64,000 nucleotides of DNA from assembly GCA_025890175.1 (NCBI GenBank), contig JANPYM010000007.1, positions 673,387 through 737,386 of the forward strand, in the 5' to 3' direction. Made by a program: the position numbers and the translations under genes. The notes beneath the pieces are model-generated. The model searched no databases. It saw only the letters and a list, made by a program, of their open reading frames with translations, and had not been told where the DNA came from. Of this stretch, positions 1 to 64,000 are shown in pieces (positions within the stretch are counted from its first letter, which is position 1; the number at the start of each line of letters is the position of its first letter). The stretch comes from Ciborinia camelliae (Eukaryota; Ascomycota; Leotiomycetes; Helotiales; Sclerotiniaceae).

Positions 1-604
1 AAATTGTTTTAATTTATAATATATTTAATATATTAAAATTCTTTTTACTTTATATTTTAATCTTTTTTTTATTTTTTTAAATAATAATAAATTAACGATA
101 TTTTATTTTTTATATTAAGGTTTTAATAAAAAAATATAAAATATATTATCTATTTTGTAAATAAATAATAACTTTAATTTATATAATTGTTTATTTAAAA
201 TAATATTAATAATTGTAAATGGCTTTATAAAATATTTTGAAAATTCTTTTTTAAATATTAATTATTTAATATTTTTTGTATTAAATATTATCAAATTATT
301 AATATTAAATCGCTAATATTCTATTGGAATATTTTTTTGAATTTTTTTTTATAATTGTTTTTTATTAAAAATTTTTAAACTTTTTTTGTTCCTCTATTAA
401 AGTTTCGATTTTTTTATTGGTTATTAATATTCTTTTTTTTTATATTAATATTTTTATTAATATAATTAAATATAAATTAAAAATTATATATAACCTTAAA
501 TAAATCTTTTTTTATTACATTATATTAATTAATATTATATATAAATTTTATTAAAAATAATAATAACACTTAATTATTTTGCTTTTAATTCGAATAATAT
601 ATAA

Positions 605-783
605 TGTCGAATCACCTCGGTGGTATCAAAATATATATAGTAGAAAGTAGTATATTATAAAAGCATGCAGATCGATCGTAGATCGATCTGCGAGCTTATA
701 TGCCCGCGGGGTGCGGGCATATCGGCCGCACGCGGCCGTACGCTCCGGTGAATCTGCCCTGCAGATTCACTGGTATCGCAACA
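605..783. mobile_element. Solo LTR (family G), 179 bp, TSD TATAA
   Basis: The unit begins TGTCGAATCACC and ends GGTATCGCAACA (TG...CA termini). It is flanked on both sides by TATAA (600-604 and 784-788), a perfect 5-bp target-site duplication. It is an island of normal GC content in AT-rich DNA and hardly touched by RIP. There is no internal domain, so it is read as a solo LTR left by LTR-LTR recombination. Most of its length is occupied by stem-loops (661-770). Confidence 0.8.
661..770. repeat. Four consecutive perfect hairpins inside LTR G
   Basis: Stem 1 pairs 667-677 with 681-691 (11 bp, 3-nt loop; 661-664 pairs with 694-697 beyond a 2x2 internal loop). Stem 2 pairs 698-707 with 713-722 (10 bp, 5-nt loop). 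Stem 3 is CGGCCG at 723-728 with 733-738. Stem 4 pairs 748-757 with 761-770 (10 bp, 3-nt loop). Stems 2 and 3 abut. All stems are perfect even though they lie in RIP-prone DNA. Confidence 0.9.
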
Positions 784-1378
784 TATAATATAATATATAA
801 AATTTTGGTTTTATTATTTAATTTATTTATTAATTTAAAAATAAAATATTATTAATTGTTTTTAACAAATATAAAAATAAAATATTAGCTTTTTTTAAAA
901 ATAATTTATAAATTATAATTTTTTATTTGAAATAATATTTTTTAATATATTAAAATCTTTAAATATATATACAAATAATATTTCTATTAATTTAAAAGAA
1001 TTAATAATTTTAATCATAAATATATATTTTATTAATTTTATAAATTTATTAATTATTATAAAAATTATATTATAAATATACTTTTCAATTTTTAAAAAAA
1101 ATAAATTTGTAATAAAATCTATAGTTATTTTTTTTCAAAATTTTATAAAAAAAGAATATTTTTAATTTGTTATATAATTAATAATATTTTATTATCAAAT
1201 ATTAATATATTATATAAATCTTAATATATTTTTTAATATTTTTTTTTATATTTTATTAAAAATATTTTTTTTATATTTTATTTAAAAATATTTTTTTTAA
1301 TATTTTTAATATTTTTTTTATATCCCAATATTCTTTTATTAAATTATTATAATAAATTTTTAAAATTTTTATTTTTAT

Positions 1379-1921
1379 TGTTATACGTGTTACATAGGAT
1401 CATAAAAGTGAAATTGTAGATATACAATCTGATAAAAGAATTATACTAAAAAGAAAAGAATCTTTTTAGAAAGAATATTATTTAATATAGATATTGACTA
1501 TATATATTAAGGTAGAAAATGCAAGGAATCAACTAGATCAATATTGGCTTCAAAACTTTTCATTGCTTTCTAAATAAAATTCCTGTTATCTTTTAAATAG
1601 CTGGCGATGTATCGTCGATCGTCGTTTAAACGATAATGTTTTGTTTAATATAAAGCTTTGCAAGCTTTCGAAACTTTTTTCGTTTAATTATATAAATCCA
1701 TTTTGCATATATCAATATTTTATTAATTAAACATTATATTGGAAATTCGCCGTTGATCGACGTTGAACGCTAACGATCGCCGATGCACCGGCTCCAAGCC
1801 TGAATTCTATGCCCAGGCATCTCTTTTGTTTTTATTGCCTTTAGATCCGTAACAATATAATTATAGTGATTATATAATCAATTATATAATTATTATATTA
1901 AATAAAGATTTTAATATAATA
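1379..1921. repeat. 5'-side LTR of element H, interrupted by LTR I
   Basis: This LTR is 1379-1504 plus 1860-1921. It matches 7881-8068 over its whole length, with differences almost all transitions. At its right end 1904-1922 differs from the partner at about half of the positions, every one a C-to-T or G-to-A change. The left part (1388-1504) is better preserved. Confidence 0.75.
1505..1854. mobile_element. Solo LTR (family I), 350 bp, nested in LTR of H
   Basis: It begins TATTAAGGTAG (a RIPed TGTTAAGG is likely) and ends GATCCGTAACA. The flanks are ATATA at 1500-1504 and 1855-1859, a perfect 5-bp target-site duplication. The homologous LTR at 7881-8068 lacks this segment and shows the uninterrupted site near 8003-8008, so the insertion is proven by an empty site within the window. 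Its 3' half keeps normal base composition. Confidence 0.8.
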
Positions 1922-4900
1922 TTATTTTTTTTTCGAAGATAAATTTAAAGCACCGAAGATATAAATTAGTTTTGCTTTTTTTTATATTAGTTTTTTTTAT
2001 TTTTAGGTTTAAATTAACTTAGATAAACAACATAAAAAATCTTTACTTTTTTTTTTATATATATAAAATCGAAAACGTTATAATAAATATAATCAAAAAA
2101 ATATTTTAATTATTAAATTTTATATTATAATTATTTATAATAAAATCTAAAATTCAAAATACATTTCAATTTTTTTTTTTTTTTATTATTAATTATTATC
2201 AATATAATAAATTACTTTATATATTAATTAGATAAAAGATTTTCTAAATTATATTATAATATTATAATATTTTATATATTTTAATAAAATAAATTTGTAA
2301 AAAAAATTATTAAACATTTTTTTGATTGGAAAAGGGCTAATAAATTTATTCTTTAATTTAACAAAAAACTATTTAAATTTTAATTATTTAATATTTAAAA
2401 AAAAAAAATTGTTTATTTTAAATAATAATATCAAAATTTGTTTATTATTAATAAAACTTTTTATTTTAATTTAAACAAAATTTATTTTATTACAAAAAAT
2501 ATTTTATATATTTTTTATTTATCAAATAATATTAAAAACTTTTTTTTTATTCACAATTTTTATAAAATTTTAATTTCGAAATATAATTAATTGAAAATCA
2601 AAACTTATTTAAAGATTAAAATTTTTATTAACAAAAAACGGAAATATTTTTATAATATTAAAAATAATATTATTTATTACAAATTTTATAAACGCAAATT
2701 ATTTTACCTAATTATTTTATTAATAAAATATATATATCTAAAAATATTGTTTTATTTTTTTATTAATATTTTCAATTTGTTTATTTAATTTGAAATAATA
2801 AAATATAAATTTATATCTTCAAATTTACAAAATATAAAATAAATATTATTATAATTTTAAAACGAATTACAATTTTTAATTGAAAATAATAAAATCGAAT
2901 AATTTATATAATTTGAAAATATATTAAATAATTAATTTAATTATTTTTTTAATAAATATTTTTTTATTATTTATAAAATAAAATATAAAATATTGTTTTT
3001 TGATTATTTAATTAATTATAATTAATATTATATTAAAATTAAAGTTTAATAATAATTCGATAACAAAGTTTATAAATATATTTTGTTATAATTAAATAAA
3101 AATCGAAAATAAATAAAATATATTTTAATAAATTTGTTATAAATATTTAATTTTTTAATAAATATAATAATTGTATATATACTGCAAAACGTTTTTATTT
3201 ATATAAAATTAATAATATTATTTTTTTAAAATTGTTAAAATTTTAGTATTATTAAAATAATTAACAATTAATTAATTATAAATTTTAATAATAATTTTTG
3301 TTTATTAATTTTTGGATTTTAAAATTCAAATTTTATATTTATAATAAAACAATTTATTATTTAAAATAAAACAAAATATTAAAAAAAAAATTTATTTTAT
3401 TAAATATCGTTTTTTATTATTATTATAATTTAATTGTAAAACTTGTTATTATATTATATATTCAATATTGTAAAATAAAAATAAAAATATATTTTATCAT
3501 AAAATAAATTAAAAATGTTTATAATATAAATTTCAAATTAAATATTTAAATAAATTTAATTATAATTTAAAACGATTTATTATTAATATTAAATTTTATT
3601 ATTTATTTTGTTATATGGGAAATTTTAAATTTATTGATTTAATATATTAATTTTATTATTATTTTTTTTAATTAATATATTATTTAAAAATTATAATTAA
3701 CGAAAAATATAATTTATTAGATTTATCGTTTAATAAATTTTTTTATAATTATATAATATTAAAATATCTTATAATTAATAAATATATTTATTAAAATTTC
3801 AATTTTTTAAATATTAATTTTTTATTTTTCAAAATAATAAACAATAACAAATAATTCTTTATTATAAATTTTGTAATTATATTTAATTAATATTATTTTT
3901 TTGAAAAAATAAATAACAAAATATAATCGCCTATTATTTTTAATTTGGAAAAAAGTATTTTTAATGATATAATTAAAAACGTTATATTTAACAAATATTT
4001 TTTTCTTTTAATTGAAATATATTAAAACAAAAATATAAATAATAATATTTTTTAATATTAAAAATGTTTTTTTGTAATTAAAAATTTAATTAAAATTGAA
4101 TGTTTTGTTAATTTTAATCTACAAATTAATTAATAACCTATAAATCCGAAAATATTTATTAATAAATTATTTATAAAAATTTATAAAATTTATAAAATTC
4201 TTAAAGCAAAAAATATTTTTTATATTTTTGAAACGTTTTTAATCAAAAATAATTTAAATTTTTGTAAAATTTATTTTGATATTATTAATTAATAAAATCA
4301 AATTTAAAAATTTAATTTTTTAAATAAAAAATTTACATTTTTTATTATCAATTTGTAAATTAATTTTTTTAAAAATATTAAATATTTAATATATATAATT
4401 GATATATTTATTATAATTTTTATTATAAATAAATATAAAAATATTTAAAAAATTTCAAAATATATTATTAATATAATATTAAAATATAATTAGTTTATTC
4501 TATAATTCAAATAATATAATTTTATAATAAAATAATCCAAATTTTATATAAAATGTAATCAAATCTATATATTTTTTGGTTTTTATTTAAATTCGATTAA
4601 AAATATAACGAATATCAAATTTAATTATAAATTTTAATTTAATTATTTAAATTAAAGTTTTATTAATTAAAAATAAAAAATAAAATTCTTTTTTAATAAT
4701 AAAATTGAATTTGTAATAATCAATATAAAATTGTAATTTATTTTTAAATTTTTAAATAAATAAAATTAGAAATATAAAGATTGTTTTATTAAATTTAATA
4801 AAAAAAATTTTAAAATTATTATTAATATATTTTTTAACAAAATTTAATTTTTTGTTAAATATTTGAAATAATAATGTATAATTAAATTTATTAAATTTAT

Positions 4901-7880
4901 TAAATTTAATATAATAATCGAAATTATTATAAAAAAAAAATTTATTTGTTTTATTTTTTTTAAATATATTTAAATAATTATAATAATTGGATAAGATTTT
5001 TTTATATAAAAATTTTTTATTATTTTATTTAATTTTTGTATTTTGTTATTGATATTTTTTGTTTATAATATTTATTATAAAAATAATAAAGATTTAAATA
5101 TTTTTTTATTTTAAAATTATTAAAAAAAAAATAATGTTGATTATATTAATATATAATAAAATTAAATCTGTAAAAACAAAAACCGAATTATTATTAAATA
5201 TAAAAATTTTGATAGTTTCTTGTTTTAAAATGATTTTTAATGCAAAATATATTGTATTATTAATTTTTAAAAGTATATTTTTTATTTTTATATTTTTTGT
5301 TAAAAATGTAGATTTTAATTAATTTTTCGAAAACTTAATTTTTAATATATTAAAATATAAAGAAAACTTTGATTTGAAAGATATAATTTTTATTTTTATA
5401 TAAATTATAATTTTGTATTATTATATTTATTTATTTTTTATTAATATTTAATAAAATATATTTATAATATAAAATGTTGTAATATTGATATAATTGTATA
5501 TTTAAATTTAAACAAATATTTTTTTATAATTAATTATAATTTTAAAAACTTTGTTATTAAAAATCTTTATTTTATATAATCAAAATAAAAATATAAATTC
5601 AATTTATTTTGTTTTACAAATAAATATAATAATAATTTTATTAATAAAATTTTTATTAAAATAATATATATTAAAAAAAATTAATATTAATATCTTTATT
5701 TTTTTAAATAATTTATTAATAAATTTTATTATTTTATTTACAAATATAAATTTAATAAATATAAAATTATAATTAATTGATATAAATTAATAAAATTATA
5801 ATTTTAAAAAACTTTTGAAATCGAATTATAATTGTATTATAATTTTCAATATATTTAAACCAAAAATTATATTTTTTTTTATTATAATATAATTTTATCT
5901 AATTTAAATATATCTTTTTTTATAAAACAATTTTTAACAAAATAATTAACTTTTTTGTAAATAAAACAAACATTTTTTACTTACAATTTTATTTATTTAA
6001 ATATAAAAATCCTAATTTCTTTTTTTAAATTTTAAATAATAAAACTAAAAATATCTTTTTTTTTTGATTTTTTTTTTACATTTTAATTTATATTTTTTAA
6101 TTATATTGAATTAGTTAATATTTAAAATTATTATATTAATCTTATATTCCAAATTTTAAATTATTATATATTTATATAAAAAAATTATAATTTGTTTTAT
6201 ATCCTTATTAATTTTATATTAAAAATTATTAATTATAATTTTTTTAATAAATTTGAATTCAATAAAAAATTATTAAAATTTTTTTTAAAACCAAATAAAT
6301 GATTATTTGTTTTAAAACAATTTATAATATTCAATTTAAATTATTTTAATTTTATTATTATTTTTATAGATTTATATAAAAATTTCGAATATTTTTTTTG
6401 TTAATATAAAAAAATTTAAATTATTAATTTATAATAATATATATATTATATAATTAATTAATATATAAAAATTATTTGTATTTAGTTTTTGAATTATTCG
6501 AAATTATTAAAATTTATATTAAAAAGTTTGCTATTTGTTTTTATTAATTTTAAATTCGATTAAATTAAAAAAGATTTATATTAATTAATAAAAATAAAAA
6601 TTAATTATAATTGCAATAATAATCTTTTTTTATATTTTTTTTAAATTGTTAAATAATAATAATAAAATTAATAATTTTTTCTTAATATATTTTTTAAATA
6701 ATAATAAATTTGTTAATTTTTATATTAAAATTAAAAATAATTAAGATTTTGTTTTTTGCAATATCATTAAAATTAATAACAAAACTATTAACAACTTTAA
6801 GCTTTTTTTTTAATTTAAAAATTAACATTTTTTGATTATTATAAAACAAAATAAGTTTATTATAAATTATTATAATATTATTATATTTATAGAATATATT
6901 ATTTATTTAAATAAACATAAAAATCAATTATTTTAAACTAAAATTTTTTAATTTTTTCATTTTTTTAAATTTCTTTAATTAAAAAATAATATTAAATTCG
7001 TTTTTTTTTAAAAAAAAATTGTATCAAATATAAGCTTTATTATTATTAATAATATTATTAAATAATAAAAAAGTTATAATAAATTCAAAACTATATTTAA
7101 ATAACAATACAATATTTTTTATTAACAAATTATAATTATTTTATATTAAAAAAAAGATTTTTAATAATTGAAAAAAATATATTTGATTAATTATTATTTT
7201 ATTAAAAAAATATATTATTTAAAAAAACAATATAATTTTAAAATAATTACAAACAAAAATAAATAAAAAAATTATTTTGTTATTAATAAAATAAGTTTTT
7301 TATATTAATTTAAAAATAAATATAAAATTTATTATAATTTATTTGAAAATAAATATAAATGAATATTTAATTAATAATATACAAATATAATTAATATTTT
7401 AATAAATACTTTATTATATAAAATTTATTATAATTTATTCGAAAATAAATATGAATAAATATTTAGCCAATAATTATATATTTTAATAAATATTTTGTAA
7501 TATAAAGTTTATTATTGTTTAATAATTTAAATAATTCGTTTATATTAAAATTTTGATTTATAAAATTATTATTATTATAAGTTATTACAAATTTATGTTT
7601 TATAAAAGCCTTATTATAATATTTTAAAATCGTTTTATTTTTTGATATATTATAAAGATTTTATTATAATATCCCTAAATTGTTTTATATAATTATAAAA
7701 TCAATATTATTGCAATTTATTGCAAATTTGTATTTTTTTAATTAAAAAGTTAAATATTTATAAATATTTAGATAATTATTAAAAAGCATTTTCAAAAATA
7801 TAAATTTTGAAGTATAAAATTGTTTTATAAACTTTTTATATTTTTTATAAAAATATAAAATAAAATAAGTATAGTTTTTA

Positions 7881-8068
7881 TATTATATATATTATATAGG
7901 ATTATAAAAATAAAATCGTAAATATACAATCTGATAAAAGAATTATATTAAAAAGAAAAAAATCTTTTTGAAAAGAATATTATTTAATATAAATGTTGAT
8001 TATATAATTATGATGGTTATATAATCAATTACGTGACTGTCATATTAGATAGGGGCTTTGGCGTGACA
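7881..8068. repeat. 3'-side LTR of element H, 188 bp
   Basis: Full-length partner of the interrupted LTR at 1379-1921. It ends GGGGCTTTGGCGTGACA and is followed by the TSD TTTAT. It carries fewer RIP changes at its right end and more at its left end than the partner. Confidence 0.75.
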
Positions 8069-9060
8069 TTTATAACTAAATCCGATAATATAAAAACGAT
8101 TTTATTATAAATAATTATTTTTTTAATATTTATGTATTATAATAAAATATTTTTAATAGATTTTTATTTTTATTTAATATATTTTTTTCTTTTTATAAAT
8201 TTATTATATTTTTATGATTATAATAAAATATTTTTTATAAATTTTAATATAATATTAAATATTATTTTATTTTTAATTATAACATTAATTATTTAATAAA
8301 ATATTAATTATTTATAATTAATCTTTATTAATAATTTTTTTTTAAAAAAAGATTTATAATATTTTATAAAAATATTTATTTTATATTTAAATAATAATAT
8401 ATTTTAATTAATATTATTATATTTTTTAATTTATTTTTTAATATTAAAAATATTTTGTTATTATTATTTTAATAATTTATTTGTTAAATTTAAATTCTTA
8501 ATTTTATATTTAATTTCAAAATTATATATAATAAATATTTCGATTTATTTAATTTATTTATTATTTAGTTTTTTCTTAATTATAAAATATTAAAGATTAT
8601 TATAATTTGTTTTTATAACAATAATATAATAATTATTTATAATATAATATTATTATTTACAAAATATAATATTTATTACTAATAATTTTTAATTATAAAT
8701 TATATAATATTATTTTATAAAATTTAATTTTTTAAAATAAAATATTACAAAATATTATTACGATAATTCCTTTAAATTGGATTTTTTTTTAAATAATTAG
8801 GAAAATATATATTTTAAAACAAATCTTAATATATTTATTTTAATTATTATTTAAAACTTTAATTGAAAATATTATAATATTAATATAATAATAAATATTA
8901 TTATTTAAAACTTTAATTGAAAATATTATAATATTAATATAATAATAAATATTATTTTTAATATTTTAAAAAATATTTATATTTTTATATCTTATATAAA
9001 AATATTTATAATTTTTTTTTTGGTTTTTTTAAATAATATTATTATTTTATTAACTATTTT

Positions 9061-9256
9061 TGTCGGTTCATTTTAGGGTGATGAACACATATATGTAGTA
9101 GTAGGGTGACCAGCAACAGTAGGTATAAAACTTGTTGTAGTATTAATGGTGTTTTAGCTAAGAGGGTGCGGGTGGGAGCACTCTAATATAGACGCATGCC
9201 GCGTCTAGCCCGCGCTAGCCCGCGCGCAGGCGAAAGCACGTGACCCTGTCACAACA
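9061..9256 (-). mobile_element. Solo LTR (family A), 196 bp, TSD ATTTT
   Basis: On the minus strand it begins TGTTGTGACAGGGTCACG and ends ATGAACCGACA. It is flanked by ATTTT at 9056-9060 and 9257-9261. Base composition is near normal, with CG-rich motifs preserved, so it is a young or RIP-exempt insertion. Related sequences lie at 31589-31811 and, for the 3' part only, at 52199-52293. Confidence 0.85.
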
Positions 9257-12200
9257 ATTTTCAAATATTTTTTAATAAATTATTAATAAAAATTTATAAA
9301 GCTTAAAAAAACTTAAATTTTTTTAAAAATATGAAAAATAAATTATTTAATAATAATCTCGATTTTATTAAATTTTATAATAACATTATTATATAACATT
9401 ATAAATTCCAAAAATTTAATTTTTTTATTATTAAATACACATTTTTTAAATTTTACATAAAATTTATAAATAATTAATTTTTCAAATATCTAATAAATAT
9501 TATTAATATATTATTAAATATTTATCAAATAAATTAATATATTATTAAAATATATTATATATATAATATTTATTAACTTTATAAAAACTTAATTAATATA
9601 AATTTAAAAAATAATAAAAATATTTATAAAACTAAAAAATATAAGTAAATATTTAAATTATTTATAACAAATAAAAAATACTATCTTTTATTCATCTTTT
9701 ATCTAAATTCAAATCGAATAATATATATCTTTTAAATTTAATTTAATAAAAATAATATCTCCTTATAATCAATTAAAAAATTTATTAATTAAAAATAAAA
9801 ATATTCGATTTTTCTTAATAATTTGATTTAATCTTTTATAATTAATATATAACCAATAATTTTTTTTTTTAAAATAAATATAATTAAAATCTTAACAAAA
9901 CTTATTAAATAATAAATTTATTTTTTTGATTAATATTTTTTAAATATTTTTTTAAAATTAATAATTCTTTTTTTAAAAAAATAATTTTTAATTTTAATTT
10001 AATTTAATATTTTATTAAATAATAATTAAATAATAATTTACTTTCTTTTTTTAAAAAAGTTTACTTTAAATCCTTATATTTATTTAAAATAATAAAAATA
10101 TCTAAAATAAAAATCCTATATTTTGTTTATATTATATTAAAACTAAATATTTAACTTAATTATAAAATCAAAACTTATATTCCCTTACTTATTTTCTAAT
10201 AAACTTTTTATACTAAAATAACCTCAATAAATTTTAAATTAAATTAAAAACGAAATTTTATTAATTACCAATTAATCTTAAAATTTATTGTTTTTAATTA
10301 TAAAAAACTTAAAATTATATTTATATAAAAAAAATCCAAAATAACCAAAATAAATTAATAAATATATATTTTTTTATTTTTTAATATATTTATTATTTTT
10401 ATAATAAATTAATAATCTTTATAAATAAAAATATAAATTTTTAATGTAAATACTAAAAATATACCTTTTTTTAATATAAATTCTTAATTCCATTTAATAT
10501 ATTTATTTTGTTAAATTATATTAATTTAAATATTTAAATTAATAAAATAATAAAATATTATTAATCAATATTTTAATTTAAATATAATAATAATAATAAT
10601 AATAATATATATTTTTTTTTAAAATCTAAAATTACAAAAATATTTAAAATAATCATTAAATTTTATTATTTCTTTATTAATATATTTTGCTATTTTTTTA
10701 TTAAGAAAATTTAATATTTTTTTATTAATATAAATTTTTTTTTTTAAAATAATTTTTTTTAAAATATCTTTTTTAATAATACTAATATTTAAATAGATTT
10801 TTATAATTAATAATATAATAATTTGATTATTAATATTAATAATTTTTTAATAATTTTTTTTAATATTTTTAATATTAAATTTTTTTTATTAAATAATTTT
10901 TTTATAGAATTTTTTAATTTAATTTTTTTTTAATTTTAATAAATTTTATTAATATAATATTTATATAATCTTTTTAAAATTTATAATAAAATTAAATGAA
11001 ATTTGAATAATACAAAAAAGTATTATATATTTAATTAATATTTTTTAATTTATATATTTATTTTATAAATCTTTTTTAAATTTAAAATTATTAAAAAGAT
11101 TTAGATATTTTTTTATTTATATTAAAATATAAATTAATAAATAATTGTTTTTAATATATATTATTTGTTTTATATTTTATATTGTTTTTCAAATTATTTA
11201 AATAAAAAATAAAATTATTTATATTTTGTTTAATTTTTAATATCCAAATAATTATTATATATTATCAATTTTCTTTATTTAGAATTATATTATATATATA
11301 TTTTTTAAATTTTATTCATATAATATTATTTAATTAAATTATACTAATAAATCGATATTATATTATTAAAAAACGTTTTTCAAAATATTATATTATATAA
11401 TCTATTTTCTAAATATTAATACAAAAATAATATTTATTATTATTTTTAAATATTATTTTGATTTAAAAAAAGAAATTCTTTATTTAAAAAATATTTGTTT
11501 TTTTTTTATTAAAATAATTTTTAAAATTTTGAAAGTTTAATATTTGATTTGAAATGAATAAATAATATTCTATTAAAAAGTATTAGGATTTTAATAATTT
11601 TTTATATTTAAACAAATTAGATTATAATTTTGTTTATAATTTTTATATTATTTTCTATATTTTATATTTATTATTTTAAAATATTATAAAAACTTTTTTT
11701 TTAAAAATTTTTAAATTTTAAAAAAGAATTTGTATTTTATTAATATATTTAAAATTCGTTAATGATATTTTTTTATATATTATTAATTTTAATATTTTGT
11801 TAAATAAATATAAAAATGTTTTTTATATTGAATATTATTTTAAATATTATTAATTTAATTAATAAATTAATAAATTAAAAAATATAAAAAAGTAATTAAA
11901 TTAATAATTATCAATATATCGATTTTAAGTTTAAATTCTTTGTTCAAATATTTTTTTTATTTTTATTATCTTTAGATTTGTAATAAATTGTTTTTAATAT
12001 TTTTTCTTTATTTTTATAATATCTTTTTATATTGATATATAATAATAAAATTTATAATATTTTATATTAAATTATAATAAATATTTTAATATAAAAATAA
12101 AAAAAGTCAAAATTAAAATTATATAAAAAAATTTATCAAATTATTTAATATATATTGTTTAATAATTTAAGTTTAAATTTAAAATATTTTTTATTAAAAT

Positions 12201-12441
12201 ATTATAATTATATTTAAAAATTGTTGATTAATAATAATAATATAAATAATAAATATAAGGTTTAAAATATATTTATATTATATTTTGATATAAAAATAGA
12301 TTATTTATAGATTTAAAAATAATAATAAAATAAAAAATATTTGTAATTTATTGAAATAAAAAAATGGTTTTTAATTCCCAATTCTAATTTATATATTTTT
12401 AATTTCTCTAATCTATACAAACTTTGAATTCGGGCTTGTTT

Positions 12442-12623
12442 TGTCACGGAGTGAAATAGAAAAAGGAATTATAATCTTAGGCATCGAAATAGTATTATAG
12501 TAAACTATAAAGAGGAAAGGATTCTGATCTGAAAGAGGATCTTTAAATACCCTCTAGCTCCTGCCCTAGCTCTCTAGCTCTCTAGCTCCTGCCTTAAGCA
12601 AGAACCCTTAGTAGTTCCTGATA
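12442..12623. mobile_element. Solo LTR (family J), 182 bp, TSD TGTTT
   Basis: It begins TGTCACGGAGTG and ends GTTCCTGATA (a RIPed ...CA end). The flanks are TGTTT at 12437-12441 and 12624-12628. It contains a short direct repetition of CTCTAGCTCCTGCC-like words around 12552-12595. No second copy is in the window. Confidence 0.75.
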
Positions 12624-12858
12624 TGTTTTAATTTTAAGTTTTCTTTTAACTGTAATTTATTTTAATTTATATTTCAATTGTCAAATTTGAAATTAAAATT
12701 ATATAAATATATATCTTTTAATATTAAATCTTTTTACAATTTTTTAAAAAATTAATTATTAAATTACAAAATTAATTTTTTTTTACAAATTATTATTTTT
12801 ATATATATTCAAAGTTTTTTTAAATTTTGAAAAATCTTTTATTTTATAAAAAATAAAT

Positions 12859-13066
12859 TATTGGGGAATTAGATCATATAATTTCCGATTATATAATTAG
12901 AGATTACGTAGTAAGCTATACTGTATAGAGTATAGGGGAGTAGTATATAAAGGCAGCTAGACTGTTACCAAATATATATTTTTTAGTTAAATGAATTTAT
13001 TATAATTTTATTTTAGTACTTTTTTTCTATTATATTACTAATTATTCTAGGTATATATAATTAATA
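12859..13066. mobile_element. LTR (family F), RIPed copy
   Basis: It aligns end to end with the better-preserved LTR at 33740-33946. The left end is TATTGGGGAATT and the right end AATTAATA, with transition differences throughout. I could not find a matching target-site duplication (TAAAT against ATATT), so it may be part of a rearranged element. Confidence 0.6.
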
Positions 13067-13388
13067 ATATTAATAATATTTTTTAAAAATATTTATTTAA
13101 ATGTATAGATTATTTTCGAATATTATATATACGAATTGAATATTGTGTATATAGATTAGATAATTCGAATAATGGGTAATAATTGTTAATAATATAATTA
13201 AAGTTTAAATAAAATATTTGGTATAATAGATTTGATAAATCAAATATTTAATTTAGAAAATTCAAAACAAATAAGATTTGGGTGATTAGGGCGATAGGGG
13301 TAATTAAAAAAAAGTTGCAATATTATATTATTTCGAGCTTTATTATTTATATTAAACTAAATGATGTGCCCCAGCGTTATTTATTGCA

Positions 13389-13565
13389 AAGACTGTTGCC
13401 CTCCGACTGGCTTGGCTTTTCAACTTAATAGAGTTCTTTGGCGCTTTTGATGGCGGGTGAGACAAAATTCGGCAGATCATAAAGCATCCGTTCCCCAGGT
13501 GTGCGAGAGCTCAGTATGTGCATTTGAAGTTAACTGATGGATGTGCCAATTTTCCGTCACCATGG
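13389..13565. repeat. Left copy of diverged direct repeat flanking the helicase block
   Basis: About 170 bp that align in the same orientation with 22782-22942. Shared words include AGACTGTT, TTGGCGC, TCGGCAGAT, CATAAAG/AATAAAG and a TGTGCCAAT/TGCACCAAT tail. I estimate identity at about 70 percent by eye. No coding function is recognised. Confidence 0.55.
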
Positions 13566-13643
13566 GAGTGAGATACGTCTCGCAGAGTGTAGATAGCACA
13601 AGTTCATTAAAATACGTACCACATATATAGTACAGGAGGATAT

Positions 13644-13700
13644 GTTATTTTTATGGTTAGTGAACTATTGTATTGGGCGCGAGTTAACCATAAAAATAAC
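13644..13700. repeat. 16-bp perfect inverted repeat downstream of helicase gene
   Basis: GTTATTTTTATGGTTA at 13644-13659 is followed after 25 nt by its exact reverse complement at 13685-13700. It lies about 190 bp beyond the stop codon of the minus-strand helicase gene, so it could fold in the 3' UTR or act in termination. It could equally be a footprint of a tiny foldback element. Confidence 0.8.
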
Positions 13701-13887
13701 CAAGCAAGGACATTCTATGGGGATGAGATACGACATTTATTTTTATAAGTCATAAATCACAAATCACATAAGCATGGATAGAAACAATAAAATAGGTAAC
13801 TTCAAACGATTTCATTAATTAACTATCTAAAAACAAACCAAAGACAAGGAAGGAAACAAAGAAGAAAGCAAAGTCAGATTTGTGTGG

Positions 13888-16800
13888 CTATTGTCCTCCT
13901 CGCATTGCTGAAACCGCACTTTCGCGTTGATCCCGAAGAATTTGGTGTTCTCTGTAAAGGTCGTAATATGTTGTGGGTGTCATGTGATCGATATATCGTG
14001 GATCAATATTGCGTGCTTCAAAAGTCAGGATGCGATTCTTGCTTGCAAGGACTGAGTGCATCTTGGTGAGACATGGATTCTGTGCTTCCGAGAAAGTCGA
14101 ACAATCTGCAATTATGACGAGGCCGGACATGTGGCGAGTCAAGGCTACAGTCAATCGCCTTTTGTCGGAGACCCATTTGAAAGAAGTGCCTTGACAATGG
14201 TGTTTGGCCAAAGTTAGATCGTAAAATATGTACCGCTGTTCACGGCCCTGGAAAGAATCAGTGGTGACAAATAGTGTTTGATCGTGGAGAAGTTTCGAAT
14301 TCTGGACTGCATCATTTAGCAGATTGACTTGCTGGAGATAAGGTGTGATTATTGCGATCTCGGTCGCAAGAATGTTGGGATTGCGGCGAAGGAAATTCTC
14401 ACAAAGGGCGACTGTAAGATTTGCAGAGTAGGTATTTCCGATCGACGTTCCACCAACCTGGATATAGGAGAACGAATTGCGAAGATCAAAGAGAATTGGG
14501 TATGCAACGTTTGGGGGGGAATCTGTGACGGAAATTCCGGCGATAACTGGTGGGTATTGGCCTGGAATGGCATCCCCCGAAAGACGGGCAGACCAGGTTT
14601 TAAACGCAATCCCATGTTGTGACAAAGTCGCGCCTGGCGGATGCTGAACAAGGTTGTGATAGGTAATTTCGTCAGTGATGATGGACAGACCACGCTCTAT
14701 CCGGTATTGTACCCGTAGCAAGTAGACAGGAAAGCCTGCAATCTGTAATTGGCCCAGTACAGACTGCGAAACCTGCTCTGCGAACGGGTTGACCTTCCTA
14801 TCACAGTCCAAATATTTAGCGCTCGTGCTTCCAACATAGGGAGGAATTTGATTCGCGTCTCCGACGAGGACATGATTGATCCCAGGCCGAAGGGTGATGA
14901 GAGTTTCCGAAGTAGTGATACACCCTGCCTCATCAGACATAACAGTTGAGATGACTTCCAAGAATCGTCGCAACCATGGCTGGGTAGAGGATACCGTGGT
15001 GCATGTGACTGTGTCGGCATTGGTGAGGATATCGATGGCGGCTGCTTCGAGGAAGCCATTGAAAACATCCCTCACATCTTTGTTGGAGCCTTTGTCACTG
15101 TCAAAAGTAACCAAGTCATGAATGGCTTGCTTGAATCCTATATGTCGAGATTTCAAAGATTGGACCTTGAAATTGGTGGTGGGAATGAGATCTGCGACTT
15201 CACACAGTCGTTGTGCCAAACTGGATTGGAATCCAAACAACCGTTGACGTGATGTAGGGCATTCCATAGCGATGTATTGATTCTGACGATTGTAGATGAA
15301 CCGCAGGAATTCCGCATGCTCCACGTGTTTGGAGTGAAGTCGAACATGGAGCCAATTCCTGTTTATCAAGGTCTGTGTCATCTTTGAACAGATATTGGCA
15401 GACGCACATTCGCTGGGAGACACTATCAGGACCTTTTTTCCGGCGGTCAAGGCCAACTCGATGAGAACTATGGTGAGAGTTGTTTTTCCGGTTCCAGCAG
15501 GCCCCACCACAAGGAGAAACCCAAACAAGCAAGATTTGAGGACACGGGGTAAATACTTTTTCTCGTAGTAGCCACATCTGGTAAGAATGGTGGTGACAAC
15601 ATCGGGTGAGAGTCCATAGGTTAAATCACGGTAAACAGCTTTCCGGTGATCCTGCAAGCCATGACCATAAAATATTTCGCGGAGGTATTGGTAAGGAGAA
15701 TCATGGTTGGTTTGGTTGTTGAAGGCTATGCTGGGGTCATCGAACACCAGCGGGGATGGTGGAGGATTTCTGTATTGAGGTGCCCACTTGGCAAGTGCAG
15801 ACACTCTGGCATTCATCACCTTGATAGGTTCGCCAAGTTGGAGGAAAACGGTGACGAGCGGAGTTTCGGATGGTAGAATCGGGTTGTCATCTACGGACCA
15901 TTTGGAAGCTCGGACGTCGAAGGCAGAATTCTGAAGACCTGGGAGTGAGCGGGTGACCAGCATCAGATGGGATCCGGGGTGTGTGATCCGGTTGCTGTCG
16001 ATGACTGTACCTTCCCAACCACCTTGTTCATTGACCCCCTTGGAAAAATGAACGAAGACGGATGCTTCCAGAGTGAAAAGCGAGGCTCCGTTGATCGAAA
16101 GACTGGGAAGAATAAATGACATGTAGTACACATTGTCTTCAGAATCTCCACAGAATTGTGCCAAGATAGGTGTGTTGCGCAATAGCTCGGCATACTGCAA
16201 GATCCAAAGCGTTTCATATGACACACCGAAGAAATGTCGAATGGAGAAATCCGGCCAACCATCGTAGACGTAGACGGAACGATACTCTTGAGGATAGACA
16301 TGCATGGAAGGGTGATCATTGGCCTTTGTGCGGAGCTTGTCAACATCCCAGACGATCCTATAATCCGTTAGAATGGATAATCTCAGTGAAGAGGATAGAG
16401 TGAACAGGAATGAAAAGAATGAAAACTTACTCTGGATATGCGTAGCTTTCCCCGGTGCGGGTATATTGTGGAAAGAGTGTACCTTGTCCAAGACAACCGA
16501 AAATCTTACCGACATCGTGAAGAAACTCAATCCAGTGGACATCGTACTTGGTGTAGTAAAACAAGGTGTGGGAGTTGTTGCCAGTGGTGAGATCCTGCAC
16601 GGCCTTGTACATATCATGATGAGGACCATTCTTGATAAGAGCGCCATTGGTCAGACCAGAGACATGGAAAAGCTTGTTATCGGTCACCATAAATCGAATG
16701 CAGATGATTTCATCGTAAGGTCCAAAGTTGATTCCGAATTTGTCCTGGTGGGTCTTCAGGTCCTCTGGCGAGAACAATTTGTAAGCCAAACGGAATCGGC

Positions 16801-17176
16801 TGCAATGATAATTGAACGAGATGGTCTGAGTTTCGGGCTGCTGGTCCAGGTGCGTGAGGCCGGACTGTTCATGGGATTGTCGGTGGAGCAGGAAATTGAG
16901 GGAAATTGATGGATGGCCGTGCGGTGGATGTTGGTGGCTTAAAAAGATGCGAGGTTCATTGGTGAGATCCTGAGCCTTGCCGATGGTGCCAATGACAGTT
17001 GTGGTGAGTTTTCGAGAAGGGATGTAGTTTCGAAGGATGCCGCACCATTGTTGAATCCTCTTACGACGAGCCGGAATAGTACCAGGGATGTTGTGGATGG
17101 CGTTTCCGGACAAGTGGCGTGTATTGATGCCAACTTCGGCGAATCCATGCAAATGGAAGTCGGAATTGGTTGCCAT
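13888..17176 (-). CDS. Superfamily 1 (Upf1-like) helicase, two exons, 1071 aa
   Basis: Exon 1 is 17176-16431 and exon 2 is 16357-13888. The 73-bp intron (16358-16430, GTAAGT...TATAG) joins in phase 2 and gives one open frame of 1071 residues starting MATNSDFHLH. The last 550 residues show the SF1 helicase motifs in order: Walker A GPAGTGKT at about 534-541, DEAG at about 724-727 (motif II), GDANQIP (III), LRVQYRI (IV), DSFQGRE near 950 (V) and VALTRH near 988 (VI). This arrangement is closest to the AAA_11/AAA_12 Upf1-like helicases, which unwind RNA or DNA using ATP. The first 480 residues match no domain I know. Two decayed relatives lie at 54976-57165 and about 62580-63060, so the gene is a multicopy, possibly subtelomeric or transposon-associated family. 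It appears intact, although a longer or alternative start cannot be excluded. The substrate is unknown. Confidence 0.85.
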
Positions 17177-17179
17177 GAT

Positions 17180-17530
17180 TGGAGGAGAAGACAAGAAGAA
17201 CAGAATAGGAGAAGATGAGTAAAACGAGGAGGATTCGACCTGCGCGTTGGGAAAAAAAGAGTGTAGTTGGAAAAAAAAACAGGAGAAAATATAAGTTGTG
17301 TGGAGGATCGAAGTCCACGTGAGAGAAGGTAGAAGGAGGAGACGAGGAGGAAAAGGGAGAGGAAAAATTGAGCCAGGCGATCCGATCACCTTGCGAGGTG
17401 GCTTTAATGTACAGAGAAGAAGGTTTGGCGAAGAAGAAGAAGACGACGGAGAAGAAGAAGAAGAAGATGAGGAAGATCGATGTCGAGAAAATAAAAAGAG
17501 AGAAAGAGATGGTGAGGAGAGGTTCTTAAA
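17180..17530 (-). promoter_or_regulatory. Pyrimidine-rich upstream region of helicase gene
   Basis: On the minus strand this is a long CT-rich tract (runs of TTC and CTT, clearest at 17290-17520), which is typical of fungal promoters and transcription-start regions. Read on the plus strand it gives an artefactual Glu/Arg-rich frame. No specific binding site was identified. Confidence 0.4.
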
Positions 17531-17645
17531 TAGATATTCTGATGTGGTCCGTGCGAGCGCTCCAGTGCATATAGGACAAACATGGCCTGAAATGGAATGG
17601 CGTCGTATGTGTGGTTGTAGTTGTAGATATTTAATTGATATTTTA

Positions 17646-18053
17646 TCAATTAATTGTCGAGCCTGGGGAAGTTGGGTCTTTTTTTTTCTTTTTTGGAGAG
17701 GGATAGTGGGGCGAGGAACAACAGGCGAGGATTGAGGAGCTCGTCTTGTGGTAACTGTTGAGGAAAGAGAAGAAAGATGATATGTAGTTTGTTAAGTTGT
17801 GAAGGGTAGGCGAGAAGTTAAACGAATGAGGGGGCGATAAAAATGCAGAACTTTCCAACATAATTGTTGGACCACCGGAACCTTTGGATGCTGTGGATCG
17901 CATCTCATTCAACTTCGACTTTTGCGACCTCCCATTTCCGTCTTGATTGATGGTCGCATCGATCGCATTTCCGATCGCATCTCCATTCGAATCCACCTTC
18001 AAAGCTCTCTGCTCCCGATTTCGTCGTAGCCATTCTTTCCATTTCCATTTCAA
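17646..18053 (-). other. Open frame of 135 codons, doubtful
   Basis: The frame begins MKWKWKEWLRRNREQRALKV and contains a charged stretch followed by a Ser/Pro/Phe-rich low-complexity end. It lies about 470 bp upstream of the helicase start on the same strand. No domain, splice signal or homologue in the window supports it. It may be part of the promoter region or a lost first exon. Confidence 0.2.
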
Positions 18054-18372
18054 ATCGTCGATCCTACGAACCTACCTTTCCTCTCATTTCAATCGATATT
18101 CGACCCTTCGTTCGCATACCACACTACTTTCTACCTCCGTACAACGATCTTCCCTTTCCCTCTCCTTCCTCAACTTCAACCACGACTTCTTCTTCCTCTT
18201 CTTCTTATTCTTCTTCTTTAGTTTTCAAAGCCTTTTTAAAATTGAGGGCGCGCCAGGGCACGCACTTGTTTTAGAGCCTTTTCGCATGTCGTATTGCTCC
18301 CTTTATCACCCTCCCTCGCAACCCTCATCTTAAAATGAACTTCTTTACAAATCTCTAATCTCCAAATCCTAA

Positions 18373-18798
<426 letters not shown>

Positions 18799-19272
18799 TA
18801 ATATGTTATAGTACTCAAGCCCATCCGCAATCGATTCCAAGCTTAGCTGATTCGTGCAAGGCATTCGCGATACCTCTAGTCTATATGTCCGATCATCCTA
18901 CCTCTCTCTGTCATTCGCTTGAAGCCAAAATCAAAAGATGGTTACACTTCGGAACACAAAGCCCTAGAATCCTTGAAGACTCCACCATGCCCTTCGGCGA
19001 ATATCTTTATATGTCCCCCTTATACAGTCTAGCAGTAGCTCAGGTAGCTGCGGAGCCAATTGGCAAGTTGTCCCCTGAAACGACTATTACTCTAGACAAA
19101 TATACTAACATTATACGATGCTAGTTCCAGCGAACCCACTATTACACAACTACGAAACTCCATTCCTTCATAACATTGTAACACACAACTCACAGTGGGC
19201 ATGGTGAACGCGACACTTGAGAGATTAAGAAACAACTGCCATCGTCGAGGATACGGGACTAGTGGTCAAAAG

Positions 19273-19345
19273 GTTCAACGAGAACGAATTGGTATGAACT
19301 ATCCGTAGAAAAGTTCAACTTTATACCAATTCGTTCTCGTTGAAC
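19273..19345. repeat. Perfect 23-bp inverted repeat
   Basis: Positions 19273-19295 and 19323-19345 are exact reverse complements around a 27-nt loop. ACTAGTG at 19258-19264 can pair with CACTAGT just beyond the right arm across an 8-nt bulge. No gene is adjacent. Confidence 0.9.
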
Positions 19346-19374
19346 ACTAGTTCCAACTTTGCTTTGGTTAGATA

Positions 19375-19562
19375 TATGGTGGTGTTATTGGTTCTAGGGC
19401 TGGGGTAGTGGTATTGTTGTAGGTGGATACGGTAGTGGTGAGTTGCTGGTAGGGGAAGTGGTGATGGCGTTGGTAGTGGTGTTGGTGTTAGCAGGGGAGT
19501 GGGGAGTGGTGGCTGTAGGGGCGGTGGTGTTGTTGGAGTTGGTGTGTTGTTGGAGGTGAAGG
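19375..19562. repeat. GGT-rich degenerate trinucleotide tract
   Basis: G/T-rich sequence built from GGTGGT, GTTGTT, GGTAGTGG and similar words. A second shorter tract of the same kind lies at 19697-19815 and runs into the hexamer array. On the minus strand it reads as Pro/Thr-rich peptide, which I treat as low complexity. Confidence 0.7.
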
Positions 19563-19815
19563 CGTGGGGCTCTTTTGAGCCTGAAGAATCAGGCATCCAC
19601 CTATACATATATTTACCTACCTAGTCAAGAGACCTAACCTCTTGCAACCTTTAGCCTTCCCACATAATCAATAAGACTTCATTGCTTATGGGTTTTCAAC
19701 GGTGGTAGTATTGTTGGAGGTGGATACGGTGATAGTGTTGTTGGAGTTGGATACGGTGGTGGTGTTGTTGGAGATGGCGATGATGGTGATGCTGGTAGGG
19801 TAGTAGTAGTGATAT

Positions 19816-19864
19816 TGGTTCCTGTTCCTGTTCCTGTTCCTGTTCCTGTTCCTGTTCCTGTTCC
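19816..19864. repeat. TTCCTG hexanucleotide array, about 8 units
   Basis: Perfect tandem TTCCTG units. This is a second, shorter hexamer satellite 1.2 kb from the CTGGCA array and directly follows a GGT-rich tract. Confidence 0.95.
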
Positions 19865-20735
19865 CAATACAAAGTTGATATATCTTTTGGCGTTGCTTTT
19901 CTAAATAACAGTCGTCTTGCCAAGCCAGTCATTTTAAGTGTAACGACAGCGCTTGTATAATGTTGGTATTGCTTGCTGTGGTAACTTCACGAGGCATACC
20001 ATTAACAATGGGATGTGGGGTGAAGATTTAAACTATGGCTGCTTAAAAGCCAAGTTCTGAGCTCCCACTACGCTAGTCTAGTGCGCATGTGACTTGATAA
20101 AACCACCCCTGTTACTGAAGGTGCATAGACAGCAAAGGCAAAGGCCGCGGGACCGCATCCTCAAAATGGAATGGGAGGGTAGTCAGGTCACTCCGAGAAA
20201 TGGAGAGAGGCAGAATATTAAGGTAGTAAAAGAGTCGAGAATTATTGAAAGGATTCACTAGGGAAGGTCAGGACCAGAACATGCAGGTGTTGGAACTGCA
20301 GGGTTGGGGATATGAAAAGGGGGGGGGTCCGGCGAAAGAGGGATTTGTGAGATGGGAGGAGAAGGTAAGCAGGTCAGAATTGAAGTAGCGAGGCAGGGAG
20401 GCAGGGAGGCAAGGAGGCGAAAATGCAGAGAAGCAGATGGAGAGTGAGAATCCAGCAAAAGGAGTGGTTCGGGAAAATATATGGTACTTTGGAAGGGTAA
20501 TGTAGGGAGTTCAGGAAAGAAGAAAGGAGAAGGAAAGAGTATGAGATCTTGTAAACAAGAAAGCATGTAACAAAGAGAACATGAAAGTTGGGTAATTAGG
20601 TCACCAAGGGTGGAAGACAATGAAAATAAAGAAGCAGAAAGAAGATGGATCGAAAAGAAAGTTTAAATCCTAAGGTTGGCCGGTCTGTTTATAAAGGGAA
20701 GCTCCTCCCAAGGAGGCTTTCAAGAAACTAGATCC

Positions 20736-22781
20736 TAATTGGGAACCACGTCTATGGATACCTCAACAGGACTTATATTTGTATCACTGGGAGTTAGATT
20801 AGGATCACGAAACACAGAACCTCTTCATCGGAGGTCCAAAAGCCCTTACACCCAACGGAAACTTCAACCAGAACTTCCTCACCGGGGATACAAAACCCTA
20901 TTTACATACGGTAACCAGGGATTCAAAAACTTCTTATACATCAACAGAGCTTACATTTCTAGCATGAGGCGTTAAATTTGCATCACCCGGATTCCTAAAC
21001 TTTCTTGGCACTTCACCATGACAACTTGAAGGCAATGGGGGCGATGATATAACTTCCGCCTTTGGTACGAACAGTGAAGGGCTCAGGTTCTGGCTTCGTT
21101 ATCACCGACTGTGGCCTTATCATGACTGCCACTCATCAAGGTAGCCGTGCCTCGTAGCATAATCTGGATTATCTTGGCTTTGAGCACATAGCCCAGCTGT
21201 CTTTCTTTCACATTCAGATATCTTGAAGAAAGATTGCCCTACTACACCAACACAAGCCTCTCCAAGACTTCGAAATAAACTGACTCTCAATCCTCATGAT
21301 GCCCTCTCTGAATCACAACAGACAACTGCAAGCGTAGTTGGTAAACTCGTCACATGGAACCCGTTTCAAAGTTTGAATGCATGGACTGTAGCAACCTCGA
21401 AATCAATGCTATTTCGCCCGTTAATAAACTTTGCATTTCTAAGAACTAGTCTCTCTCCTTTATCTCACGCCCAACAACATCTACTTCTTCCTCCCTCTCA
21501 ACCGAGAATTCAAAGGCACCACAGATGTGTTGAGGTCTCTGCGACTAGCAGTTACCGAGATTAATCCTCAATTTACAAATTTTGACCGGCTTTTAGCTCA
21601 GGCACCCGGGATAAATTGATAGCCATATCCACCACCGTATACGCCACTATATCTTTCTTGACCTCCGGCTCCACTTCGAGGTCTACAGTACTTCCTGTGG
21701 CAACATTATCTCGAGACACTCCAGCTACACCATAGTGACTATTGGAGGAGCCAAGACCTGTCCCTTCAAAAAGACGGTTGGGCCTCCCAATTAGATCTCC
21801 AACTCCAAGTCTCCAAGTACAGCTCCACCAAATTCTGAACCAACCGCCGGCCCCATCACCGTCACTCCAGTCGATGCTGCCAGCTACCATACTAGTCTGT
21901 GGGTAGTAAATGCTTTTAATTCGGACAATGGTATTGAGGGGATTAGAGTTGTAGGTGTGGATGGATCGATTATGCCAGAGATGTATTGTACCATGGGCTA
22001 CATACATTTTCATCATTATTGCCATATGAAAGCCAAACACTCTCACCCTTGCCATACGGTAACCCAAAGCAGCATAGATAAAGCTATCATCAATCCCATT
22101 CTAGCCTTCTATATGCCTCCGGATTCAAAACATCTCCAGTGTTTCCTTGCCTTCCATACTGCCATATAAAACTGCAAGCACTACGGCCACAAGAAACTGA
22201 CTTCAGTCGGGTTCTATCGCATCTATTGAAGTTGCAGCCTGTTCTCCCGCTGCTTCCCTTCTCTCCCATATTATAGTTTTGGATGGCAAAGTAGTCTCTT
22301 AGCGAGAGAGAATTCAATGTGGTCGATGCAAAGAAGCGAAGCTTGGAAAATGCGGTGCGGGTGGAAGAAAGACACCAAACGCCAGGAATATATTGGTGGG
22401 CAGGGCATGATGGGCCGGACTTGTTGTTGGTCCCTTGGAGAGGGTTATGTCTTTATTGTCAGCCGTTGTGGATTGTGAGAAGTTAAGGGAGTGGACCTTT
22501 GTCTTTCTTTATTTGTACTTGGTTAAGATGAAGGGGAAGCGGGGGAGAGGGGTTCACTGCACAACTAATACTCTGCTGAAGCCTATGAAAATATCCTCAA
22601 AGTATCATGCACTTCAAATGTTGGCGAGACACACCCGAGACATATGCGCACCTGCAGCTTTATGATCCACTGTGAGTTTATCACAGTCGAGTTCCTTCAA
22701 ATAGAACTGCTTACTCCACTCCGAGTCCCACCCTTTGTACTTAACTGGATAGCGGGTCCCATGGCTATTTCTTTCGGAGAC
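20736..22781. other. Region without confident gene; possible gene debris
   Basis: The composition is gene-like but no long spliced gene can be built. The plus frame 21223-21564 and the minus frame 21573-22067 (C-terminal part VDMAINLSRVPELKAGQNL) look weakly protein-like. Neither has recognisable domains, and I cannot connect them through introns. They may be remains of a decayed gene. Confidence 0.35.
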
Positions 22782-22942
22782 TGTTTCTTTCCGAGAGGCT
22801 TTTAAACTTCCCAGAGTTTCTTGGCGCATTTGACAGCGAGTGAAATCAATCTCGGCAGATAATAAAGGATCTGTTCTGCGGGTATGAGGGCCCAAGACAA
22901 GCGATGTAAATGACTTTATGTATGCACCAATGTTCCTGTAGA
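22782..22942. repeat. Right copy of diverged direct repeat
   Basis: Partner of 13389-13565 in the same orientation. It ends directly before the inverted LTR pair at 22949. Together the copies bracket about 9.2 kb including the helicase gene and its flanking simple repeats. Confidence 0.55.
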
Positions 22943-22948
22943 TCAAGC

Positions 22949-23268
22949 TGTTGGATAAATTACGTGCCTACGGCACGCAAGCGCATGCAGCGCTAGCTGG
23001 CTTATATAGTCCATCTGTAGCATAGTTTTTTAGAATTCGAGCCAAATACACTGTATACTATAGTACATTTGTTTCCATCACCCATGGTGATTCCAACAAT
23101 TATGTAATGTAATATGATACTGTTGGAATCACCGTGGGCGATGGAGAACAAATGTACTATAGTATGCAGTGTATTTGGCTCGAAGCTCTAAAAACTATGC
23201 TACAGATCAACTATATAAGCACGTTAGCGCATGCGCTAGCGTGCCGTAGGCACGTGATTTATCCAACA
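22949..23268. mobile_element. Head-to-head pair of LTR-like units (family K)
   Basis: The left unit is 22949-23098 (150 bp, TGTTGGATAAAT...GATTCCAACA). The right unit is 23121-23268 (148 bp) and is the reverse complement at about 90 percent identity; the spacer is 22 bp. The right unit is flanked by GATAC at 23116-23120 and 23269-23273, a perfect 5-bp TSD, so it is an independent insertion. CAAGC before the left unit (22944-22948) recurs at 23273-23277, which could be the TSD of the earlier insertion. Neither unit is RIPed. The pair could form a 150-bp hairpin. Confidence 0.75.
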
Positions 23269-23273
23269 GATAC

Positions 23274-24240
23274 AAGCGGTGCCATTTTTGAAAAAAAAAA
23301 AATTAGCCGAATTAGCCGAATTAGTCGAACTAATCTAAGGGTTTAGGGGCTTGCCTTTATAAATTTTGCTTTTTATATTATAAATTTTGTTTTTTTTATA
23401 ATATAAAAAAATGATTCTGCGAATCTACAGTCTGAAAATTTATTTTTCGCAACGGCTAGTATATTAATTTATTAATTGAAATTTTATATAATTAGTTTTT
23501 AAATTTTTTAAAAATACTAATATTTTAACGAATTTAATTTATTGGCCTATAGTGACTTTTTTGTTAAACTAATGTCCCTTTGAAAAATCGGCTAGTACCC
23601 CTATTGGTCTCCAAAAAAGCCTATGGAATAATAGTTATAGATCTTTAGATTATTTCATTATTAGTTATAAAAATATCAAATGTTATAATCACTTTTGTTT
23701 ATTCTTCAAAGGTGCATCAATCTACAAGTAATAAAAAAAAATAATATATATTTTTTTTCTATTCATATATTTCAATCCAACAACATTTAAATAATTACAT
23801 TTATCCAATTCTTCATTCTACTTTTTTCAATATTAATTATTTTGAGAACTCATTTCAACTCAACAACATATCCCGGCCTACCCAACCTTTCCTACACAAT
23901 CCCTACTACCCAGCATCTCAAACCACCAACCCCTCCAATTTATTTACTCTACAATGGGTATTTTATCTGTAAAGGGAGTGGGTTGATGGCAGGTTATATA
24001 AAAAAATTACTTTTATAGCAATATCACAATTTTCGCGTACACCAAAGTCATGATAATAGGGAATTACGTTTGGCTGTCAAGCGAAATGATTCAATCAATT
24101 TTACGGTCGGACTAATTTTAATACGATTGGTATTTTATATAAATAAAAATTTGAATAAAAGTAATAAAAGCTAATAAAAGCGATGTGAGACCAACCTACT
24201 ACATAGCCGATCGTACAATTTGGTATGATACTCCAAGTGT
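23274..24240. other. Gene-free transition into AT-rich DNA
   Basis: It starts with a short GAATTAGCC-type repeat (23305-23335), then becomes increasingly AT-rich with scattered normal patches (23540-23630, 23870-23960). No coding sequence or element ends were recognised. Confidence 0.5.
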
Positions 24241-24244
24241 GTTG

Positions 24245-24837
24245 CTATTCCACATTTTCCTCCCAGTACTTGTTCCAGATTGCCAAGATGTTATCCTTAA
24301 ATGTATGCTTACATCCATATTTGTTGCCACCCTTAGCGCATGGACACTTGGAACCACATCTCCTCAACTCCAGCTCACATTCACATTTGCGATGGATGCA
24401 CCACTTCCCATCGAGTAGCTCCTGCAACCGCCCAATATCCTCCACCAACTGCCATGTAGCGGATATATCAATGATAATGTCGCCGCTATTCTGACATCTG
24501 GATGCAAAGTAATAAGAATGCTTGACCATCGTTAATAACATTTGATCCAAAATACTAGAAGATATAGGATCTGTATCCTTATTAGTTGTTCGAATGTTGG
24601 TGTAAATGAAACTCTACAACTTGATCATATCTTTCATCATCCATGCTGGCCAACACATACCTCCGTTTATAACACTATCGGTGACTGTGATAAAGGTATA
24701 AATGATGCCCGGAGGCATAATAACTGTATCGCTAGGCTGCATAAACAATATCTTAAAGATTTTTAGATCCGCTGGAACCCAGTCTATACCTTATAATTTG
24801 AATCGTGCCAATTCAGTTTGCTTTTGTTAGGGTTGGG
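24245..24837 (-). pseudogene. JmjC-domain gene, 3' fragment
   Basis: Minus-strand reading from 24837 shows the C-terminal half of a JmjC (cupin-type iron dioxygenase) domain. The stretch includes SDTVIMPPG followed by a strand ending VTDSVINGG, as in histone-demethylase-like JmjC proteins. A cysteine-rich tail follows (CxHxxCxC...CxxxCxC...CxH, within 24290-24400) that probably binds zinc, then a natural stop at 24245. The frame contains stops (near 24780 and 24620) and a small disruption. The position normally holding the distal iron-ligand His (PPGxxH) is Tyr, explained by one C-to-T change. The frame continues exactly from the 5' fragment at 52527-53460 if the intervening insertion and its 8-bp duplication are removed. 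The gene is dead, and its original role, probably chromatin or other 2-oxoglutarate-dependent hydroxylation, is inferred from the family only. Confidence 0.7.
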
Positions 24838-25223
24838 CATCTGTACCCTACCCAGGGTATTTTACTTTTTTGGGTGGTTTATTTTATCTTGTTGGATTCT
24901 ATAAAGTGGTTATTTTATAAAACCTGTAAGTATTTGGAATACTTACGGGTATATATTATGTAATTATTTAATATTATCATCTAAAGTTGAAATTATTTTT
25001 TATTTTTTATTTTTTATTTTTCAAAATATAATTTTAATTTTAATCTTTATTTTCCTTTCATTTTTCAATTCTTTTTTTTTTAAATTTTGAACGATTATAT
25101 TAAATAATTATATGATATATATTTGTGGATATTTTGAATACTTAAAGCATTTTACAAAATGATTATTTTACTTTGCAAAAAAGTAGTAGGGTGGTTAACC
25201 CGCCAGGTTTTACCCCGGGTTAC
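24838..25223. mobile_element. hAT-like MITE-1, left part
   Basis: It starts TAGGGTTGGGCAT. The other end, 52495-52526, reads CAAGATTGGGCAC on the minus strand, so the termini form an inverted repeat differing only by transitions over 12 bp. The insertion is flanked by GCTTTTGT (24830-24837) and GCTTTTGC (52527-52534), an 8-bp duplication with one C-to-T difference, which fits hAT. Both ends carry repeated GGGTA/TACCC words. The arms at about 24840-24980 and 25080-25223 are roughly inverted copies. The reassembled element is about 418 bp with no coding capacity. Confidence 0.7.
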
Positions 25224-25418
25224 TATTATAATGTTAAAGTATTAAGGTTAAAATATAATATATTATTTAAAAAGTTTTTATATTTATAAAGGGTAAAGTT
25301 TTTTATATATATAAAATAAATAGTATAATTGTATGGCTATACAATTTAACAAAAAAAAATATTTAATATTTTAGATTATATTTGAGATTTTAAATATTTA
25401 TTTAAATTTATTGTAACA
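25224..25418. repeat. Left LTR of element E, 195 bp
   Basis: It begins TATTATAATG (a RIPed TGTTATAATG is likely) and ends TTATTGTAACA. It is preceded by TSD GTTAC and more heavily RIPed than its partner at 52295. Confidence 0.75.
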
Positions 25419-26548
25419 AATATTTTTTAAAAAAAACTGTTAGCATTTTTATTAATCAAATTTAAAAGTAATTAATTAATTAAAAAAAAATTAAATATAA
25501 AAACAATTTAGATTATTGTAAAAATCGTTATATCAATTTTATATTTTCAAATAAATTTATTATAATTAAAATTTTTTATATTTTTTTATTTATTATATTT
25601 AGATTTTTATTTTTTATAATAAATTAAATATTGAATAATCTTTTTATTATAATCAAATATTTGTTTATCAAAAAATTATTTAACTTTTTAATAATTTAAA
25701 TTTTGTTTATTGTTAATAATTTTATTATATTAAAAATTATAATATTTATAAAAATCTTTATTAAAATTAATAGATAATTTAAATTGTATAATAGAGAATA
25801 TAAAATAAATTTTTTAATAAATTGAAATATTAAATTAATAAATTAATTAATTAATTTGTTTAATAATATAAAAAAAGTAAATATATTATTAGAATAATTT
25901 TTTATTAAATTGTTTTTATAAAAAAAATATTATATTTTTTATAAAAATATAACAACATTTAATTTCCAATTTTAAAAAATATAAAATAATAAAATCAATT
26001 ATATATTCATTTTATTTTTATATTAATTATATTAATAATATCAAAAACATTAATTTATATAAAAAAAGAAAATTGTTTTAATTAATAATTACTTATAAAA
26101 AAAATTAAAATTAAAATTAAAAATAATTTTATTAAATATAAAATTAATATTGATTTTTGCAAAATTATTAAAAATAATTTAAAACTAAAAATAAAGTTTA
26201 AATTATTTTTATATATTTGTTAATATTAAAATTAAAAATTGAAAAACGATTTTATAAATAATATTAATTTTTTTATTTGTTTTATTAATTTGAAAATAAT
26301 ATATAATATTATAAAAATATTATATATTGATATACAAAAATAATTGTTTTTAAAATATAAATAAAATTTTTTTATTATAATTAAAAATAATTATTTTGAA
26401 TATATCCCAATTTATAAATTAAAATTATTTAATAATTATATTTATTTATTAAATTATAATTCATATAAATTTTTTAGGTATAATTATAATTTTTTTAAAT
26501 ATTTTGTATATAATAATAATATAATAATTCAATTTTTTTGTTAAAATT

Positions 26549-26724
26549 TGTTGAGAGTAGCCAGGGCCGTATGAGCCGTACGGACCGCGAAGCGGCCCGT
26601 AGGCCTAATACGGCTTAGCGCCCTATCTTAAGCTTAAATAGCATACAAGGTTCAACCTTAGTTCTATAGTAATTTCAAATAACATCACACAACTTGCACC
26701 TTCACGTGATCTACCTTTTCAACA
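26549..26724 (+). mobile_element. Solo LTR of Copia-B family, 176 bp, TSD AAATT
   Basis: It begins TGTTGAGAGTAGCC and ends CTTTTCAACA, flanked by AAATT at 26544-26548 and 26725-26729. It keeps normal GC content (CGTACGGACCGCGAAGCGG-type core) and gives the best view of the un-RIPed sequence of the LTRs at 35393, 37114 and 50646. Confidence 0.85.
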
Positions 26725-26729
26725 AAATT

Positions 26730-29700
26730 AATAAAATAAAAATAAAATTTATAATCAAAATATAAAATAATATAAATAAAATATTAATTAATTAAAATGT
26801 ATTATATAAAATATAACAACAAATTTAATAAATATAATATTTAAAACAAAATATTAAAAAGATATATAAATAATAATATAATTTATAAATATAAAAATTA
26901 TAAAAAATATAATTATAAATTTATATAAATTCTAAATATTCTATAATATTATATTTTATTTATAAAATGTTTTTAATTATATTAATTAATATATATAATC
27001 AAAAAATATTATTATTATATTAAATAAAATTATTTTTGAAATAAAAATTAAATTAAATTATATTATCATTTAATTTTACATTTCTTTTTAATTACAAAAT
27101 TATTATACAAAATATTTTATCTTTTTTATATTTTTGTATTAATTAATTTCAAAAATCTATAATAAATTTAATTAAAATAATAGTATATTAATATTTAATA
27201 ATATAATTAAAATTTAATTTTAAAAACAAAAATAAATAGTCTTTATTAAATAATTAAAAAAAAGTATTTAATCTGATATACTTTTTATCAAACTTATAAA
27301 AAAAAAAAAAAATCAAATTATTATAAATATATATTAATATATATAAAAACAAAATTCAAATAATTCATACTTTTAATTTATAAAATTCTTTAATAAATAA
27401 TATGAATAATAATTTTATAATTTGTAAAAATATAAAAAAAGGAAAAAGTTAATTTAATTAAATAATAAACTTTTTGTATTACCCAAATAATACCTAATAT
27501 TTTAAATTTTATAATTTATAGTTTTTTGTTTTGCTAAATATAGTATATAATTAAAAAACAAAATTAATTAAATATTCGTTTTTTTGGATTAATTCCATTT
27601 ATGAACAATAATTTTATTCTATATATAATAAATTATAATATTAATATTAAATTTAAAAAACAATTGATATTAATATAAAAAATATAATTAATAAAATTTG
27701 TATATACCAAAATATTAAATTATAACAATTTATTTTTAATTATATTAAAAAATTGTTTTTTGTTAAAAATAAAAAAATTGTTTTTATTTATTATAATAAA
27801 TTAATAAATATAATATAAAAAAAAATATATTAATAAAATTATTCAATTAATTTAATAAAATGTTTAAACTAAATTAAAAAAATTAAATAATTTAGATTAA
27901 AAATAATTTTTATTTTATTTACAATAATTATTATATTGAAATTATTTAAATATTAATTAAATAAATATATAAATAAAAAAACAAAATAATATTTAAATAA
28001 TTTTAATAAAATATATTAAAAAAATATTAAAAATAAAATAAATATTTTTTAAAATTATAAAATTAAATAATAATATTATTAATATATTTTTAAACAAAAT
28101 TTTAAAAGAAATAAAGCAATTAATCAATTTATTGTTATATAAAAAAAATAAAGTTTTTAAATCCTATAACAATAATATTAAATTATTTTTATTTATAATA
28201 AAAAATAATAATAAATTTCAAACAATTTTTTATAATTATAAATTATTAATAAAGAAAAAATATAATTTATAATAAAAATAAATTTTATATTTATAATTAA
28301 GTTTAATATATTTTATTAAATCAAAATAAAATAAATATTAATAATAACTTTTTAATTAAAATTTTATAAATTAATAATTATTTGTTTTTTAAAAAAATGT
28401 TTTTATTTAATTATAAATTATATAATAACAAAAACAAAAGTTTCAAATAATATAATTTTTTTAATTTAAAATATATAATTTATTTTATAAAATAAATTGA
28501 ATATTTAATTAATTATATTATATTAATAAATATTAATAAAATATATATATTATTTTTTATATTAAAAACAATTCTGTTATTTATTTTAAAATAAAATAAT
28601 TATTTATTTATTTTTTGAAATATTTATAGTTATATTTGTATTATAAAAAATATTATTGAATTTTTGAAGAAAGTTAATTAGATTTTTTGTTTAACAAAAA
28701 ATTTTAATATTATAAATAATAATATTATTTTTAAATTTGATTTTTCGGTTAGTGTTTGATTTAAAATCGAAAAACTTAATATTTTGTTTAAATAAAATAA
28801 ATTTAATAAAAGTGTTTAAATTTTATATAATTTTTTTATAAAATATGTTAGATAAAATAAATATTTTATTATTTATTATATAAATTTTATTAAGTTATTA
28901 ATTATAAGGTATTGTAATAGGGTAATTAAAATTATTTCAAATTATAATTTTTTGGATATAAAAATTAAGAATATATAAGAATAAGAATAAAGATTATTGT
29001 TATTTAAAATTAAAAAGTATATTATAATTTTTATTTTAAATAAATTAAATTATTAAGTAAAAAATGTTATATATGGATATAAATATTATAATAATAATGA
29101 ATATAAAATAAAATTATTGAAACGTTTTTTGGATATAAATATTTATTAGAATATTGATTTAATAGATATTAATTTAAAATAATTTTTTAAAATAATTAAT
29201 TTAATATTATTTTAAAATTAAAATATTTATATTGATAAACAAATTAATTTTAAATTTTTTTATAAAATAAAATTTGCAAATAATTTTAATTTATTTAAAT
29301 TTTTTAATTTTGATATTTGTTTTGGGAATATATAAATCAAAAATAATATATTAATTAGTTATATAATAATTATTAATTATATTTTATATTATAAATAATT
29401 TTGTTATTATATAAATTTTTTGTTTTAATAATTTTTATAAAAAAAATTTGAAATTGATATATAAGGAAGTATATTTAAAGTTTTAATAAATAAAGATTGT
29501 TTTATTAATATTTATAAATTGTATATAAACTTTTATATAAAAAGATTTTTAATAATTAAATTTAATGTTAATTTTAATAATCAAAATATTGAATTAAGTA
29601 ATTAAAAAAATCTTCTTAATAATTATAATATATATAAAAAAAAATTAAAAAAAAAGTCAAAAACATTTTTTTTGATTTTAAAAAAATAATTATTTTATTC

Positions 29701-31583
29701 AAAATAGTAAAAGAGATTATTATTAATTGAAAATATAATTGTATATATTTTGTATATATAATAAGTTAAAATTGTAAATGGCATAAAATTGTTAATGTAA
29801 TAATTAAATTTATAATTTTTAATTTTATTATTATTTAAAATAATATTATTAATTTATTAATAATATTTATTTTATTTTTAATGTTTTTTAATTAAATTAT
29901 TTATTTTATTGTTTTTAATATATATATAATTATTATTAAATTTTTTTTGAATTATTGTTTTATTTAAATTAAAAGAGGATTAATTTGTTTATTTAAAAAA
30001 TAATTAATTAAAGTTTTGTTTTATAAAAAAATTTTAAAGTTATTATTGTTAAAAAGTTTATAAATAAGTATATATATTATTAATAAATATATTTTTTTTG
30101 TTTGGATTTGTAATAAGTAATGTATATTATATAAATAACGTTATAAAGAAATTAATAAATTGAAAAGAATTTAAATAAAATCTAAATCGAAAAATATAAA
30201 AAATTTTAAATTTATAAAATATTAACGATTTATTTTAAAATTGAAAAAATGAATGTTTTTTTAAAAAATAAATTGGTAAAATATTAATATATTAAATTTT
30301 AATGTTATTTTGTATTTATCTTATATTGTTTATAATTTGTTTTATATAAAAGTTTGGAAATGTAGGATTTTGCAGGAAATATATATTAAATTAATTATTT
30401 TAATATTATTACAAAAATAATATAAATAATTTAATAATATTTTTTTTTTTTTTGGTTTTAAAATATTAAAGTATAATGAAAAGTTAATATATTATTAAGT
30501 TTTTAGAAAAATATATTATATATTTATAATTTAAATATTTTTAATATTAATTTATAATGTATTAAAATTTTTAGAAAATTTTTATTATTATTAATAATTT
30601 TAAATAGAATATTTAATATTATAAAATTTATTAAATATTTAAATAATAAATAGTTTAAAACATTTTTGAAAATAAATTTAAATTTTTTTTTAATATTTTG
30701 TTTATAATATAATTAAAATGTATATTAATTAATAATTTGTTATTTTATTAAATAAACATTTTATTAAAAAAAGAATTATTAATAATATTATAAATATTTA
30801 TTTATTTATTAAAATTAAATAATATAATAATTTATTAACAAAAAATATATATATTGCGAAAAATTATTTTACTATTATATTTAAAAATTTCCTTTTTTGG
30901 TTAATCCAAAAAGAAATTTAAATAAAAATAATTTAATTTAAAAAATTTAATTTTTTATTTATTTATATTAAAATTTGTAATTTGAAAAAAAATTATAAAT
31001 TGTATAAGATTATTATTAAATAAAACTATTTATATTGAAATTATTATTTTTAAAAAAAATATAATAAATTTATCAATATTTAAAAAAAAAAAATCTAATT
31101 CTTTATATATTAAAATCCAATCTTTTATAACAATACAAAAAACTTTTTTTCATTTATTAATTTAATTAATATTATAAATAAAAATGATTGTATCTAAAAT
31201 AAAATAAAGATTAATAAACTTTTAAAATTCAAAATAAAAATTATCGATAATAAATTATTATATATAAAATAAATTTCAATTATGAAATAATAAAAACTAA
31301 TATATAAATTAAATATACAAAAAAAAAATATTAAAAATGTTAAATAAAGATTTTATATTAAAAATAAAAATATAAAAAAAAGAAAATTTATATATTTAAA
31401 ATATAAAAAAAAAAAAATTTGTATTTTTGTTTTATATAAGTTTAATTTAAAATATTTTGTATATTTATAAAATAAATAAAAATATCGAAAACTTTTTAAA
31501 AAAATCTTTTTTTAATATAAAAGAAATAAAAAGTTTGTTTTTTTTTGATTTGTTCTAATTTTTTATTTAGGATTTGTTATTAT
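26730..31583. other. RIPed DNA, probably internal region of element E
   Basis: Extremely AT-rich with no coding signal I can assign. Its position between the left LTR of E and element A suggests degraded gag-pol of E, which is inference from layout only. Confidence 0.5.
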
Positions 31584-31588
31584 ATATT

Positions 31589-31811
31589 TGTTGTGACAGG
31601 GGTCACCCCTATCAGTTACGTAACCCTATTACGTAATTTCGTCTGCGCACACGTTGGCGCGGGCTAGGCGCGGCATGTATTTATATTAGGATACTTTTAT
31701 TTGTACTTTTTTAACTAGAATATTATTAATATTATAACAAATTTTATATTTATTATTGCTGATTATTTTATTATTATATATATATATTTATTATCCTAAA
31801 ATAAACCAATA
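31589..31811 (+). mobile_element. LTR (family A), 223 bp, left LTR of element A
   Basis: It begins TGTTGTGACAGGGGTCACC and ends ATAAACCAATA. It is homologous to the minus-strand solo LTR at 9061-9256. It is preceded by ATATT (31584-31588), and ATATT also follows the family-A end at 52293, so 31589-52293 may be one element of about 5 kb before later insertions. Confidence 0.65.
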
Positions 31812-33739
31812 TTAATTAATGAATTTTATAAATTAGAAATTTAGATTATAATTAGAAAAAGTTCAATTTTATTATTATAAAACATTATTAACATTTATAC
31901 GTAAACGATTTAATTAAATGCTAATAAACATTTTTTATAAAATTAAAAAAAATTCAAAAGATTTTAAGTTTTAACTATTTTGATACAAAAAGTATTATCA
32001 ATATTAAATATATCATTATAATTTAAATATACCATTCTCAACACAATATTATTTATTAAAAATTAAATTTTACATCTATTACATTTTAACTCGAATTAAA
32101 CAAAAATTATCATACCTTTTTTATTTACTTATTTATTTATATTTTTGAATATAATATAATTATTATAATTTTTTTCAAAAAAAATCGCAAACAAAATTTA
32201 TACATTTTTATTTTTATACTTTTTATTGATTTTTTATTAAAATCTAATTCTTTTAAAACATTTTACAAAAATCTATTATCTTTATATCTTTTATTTACTA
32301 TAAATTTAAATACCTTATTTTTCAATTTTATTTTATTTAATATTTACTTAAAACTTTTTGTAATTTCAAAAACTATTATATATAAACTTTATAAAAATAT
32401 TAAACAATTCGAATACTATAAATCCCCATTTAAAATAATTTATAATTATCTAATTATAATATACAAATTTCAAATTTTTATATTTTTTTTCGTTAAAACC
32501 TTATATTTTACTTTTTGTTAATTTACTCAATCAATAATAATTTTTTTATAAATTTAATCCAAAAAATTAACAAATCCTAAAATCTTAAAATTAATCAATA
32601 AATTTAAATCATTATTAATTCTTATAATCCCCAATTTATTTTTATTAAAACTAACTTCAAGATTTTTCATTAAAATAATTTTTAATATTCTAAAGAAATA
32701 CAAATTTAATAAATTACTTTTTAAAAACAAATTTAATTTATTAAAAACTTTTATATAAAATATTTAAAAAAAAAAATTTTTTAAACAAATTTAATATCAA
32801 AAAAAAAAGATTTATTAATATTAATTTTTTATATATTTTTAAAAACAATTTCAAATTATTTAATTTTAATATTTTTAAAAAAATTAATAAAATTAATTTA
32901 AACTATATACATATAAAATTTTAATATAACAAAATATATATTGATTTAAATATTAAAGCTTTTATTATTTTATTCAAATTATTATAATAAAAAAAATTTA
33001 TTAATTAAATTATAAAACAATTTTAATAAACAATTTATAAAGAAAAAAAAGTTTTGATTTTAAAAAATCAATTACTTTTTATATTTATATATTTTTATAT
33101 TTTTTATTCGCGTTTTTTTTATTTATTAATTAAATTTGAAATTATTAATTATTAATAAATTTTCCAAATTTTTTTTAAAACCAAAAAAAAATTCAATATA
33201 AACTTTTTTTAATTATTTATTTAATTTTAAATTATTTTTTGTATTAACAAAATTACATCAAAATTTGAATTATAATTATATTTGGAAATTTTAATTTAAA
33301 ATAAAGTATTTATAATTAATTAAAGAAATTTTAAAATTTACTTTATAATCATATTTTGTACAATCCCTAACCCCATAATTAATTATAATATTATAATATA
33401 TAAATATATTATGATTTATAAAAATCGATTTACATTAATATATAAATTTTTTGTTTTATAATATAAATTAATATAAAATAAATTTTATTAATAATATAAT
33501 ATTTTAAAAAAATATTTATATTTAATTTTTTTTTTTGGTTTTAAATAGATTTAACAAAATCAATTTTACTTTAAATAATAAAATTTTTTATTATTTATTT
33601 ATTAAAAATAATTTTTATTAAATTATAATTTATTATTTAATATTATTTTTTATAGAAATTGAAATTAATTATATAATTATATTTTATTATTTTATAATTT
33701 ATATATTGTTTAATTTTATAATATATTTACAATCTTATC

Positions 33740-33946
33740 TATTGAGGAATCAGGTCAGATAGTTTCCGGTCACATGATCAGGGATCACGTGGTAAGCTAT
33801 ACCGCATAGGGTATGGGGGAGTAGCATATAAGGGCAGCTGGGCTGCCACCAAATACATACTCCTTAGTCAAACCAATCTACTATAATTCTATCCTAGTAC
33901 TTCCTTCCTACCGTATTACTGGTCATCCCAGGATATACGATTAATA
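33740..33946. mobile_element. Solo LTR (family F), 207 bp, TSD TTATC
   Basis: It begins TATTGAGGAATCAGG and ends ACGATTAATA, flanked by TTATC at 33735-33739 and 33947-33951. It has near-normal base composition with TATA-like GCATATAAGG in the middle. It is a better-preserved relative of 12859-13066. Confidence 0.8.
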
Positions 33947-34543
33947 TTATCTTTATTTTTTTTAATTATATTATTTTTTTATTATATTATTTATCTAATT
34001 AAAAAACTAATATTTTAATATCAAAAATATTATAATTATATAATTAATATAAATAAATTATATTTTAATAATATAAAATATTTTAAAACAAATATTAATA
34101 ATTTTATTTACAAATATATAATTTTTATTAATATTTATAAATATTTATAAATTTCTATAATTAATAATTATAAATATTTTTGATTATATTAAAAAAATTA
34201 ATTTTAAATTATTATTATTATAATATTATTAAATTATTTATTATTTTTAATGTAATGTATATTTATATAATTATATATTTTGAAAATAAAAATTATTAAT
34301 AATTTATTTAAAATTAGTAATACAAAATAATATTATAATTAATTAAAAAATAATAATTAAATAAAATTTATAATAAATTTTTTAAATTTTTTTTTTATTA
34401 AATTAAAAGTTTTGTTTTATAAATTATTTTTGAATTTTTAAAATAAAATGTTTTTTTAAATTAAATTGTTTAATATTTATTGTATTATTAAGTTATATAA
34501 AATTGTATATATTTTTTTTATATTAAATTTTAATTTTTTTTAA

Positions 34544-36254
34544 TTAAATTTATAATTAAATATTATTAATTAAAAACAAATTAATAAGGGAATAAAACAA
34601 TTTTTTATAAATAAATGTTTTTATTATAATAAAAATTAATTATTATATAAAAATTTTAATAATTGTTTTTAATTATTTTTTTATAGATAATAATAGATAT
34701 ATAATAATTTGTAATATAAATTTTAATTATATTTTTGGTATAAAGATTTTAATATTTTTTATTTTGTTTGTTTAAAAAAAAATTATTATTTAAAAAATTA
34801 TTTAATTATAAAATAATGAAAAATCAAAAAAGATTATAAAAATTAAAAACGCAAAATCGTTTATTATATTATTATTATTAATATAATTAATAATTATATA
34901 AAACAAATTTGATTTAAGATTTTCGTTTAGAATATAAATATTAATATTATTATTATACAAAATTTATAGAAAAACCTTTTAGTTTTAATTTATATCAATT
35001 TTTTATTAATTTTTATTATTTAAACAAAATTTGTTAATTCAAAAAGAATTTATCCAATAATTTATAAAAATAATTTTTTTATATTTTATATAATTTAATA
35101 TAATATTATTTAATATATTTTTTAATTTTAAATAATATAATAAAAATTAATTTTATAATATTATAATTAATTTAAAAATATCAAAATATTTTATTATAAA
35201 GTTATAATAATTTTTGATTTTTTAAAAAATTTGTAATATTAAGTTTAATTAAAATATTATAAAAAATATAAATATTATATTTAGAATTAATTTTATTATA
35301 TTTATAAATTTTGTAATATTATTTCTATTAATTAATATAATCGAATTTTATATTATATTAATTAATATATTATTTTTTTTATTATTAATAAATGTTGAGA
35401 GTAGCCAGGGCCGTATAAGCCGTACGGACCGCGAAGCGGGCTGTAGGCTTAATACAGCTTAGCGCCCTATCTTAAGCTTAAATAGTATACAAAGTTCAAT
35501 TTTAATTTTATAATAATTTCAAATATATTATATAATTTATATTTTTATATAATTTATTTAATTTCAATAAATTATAAATCCGGATATATTAAATTGATAG
35601 ATAAGTTTTTGATTATTTTGATTTACTTATTTTATTTTATATTTTTTTTGTATTTTTATAGGATAAACAAAAGATTTAAAGTATTAAGCAAAAGAATATC
35701 GAATATAATAATAAAAAATTGATACTCAAAATATTGTAAAAAATTAATATTTATAAAAAAAAAATAATAAATCGAAAAGATTAATTTTTATAATTAAATT
35801 TTTTTCAAATTTATTTATAAATTCTATAACAATAATATTATATTTAAAAAAATTATAGAAAATCATAAAGTTTTTTATTATTAAGATTAAAAGCAATATT
35901 AAAAAAAAATAGGATAAAAAACCCAATTTACTTTTAGATTAATTTTAGGAAAAAAATATTTTTTATAATATTATATTAAGATTAAAAGGTTTAATATTTT
36001 GATTATTTTTTTTTATATAAAAAGATTTATTATTAACATAATAAAATTTATTAGTATTTAATATAGCTTTAAATTCTAATTTGGAAATTGTTATAATTTT
36101 TAATAATCTAATATTTTTATATAAGTTTTATTTTAAGAGAATAAAGAATTATAATATATAATTTAAAAATATTATAAATATTATTAAAATAAATGGTATA
36201 TTTAATTATTTTCAAATTTTAAAATTTATTAATTTTTATAATAAAACAAATAAT
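34544..36254. repeat. Left copy of 1.7-kb assembly duplication
   Basis: Identical to 36265-37977 except for two extra T residues in one homopolymer (near 35652 against 37373-37379). The copies abut the 10-N gap on either side. This is the pattern expected when two contig ends that overlap are scaffolded instead of merged. It contains a spurious extra copy (35393-35569) of the Copia-B left LTR. Confidence 0.9.
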
Positions 36255-36264
36255 NNNNNNNNNN
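36255..36264. other. Assembly gap of 10 N
   Basis: The only ambiguous bases in the window. The flanking duplication suggests a negative-size gap (overlap) rather than missing sequence. Confidence 1.
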
Positions 36265-37977
36265 TTAAATTTATAATTAAATATTATTAATTAAAAACAA
36301 ATTAATAAGGGAATAAAACAATTTTTTATAAATAAATGTTTTTATTATAATAAAAATTAATTATTATATAAAAATTTTAATAATTGTTTTTAATTATTTT
36401 TTTATAGATAATAATAGATATATAATAATTTGTAATATAAATTTTAATTATATTTTTGGTATAAAGATTTTAATATTTTTTATTTTGTTTGTTTAAAAAA
36501 AAATTATTATTTAAAAAATTATTTAATTATAAAATAATGAAAAATCAAAAAAGATTATAAAAATTAAAAACGCAAAATCGTTTATTATATTATTATTATT
36601 AATATAATTAATAATTATATAAAACAAATTTGATTTAAGATTTTCGTTTAGAATATAAATATTAATATTATTATTATACAAAATTTATAGAAAAACCTTT
36701 TAGTTTTAATTTATATCAATTTTTTATTAATTTTTATTATTTAAACAAAATTTGTTAATTCAAAAAGAATTTATCCAATAATTTATAAAAATAATTTTTT
36801 TATATTTTATATAATTTAATATAATATTATTTAATATATTTTTTAATTTTAAATAATATAATAAAAATTAATTTTATAATATTATAATTAATTTAAAAAT
36901 ATCAAAATATTTTATTATAAAGTTATAATAATTTTTGATTTTTTAAAAAATTTGTAATATTAAGTTTAATTAAAATATTATAAAAAATATAAATATTATA
37001 TTTAGAATTAATTTTATTATATTTATAAATTTTGTAATATTATTTCTATTAATTAATATAATCGAATTTTATATTATATTAATTAATATATTATTTTTTT
37101 TATTATTAATAAATGTTGAGAGTAGCCAGGGCCGTATAAGCCGTACGGACCGCGAAGCGGGCTGTAGGCTTAATACAGCTTAGCGCCCTATCTTAAGCTT
37201 AAATAGTATACAAAGTTCAATTTTAATTTTATAATAATTTCAAATATATTATATAATTTATATTTTTATATAATTTATTTAATTTCAATAAATTATAAAT
37301 CCGGATATATTAAATTGATAGATAAGTTTTTGATTATTTTGATTTACTTATTTTATTTTATATTTTTTTTGTATTTTTTTATAGGATAAACAAAAGATTT
37401 AAAGTATTAAGCAAAAGAATATCGAATATAATAATAAAAAATTGATACTCAAAATATTGTAAAAAATTAATATTTATAAAAAAAAAATAATAAATCGAAA
37501 AGATTAATTTTTATAATTAAATTTTTTTCAAATTTATTTATAAATTCTATAACAATAATATTATATTTAAAAAAATTATAGAAAATCATAAAGTTTTTTA
37601 TTATTAAGATTAAAAGCAATATTAAAAAAAAATAGGATAAAAAACCCAATTTACTTTTAGATTAATTTTAGGAAAAAAATATTTTTTATAATATTATATT
37701 AAGATTAAAAGGTTTAATATTTTGATTATTTTTTTTTATATAAAAAGATTTATTATTAACATAATAAAATTTATTAGTATTTAATATAGCTTTAAATTCT
37801 AATTTGGAAATTGTTATAATTTTTAATAATCTAATATTTTTATATAAGTTTTATTTTAAGAGAATAAAGAATTATAATATATAATTTAAAAATATTATAA
37901 ATATTATTAAAATAAATGGTATATTTAATTATTTTCAAATTTTAAAATTTATTAATTTTTATAATAAAACAAATAAT
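36265..37977. repeat. Right copy of 1.7-kb assembly duplication
   Basis: Partner of 34544-36254. Using this copy, Copia-B measures about 5.5 kb without its nested insertion, the usual size for Copia elements. Using the left copy would add an unexplained 1.7 kb. Confidence 0.9.
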
Positions 37978-39679
37978 TATAAAAATATTATTATTAGGAT
38001 AATTAATAAAATTTAATTTTAAAATAATTAAATTATTAAAAATTTTAAAATATAATATTATATTAAAAATTTTATTAATAATATTAAATTATTATTTATT
38101 AAAAAATATATAAAAATTAAAAATATATTAAAAAAATTTAAAAATTAATATAAAAAAATTGATTATTATTTATATATAAATAAATAAAATTGTTTTTTTA
38201 AAATAAATTTTAATAATTTTGATTTGATTAATAAATTTATTATAAAATATAAGTTTTATATAGTAAAATTAGTAGATTTAAATATTAAACTTTTTAATCT
38301 AAATTATTATATTTAGTTTATAATTAAAATTTTTAAATATCTTTTTATTTAAATTAATAAAAATTTATATTAAATTTGTTATAACGATAAAAATAAATTT
38401 CTAAGTCTTAAAAAACTTTTAATTGATTTTATTAATAAAATATAAAAAAAATAATAATTTTGATGATAATAAAATAATTTTGTTCGAAAATAAGATTTAA
38501 GAAACAAATTAAAATTAAAATAATAAATCTAAATTTAAAAAAGGAAAAAAATTGAAATTTTTAAAATTATTAAAATTATTATAATTTAGTATTAATAATA
38601 ATAAATATGATTATTACGATATATCTTTTATATTTAAATTTTATATAAATATTTATTTTAATAATTTAAAAAATATTATAATAAAGAAAATTTGAAAAAA
38701 AAAATATAAAAAAAAATAGGTATAATATAATAAATATAAAAAACTTAAGAATAAATTTGGAGGGAGTGGTGGTTTTGACTTTAGCTTTAACTTTGGCTTT
38801 AATTTTAGCTTTAATTCTAGCTTTAATATTAAAATAGATTTTGGAATAAAAATAAGTTTTTTTTTTTTATTATTGTTTGATTTTTTTCTAAATTTTTGTA
38901 TTTTAATTTTATATATAATATTATTAAATTTTTTAATTTTTTTAGTTAATAATAATTTCAATATAACTATATAGATTTTTTTTAATAATTAAATTATTTA
39001 AAATAATTATATATAAGAAATATAACTTTTCAATATAGATATTTTATTTTATTATTTATGGGATAGGGATAATTTTAAAATTTATTAAAAGCTTTTGGGT
39101 AAAAAAATAAATTTTTTAATATTAATATTAATAAATAATTTAATTGTTTTTAAAAAATTGGAATAATTATTTTTAAATATATTATATCAAATTATTTAAT
39201 TAATTTTATTTTTTTATTAAATAATTTTTATTTTATTAATTTATTTATTAAATTGTTTTTGGGATATAAAATATAAATTAAGGGAGGATATATATAATTT
39301 AATAAAAATAATAATAATTTAAATATAATTTATAATAAAGATTAAAATTATTTTTTTTAAATTAATTAATATCTTTATATTTTAATATTAAAAATATTAA
39401 TTATTTAAAAGATTTTATTAATTATTTTATTTTGTATTATAAATATTTAATTAATAAAGATATAATATAAATATTTTAAATATTTTTTTTTAAAAAATAT
39501 TAAAAATATTTAGAAAATTGTTTGGGATTTATTTTTAAAAAATTTAAATAATTATTTAAAGAATAAAATTTATAAGTTTTATAAATTTAAAAGATTTTAT
39601 TATATATAATAAAAAAATATAAATTTTTATATTATAAAGTTTTTCAAAAAAATAAATATTAATATTATTAAAATTTATT

Positions 39680-40250
39680 TTATTAATATTGATGAATATA
39701 AATATATAATTTTGTTTATTAATAATAATATTTATAAATGAATTATATTTATTTATAAAAAAAAAGGTGAGATTAAAAAGGCTATTTATATTATAAACAA
39801 ATAAATATTTATATAATATAAAATAATAATTTTAATATAAAAATTTAATAGGGATAATAAATATAAATAATATAAATTTAATTAAATAATTAAGGATTTA
39901 GGGTTTTATTTTAAATTTATGATTTTTTATATTTTAAATTAAAATAAAATATTTAAATATTTTATTTGTATAGTTCTTGATAAAGTATAATCTATTTTTA
40001 TTAAAATAATGGTTTTATATATTCTTTAATTAAAGATTTTTTGGGGTATAATTTATATTATAAATTAAATTATAATTTAATTTTTATTTAATAAAATTAT
40101 TTTATATAAAATTTATATAAATTATATTTATTTTAATATAAATAATTAATCAAATATTTTTTATTTATAAATATTTAATAATATTATTTATATTTATATT
40201 TTAAGGGAATATTATATTATAAACAAAAAGTTTGCTTTTCGGATTAAAAA
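39680..40250 (+). pseudogene. Copia-B integrase remains
   Basis: Translation starting near 39689 gives a degraded rve integrase pattern: IDEYKYIILFINNN, then YKKKGEIKKAIYIIN, then downstream a VLDKV-SIFIK...KIFWGIIYIIN stretch. This corresponds to the GYKY...FIDD, KKKSE...F and ER...SGLPKxLWGE regions of Copia integrases. Several codons for Asp, Gln and Trp have become Asn or stop through G-to-A or C-to-T. Recognition is by pattern only. Confidence 0.55.
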
Positions 40251-43200
40251 AAATATTCTTATTAATTTTAAAAAAAATTATATTTATTGAATATTTATTT
40301 TTATTTATATAATTAATAAAATTATTTATTTTTTTAATATTTGTTTTAATAAAATAAATTTTTTAATTAATTTAATTAATAATAATAATAATTTAGATAA
40401 ATATTAAAATAGAAAGGAATTGGATAATAATTTAATATTTTTAAATAATTTTATTTATATTTAATTAAATAAATTAATTATTAATATTAAAAATTATTTA
40501 AATATTATAAATAATTATATATTATTTAATTATAAGGATTAATTTAATTAAATTGATATTAATAAAATATTAAAATTCAATTAAAAATATAATCAAAAAT
40601 ATTTTAAAAATTTAAAAAATAAAAAAATTATTAATAAAGAAATAAATAATATAATAATACAAATATTATAATAATATTATATTATTATTTATATAATTTA
40701 TATAATAATAATAATTAATATTAAAAATAATTTTAAAATATTTAATAAAATTATAAAATTATTTAATAAAGTTAAATAAATAAAATTAATTAAAATTAAA
40801 TATAAATCGATTTTTAATAACAAAACTTTTAAATTTGTTTAAAAATTAAAAATTTAAAAATAAAAGATTTTTTGTAATAAAATGGTTTATAAACAAAAAC
40901 GAAATAAAAAAAATAATATTAAAAAATATAAAATTTATTAAATTATATAAAATTTTAAATAATATTATAAATTAAATTTTAATCAAATTTTTGTAAAAGT
41001 TTATAAAAACATTTTTTGAAAAATAATTTTAATAATTATTATTTATTTTAAATTAGAAATATATCAAATAAATATAATTATAATATTTCTGAATATTATT
41101 ATATTAAACAATTTGTTAATTTATATTAAATTATTATTATATTGAAAATAAAATAAAGTATAATTTAAATAATTAAAAAAAAAATTTTAAAAATAAGATT
41201 TGAATATATTAATTACTTAAAGTTTTATATAATTTAAAATAAATATTAAAATAATAATAAAAAATTTTATATTTTATATTTATTTAATTTAATTTTATAT
41301 TAATAAAAACAAATAATTATATTTATCTTAATTATAATAAAAAAACAATAATAATAATATATATTAATAATTTTTTTATAATTGAAAAAATAAATATATA
41401 TAATATATTAAAAAAAAATTTAGCAAAAAAGTTTTAAATAAAAAATTTGAAAACAATTTTATATTTTTTAAAAATTCAAATTTATTATAATTTACAAAAT
41501 AGAATAATTATTTTTTATTAAAATTTTTATATTAAAAATTTTTTTACAAAATTCGATTTCAAATATTTGCAAATAAATATAATATCTATAATATTAGATT
41601 TTATTAAAAATTTGATTTTAAATAAAAAAATAGTTGATAAACAATTTATAGTATTTTATTAATTCAAAATTGGATTTTTAAAATTTTTATATATTAAAGC
41701 GAATATCATATATAATATAGGTATTCTTTATCGATTTCTTATTAATTCTTTAGAAATATATATAAAATATTGCGACCGGATCTTTTGATATTTGGTTGAT
41801 ATAATAAACTATATAATTGTTTATGTTATATTTTAATTAAATATATAATACCTATCTCTTAATTAATTATATAATTTATTTATTTAATTAAATATATTAA
41901 TTAATTGATTAAATAATTAATAAATTATATATTTATTTAATTATACAGGGTATAATTAAATGTACGATATAGTAGTACGAACTACGCGAACACGTGCCTA
42001 GTATGATCATTCGAATTGTACAGGGTTTTTTTAAAATTCGAAACGCTGTATTAGGAAAGGTCGATTTTTTGTTCGAATTTTAGTTAAAAAAAGCAATATA
42101 GTGGGGCATTTTTATTTCGATTTTAATTTTTAATTTTGTATTGTAATAATATTATTTTATATATTATATATAAATATATAATATAATTATTATTATTTTT
42201 TAATATTTAATTTATTTATAATAAAAAATATATATTAATTAATTAGATACCCTATACCATCAACATATATTTTTTGTATATACCTAAAATTCGAATTTGT
42301 AATAGGTTATATAGTCTGATATTGATATATATACATTAAATTCGAAAAATCGATTTTAATAGGTTGATTCTATCGAACTAATATTATAAATCAATTAAAT
42401 CATAATTGCACATTTTATTTTTATCGAAAATATTTTTAAAACGAATTAAAATCTATTTAATCAAATTAATTGGAATTATAATCCCTACTATTAAATGCGA
42501 TTTCGAAATATATTTTGAATTAAGCCCCAAATCTGAATTTAATTATTTAATCAGAATTTTGATTTAAATTTCGATTTTGTTTGATATTAAAAATAATATA
42601 TTAGGGGAACCCAATTTTGAAGGGATTATATGATACGCTAGAATTGCATTTAATAGGCTGATTCGTTATCAAAATTTAACAATCATTTTGATAGACTTAA
42701 TTAATTTTAATAAATCTATAAATTATATCGATCTTTATATTATATATAATATTAATATCAATCTTTTATGTATATCAGGAATCTTGTATATATATATATA
42801 ATAGGGATTTTATTTATATATATATAGTATTAGTATATTTATATATATATATATGAATTTTTGATTTATAGTTAATTAATTATTTATAGTATTTATTTAT
42901 TTTTAAGGTTTTTAATTGAATTTTTGATTTATTTTATTAAGTTTTAATTGAATTATAATTTAAATTTAATTTAATTATAAATACTAAATCTTGAAGTTTA
43001 TGTCCTTAAGATTAAATTTAATTGAATATATAAAATTAAATTTTTAAACGTTATATCTGTATGATTATATCATCTATAACGAATGGTATAATATTATATC
43101 TCATATTAAGGTGCCCTAGCTTAATTTTATATTAAAAGGTGGCTGGTTTAGTATTAAAATTGTATTATATTAGTATTATATTAGTATTAAATTAATATTA

Positions 43201-43555
43201 TATTAATATTTTATATTTATAATATTAATCTAATATTAATATTAATATTATATTATATTAGTATTTCGTTTAATGCGCATTTCAATATAATTAGTACCCT
43301 GCTTTATATTTTAATATAATTCAAAAATATTTAAAAATATAATTAAAAATATTAAAAATATTAGAAATATAATTTAAAAATATTGAAAATATTAAAAATA
43401 ATAATAAAAAATATTCGTATTTTTTGAATTTTTGAATTAATATTATACAAAAGTTTTTGAATTAATTATTTTTTTGAATTTATTAAGTAAAATATTTATA
43501 AAACTTAAATAAAAATATTATTAAAATTAAAATTTTATATTTATATTTATATTAG

Positions 43556-43588
<33 letters not shown>

Positions 43589-43689
43589 TGTATTTTATAT
43601 AAATATATTTAAAAATTCGAAAAATTTAAATTTATATATATATATATTTATAATAAATCAAAAACTTTTATAATAAAAATAAATTTAGG

Positions 43690-46160
43690 AGTTTGTTTTA
43701 CTAATAAATTTTTAGCGGGGCATTTTAATTATATAGAGTGGGTTTATAAAGCTAAGCTTTTTTTAAAGATAAATAAGTTTATATCCTATATTAATAATTC
43801 CAAACTAAATTCTAATAAAAATTATTATTTTAATAATGGAGAAATATTTAAATCTAATAATTTATTAATAAAATTTGAAGATAAAAAAAAAGAATTTAAT
43901 AAAAATTCTAAAAAAACTTTAGGAATTATTAAATTAATTATAAATATTAATTTAATAAATTGATTTAAAAATCAATCGAATTTTATAAAATTATAAAATT
44001 TAATTGAAAATCTTTTTAATGAATTATTATTAAATTTAATTAAATAATATTTTAATAAATTAATAAATTCCAATTATAATAATTTTAAAAATATTAATAA
44101 ATTTTTAAATCATATTATATTATTATATTTATTTTTAAAAAAGTTAAATTATAAAATTTATAAATTTATTATAATTTGAATAATATTTAATAGATTAAAT
44201 AATTCGTTTAATTCATTTAAATCAAAAAAAATAAAAAAATTATTAGTTTAATTAAAATTAAATTTTTTTAATATTAATTTAAATAAACTTAATTTAGATC
44301 TAATATCTAAAAAGATTAGATTAAAAAGAATTTAAAATAATTATTTAATTAATAAAATAATTAAACCCTAAAATATTATACCAAATTGTATATTTTATAA
44401 TAAAAAAAAACATTTAAAATTTAAATACTTTAAAAAATACCTTAAACTATATAAACCTAATTATTATAAAAATAAAAGGGCTAATTTTTTAAATTCTAAT
44501 AATAAAATTTATAAAAACTTAAAAATAAATTAAAATATTAAAAAAGTTTTAAAAAATTCAAATTCTAATATAAGTTTTAATTAAATTAATAAAATTAATA
44601 ATAAAAATAATAATAAATTTAATAATAAATTTAATAATAAAAATAAAAATAATAAAAATAATAAAAATAATAATAAAAATAATTAAAATAATCAAAAATC
44701 AAAGGATTTTGAATTAATTAATAAAATCTTTTCAAATATTGAAGATTTTGAATTATACATTAATTTTAATAATATATATATTATAAACCTATTAATTAAT
44801 TCATTAAAATCAAAATCTAAAAATAATATTATATTAGATTTAGGAGCTATTGAACATTATTATCATAATAGAAATTAGTTAATTAATTTTAAAATACCTG
44901 AAAATTCATTTTTATATATTATTATAATTGTAGGGAATCAAATTTTTATTAAAAGATAAAGGGATATACCTATTATTTTAAATAATAATTGAAAAATATT
45001 AATTTAAGGGGTTAAATATATATTTGATTTAAATTTTATATTAATTAATACCTAAAAAATTATTATTTTAAAGTGGATTAATATAGTAAAACCCTTTAAT
45101 ATTAAAATCGATTTTATAAATTATAAATTAAATATTTATACTATTACAATTTGGATCAAATATATTTTCTTTTTAAATTACATTATTAATTTTAAATTTA
45201 TAAATAAATATAAAAATAAAAATAAATCAATTAAAATAATTAATCAAATTAAATTTAATAAAAAATTAAATATCTTAGATTTATAGTATAGATGTTTAAA
45301 ATATATTAATAAAAATTATATATTTAAATCAATATCATTAAATAATAATAATTTAAAATTAAATTTTAATCTTTATTTATTATATTTATATGCAAAAATA
45401 TATTAAAATATAAATATAAATTTATTAATAATATTTAAAAATAAATTCGATATAATTAATATCGATATATATAGTTCATTTAAGCTTAATTTAAAAAATA
45501 AAAGGTATTTTATAACGATTTTTAATTGGTATATAAAAGCTATATAGGTATACTTTATTAAATTTAAATCTAATATATTTAATATTTTAATTAATTTCTA
45601 TAATTTAATTAATAATTAATTTAATATTAAATTAAAATAAATTAGGATTAATAATATATTAAAATTTAAATCAAATAAATAGGATTTATTTATAAAAGAT
45701 CAAGGTATTATAATGAAATATATAAGTCCATATACGTATTTTCAAAATAGAATAACTAAACAATTAAATCGAATTTTATTTGAAATATTAATTAATTATA
45801 TAATTGATTTAAAAATCCCTGTTTTTCTATAACTTTATTTAATTAAAAATATTAATTTTATTAAAAATCGTATTTATAATTGCATAATTAATACTACTCT
45901 ATATACACATATATTTAATAAAAAACCTAATTTAAATTATATTAAAATATTAGGTTTATTAATATTTATATTTAAATATAAAGAGCAAAGAAATGAAAAA
46001 TTAGAATTTAAAGCTAAAAAGGGTATATTAATAAATTTTGAATCCTTGCAAAACTTTATATTTTATATACCAAATCCAAGGATTTTATTATATATAAAAA
46101 TCGATTATATTATAATAAAAATAAAAATAATAAATATATTAAAAAATTTAATTTTAATTA
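43690..46160 (+). pseudogene. Copia-C gag, protease and integrase remains
   Basis: The gag N-terminus is suggested by a NYIEWVYKAKLFLKI-like pattern near 43730, followed by an Asn/Lys-rich tail with AAT repeats (44590-44700). Protease is seen near 44836 as ILDLGAIEHYY, where the usual DSGA has become DLGA. The GAG-pre-integrase motif is near 45290. The integrase core runs from about 45500 (a YFITIxNWYxKAxWVYF-like stretch) through SPYTYFQNR near 45730 to a KNRIYN...KKPN region at 45860-45930. Stops are frequent and mostly TAA or TAG in place of CAA, CAG or TGG. Confidence 0.7.
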
Positions 46161-46194
46161 TAATAAGATTATTAATTATAATCAATTAAAATTA

Positions 46195-46480
46195 AATTTA
46201 AATAATAATAATAATAATTTAAATCAAAATAATATTCAAAATAATGATTTAAATTATAATTATAATCAAAATAATAATAATTTAAATCAAAATAATATTC
46301 AAAATAATAATTTAAATTATAATTATAATCAAAATAATAATAATTTAAATCAAAATAATATTTAAAATAATAATTTAAATTATAATTATAATTAAAATAA
46401 TAATAATTTAAATCAAAATAATATTCAAAATAATAATCTAAATTATAATTATAATCAAAATAATAATTATAATCGAAATA
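46195..46480 (+). repeat. Four 63-bp tandem repeats encoding an Asn-rich 21-residue unit
   Basis: Copies of the TTTAAATC landmark begin at 46218, 46281, 46344 and 46407, a period of exactly 63 bp (21 codons). The unit encodes mainly Asn with Leu, Gln, Ile and Tyr. It lies between the integrase and RT domains of Copia-C. Copies differ by single transitions. Confidence 0.9.
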
Positions 46481-46779
46481 ATAATTTAAATTAAAATAAT
46501 AATTTAAATCAAAATAATTTTAATAATTCAAATTAAGGGGATTTAAATAAATCATTTTTTATAATTGAAATACTATATAATTCTAATCTACTTATTCCAA
46601 TTAGCAATCTAAGCGATTAAGAGAGGTATCATCTGAAATTAATTTATATTATCTTGTATATATAGCTTATATTAAATTATTAAATAATTAAGGTTTAAAA
46701 TTTAAAATTAATAAATACAATTAAAATAAAATCTTATTAAATTTTAGTATTAAAAATCAAAATAATAAAATTATAATTA

Positions 46780-48790
46780 AAAAATCTAATAATAATTTAA
46801 TTAATTTTAAAATGTATTTAAAAGCTATTAATTTAAAAAAAAAGGAATATTAAAATAAAATTATAAAATATAAAATTAAAATTTTTAAAAATAATAATAT
46901 ATAAGAATTAATTAATAATTTTGATATTACTAAAATAAAATCTTTTAAAATTAAATAGGTATATAAAATTAAAAATCTATTAAATAATTATATTGAATTT
47001 AAAGTTAAATTTATAGTTAAAAAATTCAAACAATTATATAGATTAAATTATTTAAATACATTTGCTAGTGTTATAAAGCAAATGGTTTGGAAATTAGTAT
47101 TCATATTAACTATTAATAAATTCTGATATATATATAAAATCGATATAATATTAGTATTTGTATAAAGGGATATCAATACAGATTTATATATAATGCTATT
47201 TGAGATTTATAATATAAATAAAAATAATACAAATATTATTTTAAAATTAAATAAAACATTATATAAATTAAAACAATCTGTTAAAATATAATATTTAACT
47301 TTAAAAAATATATTATATAATTTAAATTTTATTTTTTTAATATTCGATAAATATATATTTATAAATAAAACTTTAAATTTAATTTTAAATATATATATTA
47401 ATAATATTGCGATTATAAGTTTTAATAAAACTTTAATTAAAGATTTTATAAATAATTTAAAAAATCATTTAAATTTAAAAAATCTAGACCCTATACAAAA
47501 TTATTTGGGTATTAATATTAAAAAAAATAATGATTATATTGAATTAAATCAAGAAAATTATATTAATAAATGTTTAATTAATTTAAATTTAAATAATTCT
47601 AATTTTATTGATATCTTTATAATATCTAAAAATAATATTAAAATAAATTACGAAAAAGCAAATAAATCTGATATTAAATAAGCCCAAAAAACGATTGGAA
47701 AGTTTTTATATTTAGTTTTAGGCATTAAATAGGATATCACCTTTGCAGTGATTAAATTAGTTCGATTCGTTTCGAATTTTAGTATCAATTATATAATTAC
47801 GATTAAAAGGGTATTTAGATATTTAAAAATTATTAAATTATTAAATATTAAATATAGTAAAGATTCTAATAATTATATATAAAGATATTGCAATACTAAT
47901 TATATAAAGAATTTAAATATTGTAAAATCAATTAATAGATATATATTTATATATATTAATAATCTAATTAATTGGAAAACTAAATTATAATCAATAATAA
48001 CTCAAAATTCAGCTGAATTAAAGCTAATTATGTTAGGGTGTGGATTTACTGGGTAGATCCTGATCCCATTTGATAGGGTTTATATAGTAGAACAACTATT
48101 CCAGAACAATTTGGAATATTTTATGTTTTTGTGGTGCAGTGGTAAAGTTGTTTACTTTTGATATTGTATTTCAGATTAATTGGTCGGTATGTTTTGAGAT
48201 CAGTTTTTGGCGAGGATATATTATTTTGAATCTTTTAGATTAATTTATTAATTTAATTGGTTTAGTTGCAATTATAAATGTTTTCTATTTTTGTTGTGTG
48301 GGCTTATTTTTGTTTTGAACTAGGGGGTTCAAGTTAAGACGGGGGTGAGTGTTAGGGTGTGGATTCATTGGGTGGATCTATTGGTTCCACAGAGTGGGGC
48401 TCTGACAGGGTTCATATAGTAGAACAACTATTCCAGAATAATCTGGAATACTCTACGCTTTTGTGGTGCAGTGGTAAAGTTGTTCACTCCTGACAAATTA
48501 CAATTAATTTAGTAATAAAAAAAACAATATACCTTTAAAAAATATTAATTAAATTAAATCAATATAATCAAAATAAATTTTTTATATATTCAGATAATAA
48601 AATTACTATAAATATATTTAGGAACTTTATATTTTATAATAAAAACAAATATATATCTATATACTATTATTATATTAAGGATTTAATTAATAAAGGCCTA
48701 ATTGATTTAAATTGGATTTCCTCTTCAAATTAATTAGTAGATAGTTTAATTAAACCATTAGATAAAATAAAATTATTCAAATTAATTGAT
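46780..48790 (+). pseudogene. Copia-C reverse transcriptase and RNase H remains, split by TRIM
   Basis: RT is clear from 46990 (FKQLYRLNYLNTFASVIKQM) through LYKLKQS near 47265. The catalytic YVDD box appears as YINN near 47395, explained by G-to-A changes. QNYLGINI follows near 47500 and a GKFLYLVLGIK-DITFAV segment near 47700. RNase H begins near 47880 and is cut at 48030 after NSAELKLI. It resumes after the TRIM at 48501 and ends near 48788 after LVDSLIKPLDKIKL. Confidence 0.8.
48031..48495 (+). mobile_element. TRIM element D, 465 bp, TSD AATTA
   Basis: The LTRs are 48031-48163 (133 bp) and 48350-48495 (146 bp). They share TGTTAGGGTGTGGATT... and a TTTTGTGGTGCAGTGG... tail and differ by a 13-bp indel plus transitions. 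The internal part is only 186 bp and ends in the purine tract GACGGGGGTGAG before the right LTR. The flanks are AATTA at 48026-48030 and 48496-48500. There is no coding capacity, which defines a terminal-repeat retrotransposon in miniature. The left LTR is RIPed (TTTTGATA) while the right is intact (TCCTGACA). Confidence 0.85.
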
Positions 48791-48799
48791 TTAATTTAA

Positions 48800-48802
48800 C
48801 AA

Positions 48803-48845
<43 letters not shown>

Positions 48846-49455
48846 TATATTAATAAAATTAATTGAATTAATTTTATTAATTCAATTATTAAAAATTAGT
48901 ATTAAAAAGAATAAAATCAAAAGATTTTATTCTAAAAAATATTAATTTTAAAAATAAAATTGATATCTATATATGCTATATATATATATTTGTATTTTAT
49001 TTTATTTCATCTTTATAAATTTATTTAAAAAAATATATATATATATATAAATAAATATATATTAATGAAATTAATTGAATTAATTTTATTAATTCAATTA
49101 TTAAAAATTAGTATTAAAAAGAATAAAATCAAAAGATTTTATTCTAAAAAATATTAATTTTAAAAATAAAATTGATATCTATATATGCTATATATACATA
49201 TTCGTATTTTATTTTATTTCATTTTTATAAATTTATTTAAAAAATATATATATATATAAATGAATATATATATTAATGAAATTAATTGAATTAATTTTAT
49301 TAATTCAATTATTAAATTAGTATTAAAAAGAATAAAAATCAAAAGATTCTTATTTTAAAAAATATTAATTTTAAAAATAAAATCGATATCTATATATGCT
49401 ATATATACGTATTAGTATTTTATCTTATTTCATTTTTATAAATTCATTTAAAATA
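48800..49455 (+). repeat. Three tandem copies of a unit of about 212 bp in Copia-C 3' region
   Basis: The landmark GATATCTATATATGC occurs near 48962, 49173 and 49384 (spacing 211-212). Each unit starts with an AT dinucleotide run and contains GAATTAATTTTATTAATTC-type palindromic sequence. The array lies between the pol end and the purine tract of Copia-C. Confidence 0.85.
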
Positions 49456-49995
49456 TTTATTTAATTTTATTTTATCTTATTTTTTCAAAAGAAAGCTATT
49501 AAGGGGGCGTGTTGTATTTTAATTAAATATATAATATCTATCTCTTAATTAATTATATAATTTATTTATTTAATTAAATATATTAATTAATTGATTAAAT
49601 AATTAATAAATTATATATTTATTTAATTATACAGGGTATAATTAAATGTACTGTATGGTAGTACGAACTACGCGAACACGTACCTAGTACAATCATTCGA
49701 ATCGTACGGGGTTCTTTCAGAATTCGAAACGCCGCATTAGGAAAGGTCGATTCTTTGTTCGAATTTTAGTTGGAAAAAGCAATATAGTGGGGCATTTTCA
49801 TTTCGATTCTGATTTTTGATTTTGTACCGCAATAATACTATTTTATATATTGTATATAAATATATAATATAACTATTATTATCTCTTGATATTTAATCTA
49901 TTTATAGTGAAAAGTGCGTATTAACCAACTAGACACCCTGCACCACCGGCATATACCCCCTGTATATGCCTAAAATTCGAACTTGCAACAGTTTA

Positions 49996-50520
49996 TAATA
50001 ATAATAATAATAGATTTGTTATAAAAGAATATACAGATTTTGATTATATAGAAGATTTTTTAATAAGAAAAAATATATCAAACTATGTTTTTTTTATATA
50101 TAGAGGAATAATCTCGATACAATTAAAAAGATAATCAATTATAATCTTAAATTCAATAAAATCGAAATATTATAAATTTTGTAAGGCAACAATAAAAGTA
50201 TTGTGAATTCGACAATTTTTAGGAAAATTAACAAAAATTGAATATAAATATCCCGATTTAACAAAGATTAAAATTATTAAAAATAATTAGGGGAATCTTG
50301 TTTTTACTAAAAATCTAAAAATTTATTAGTATATAAAATATATAATAATAAAGTATTATTATATCCATAAACAAATTATATAGGGCTATGTTGATCTATA
50401 ATTCGTATTAATAGATTTACAAATGGCAAACGGATTTATAAAACTGTTTTTATTAATAAAATATATTAGATTTGTTGAAATATTGTAAATAAAAAAACTT
50501 TTGAAAAAAAGAAAAATTTA
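49996..50520 (+). pseudogene. Copia-B RNase H, downstream part
   Basis: From 50022 the plus strand reads EYTDFDYIEDFLIRKNISNYVFF and later LNSIKSKYY, IRQFLGKLTK and a DLQMANGF...LLIKYIRF end. This is the Copia RNase H pattern with D-to-N and Q-to-stop RIP changes. Removing Copia-C and one TSD joins it in frame to 41690-41823 (...IINYIIVY). It is followed 126 bp later by the Copia-B right LTR. Confidence 0.75.
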
Positions 50521-50827
50521 TTTTCTAAAAATACAAAATGTACATATTAATAATAACAAAATATATTAATAAAAAATAAAAAATATTAATTTAAAAAAAC
50601 TAACAAAAGCTTTAGAACATTTTATATATTACTAACTAAAAGATATATTAAGAGTAGTTAGGGCTGTATAAGCTATATAAACCGCAAAACGGGTTGTAGA
50701 CTTAATACAGCTTAGCGCCCTATCTTAAGCTTAAATAGTATACAAGGTTTAACCTTAATTTTACAGTAATTTCAAATATATCACACAACTTGCACCTTTA
50801 TGTGATCTACCTAATTTCAACAATAAA

Positions 50828-52198
50828 TATAAATAAATTTTAAATTTATTATAATAATATTATGAATTAATTAATTAAAAAAAATAATTTTAAACTAATT
50901 TATTCGATATTTTATAAATTTAATTATACTTTTTTATATTAAAAAAATATTTTTGATTTATTTATATAAATATATTATTTAATTAAATTTAAATTATATT
51001 AATTATATTATTATTTTAATTATTTATTAATTTATAGGTTTAATAAAATCTTTGAATATATAGGATATAATATCGATTTTTAAATTTTTAAAAAAATTAA
51101 TAAATTTTGTTATTAATATTAAATTTATAATAATATTTTAAACAAATTTAAATTTAATATTTGTAATTAAATTAAATTTAATTATTTTATATATATTAAT
51201 ATTATATATTTGGATAATAAATTTATTTTTTATATTATTAATAAAAAAATTGATTATTAAATAACAAAATTTTTTATTAATATTTTTGTAAAATATATTT
51301 AAAATATTTTAAAATATTTTTAAATTGATATATATATTAATTTTTTTAATAATATTATTTATAATATAAAAATATAATTTATTATTTAAAAATTTATTTA
51401 TAATATTATTTTTATAATTATTATAACAAAAATTATATTAATTAAAGTTTATTAATTTATTGGTTTTATAAAATATTATTATAAATTATTTTGTAGGATA
51501 TAAAAAATTATTAATAATAAAATAGATAATATATTATTACAAAATATAAAATTATAAATAATTATTAAGGTTATTAATAATATTATTGATTTAAATAAAT
51601 TAATATTTATATTTTTGGTATATAATATATTTTTGAAAATAATAATTATAAATATATTTGTTTTTAATATTATTTAATATATTAAAATAATTTATAAAGT
51701 AATAAAAAAAGTTTTATATATTTATATTAAAAAATAAATTAATAATATATTTAATTAATATAATAATTTTAATATATTATTTATTTATAATTTATTATTT
51801 AATTTTAAGATTATAATTTATAAAAAAGCAAATTTAATAGTTTGTAATAAATAAATTGAATTATATTAATTTATTAGTATTAAGGATATTATATATATAG
51901 TTGAATTATTTTAAGGATTAATTTATTTTTGTATAATTTAGATTTAATTATATTATAAAAAGTTAATTAAAATATTATTAGATCTCTAACATACATATTT
52001 TAAAACACTGAATTAATTAAGCGACAGCTGGGAATACATAAAGCTGATTATATATATTATTAATTGTTTAAATTTATAGGGCTCTACAAGCTGTACAGCA
52101 CAAGCAATAAGGGAAATCGTAAAGAGCCATAGCCAATAATAATAGCTGAGTTTATGGCGAAGGCTATTATTATTGATCAGCCCAAACGGCCGTACTCA
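50828..52198. other. RIPed DNA plus short GC island with hairpins
   Basis: No gene seen. From about 51985 composition becomes more normal. The palindrome GCTGTACAGC lies at 52090-52099, and a 13-bp perfect hairpin pairs 52134-52146 with 52163-52175. These belong to the upstream part of the right-hand family-A LTR-like unit. Confidence 0.5.
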
Positions 52199-52293
52199 AG
52201 CTCGTTATTAATACTATAACAAGTTTTATATCTATTGTTACTAATTATTCTATTATTATATATATGTGTTTATCACCCTAAGATGAACCAATA
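52199..52293 (+). repeat. 3' part of a family-A LTR
   Basis: Matches the last 95 bp of the LTRs at 31589-31811 and 9061-9256 (minus): AACAAGTTTTATA, then TATGTGTTTATCACCCT, then ATGAACCAATA. It ends one base before the right LTR of element E. Its upstream half is unrelated to the other copies. Confidence 0.7.
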
Positions 52294-52294
52294 A

Positions 52295-52489
52295 TATTAT
52301 AATATTAAAACATTGAGATTGAAATATAATATATTATTTGAAAAGCTTTTATATTTATAAAAAGCGAAGTTTTTTATATATATAAGGTAGATAGTATAGT
52401 TGTACAGCTATACGATTTAGCAAGGAAAGATACCTAATATTTTAGGCTACGTCTGAGATCTTAGGCACTCATCTAAATCTACTGTAGCA
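52295..52489. repeat. Right LTR of element E, 195 bp
   Basis: Better-preserved partner of 25224-25418, ending CTACTGTAGCA and followed by TSD GTTAC (52490-52494). Confidence 0.75.
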
Positions 52490-52494
52490 GTTAC

Positions 52495-52526
52495 CCCGGG
52501 TATACCCTACCCTGTGCCCAATCTTG
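52495..52526. mobile_element. hAT-like MITE-1, right end
   Basis: The 32-bp right terminus of the MITE whose left part is 24838-25223. It ends at GCCCAATCTTG and is followed by the 8-bp duplication GCTTTTGC (52527-52534). Confidence 0.65.
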
Positions 52527-53460
52527 GCTTTTGCTTATCAGTAACATCATTCCAGTTGATGAAGGCCCAGGCTTTCAACGGTTAAGGACCATCGCCTCTA
52601 TCTTCTTCCAAGGTGACCCATGTTAACGCACCATGATGATCGATATGAGGACCGGATATCGCACCGGCTTGGGCGTACAAGGCAAAATTGAGACAACCAA
52701 TAAGGCCTTTCAACTTCGAAAGCCCTGGGGAGCACGATGATGGACGGTATTCAATATTTCGTATAGCTTCTGCCAAAAGATCGCATTGAGAAAAGAGAGG
52801 CCAGGGAGTTTGCAGGTTGGATCTCAAGTCCAATAGATTGATAGGGGCCTGCTCAATAGCTCCTTTATCATTGCCACCTTTGAGTGTATCCGAGGCTTCT
52901 CTAACAGTGATATCTAGACTGCGCAACGGGTACCTATAAGGCGGGTCTTATGTTTAATAAATTCTTTGCAAATAATCTATATATAAAATAAATAATATTG
53001 AAATTCTAATAAATACCCTATGTCCTATACAAGGCAAATACAAATAATTCGTAAATAATCTATATTTTACAAATAAATGGATTATTTATAAATAATTTGT
53101 AAATTATAGATTTTTAATGGATTTCGCTTATTTTTTAAAGCTATTTATAACTTTTATATTAATTTTATAAATATTTATATTTATATTTATGAATATTTAT
53201 GAATATTTATGTTAATAGGTATCTGTGGGTTATTTGTAAATAATCTATACGGAACAAATAATTTTGAAATTCTAATAGATAACCCGCGGGACAAATACCT
53301 TGCAGGTACCCGTACGGCGCGGGTTTTTTTGCGCAGTCTAATGACATCCCTCACCGCAAGTTCTTTCTCGATCTTGACGCCCAGATCTTGAATGGAGATA
53401 CTACTGTCTTGTGGCACATTATCCAAACCTTGCATAAAGTCGATTCTTGTAGACGAAAAG
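52527..53460 (-). pseudogene. JmjC-domain gene, 5' fragment, with MITE-2 inside
   Basis: Coding pieces are 53460-53341 (from MQGLDNVPQD at 53435, after a likely acceptor ACATTAG) and 52907-52527. They are separated by MITE-2 and continue in frame once the MITE and its 8-bp target copy are removed (...AVRDV then VREASDTL...). The second piece contains SGPHIDHHGALTWV, the N-terminal JmjC signature with the HxD iron-binding pair, then a stop TAA, then KAWAFINWNDVTDK in the same frame up to the MITE-1 junction. The remainder is 27.7 kb away at 24245-24837. Family knowledge: JmjC proteins are Fe(II)/2-oxoglutarate oxygenases, often histone demethylases. Here the gene is broken. Upstream exons are not identified. 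Confidence 0.75.
52915..53340. mobile_element. hAT-like MITE-2, 426 bp
   Basis: Perfect 12-bp terminal inverted repeats TAGACTGCGCAA at 52915-52926 and 53329-53340. The target duplication is 8 bp, GTGATATC (52907-52914) against ATGACATC (53341-53348), differing by two transitions. GGGTACC words occur near both ends. An internal direct repeat (about 52970-53020 and 53222-53275) shares AATAATCTATA and GAAATTCTAATA. There is no coding capacity, and the frame of the host JmjC gene is restored by its removal. Confidence 0.75.
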
Positions 53461-53471
53461 CTAATGTATAG

Positions 53472-53903
53472 TCAATCGTTGTCCTTAATAAAAATAATTG
53501 ATATTGTTGAATAATATTGTTTGAAATACATATTCAATTTCTTTATTATTATAATCACATAATCCTTAAATATTTTAAAGAATTTAATTTCTACAATTTG
53601 TTTTACCTTTAAAAAATATAAACCAATTTCAACTTTACGTTTAAAAAAGGTTCCTGTATAATTAGTTAACGTATAAGCGAACCTTTTCAATATAACTTTT
53701 ACGATCTTAAAATCGTTCAATGCCCTGGTTAATCTATTTGTTATTGTAATCCTTGTGTTTGTATATATCTTGGAGATCTCAACCCCCCCAAACGTATCGT
53801 AACGTTTAATCTCTTTCAAAAAAAATTTGATGTTATCTTTAGTAAACTCAATATATTCAATTTCCAAATCTAAGGCAAATACTTGCTTAACTTTATTAAA
53901 CAA
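53472..53903 (-). CDS. Unrecognised open frame, 143 codons
   Basis: The frame starts MFNKVKQVFALDLEIEYIEF and is Lys/Ile/Phe-rich. The central part (FGGVEISKIYTNTRITITN) looks like ordinary protein while the last third looks AT-driven. It lies directly upstream of the JmjC fragment on the same strand and could be a RIP-touched N-terminal exon of it or an unrelated relic. No domain is recognised. Confidence 0.3.
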   Translation of the reverse strand: MFNKVKQVFALDLEIEYIEFTKDNIKFFLKEIKRYDTFGGVEISKIYTNTRITITNRLTRALNDFKIVKVILKRFAYTLTNYTGTFFKRKVEIGLYFLKVKQIVEIKFFKIFKDYVIIIIKKLNMYFKQYYSTISIIFIKDND

Positions 53904-54970
53904 AATCTTACTACTTTAAACAAACCGATGATTAAATATAGTAAGTTCTATCAATATCTTTTTCGAAATGATTTGACATCAAATATTTTTGTTCATTAAA
54001 AACTAGAAGAATTTAACTATTTCGATTTTTTCGTTGTATAACTAAATAATCTTTTTTATTTTTACAATTTGTACGATTATAGTTTTGTTTAAATTATATT
54101 GTTATGGAAATATATTTTCCGCGAATTAATAATTCTTTACTTTATCGAATAAAGTATTTTTGTATAAATCCGGTTGGTCCTACAAAGTATTAGCCGATGG
54201 ACTTGTTAAATAATGGATGTTGTTGAAAATGTCATCTTACCGCCATGATGATTGCACTTTTCGATGGAGGTACAAATCAGTTTTATATGGCATCAAAGAG
54301 GGGATATTTTGGCTGCTGTGGCGATCAGCACCAGGTGGCATAGAAAAAAGTGAGGATTTTCGCTGCTGTGACGATCAGAACCAGGTGGCATAGTACAAGT
54401 AAAGATTTTTTTGGTGAATGGTATTATTGTATTTGGGAAGAGATATAAGAATATACGATATTTGTGTAGTGATAGTGAGAAAAAAAGAATATGCAGAGGT
54501 TCTCAATTAATAAATAGTGTTTATACCTTTCTTCGCTTAGGGTAAGTCTCAAGACAGCCTTTTTTCGTTATTCATTTAGTTACATATTACTTTCTCTTCT
54601 GGAAATAATATTAACGGGTCTATCGAATAATCTATAGTTACAATTAAAAGTTTAATATATATAGGCCGAAGGGGATCACGTGACCTGCGTATACCTAGTT
54701 TTCCCGCATAATAAGTGTCAAATATGAGATAAAATCAAATTTAGATATTAAAATCTAACTGTTAAACTAATTAGAGATACTCTTAAATTTATATAAATCC
54801 CCATGTTGTGACGAAGTCACAGGGGTACGGGTCACATGCCTCGGCAGTGAATATGGTTGTAGCTGTAGTCTTATGCCCTAGGCATTAGCTCTAGTTTAGT
54901 CTCAGGATTATGGTCTATTTTTATTCTGCATTTTCTTTTGAAACTAAGATCTAGGATTTCATGAATACGA
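53904..54970. other. Intergenic region with LTR-like fragment
   Basis: No gene seen. A 50-bp unit is tandemly repeated at 54311-54410. At 54804 a TGTTGTGACGAAGTCACA start resembles family-A LTRs and contains a TGTGAC/GTCACA hairpin. Its other end and a TSD were not found. The sequence up to 54970 replaces the C-terminal part of the neighbouring helicase pseudogene. Confidence 0.45.
54311..54410. repeat. 50-bp tandem repeat, two units
   Basis: GCTGCTGTGGCGATCAG at 54312 recurs as GCTGCTGTGACGATCAG at 54362, and the units share CCAGGTGGCATAG. Confidence 0.85.
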
Positions 54971-54975
54971 ATCTC

Positions 54976-57165
54976 TATCTGTGTTCGCGACCCTGGTATG
55001 AATCTGTGGTGATCACCATAACTTCATCAAGAAGATCCCCAGAGTTGAAGATAGCATCGTTGAGGATGAAGACTTGGTACAAGTACGGGGCGATGATGCA
55101 TATGTCAGAGGGTGAAATGTTAGGATCCGATTTTAACAAACTCTCAACGAGAGAGACAGTCAAATTGGCGGAGTAGGTGTTGCCGGAGGATGTACCACCC
55201 ACCTGCACGTGGGAGAAGCCTCACGTGGGAGAAGCCTTTGCGGAGGGCCAAATGGATGAGGACGATCGTGAGCGTAGTTTTGCCAGTTCCGGCAGGGCCA
55301 ACCACGATGAGAATTCCAAGCAGGCAAGATTTGAGAATCCGCGGCCTCCTCTCATCAGCACCACATCTAGCGAGAGTGGATGTGACAACATTGGCCGGGA
55401 GACCGTAGGTCAAATCCCTGTATTCTGCCTTCCGGTGGTCTTGAAGGCCGTGTCCGTACAAGAGCTCACGGATAAGCTTAAAATCGTGAACGGGAGGCAT
55501 GTACGCTGTGTAGCCAAGTGTGGACAAAGCGGAGGGCAAGGAATCGTCTTCTTCTTGGGTGAATCGTTCGATGTCTTCCATGCCAGAATCAAACTCAGTC
55601 TGGTGACTAAAAGTCATGGTGGCTTCATCAGACTCTAGCGGCAGAGCTGGAGGCTTGTGATCGGGGGCCCACATCGAAATGGCATTCACCCTCGCCTTCA
55701 CAGATTTGAAGGATTCATCGAGACGCAAGTAGACGGTGATGAGTTTGGTGCTGCTGGGCAGGGTTGGGTCATGGTTGGGTCGCCAGATAGCGGCATGGAC
55801 ATCATAGTCAGAATCCGGCAAACCCTCAGCAGAACGAGTGACCAACATTAAATGTGAACCGGGATGTTGGATGCGGGAGGTCTCGATCATGCTGCCTTCC
55901 CAACCGCCTTGCTCTTTCGCCTCCTTCTGTGCTTGCTTGGACTTGGGAATGAGGAGCGTCGGGTTCTTCCGGAAATGTACAAAGACCGAAGCTTCGAGGG
56001 TGAAGAGTGGTCCACCAGGAATTGGGAGCGAAGGCAACAAGAATGACATAAAGTAGATGGATGCATTGTTTGCACCGCAGAACTGGGCCTTGATTGGTGT
56101 GTTGCGTAGCATTTCGGCATACTGGGCGATCCACAAAGTTTCCTGGGCAGTGCCAAAGAAATTTCGAATGGAAAAATCAGGCCATCCGCAATAAGTGAAG
56201 ACCGAGTGGAAAGCATCATATTTATCATGGATTTCTTTCCCAGACGCCAGAACACCTTGGGGCAAGCATCTGGCAGCATGAAAACCTTCGACGGAGAAGT
56301 TGTCTCTGCGAGAGAACGAGTGGACACAGCGAGCAACGGACGAGACAATGTCCATTCCACCGTAACGAAATTCCTCCACCCATTGACCAACGTGGCTCAC
56401 GTGGTGGCAAACGAGCCAAAGCTATTAAAAGTTAATTGATTATACCTCAAAATAAGAAATGTAAAACTCACCTTCCGCTCGCGATCCCAATCATCCGATT
56501 CATCCTCTGCAGGTTCTGAAGGCTCCAATACTATCGCCATCATAGCACACTTGGCCATCTGGATGTACGCAGCATCAATCCCGACTCTCTCCTTCGCATC
56601 ATCATCATCACCGGTGAACCCAACTAGACTGTCCATGATCGCCTTCATGACGTTCGCAAGGACGTGGTCGTAGGTGGTGCAAGCTTCAACCGAGTCCAAG
56701 ACAGGATCGTTGGGCATTGCTCGATCGATGACCCTACCATCGACAACTTCGAACGCCAAAGCATTGTGGAGCTCCTGGATTCTGATAAATTAGTAGGGTC
56801 TTCATGCAATTGTGGAAGGTATCATACTTACATTGGTTGGTTGGGAGGTAAGTTGAGTTAAGATCGAGCTCTGGGAGAACTCGATTTCTTCAAAAGCAAC
56901 AATCGTTAGCGCGGCACGAATGAAAGTATGAAGTGGGGGAAACGGGTGGAAGTAGAACTGGCAGGGTTGTAAATGGCAAAAACTTACGTGTGGCTTTGAT
57001 AAGAAGCAAGATCGCGACAATATCGAAAGGAAGAAAGATTAATGTGAGACGGGCGCTTAGAGAACTCAGCTGTGTACTTAAACAAAACCAATCGTTAGTC
57101 AATGCTCGAGTGGAGGGAACAGGGGAGAAGAGAAATTGAACCAGAATACGGAAGATCGAATACAT
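54976..57165 (-). pseudogene. Decayed paralogue of the Upf1-like helicase
   Basis: Exons read on the minus strand: 57165-56988 (start MYSIFRIL, tentative), 56887-56832, 56774-56472, and 56421 onward, with introns of 100, 57 and 50 bp. The last intron (GTGAGT...AATAG, phase 0) is the most secure. From about 56300 the protein is collinear with the intact helicase (WPDFSIRNFFG, YGHGLQDHRKAEYRDLTYGL) up to Walker A GPAGTGKT near 55290. Just after it about 1.2 kb is missing relative to the intact gene, including the DEAG box. At the joint a 16-bp unit CACGTGGGAGAAGCCT is tandemly duplicated (55205-55236) and the frame shifts. The following piece (QVGGTSSGNTYSANL to SYQGREHR) stops at 54976, so motif VI is lost. 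The N-terminal exons are unrelated to those of the intact gene, suggesting domain exchange or a distinct subfamily. Confidence 0.75.
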
Positions 57166-58095
57166 ACGTTGTTTGATGTTTTGTTTTGAAGAAGAAGTGG
57201 TGGAGGTCGTGGGATTTGACGAGAATTAAATAGTAAAACTTTAGGACGCTAGCGTATTTTGGTGATTAAACGAGTAGGGTTAAACCTAAGGTACGTAACT
57301 GTTGCCTGATATATAATGTTTACATGTTTCAGACGAGAGCCTTGGAGTGAAGGTTGAAATTATGAATGCCTCACGCGGTCTAGTGGAACGAAAGTTGTGG
57401 CGGAAGAGGCACCATTGGACTTATTATATACGCACTATCGGACTTATTATATATGCGTAACATTCAAAGGCGCGAGAGTACTCATATGTAGCTATTCCTA
57501 TAGACTTTTACCTCCTAATTTATATGTAATGCTAATCGATCACAATTCCCTTTGACTGTATTGTTTACATGGCCCAATCTGTAATGGAACTTTCCTAGAA
57601 GAGTATTGCGTCCATTGTAGCAATCAGGAGTAGTTAATAACGTACACTAAACAGTCTACATGCGATACGCGGACTGCTAAGTTCTGTATCTGTAGGATCA
57701 AGCCAATAATTGATAGCCTCCTGCATTGTGGCCTCTTTTTCCTCACATTGACGTGTTTTATATGGTGAGAATCGTTGTGGATTGGATAACTCCCCATTAG
57801 GCTTATGCGCAGTTGATTTCCGTTTCTTTAATTTGGCCACGATAGTCAATATCGCCGTCGGCCGTAGAGTAGTACAGTAGGGTAGGGTAGAGTAGGGTTC
57901 CAGGTTGGGGAAATGCGACGTAATTTTTCTGCACTTTCACTTCAGGGGGTTGGCCACATTGTGTTTAGCCCAAAAGTAGTAACTTCATAAGGAAACAATC
58001 TGATTGTTGAGGGTGTTATGGTTGTGGAGGAAGAGCATGAAGGTAATTTTGATGGCAATTAATTTCATTATTCATAACTAGCATTTGTTCTAATC
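57166..58095. other. Intergenic region
   Basis: Apart from the 57634-57849 fragment no gene is seen. GGACTTATTATATA is repeated at 57417 and 57441, and a GGGTAGGGTAGAGTAGGGT run lies near 57880. Confidence 0.5.
57634..57849 (-). pseudogene. Possible HTH (psq-like) transposase fragment
   Basis: Seventy-one codons; the segment EATMQEAINYWLDP...RIACRLFSV resembles the helix-turn-helix start of pogo/Tc1-type fungal transposases (EAI...AA..F.V). It stops where the recognition helix would continue. Nothing of the DDE domain follows in 57.9-58.1 kb. The assignment rests on weak pattern similarity. Confidence 0.3.
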
Positions 58096-58098
58096 TAA

Positions 58099-58535
58099 CT
58101 ATCTTTGATTGATTCGCACAGTGTCCATGGTAAGCAGTACCAGAGGTTTTCCTGATTGATCGGAGATCCAACGAAGATTCTGTGAATTATTGATGTCCAG
58201 AAGACGGCATTTTGCGTCGATGAAATTGGATCTGGTAATGCACATGTGTTCCCAATCACCACCAGGAACCACCTCCGGACATGGGAATTGATGTATTGTG
58301 ATGTCCGCAACTTGCAGGATGGAATTTGCACACGCCATGAGAATTGTTATCAACCCCTCAATTGGCATGCGATGGAGAGATCCCTTAACGTGAGTGTTGT
58401 CATGGCGGATTTTGACCACCCTTCGATCCGCGGAGGCGTCGTCATCTGCGAAGATTCTCTGCAACCACCAATCGATGGAAAATTTGACTGGTGGGAGGTC
58501 TGGTGCTTGGTCCAAGTGGCGGGCGATGATTCCGA
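58099..58535 (-). CDS. Unrecognised reading frame, possible 3' exon
   Basis: The open frame begins after a plausible acceptor (CTCCTAG at 58536) and runs TLGIIARHLDQAPDLPPV... to a stop at 58099. It contains WWLQRIFADDDAS and EGLITILMACANSILQVADI. It may be a terminal exon of the gene at 58604-60370, but no good donor was found, or a separate truncated gene. No domain is recognised. Confidence 0.35.
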
Positions 58536-58603
58536 GTGTCTAGGAGTCGGGCAATGATATTGAGTGCGGCGCGAAATACCCCTTAACAACCTTCCCAAAG
58601 CAA

Positions 58604-60370
58604 CTAATTAATTCTATCAAGCCACGAATTTATGTAACCCACGAAATTGAACATCCCCGCCTCCACCTCCAGCTCTGTACATACCCTCCTACCGCTAATG
58701 ATCTTCGTAAAGTATGGTATATTATCCAACGAAAATGAACAAATCTTGGGTCGCACAACCTGGAATCTAAAAACGTCATCTGCAAACCTTGCGAGATGTT
58801 TGCGAACGTATGTCTGTCCTGTACCTTGTTTCAAGGCATCATCCTCGTTCAAGCAATGTCTCATGACCTTCCAGAACAGCAACATCGTGGTATTGGATAG
58901 TTCTCTTTCCCAGAACTCCAAACGCTCCGTCCTATCATTTCCGTCCTTCAAACAGCGGAGCTTTCCCATTCCTGCCAACATCACGACATCTGCAAAGATA
59001 GTCATGCCCAAAGTAAACACAAAAAACTGAGTGAACTCGTCCGTCATCCTATACGCTTCATTCCTACTGCTTTTCATATACCTCATGCTCGTATGAAAGT
59101 CCGCCTCCCAATCAGTCAACATATCGAATTCCATCAAAGCGAATGTACACTCTCTCTCTAGGATATCGTCTTTGTTGAAATCATTTTCGTATACTTTAAA
59201 TGTTCTTTGTATGGCATTGAGCATTCGCGAGTCTGCAGACGCATCGTTAACCCCGAGTATATTTGCCAAAGAAGCGCCTTGGTCGATCGATTTATCTGTC
59301 GAAATGTCTTTTAGAAAAATCCGACACTTTAGCTCGACACAGAGCAGCAACTCCTTGGATAGGTCTGATGTAAGTTAGTAAAATGATCCACGAGACATCC
59401 GAATTCATCATCTTACCTGACTTCCCAAGTTTCCCCGAAAGTTTATCCACCAAATCAATGGCTTCCTGTGAATCCTTCACTACTTCAATCCATTCCATAT
59501 CATCATCCTCATCAATGTCTTCAACATCCCACTCCATAACCTCCATTACCTCCCGACACCAACTTGCAAACCATAAGTACCTTAGACTTCCATCGCCCCA
59601 TGGGATGACTATGATCTGTGATTCAGCACTTCTAGCCGCCTCAAACTCATCATTGATAGAATCTTGACCATACAAATTGTCCAGACCTTCCAAATTAAAA
59701 CCCTCACAACCATGTAAGGCTGCGGTGAAAGGAGTGGGAGAATTCATCAATATTCTTCACATCAATTGGCTGGGTGGTCAACCCCTCATATAGTCCGGCA
59801 CTGCCTCGCAACAAAAACGAACTTTTGGATTTTCGAGAAGGTGACAAAGCTCCCAAGTCGGCAGACATCGATCTAACATTCCTGTTGCCTGATCTCCCAA
59901 CTAAATTACATTAGCCCACGTCACAAATTGTACCACAAGCAATCAATACTTACAAACTCTCGTTCCGAGATCGAATGACGTGTGCGGCTTGTGCCCCGAT
60001 CTTGAATCTCCGGAAAAGCTTCGCGTCTTGGTTGGTGTGGTATTTTCACTTTTGGCCATCGCATTCCAGTCGCGTTTTTTTGGTGTTACTAATCATAGGT
60101 CAACAAAATTCGTCCATACAGTAACAAAACAAAGATCGACTCACTCTTAAAGTCCTCAACTTCCCCATCCTCTGTATTTTGAGTAGCAGTTCCGTCAGAA
60201 GAATCCAGTTTGAGAGTTCGACTTTCAGGCAAATCAACTTGGCTGAGATCGATCATCTCATTAGCAGTTGACCGTAGGGCTGTACTTTCCATGCCTTGTG
60301 TGTCAATTAGAGGAGAATTCAGCCGGAGAGCTGGACTCTCAGGCAAATCGACTTGGCTTGCTTCGTCCAT
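58604..60370 (-). CDS. Unrecognised multi-exon gene with a frame break
   Basis: Exons are 60370-60145, 60088-59954, 59900-59417 and 59364-58604. The introns of 56, 53 and 52 bp have GTGAGT, GTAAGT and GTAAGA donors and join in phase 1 each time. The start MDEASQVDLP at 60370 is the first ATG; upstream codons repeat the same 38-residue unit (QVDLPES core) once more, so the true start may be earlier. Exon 3 changes frame by one base between 59747 and 59704, which suggests a frameshift or a sequencing error. The middle is acidic (DVEDIDEDDDMEW), and the last 250 residues look globular (FTQFFVFTLGMTIFADVVML). No domain or family is recognised. It is divergent from the gene at 60492 with a 121-bp shared upstream region. 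Confidence 0.55.
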
Positions 60371-60491
60371 TTTACTGGCAGTTGATTGTAGTGTTGTACG
60401 TTCAAAGTCTTGTGTATAAATTAGGGAAAGTTTTGCAACCAGTGGTAAGATCGACAATTTCCAATGCCTATTTCCAATTTGCTAACACTCC
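60371..60491. promoter_or_regulatory. Short divergent intergenic region
   Basis: Only 121 bp separate the first ATG of the minus-strand gene (60370) from that of the plus-strand gene (60492), so the two probably share a bidirectional promoter. If the minus-strand gene starts further upstream the genes overlap. No motif was identified. Confidence 0.35.
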
Positions 60492-61106
60492 ATGCAAGTT
60501 CCCGATCGTACCGCGTTCCAAGAGCTCATCAACCACCTTTCCATCACGAGCAAAGCCCAGCAACCAAGATCGCATTTGGATCAATGGATTTCGTCAAAGG
60601 CTGCTCTCAGTCTCCAACTCCTTCCCGTCCTTGTGCGTCCAGAGCACAAACCTTCATACAACAAACTTTCGACCTTGCTTGCCAACTTAAACCTAGAAGA
60701 ATCAGCCATCTACGCTGGTGGCAACGAACACAATTCCACCTATTTCAACAAGGTACACATGACTGCATACTATTATAGATGCAGAAGAATGGAAGATTCG
60801 GAAATTCTCGAGTTGTTGCCGAAGAGGGACAGAAATTTAACGTCGTCACCATACGACATCGCAGCATGTCGGAACGCAATGAGCGGACTGGACAATCATT
60901 ACAAGAATGAGATCGGCTTCGCGATGCTACTGTAAGTTCAATATCATCACCTGCTTGTGTTACTCATATCTAACATTCCTTAGACACCTCTTGTCCTTGC
61001 CAGATTTCCTAGAAGTCAAGATACACAAGTTCACCAATCCTGGCCAGAGGATGAACTATTTCAAATCCATGTTTAACAAGTATCCGAATCTCATGGTTAC
61101 TATGGC

Positions 61107-61468
61107 AGATTCCGCTGGCATGATCTTGGACACCTCATTTGTTTACTCCGATTGGGTCTACACACCCAACTTCAACCAGGATGATGGCGTTGTCCCTGGC
61201 ACTCTCCCTTCCCATGCTATCGAAGACATTGTCAAGTACAAGACCAGAATCTTTCATAGAGTTCGGGCAGTGAAGCTCATGGGGCTCAGATTCCGCTGGC
61301 ATGATCTTGGACACCAAATTTGTTTACTCCGATTGGATCTACACACCCAACTTCAACCAGCATGATGGCGTTGTCCCTGGCACTCTCCCTTCCCATGCTA
61401 TCGAAGACATTGTTAAGTACAGGACCAGAATCTTTCATAGAGTTCGGGCAGTGAAGCTCATGGGGCTC
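61107..61468 (+). repeat. 181-bp tandem duplication, two copies
   Basis: Copies 61107-61287 and 61288-61468 begin AGATTCCGCTGGCATGATC and end GAAGCTCATGGGGCTC. They differ at several single bases (for example GGTCTAC against GATCTAC), so the event is not brand new. Confidence 0.95.
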
Positions 61469-61666
61469 ATATTTCGCTGGAGAATGAACATCGCTCTGGA
61501 TGAAACCAGAATCTTTCATAGAGTTCGGGCAGTGAAGCTCATGGGGCTCATATTTCGCTGGAGAATGAACATCGCTCTGGATGAAACCAGAATCTTTCAT
61601 AGAGTTCGGGCAGTGAAGCTCATGGGGCTCATATTTCGCTGGAGAATGAACATCGCTCTGGATGAA
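61424..61666 (+). repeat. 81-bp tandem repeat, three copies, in frame
   Basis: ACCAGAATCTTTC starts at 61424, 61505 and 61586. The units are identical by eye, and each adds 27 residues. Confidence 0.95.
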
Positions 61667-61957
61667 AGATTTCCTCCCAGTTCCAAATTTGTCAAATGGG
61701 TAAGTTCATATTTCTCCCGTCGCTTTCGCCGATTTCGTTAACATAGCAATAGGCATCTGTCAAGGTTGGTTCATGGTATACGGAGAAGGACATACAAGCT
61801 GCCAAGGCTCTCATACGATTCGAAGATTTTCCAGCCAAGCTGGACTATCACAAGATCAACCGTTCCAGACTGCGTTCATGCTTGAAGTATGATTCAGAAG
61901 ATGATCTCACTGAGTATGATGGTTTGAACTAGGGATGATTCGGACCAAGGTAGCGGT

Positions 61958-62194
61958 TCATAGACGTAAAATCAAAAGCAATATATGGGAATTTTCATAG
62001 AATAAAAACTTTATGTATTCTAAACTTCGCGTTTTATTTTCATTAAGAGTTACGACTTTCTCCTGGAGTGCAAAGATCTGACTTTTCATTTCAACGATAA
62101 TTGCTCCCGTTCTGACACACACAGCACAAGAATTTGGGTGATGTCGCGGTGGTGCTGGAAAGGGAAGGCCTCTTGTCATTGACCCAAACAACAC
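61958..62194 (-). other. Open frame of 78 codons, possible exon
   Basis: It reads SCAVCVRTGAIIVEMKSQIF followed by a short amphipathic stretch (ALQEKVVTLNENK) that could be coiled coil. It is convergent with the plus-strand gene ending at 61932. No start context or upstream exon was identified, so coding status is uncertain. Confidence 0.25.
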
Positions 62195-62579
62195 TCCATA
62201 GAAATCCGAAAGTAATCTCAGGTTTATTGGAGAGTAGACCTTTTGTCATTAACAGATACAATACTGCCGTTTATAACCTGCTCCTCTACATCATTTCAGA
62301 CAAATGGGAACAATCCATATGTCACTCTTCCCCTTCTCAACCCTAAGTGATACGATCCTAAACTAATAACAAATCCTAGTCCCAAGCAACCTGAGCATCT
62401 GCGGCGCCATTAATCTCTACTCCCTCCACCTCCGAATACCATATTCGCAGTTCTCGCTTCCACGATCTGCGCAACCCTCTTCGACACCATGAACCTCCTC
62501 TCCCACTACCACTCACAGTAAACTATAAAAGTTAGTCTAACACTAACAAGCTCGTGCGAAATTTCACCACTGGTGGCAA

Positions 62580-63060
62580 CCATTATATTCATTTCGCGCC
62601 ATACAAGTACAATGAGGATAGGTATGGGAACGGCTTTGGAAGTTGCGACGAGGACATTTGAATCAAAAAATTTCGACGAAGGCAAGGACTCCATGACTCA
62701 AGTCTAACCAATGGCGCTGTCGTCAACAATGGTCCTCAACAGGATATATACAAGGCGGTGCAAGATCTTATTACTAATGACAACTCCCACACTTTGTTTT
62801 ATTACGATAGGTATAAGGACCATAGGATTGAGTTGCCGGAGAATGTTTGCCACGTTTTGGAGTTGATTGATGCACACCTTTTCCTCGGTATACCAGTCCA
62901 AGAGAGGCATGACCAGGGTAAGTTTCATTCCTTTTCAAGGCGATTATCGTTTATTCTAACCTGTTGGTATCACTCACCACTAGGAACAACCCTCAAAACT
63001 TGTTATTTTGCACCAAATTCGAAAACCAGAGTTACGAAACCAAAAGCTACATAACTGCAA
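62580..63060 (+). pseudogene. Third relic of the helicase family, N-terminal fragment
   Basis: From 62699 the plus strand reads SSLTNGAVVNNGPQQDIYKA then VQDLITNDNSHTLFYYDRYK. This is collinear with residues about 195-245 of the intact helicase at 13888-17176 (SGLTNGALIKNGPHHDMYKA). The homologous intron is still recognisable: its donor GGTAAGTTTCATTC at about 62918 matches the start of the helicase intron, with an acceptor CACTAG near 62983. Upstream (62590-62690) similarity fades and a stop interrupts; downstream of the intron I see no homology. It is opposite in orientation to the other two copies. Confidence 0.65.
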
Positions 63061-63670
63061 CCCCCCTCTCTCTTACATTGTCAAGGAAACTCTCACCCCC
63101 ACACTTTGCGCAACCACCGTCACCACCGTCACCACCACCGACCTCCTCTACCTCTACCTCCGCATAATAAACTGCACCCTTATTACCCGCTCTCCTCTCC
63201 TCCAACCTGCGCAACCATCGCCCTCTTCTGCCTACCCCTCCGCATAAACTGCAGCCACCAAACTCCGTCAGCCCGCCCGCCCCCAGGAACTCCGTCGCGG
63301 CTTGACACTTACCTCTACTACTCTCGCCAAATCAGATCTCATCCTAAAAACAACCTCCATCCCCCTTCGCCAAGCGTCTTAAAGAGCCCGCTCTTAAAAC
63401 AAAATATTTTGTATCAACAACATCTGTTTTTCCTCCGTCACTCCCGCACAAAGATTATAACTATGATCCCAGGAGTTATCTTATTGATCAGTATGCGGAG
63501 GTGAAGAGGGAGGAGGTCGATGGCATTGGTGAGGGTTGTGCTAATCGTGGGGGTAAGGAAGCGGGTGTGGAAGCTTCATGGAGGTGAGGTGAGAAAGTGA
63601 TCAATCTTGTTGAAAGGGTTGCTTAGATTGGTTGAGACTATGATTTAGTATTAGTTTGGGGCTTATATAA
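63061..63670. other. C-rich low-complexity region without gene
   Basis: CACCACCGTC-type repeats at 63105-63145, and the words CTGCGCAACC and CCGCATAAACTGCA recur at short distance. Plus-strand frames are Pro/Ser/His-rich and not convincing. Confidence 0.45.
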
Positions 63671-63675
63671 ATCTC

Positions 63676-63772
63676 CTGTCTCTTCAATCTCCTGTCTCTT
63701 CAGCTCCTGTCTCTTCAATCTCTTGCCTCTTCGATCTTCTGTCTTTTCAACCTCCGTCCTCTTCAACCTCAA
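63676..63772. repeat. 15-bp minisatellite, about six or seven units
   Basis: The unit approximates CTCCTGTCTCTTCAA, with degenerate copies at the right end (CTTCTGTCTTTTCAA, CTCCGTCCTCTTCAA). It encodes Lys/Arg/Gln/Glu-rich peptide on the minus strand, which I treat as low complexity. Confidence 0.85.
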
Positions 63773-63897
63773 GATATTTGAAACTGGGGTACGTAATAAG
63801 ATGGGTTTGGGTATATGGGCTCGATATTTTTGACAAACCACCTAACCAAAAAGAAATCAGAAAGAAAGCAAAGGCGAAAACAAACGGGCACCAAGTC

Positions 63898-64000
63898 AAG
63901 CAGCGACCAATGTGACAACTACAGAAAGATAGGCGAAACGGGCGGCACCCCAAACAGCAGTCACACGGCAGCTAATGTGATGACTACAGAAAGAGAGGCG
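63898..64000. repeat. 65-bp tandem repeat running off the window end
   Basis: AATGTGACAACTACAGAAAG at 63909 recurs as AATGTGATGACTACAGAAAG at 63974, followed in both by a AGGCG end. More units may lie beyond the window. Confidence 0.75.

What the first reader, a model, noticed from the sequence alone, without database searches (positions are those of the whole stretch)
24838..52526. Six-level transposon nest splitting one JmjC gene, decodable from target-site duplications
Each layer has its own matched ends: MITE-1 (8-bp GCTTTTGT/GCTTTTGC), element E (GTTAC), probably element A (ATATT), Copia-B (ATAAA), Copia-C (GTTTA) and TRIM-D (AATTA). The insertion order therefore follows directly: gene, MITE-1, E, A, Copia-B, Copia-C, TRIM. 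The JmjC frame reads continuously across the outermost junction (VTDKQK joined to QTELARF), which is independent proof that fragments 27.7 kb apart were one gene. This gives a relative clock for RIP and transposition waves at one locus.
Basis: partly seen in the sequence, partly recalled or inferred. Interest (0 to 1): 0.92.

Follow-up and report, generated by a model that had tools for sequence, protein, structure and literature searches.

The report
Six transposons nested in one gene
In the camellia flower blight fungus, six mobile elements landed one inside another within what looks like a single gene; their order can be checked against uninterrupted copies elsewhere in the same genome, but their ages cannot be read because nearly all differences look like the work of the fungus's own repeat-mutating defence.

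Summary
The nest is real. The window is from Ciborinia camelliae. Five of six target-site duplications are exact; MITE-1's is 7 of 8. MITE-1 in the gene has no such copy.

Corrections: MITE-1 starts at 24828, not 24838. A 10-N gap (36255-36264) lies between two copies of about 1.71 kb without mismatch, most likely an assembly overlap, so the insert is about 26.0 kb. Missed: two solo LTRs, a second MITE in the gene, and a 2.1-kb loss in A filled by another repeat. "JmjC" found no database support.

The clock fails: five LTR pairs differ by 157 transitions and 1 transversion, so divergence records RIP-like mutation, not time.

Unexpected: in 21 LTR pairs of three families this mutation fades towards the outer ends of the elements, which may be why junctions stay legible. 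Nested RIP-mutated clusters are already known.

The parts
53341..53450 (-). Gene piece 1 (N-terminal side), beyond MITE-2
   Evidence: (match 53340-53450)
52915..53340 (.). MITE-2, hAT-like, in the same gene; duplication GTGATATC 52907-52914 / ATGACATC 53341-53348 (6 of 8)
52527..52914 (-). Gene piece 2
24245..24819 (-). Gene piece 3 (C-terminal side)
24828..52526 (.). MITE-1 with everything inside it: left arm 24828-25223, right arm 52495-52526; duplication 24820-24827 / 52527-52534
25224..52489 (+). LTR element E (orientation inferred); LTRs 25224-25418 and 52295-52489; duplication GTTAC
26549..26724 (+). Solo LTR S1 of B's family inside E; duplication AAATT
31589..52293 (+). LTR element A; left LTR 31589-31811, remnant of right LTR 52203-52293; duplication ATATT
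33740..33946 (+). Solo LTR S2 inside A; duplication TTATC
51984..52202 (.). Repeat X standing in place of about 2.1 kb of A (ends approximate)
36255..36264 (.). 10-N assembly gap; 34544-36254 and 36265-37978 are the same sequence
37114..50822 (+). LTR element B; LTRs 37114-37290 (also seen at 35393-35569 before the gap) and 50646-50822; duplication ATAAA
41824..49990 (+). Copia element C; LTRs 41824-42304 and 49510-49990; duplication GTTTA
48031..48495 (+). TRIM, 465 bp, LTRs about 48031-48165 and 48351-48495; duplication AATTA

Best explanation
A gene on the minus strand, found once in the genome, was split by two hAT-like MITEs (MITE-2 at 52915-53340, MITE-1 at 24828-52526). Into MITE-1 went, one inside the other, LTR element E, LTR element A, LTR element B, Copia element C and a TRIM. 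Side insertions are a solo LTR of B's family in E and another solo LTR in A; A also lost about 2.1 kb at its right end, where a short repeat X stands. RIP-like C-to-T mutation drove the inner parts of the elements to about 5-15% G+C but touched the outer ends of the elements and the short solo LTRs much less, so the junctions stay legible. Shown: junctions, order, transition-only change between LTRs, fading towards element ends. Inferred: that the mutation is RIP proper, that E and B move like ordinary LTR elements, and that the repeat at the gap is an assembly overlap. The gene's likeness to JmjC is recalled, not shown.
For: Two-letter (purine/pyrimidine) dot plot and base-level views. Uninterrupted copies: E in MITE-1 at 10 distinct places among the 12 best of 29 loci; A in E in 4 of 22 loci; B in A in 8 of 8 copies fetched (with a wrong right half the scores drop from 214-232 to 157-163); C in B in 7 of 7 and TRIM in C in 7 of 7 copies fetched. 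Frame continuous across MITE-1; the frames with few stops are in phase across TRIM in C and across C in B. C carries RVT_2, E 8.5e-29. 157 transitions and 1 transversion over 1,039 LTR bases. Gap: 0 mismatches and 3 indel bases in 1,714 columns; a second such case on C12, 0 mismatches in 1,722 columns.
Against: No uninterrupted copy of the gene was found in this genome, so MITE-1 in the gene rests on a 7-of-8 duplication, terminal repeats and phase. E, A and B gave no Pfam domain in the frames tried. The scaffold crosses a 10-N gap inside the nest. A's right LTR is incomplete. In one search, 18 of 22 E-LTR loci do not share the sequence beside the LTR. In one search an out-of-phase frame of B scored as well against C as the in-phase one.
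Confidence: 0.95

Rival explanations
1. Scaffolding error: the two halves of the nest were joined wrongly at the 10-N gap.
For: There is a 10-N gap at 36255-36264 with matching flanks of about 1.71 kb.
Against: The overlap includes the junction between A and B; the halves of MITE-1, E and A lie on opposite sides of the gap and fit each other in duplications and in uninterrupted copies; the gene pieces were found nowhere else.
Confidence: 0.03
2. The repeat at the gap is a real, very recent tandem duplication.
For: Both copies are in the assembly.
Against: One copy ends at the gap and the other begins after it, without a mismatch; the same pattern recurs on C12. It is not universal: two other 10-N gaps (in L013 and L064) showed no such copies, and L022 had too little flank to tell.
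Confidence: 0.05
3. A is not one element: its left LTR and the 91-bp right piece come from two insertions whose ATATT flanks match by chance.
For: The first 132 bp of the right LTR are missing and another repeat stands there; chance of the match 0.006.
Against: Four E copies read straight through at exactly this site with one ATATT.
Confidence: 0.03
4. The mutations are not RIP but another C-to-T process, such as deamination before integration or slow deamination of methylated DNA.
For: The CpA preference is weak: mutated share CA 0.56, CT 0.50, CC 0.43, CG 0.39.
Against: Both strands are hit (C>T 281, G>A 155 in nine C pairs). The two LTRs of one element differ, so the changes came after integration. 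The short solo LTRs S1 and S2 are at 46% and 43% G+C inside elements at 5-9%.
Confidence: 0.12

Closest known systems
Nested transposon clusters of Mycosphaerella graminicola (PMC4522978; abstract and passages seen)
   Same: Elements inserted in one another, RIP-type transitions; a 47-kb cluster with a 5-bp duplication is drawn, 78 putative clusters counted; the authors note that RIP may make LTR ages too old.
   Different: Here the base is a MITE inside a gene, and five junctions are checked against uninterrupted copies.
crapaud LTR retrotransposon of Podospora (PMC10787394; passages seen)
   Same: RIP in LTRs of full copies, few or no RIP mutations in most solo or fragment LTRs.
   Different: The passages seen do not describe a fall of RIP along each LTR towards the element's end; the rest of the paper was not read.
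RIP in Neurospora crassa (PMC4858203; passages seen)
   Different: Here mutation falls off before the end of the element, and the CpA preference is weak.

Membership tests
Nested transposon cluster | Inner element flanked by a duplication, host element continuous across the site in other copies | tested here: met
   Duplications; uninterrupted copies for five of six junctions; none found for MITE-1 in the gene
Ty1/copia (element C) | Copia reverse transcriptase domain | tested here: met
   RVT_2, E 8.5e-29
Ty1/copia (element B) | Copia reverse transcriptase or RNase H domain | tested here: inconclusive
   No Pfam hit. Against C's translation two of three frames before C beat all 100 shuffles, and one frame after C beat all but 1 of 300; RNase H by eye only
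LTR superfamily of E and A | Recognisable pol domains | tested here: inconclusive
   No Pfam hit in E (six frames of 26730-31583) or in the frames of A tried
TRIM | Under 1 kb, short LTRs, 5-bp duplication, several copies | tested here: met
   465 bp, LTRs about 135 and 145 bp, AATTA; 43 matches in the genome, its own included
hAT-like MITE (MITE-1, MITE-2) | 8-bp duplication, terminal inverted repeats, short, many copies | tested here: met
   Duplications 7 of 8 and 6 of 8; ends; 66 and 81 matches, own included. That these features mark hAT is recalled
hAT-like MITE (MITE-1, MITE-2) | Moved by a hAT transposase | not tested
   No autonomous partner was sought
JmjC-domain protein | Significant match to the JmjC family or a known member | tested here: not met
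   No match; single-sequence models with pLDDT 36.5 and 38.2 say nothing
RIP | Transitions in repeats with almost no transversions | tested here: met
   944 transitions, 7 transversions in 21 LTR pairs (sum over)
RIP | CpA preference | tested here: inconclusive
   CA 0.56, CT 0.50, CC 0.43, CG 0.39
RIP | Mutation in the sexual cycle by the RIP machinery | not testable with these tools
   Needs a cross or a gene removal; the machinery's genes were not looked for

The most novel reading that the evidence does not exclude
RIP-like mutation in this fungus fades from the interior of an LTR element to its outer end and leaves the outermost stretch almost unmutated, as if a cytosine needed homology on both sides. 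In families C and E the 5' LTR is also hit much harder than the 3' LTR, beyond what distance explains; in B it is not. If general, element ends and duplications survive RIP by rule, and nests in AT-rich fungal DNA could be decoded in bulk.
Probability: 0.7. Interest if true: 0.5.

Novelty: new member of a known kind. Interest (0 to 1): 0.38.

Why it matters
It shows that a deep transposon nest in DNA of about 7% G+C can be checked layer by layer from copies within one genome, and that LTR divergence in such DNA must not be used as a clock. The fading of mutation towards element ends, if it holds genome-wide, would be a natural read-out of how RIP recognises homology.

Tried and rejected
JmjC identity: Pfam, PDB (22), two protein searches and two single-sequence models (40, 44) gave nothing. 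Pol domains of E, A and B: no Pfam hit (41-43). tRNA-like TRIM: ARAGORN found no tRNA in the window (47). A general 5'-over-3' bias of RIP: strong in C (391 to 45) and E (100 to 32) but not in B (160 to 216), so not general. RIP before or after insertion from host flanks: the window's share of unmutated sites ranks 2 of 8 (TRIM site), 1 of 8 (C site), 6 of 9 (B site) and 2 of 5 (A site), inconclusive. Fading in the TRIM pair: weak. Empty sites in other isolates or species were not sought: the tool says this genome has no relatives there. Papers on the host (PMC7060139, PMC10512376; passages seen) and on RIP across fungi (PMC12543289; passages seen) added nothing used here. Literature searches; two searches listed no paper, but the way 5' is printed may defeat, so I make no claim that the fading is absent from print.
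Full report
WHERE. The helicase ORF at 13888-16650 matches NHQ30_005935 of Ciborinia camelliae at 100% over 89% of the query; lineage. The window is C25:673387-737386 of 46.2 Mb in 27 contigs.

STRUCTURE. C-to-T and G-to-A changes keep purine/pyrimidine class, so I compared the window with itself in that two-letter code. The LTR pairs stand out at about 100% agreement where base identity is 77-88%. Base-level views give the ends. Outermost first: MITE-1 24828-52526; E 25224-52489, LTRs 25224-25418 and 52295-52489; A 31589-52293, left LTR 31589-31811 and only the last 91 bp of the right LTR, 52203-52293; B 37114-50822, LTRs 37114-37290 (also 35393-35569 before the gap) and 50646-50822; C 41824-49990, LTRs 41824-42304 and 49510-49990; TRIM 48031-48495. 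Each has its duplication.

EVIDENCE FROM COPIES. If a layer is real, other copies of the host element should run straight across the site with one copy of the duplication. E in MITE-1: the 12 best of 29 loci were printed and span the junction; they are 10 distinct places, because L052/L053 and L057/L059 overlap. A in E: 4 of 22 E-LTR loci span it at 0.97-0.99 two-letter agreement; the other 18 do not share the sequence beside the LTR. Five of the 27 loci L008-L034 were left out beforehand: L013, L026, L029 and L030 as another repeat or partial, L015 as the window's own LTR. B in A: 8 of 8, fetched from 12 matches of 85% or more that begin at the site; all show one extra base at the junction because I began the right half one base late, and L099 one further gap; a control with a wrong right half scored 157-163 against 214-232. 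C in B: 7 of 7, fetched from 13 matches that begin at the site, one with a 3-base gap in a TAA run. TRIM in C: 7 of 7 without gaps, fetched from 13 matches of full or nearly full length. The copies fetched were those on the plus strand, for convenience. MITE-1 in the gene has no such test, since no second copy of the gene was found.

THE GENE. A search with the joined reading finds three places in the genome at E<=0.01, all in the window and in order: 24248-24847, 52519-52920 and 53340-53450. The frame is continuous across MITE-1 and, by my arithmetic on the coordinates, across MITE-2. The joined reading between the MITEs and the end of piece 3 has three internal stops. Its JmjC look (an HID motif, PPG, GG) is recalled, not shown. 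Phase at one junction is 1 in 3 by chance.

OTHER FRAMES. The frames with few stops before and after the TRIM, and before and after C, are in phase. Against this, an out-of-phase frame of B upstream of C scored as well against C as the in-phase one.

Solo LTR S1 26549-26724 (B family, AAATT) in E; solo LTR S2 33740-33946 (TTATC) in A; MITE-2 52915-53340. Two other A copies, L107 and L108, carry nearly 2 kb more before a complete right LTR; against them the window copy lacks about 2.1 kb, and repeat X (about 51984-52202) stands there. X has eight other matches among the 40 listed, five of which were compared.

ASSEMBLY GAP. Ten N at 36255-36264. 34544-36254 and 36265-37978 are the same sequence with 0 mismatches and 3 indel bases. 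On C12 another 10-N gap has flanks alike over 1,722 columns, 0 mismatches, 3 gap bases. L013 and L064 hold 10-N gaps without such copies; L022 had only 102 bases on one side; L077 and L078 hold longer N runs at an end. The overlap includes the A-B junction, so the join is very probably right and one copy surplus. Insert length is then 27,699 - 1,721 = 25,978.

NO CLOCK. Over 1,039 aligned LTR bases in five pairs there are 157 transitions and 1 transversion; gapped parts of the TRIM LTRs and the missing part of A's right LTR are not in this count. Divergence therefore reflects RIP-type mutation. Internal G+C is 35% for the whole TRIM, 10-11% in C, 7-15% in B, 5-9% in A and 6-7% in E, roughly in line with order, but family and copy number confound it. 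The host-flank test was inconclusive.

MUTATION FADES OUTWARD. The two LTRs of an element are identical at insertion (established knowledge), so differences between them are later. In nine C pairs (window plus eight) the mutated share of C/G in the 5' LTR is 0.06 in the outermost 60 bases and 0.51-0.67 in the innermost 120; in the 3' LTR it is 0.20 in the innermost 60 bases and 0.00 in the outermost. In nine B pairs, by 30-base steps from the interior: 5' LTR 69/85, 40/61, 20/64, 10/98, 15/188, 6/133; 3' LTR 80/142, 73/179, 35/98, 18/66, 7/63, 3/81. Three E pairs show the same, the one TRIM pair only weakly. Totals in the 21 B, C and E pairs: 944 transitions, 7 transversions (sum over). The 5' LTR is hit harder in C (8 of 9 pairs, 1 tie) and E (3 of 3), but in B in only 4 of 9. 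In a regression with distance, the 5' side still adds to the odds in C and E; B's single pair there did too, but nine B pairs did not bear it out. Limits: C pairs come from 40 scored of 91 candidates of a search with the window's 3' LTR, B pairs, so they are no random sample; sites within a pair are not independent; E's orientation is inferred; one C pair spans 15 kb and one 3.9 kb.

SOLO LTRs. Of 23 E LTRs measured, 14 lie at 0.446-0.462 G+C and 9 at 0.108-0.325; the four that adjoin E's interior (L008-L011) and the window's left LTR (L015) are in the low group. That the high group are solo LTRs is inferred, not tested. S1 and S2 are at 46% and 43% inside elements at 5-9%. This fits what is reported for crapaud in Podospora.

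KNOWN OR NEW. Nested RIP-mutated clusters with 5-bp duplications are published. This nest is a well-checked new example; the fading of mutation towards element ends is the part worth following.

Noticed in passing
window 36255-36264; genome C12 near 2407164: 10-N gaps flanked by about 1.7 kb of identical sequence, probably unmerged contig overlaps that would inflate repeat counts.
   Followed up: yes
window 1379-8070: Possible further LTR element: 1379-1504 matches 7881-8006 and 1850-1923 matches 7997-8070 at two-letter agreement 0.99-1.00.
   Followed up: no
window 9061-9256 (-): Solo LTR of A's family with ATTTT on both sides.
   Followed up: partly
window 12858-13051: Partner of solo LTR S2, 194 bp at two-letter agreement 0.99.
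   Followed up: no
window 13888-16650 and 55144-56421: Two related DNA2/NAM7-type helicase genes on the same strand on either side of the nest (NHQ30_005935 and NHQ30_005940).
   Followed up: partly
genome C25:307666-328573: Apparently another B element with a C element inside it, at a different site.
   Followed up: no
window 22990-23230: Foldback repeat, arms 22990-23076 and 23144-23230.
   Followed up: no
window 18376-18643 and 61106-61667: Tandem repeats in stretches with open reading frames.
   Followed up: no
window 48821-49460: Three tandem copies of a 212-bp unit just before the right LTR of C.
   Followed up: no
window 48031-48495: The TRIM LTR holds TGGTAAAGTTG, which fits the tRNA box A pattern as I recall it; ARAGORN finds no tRNA.
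   Followed up: partly
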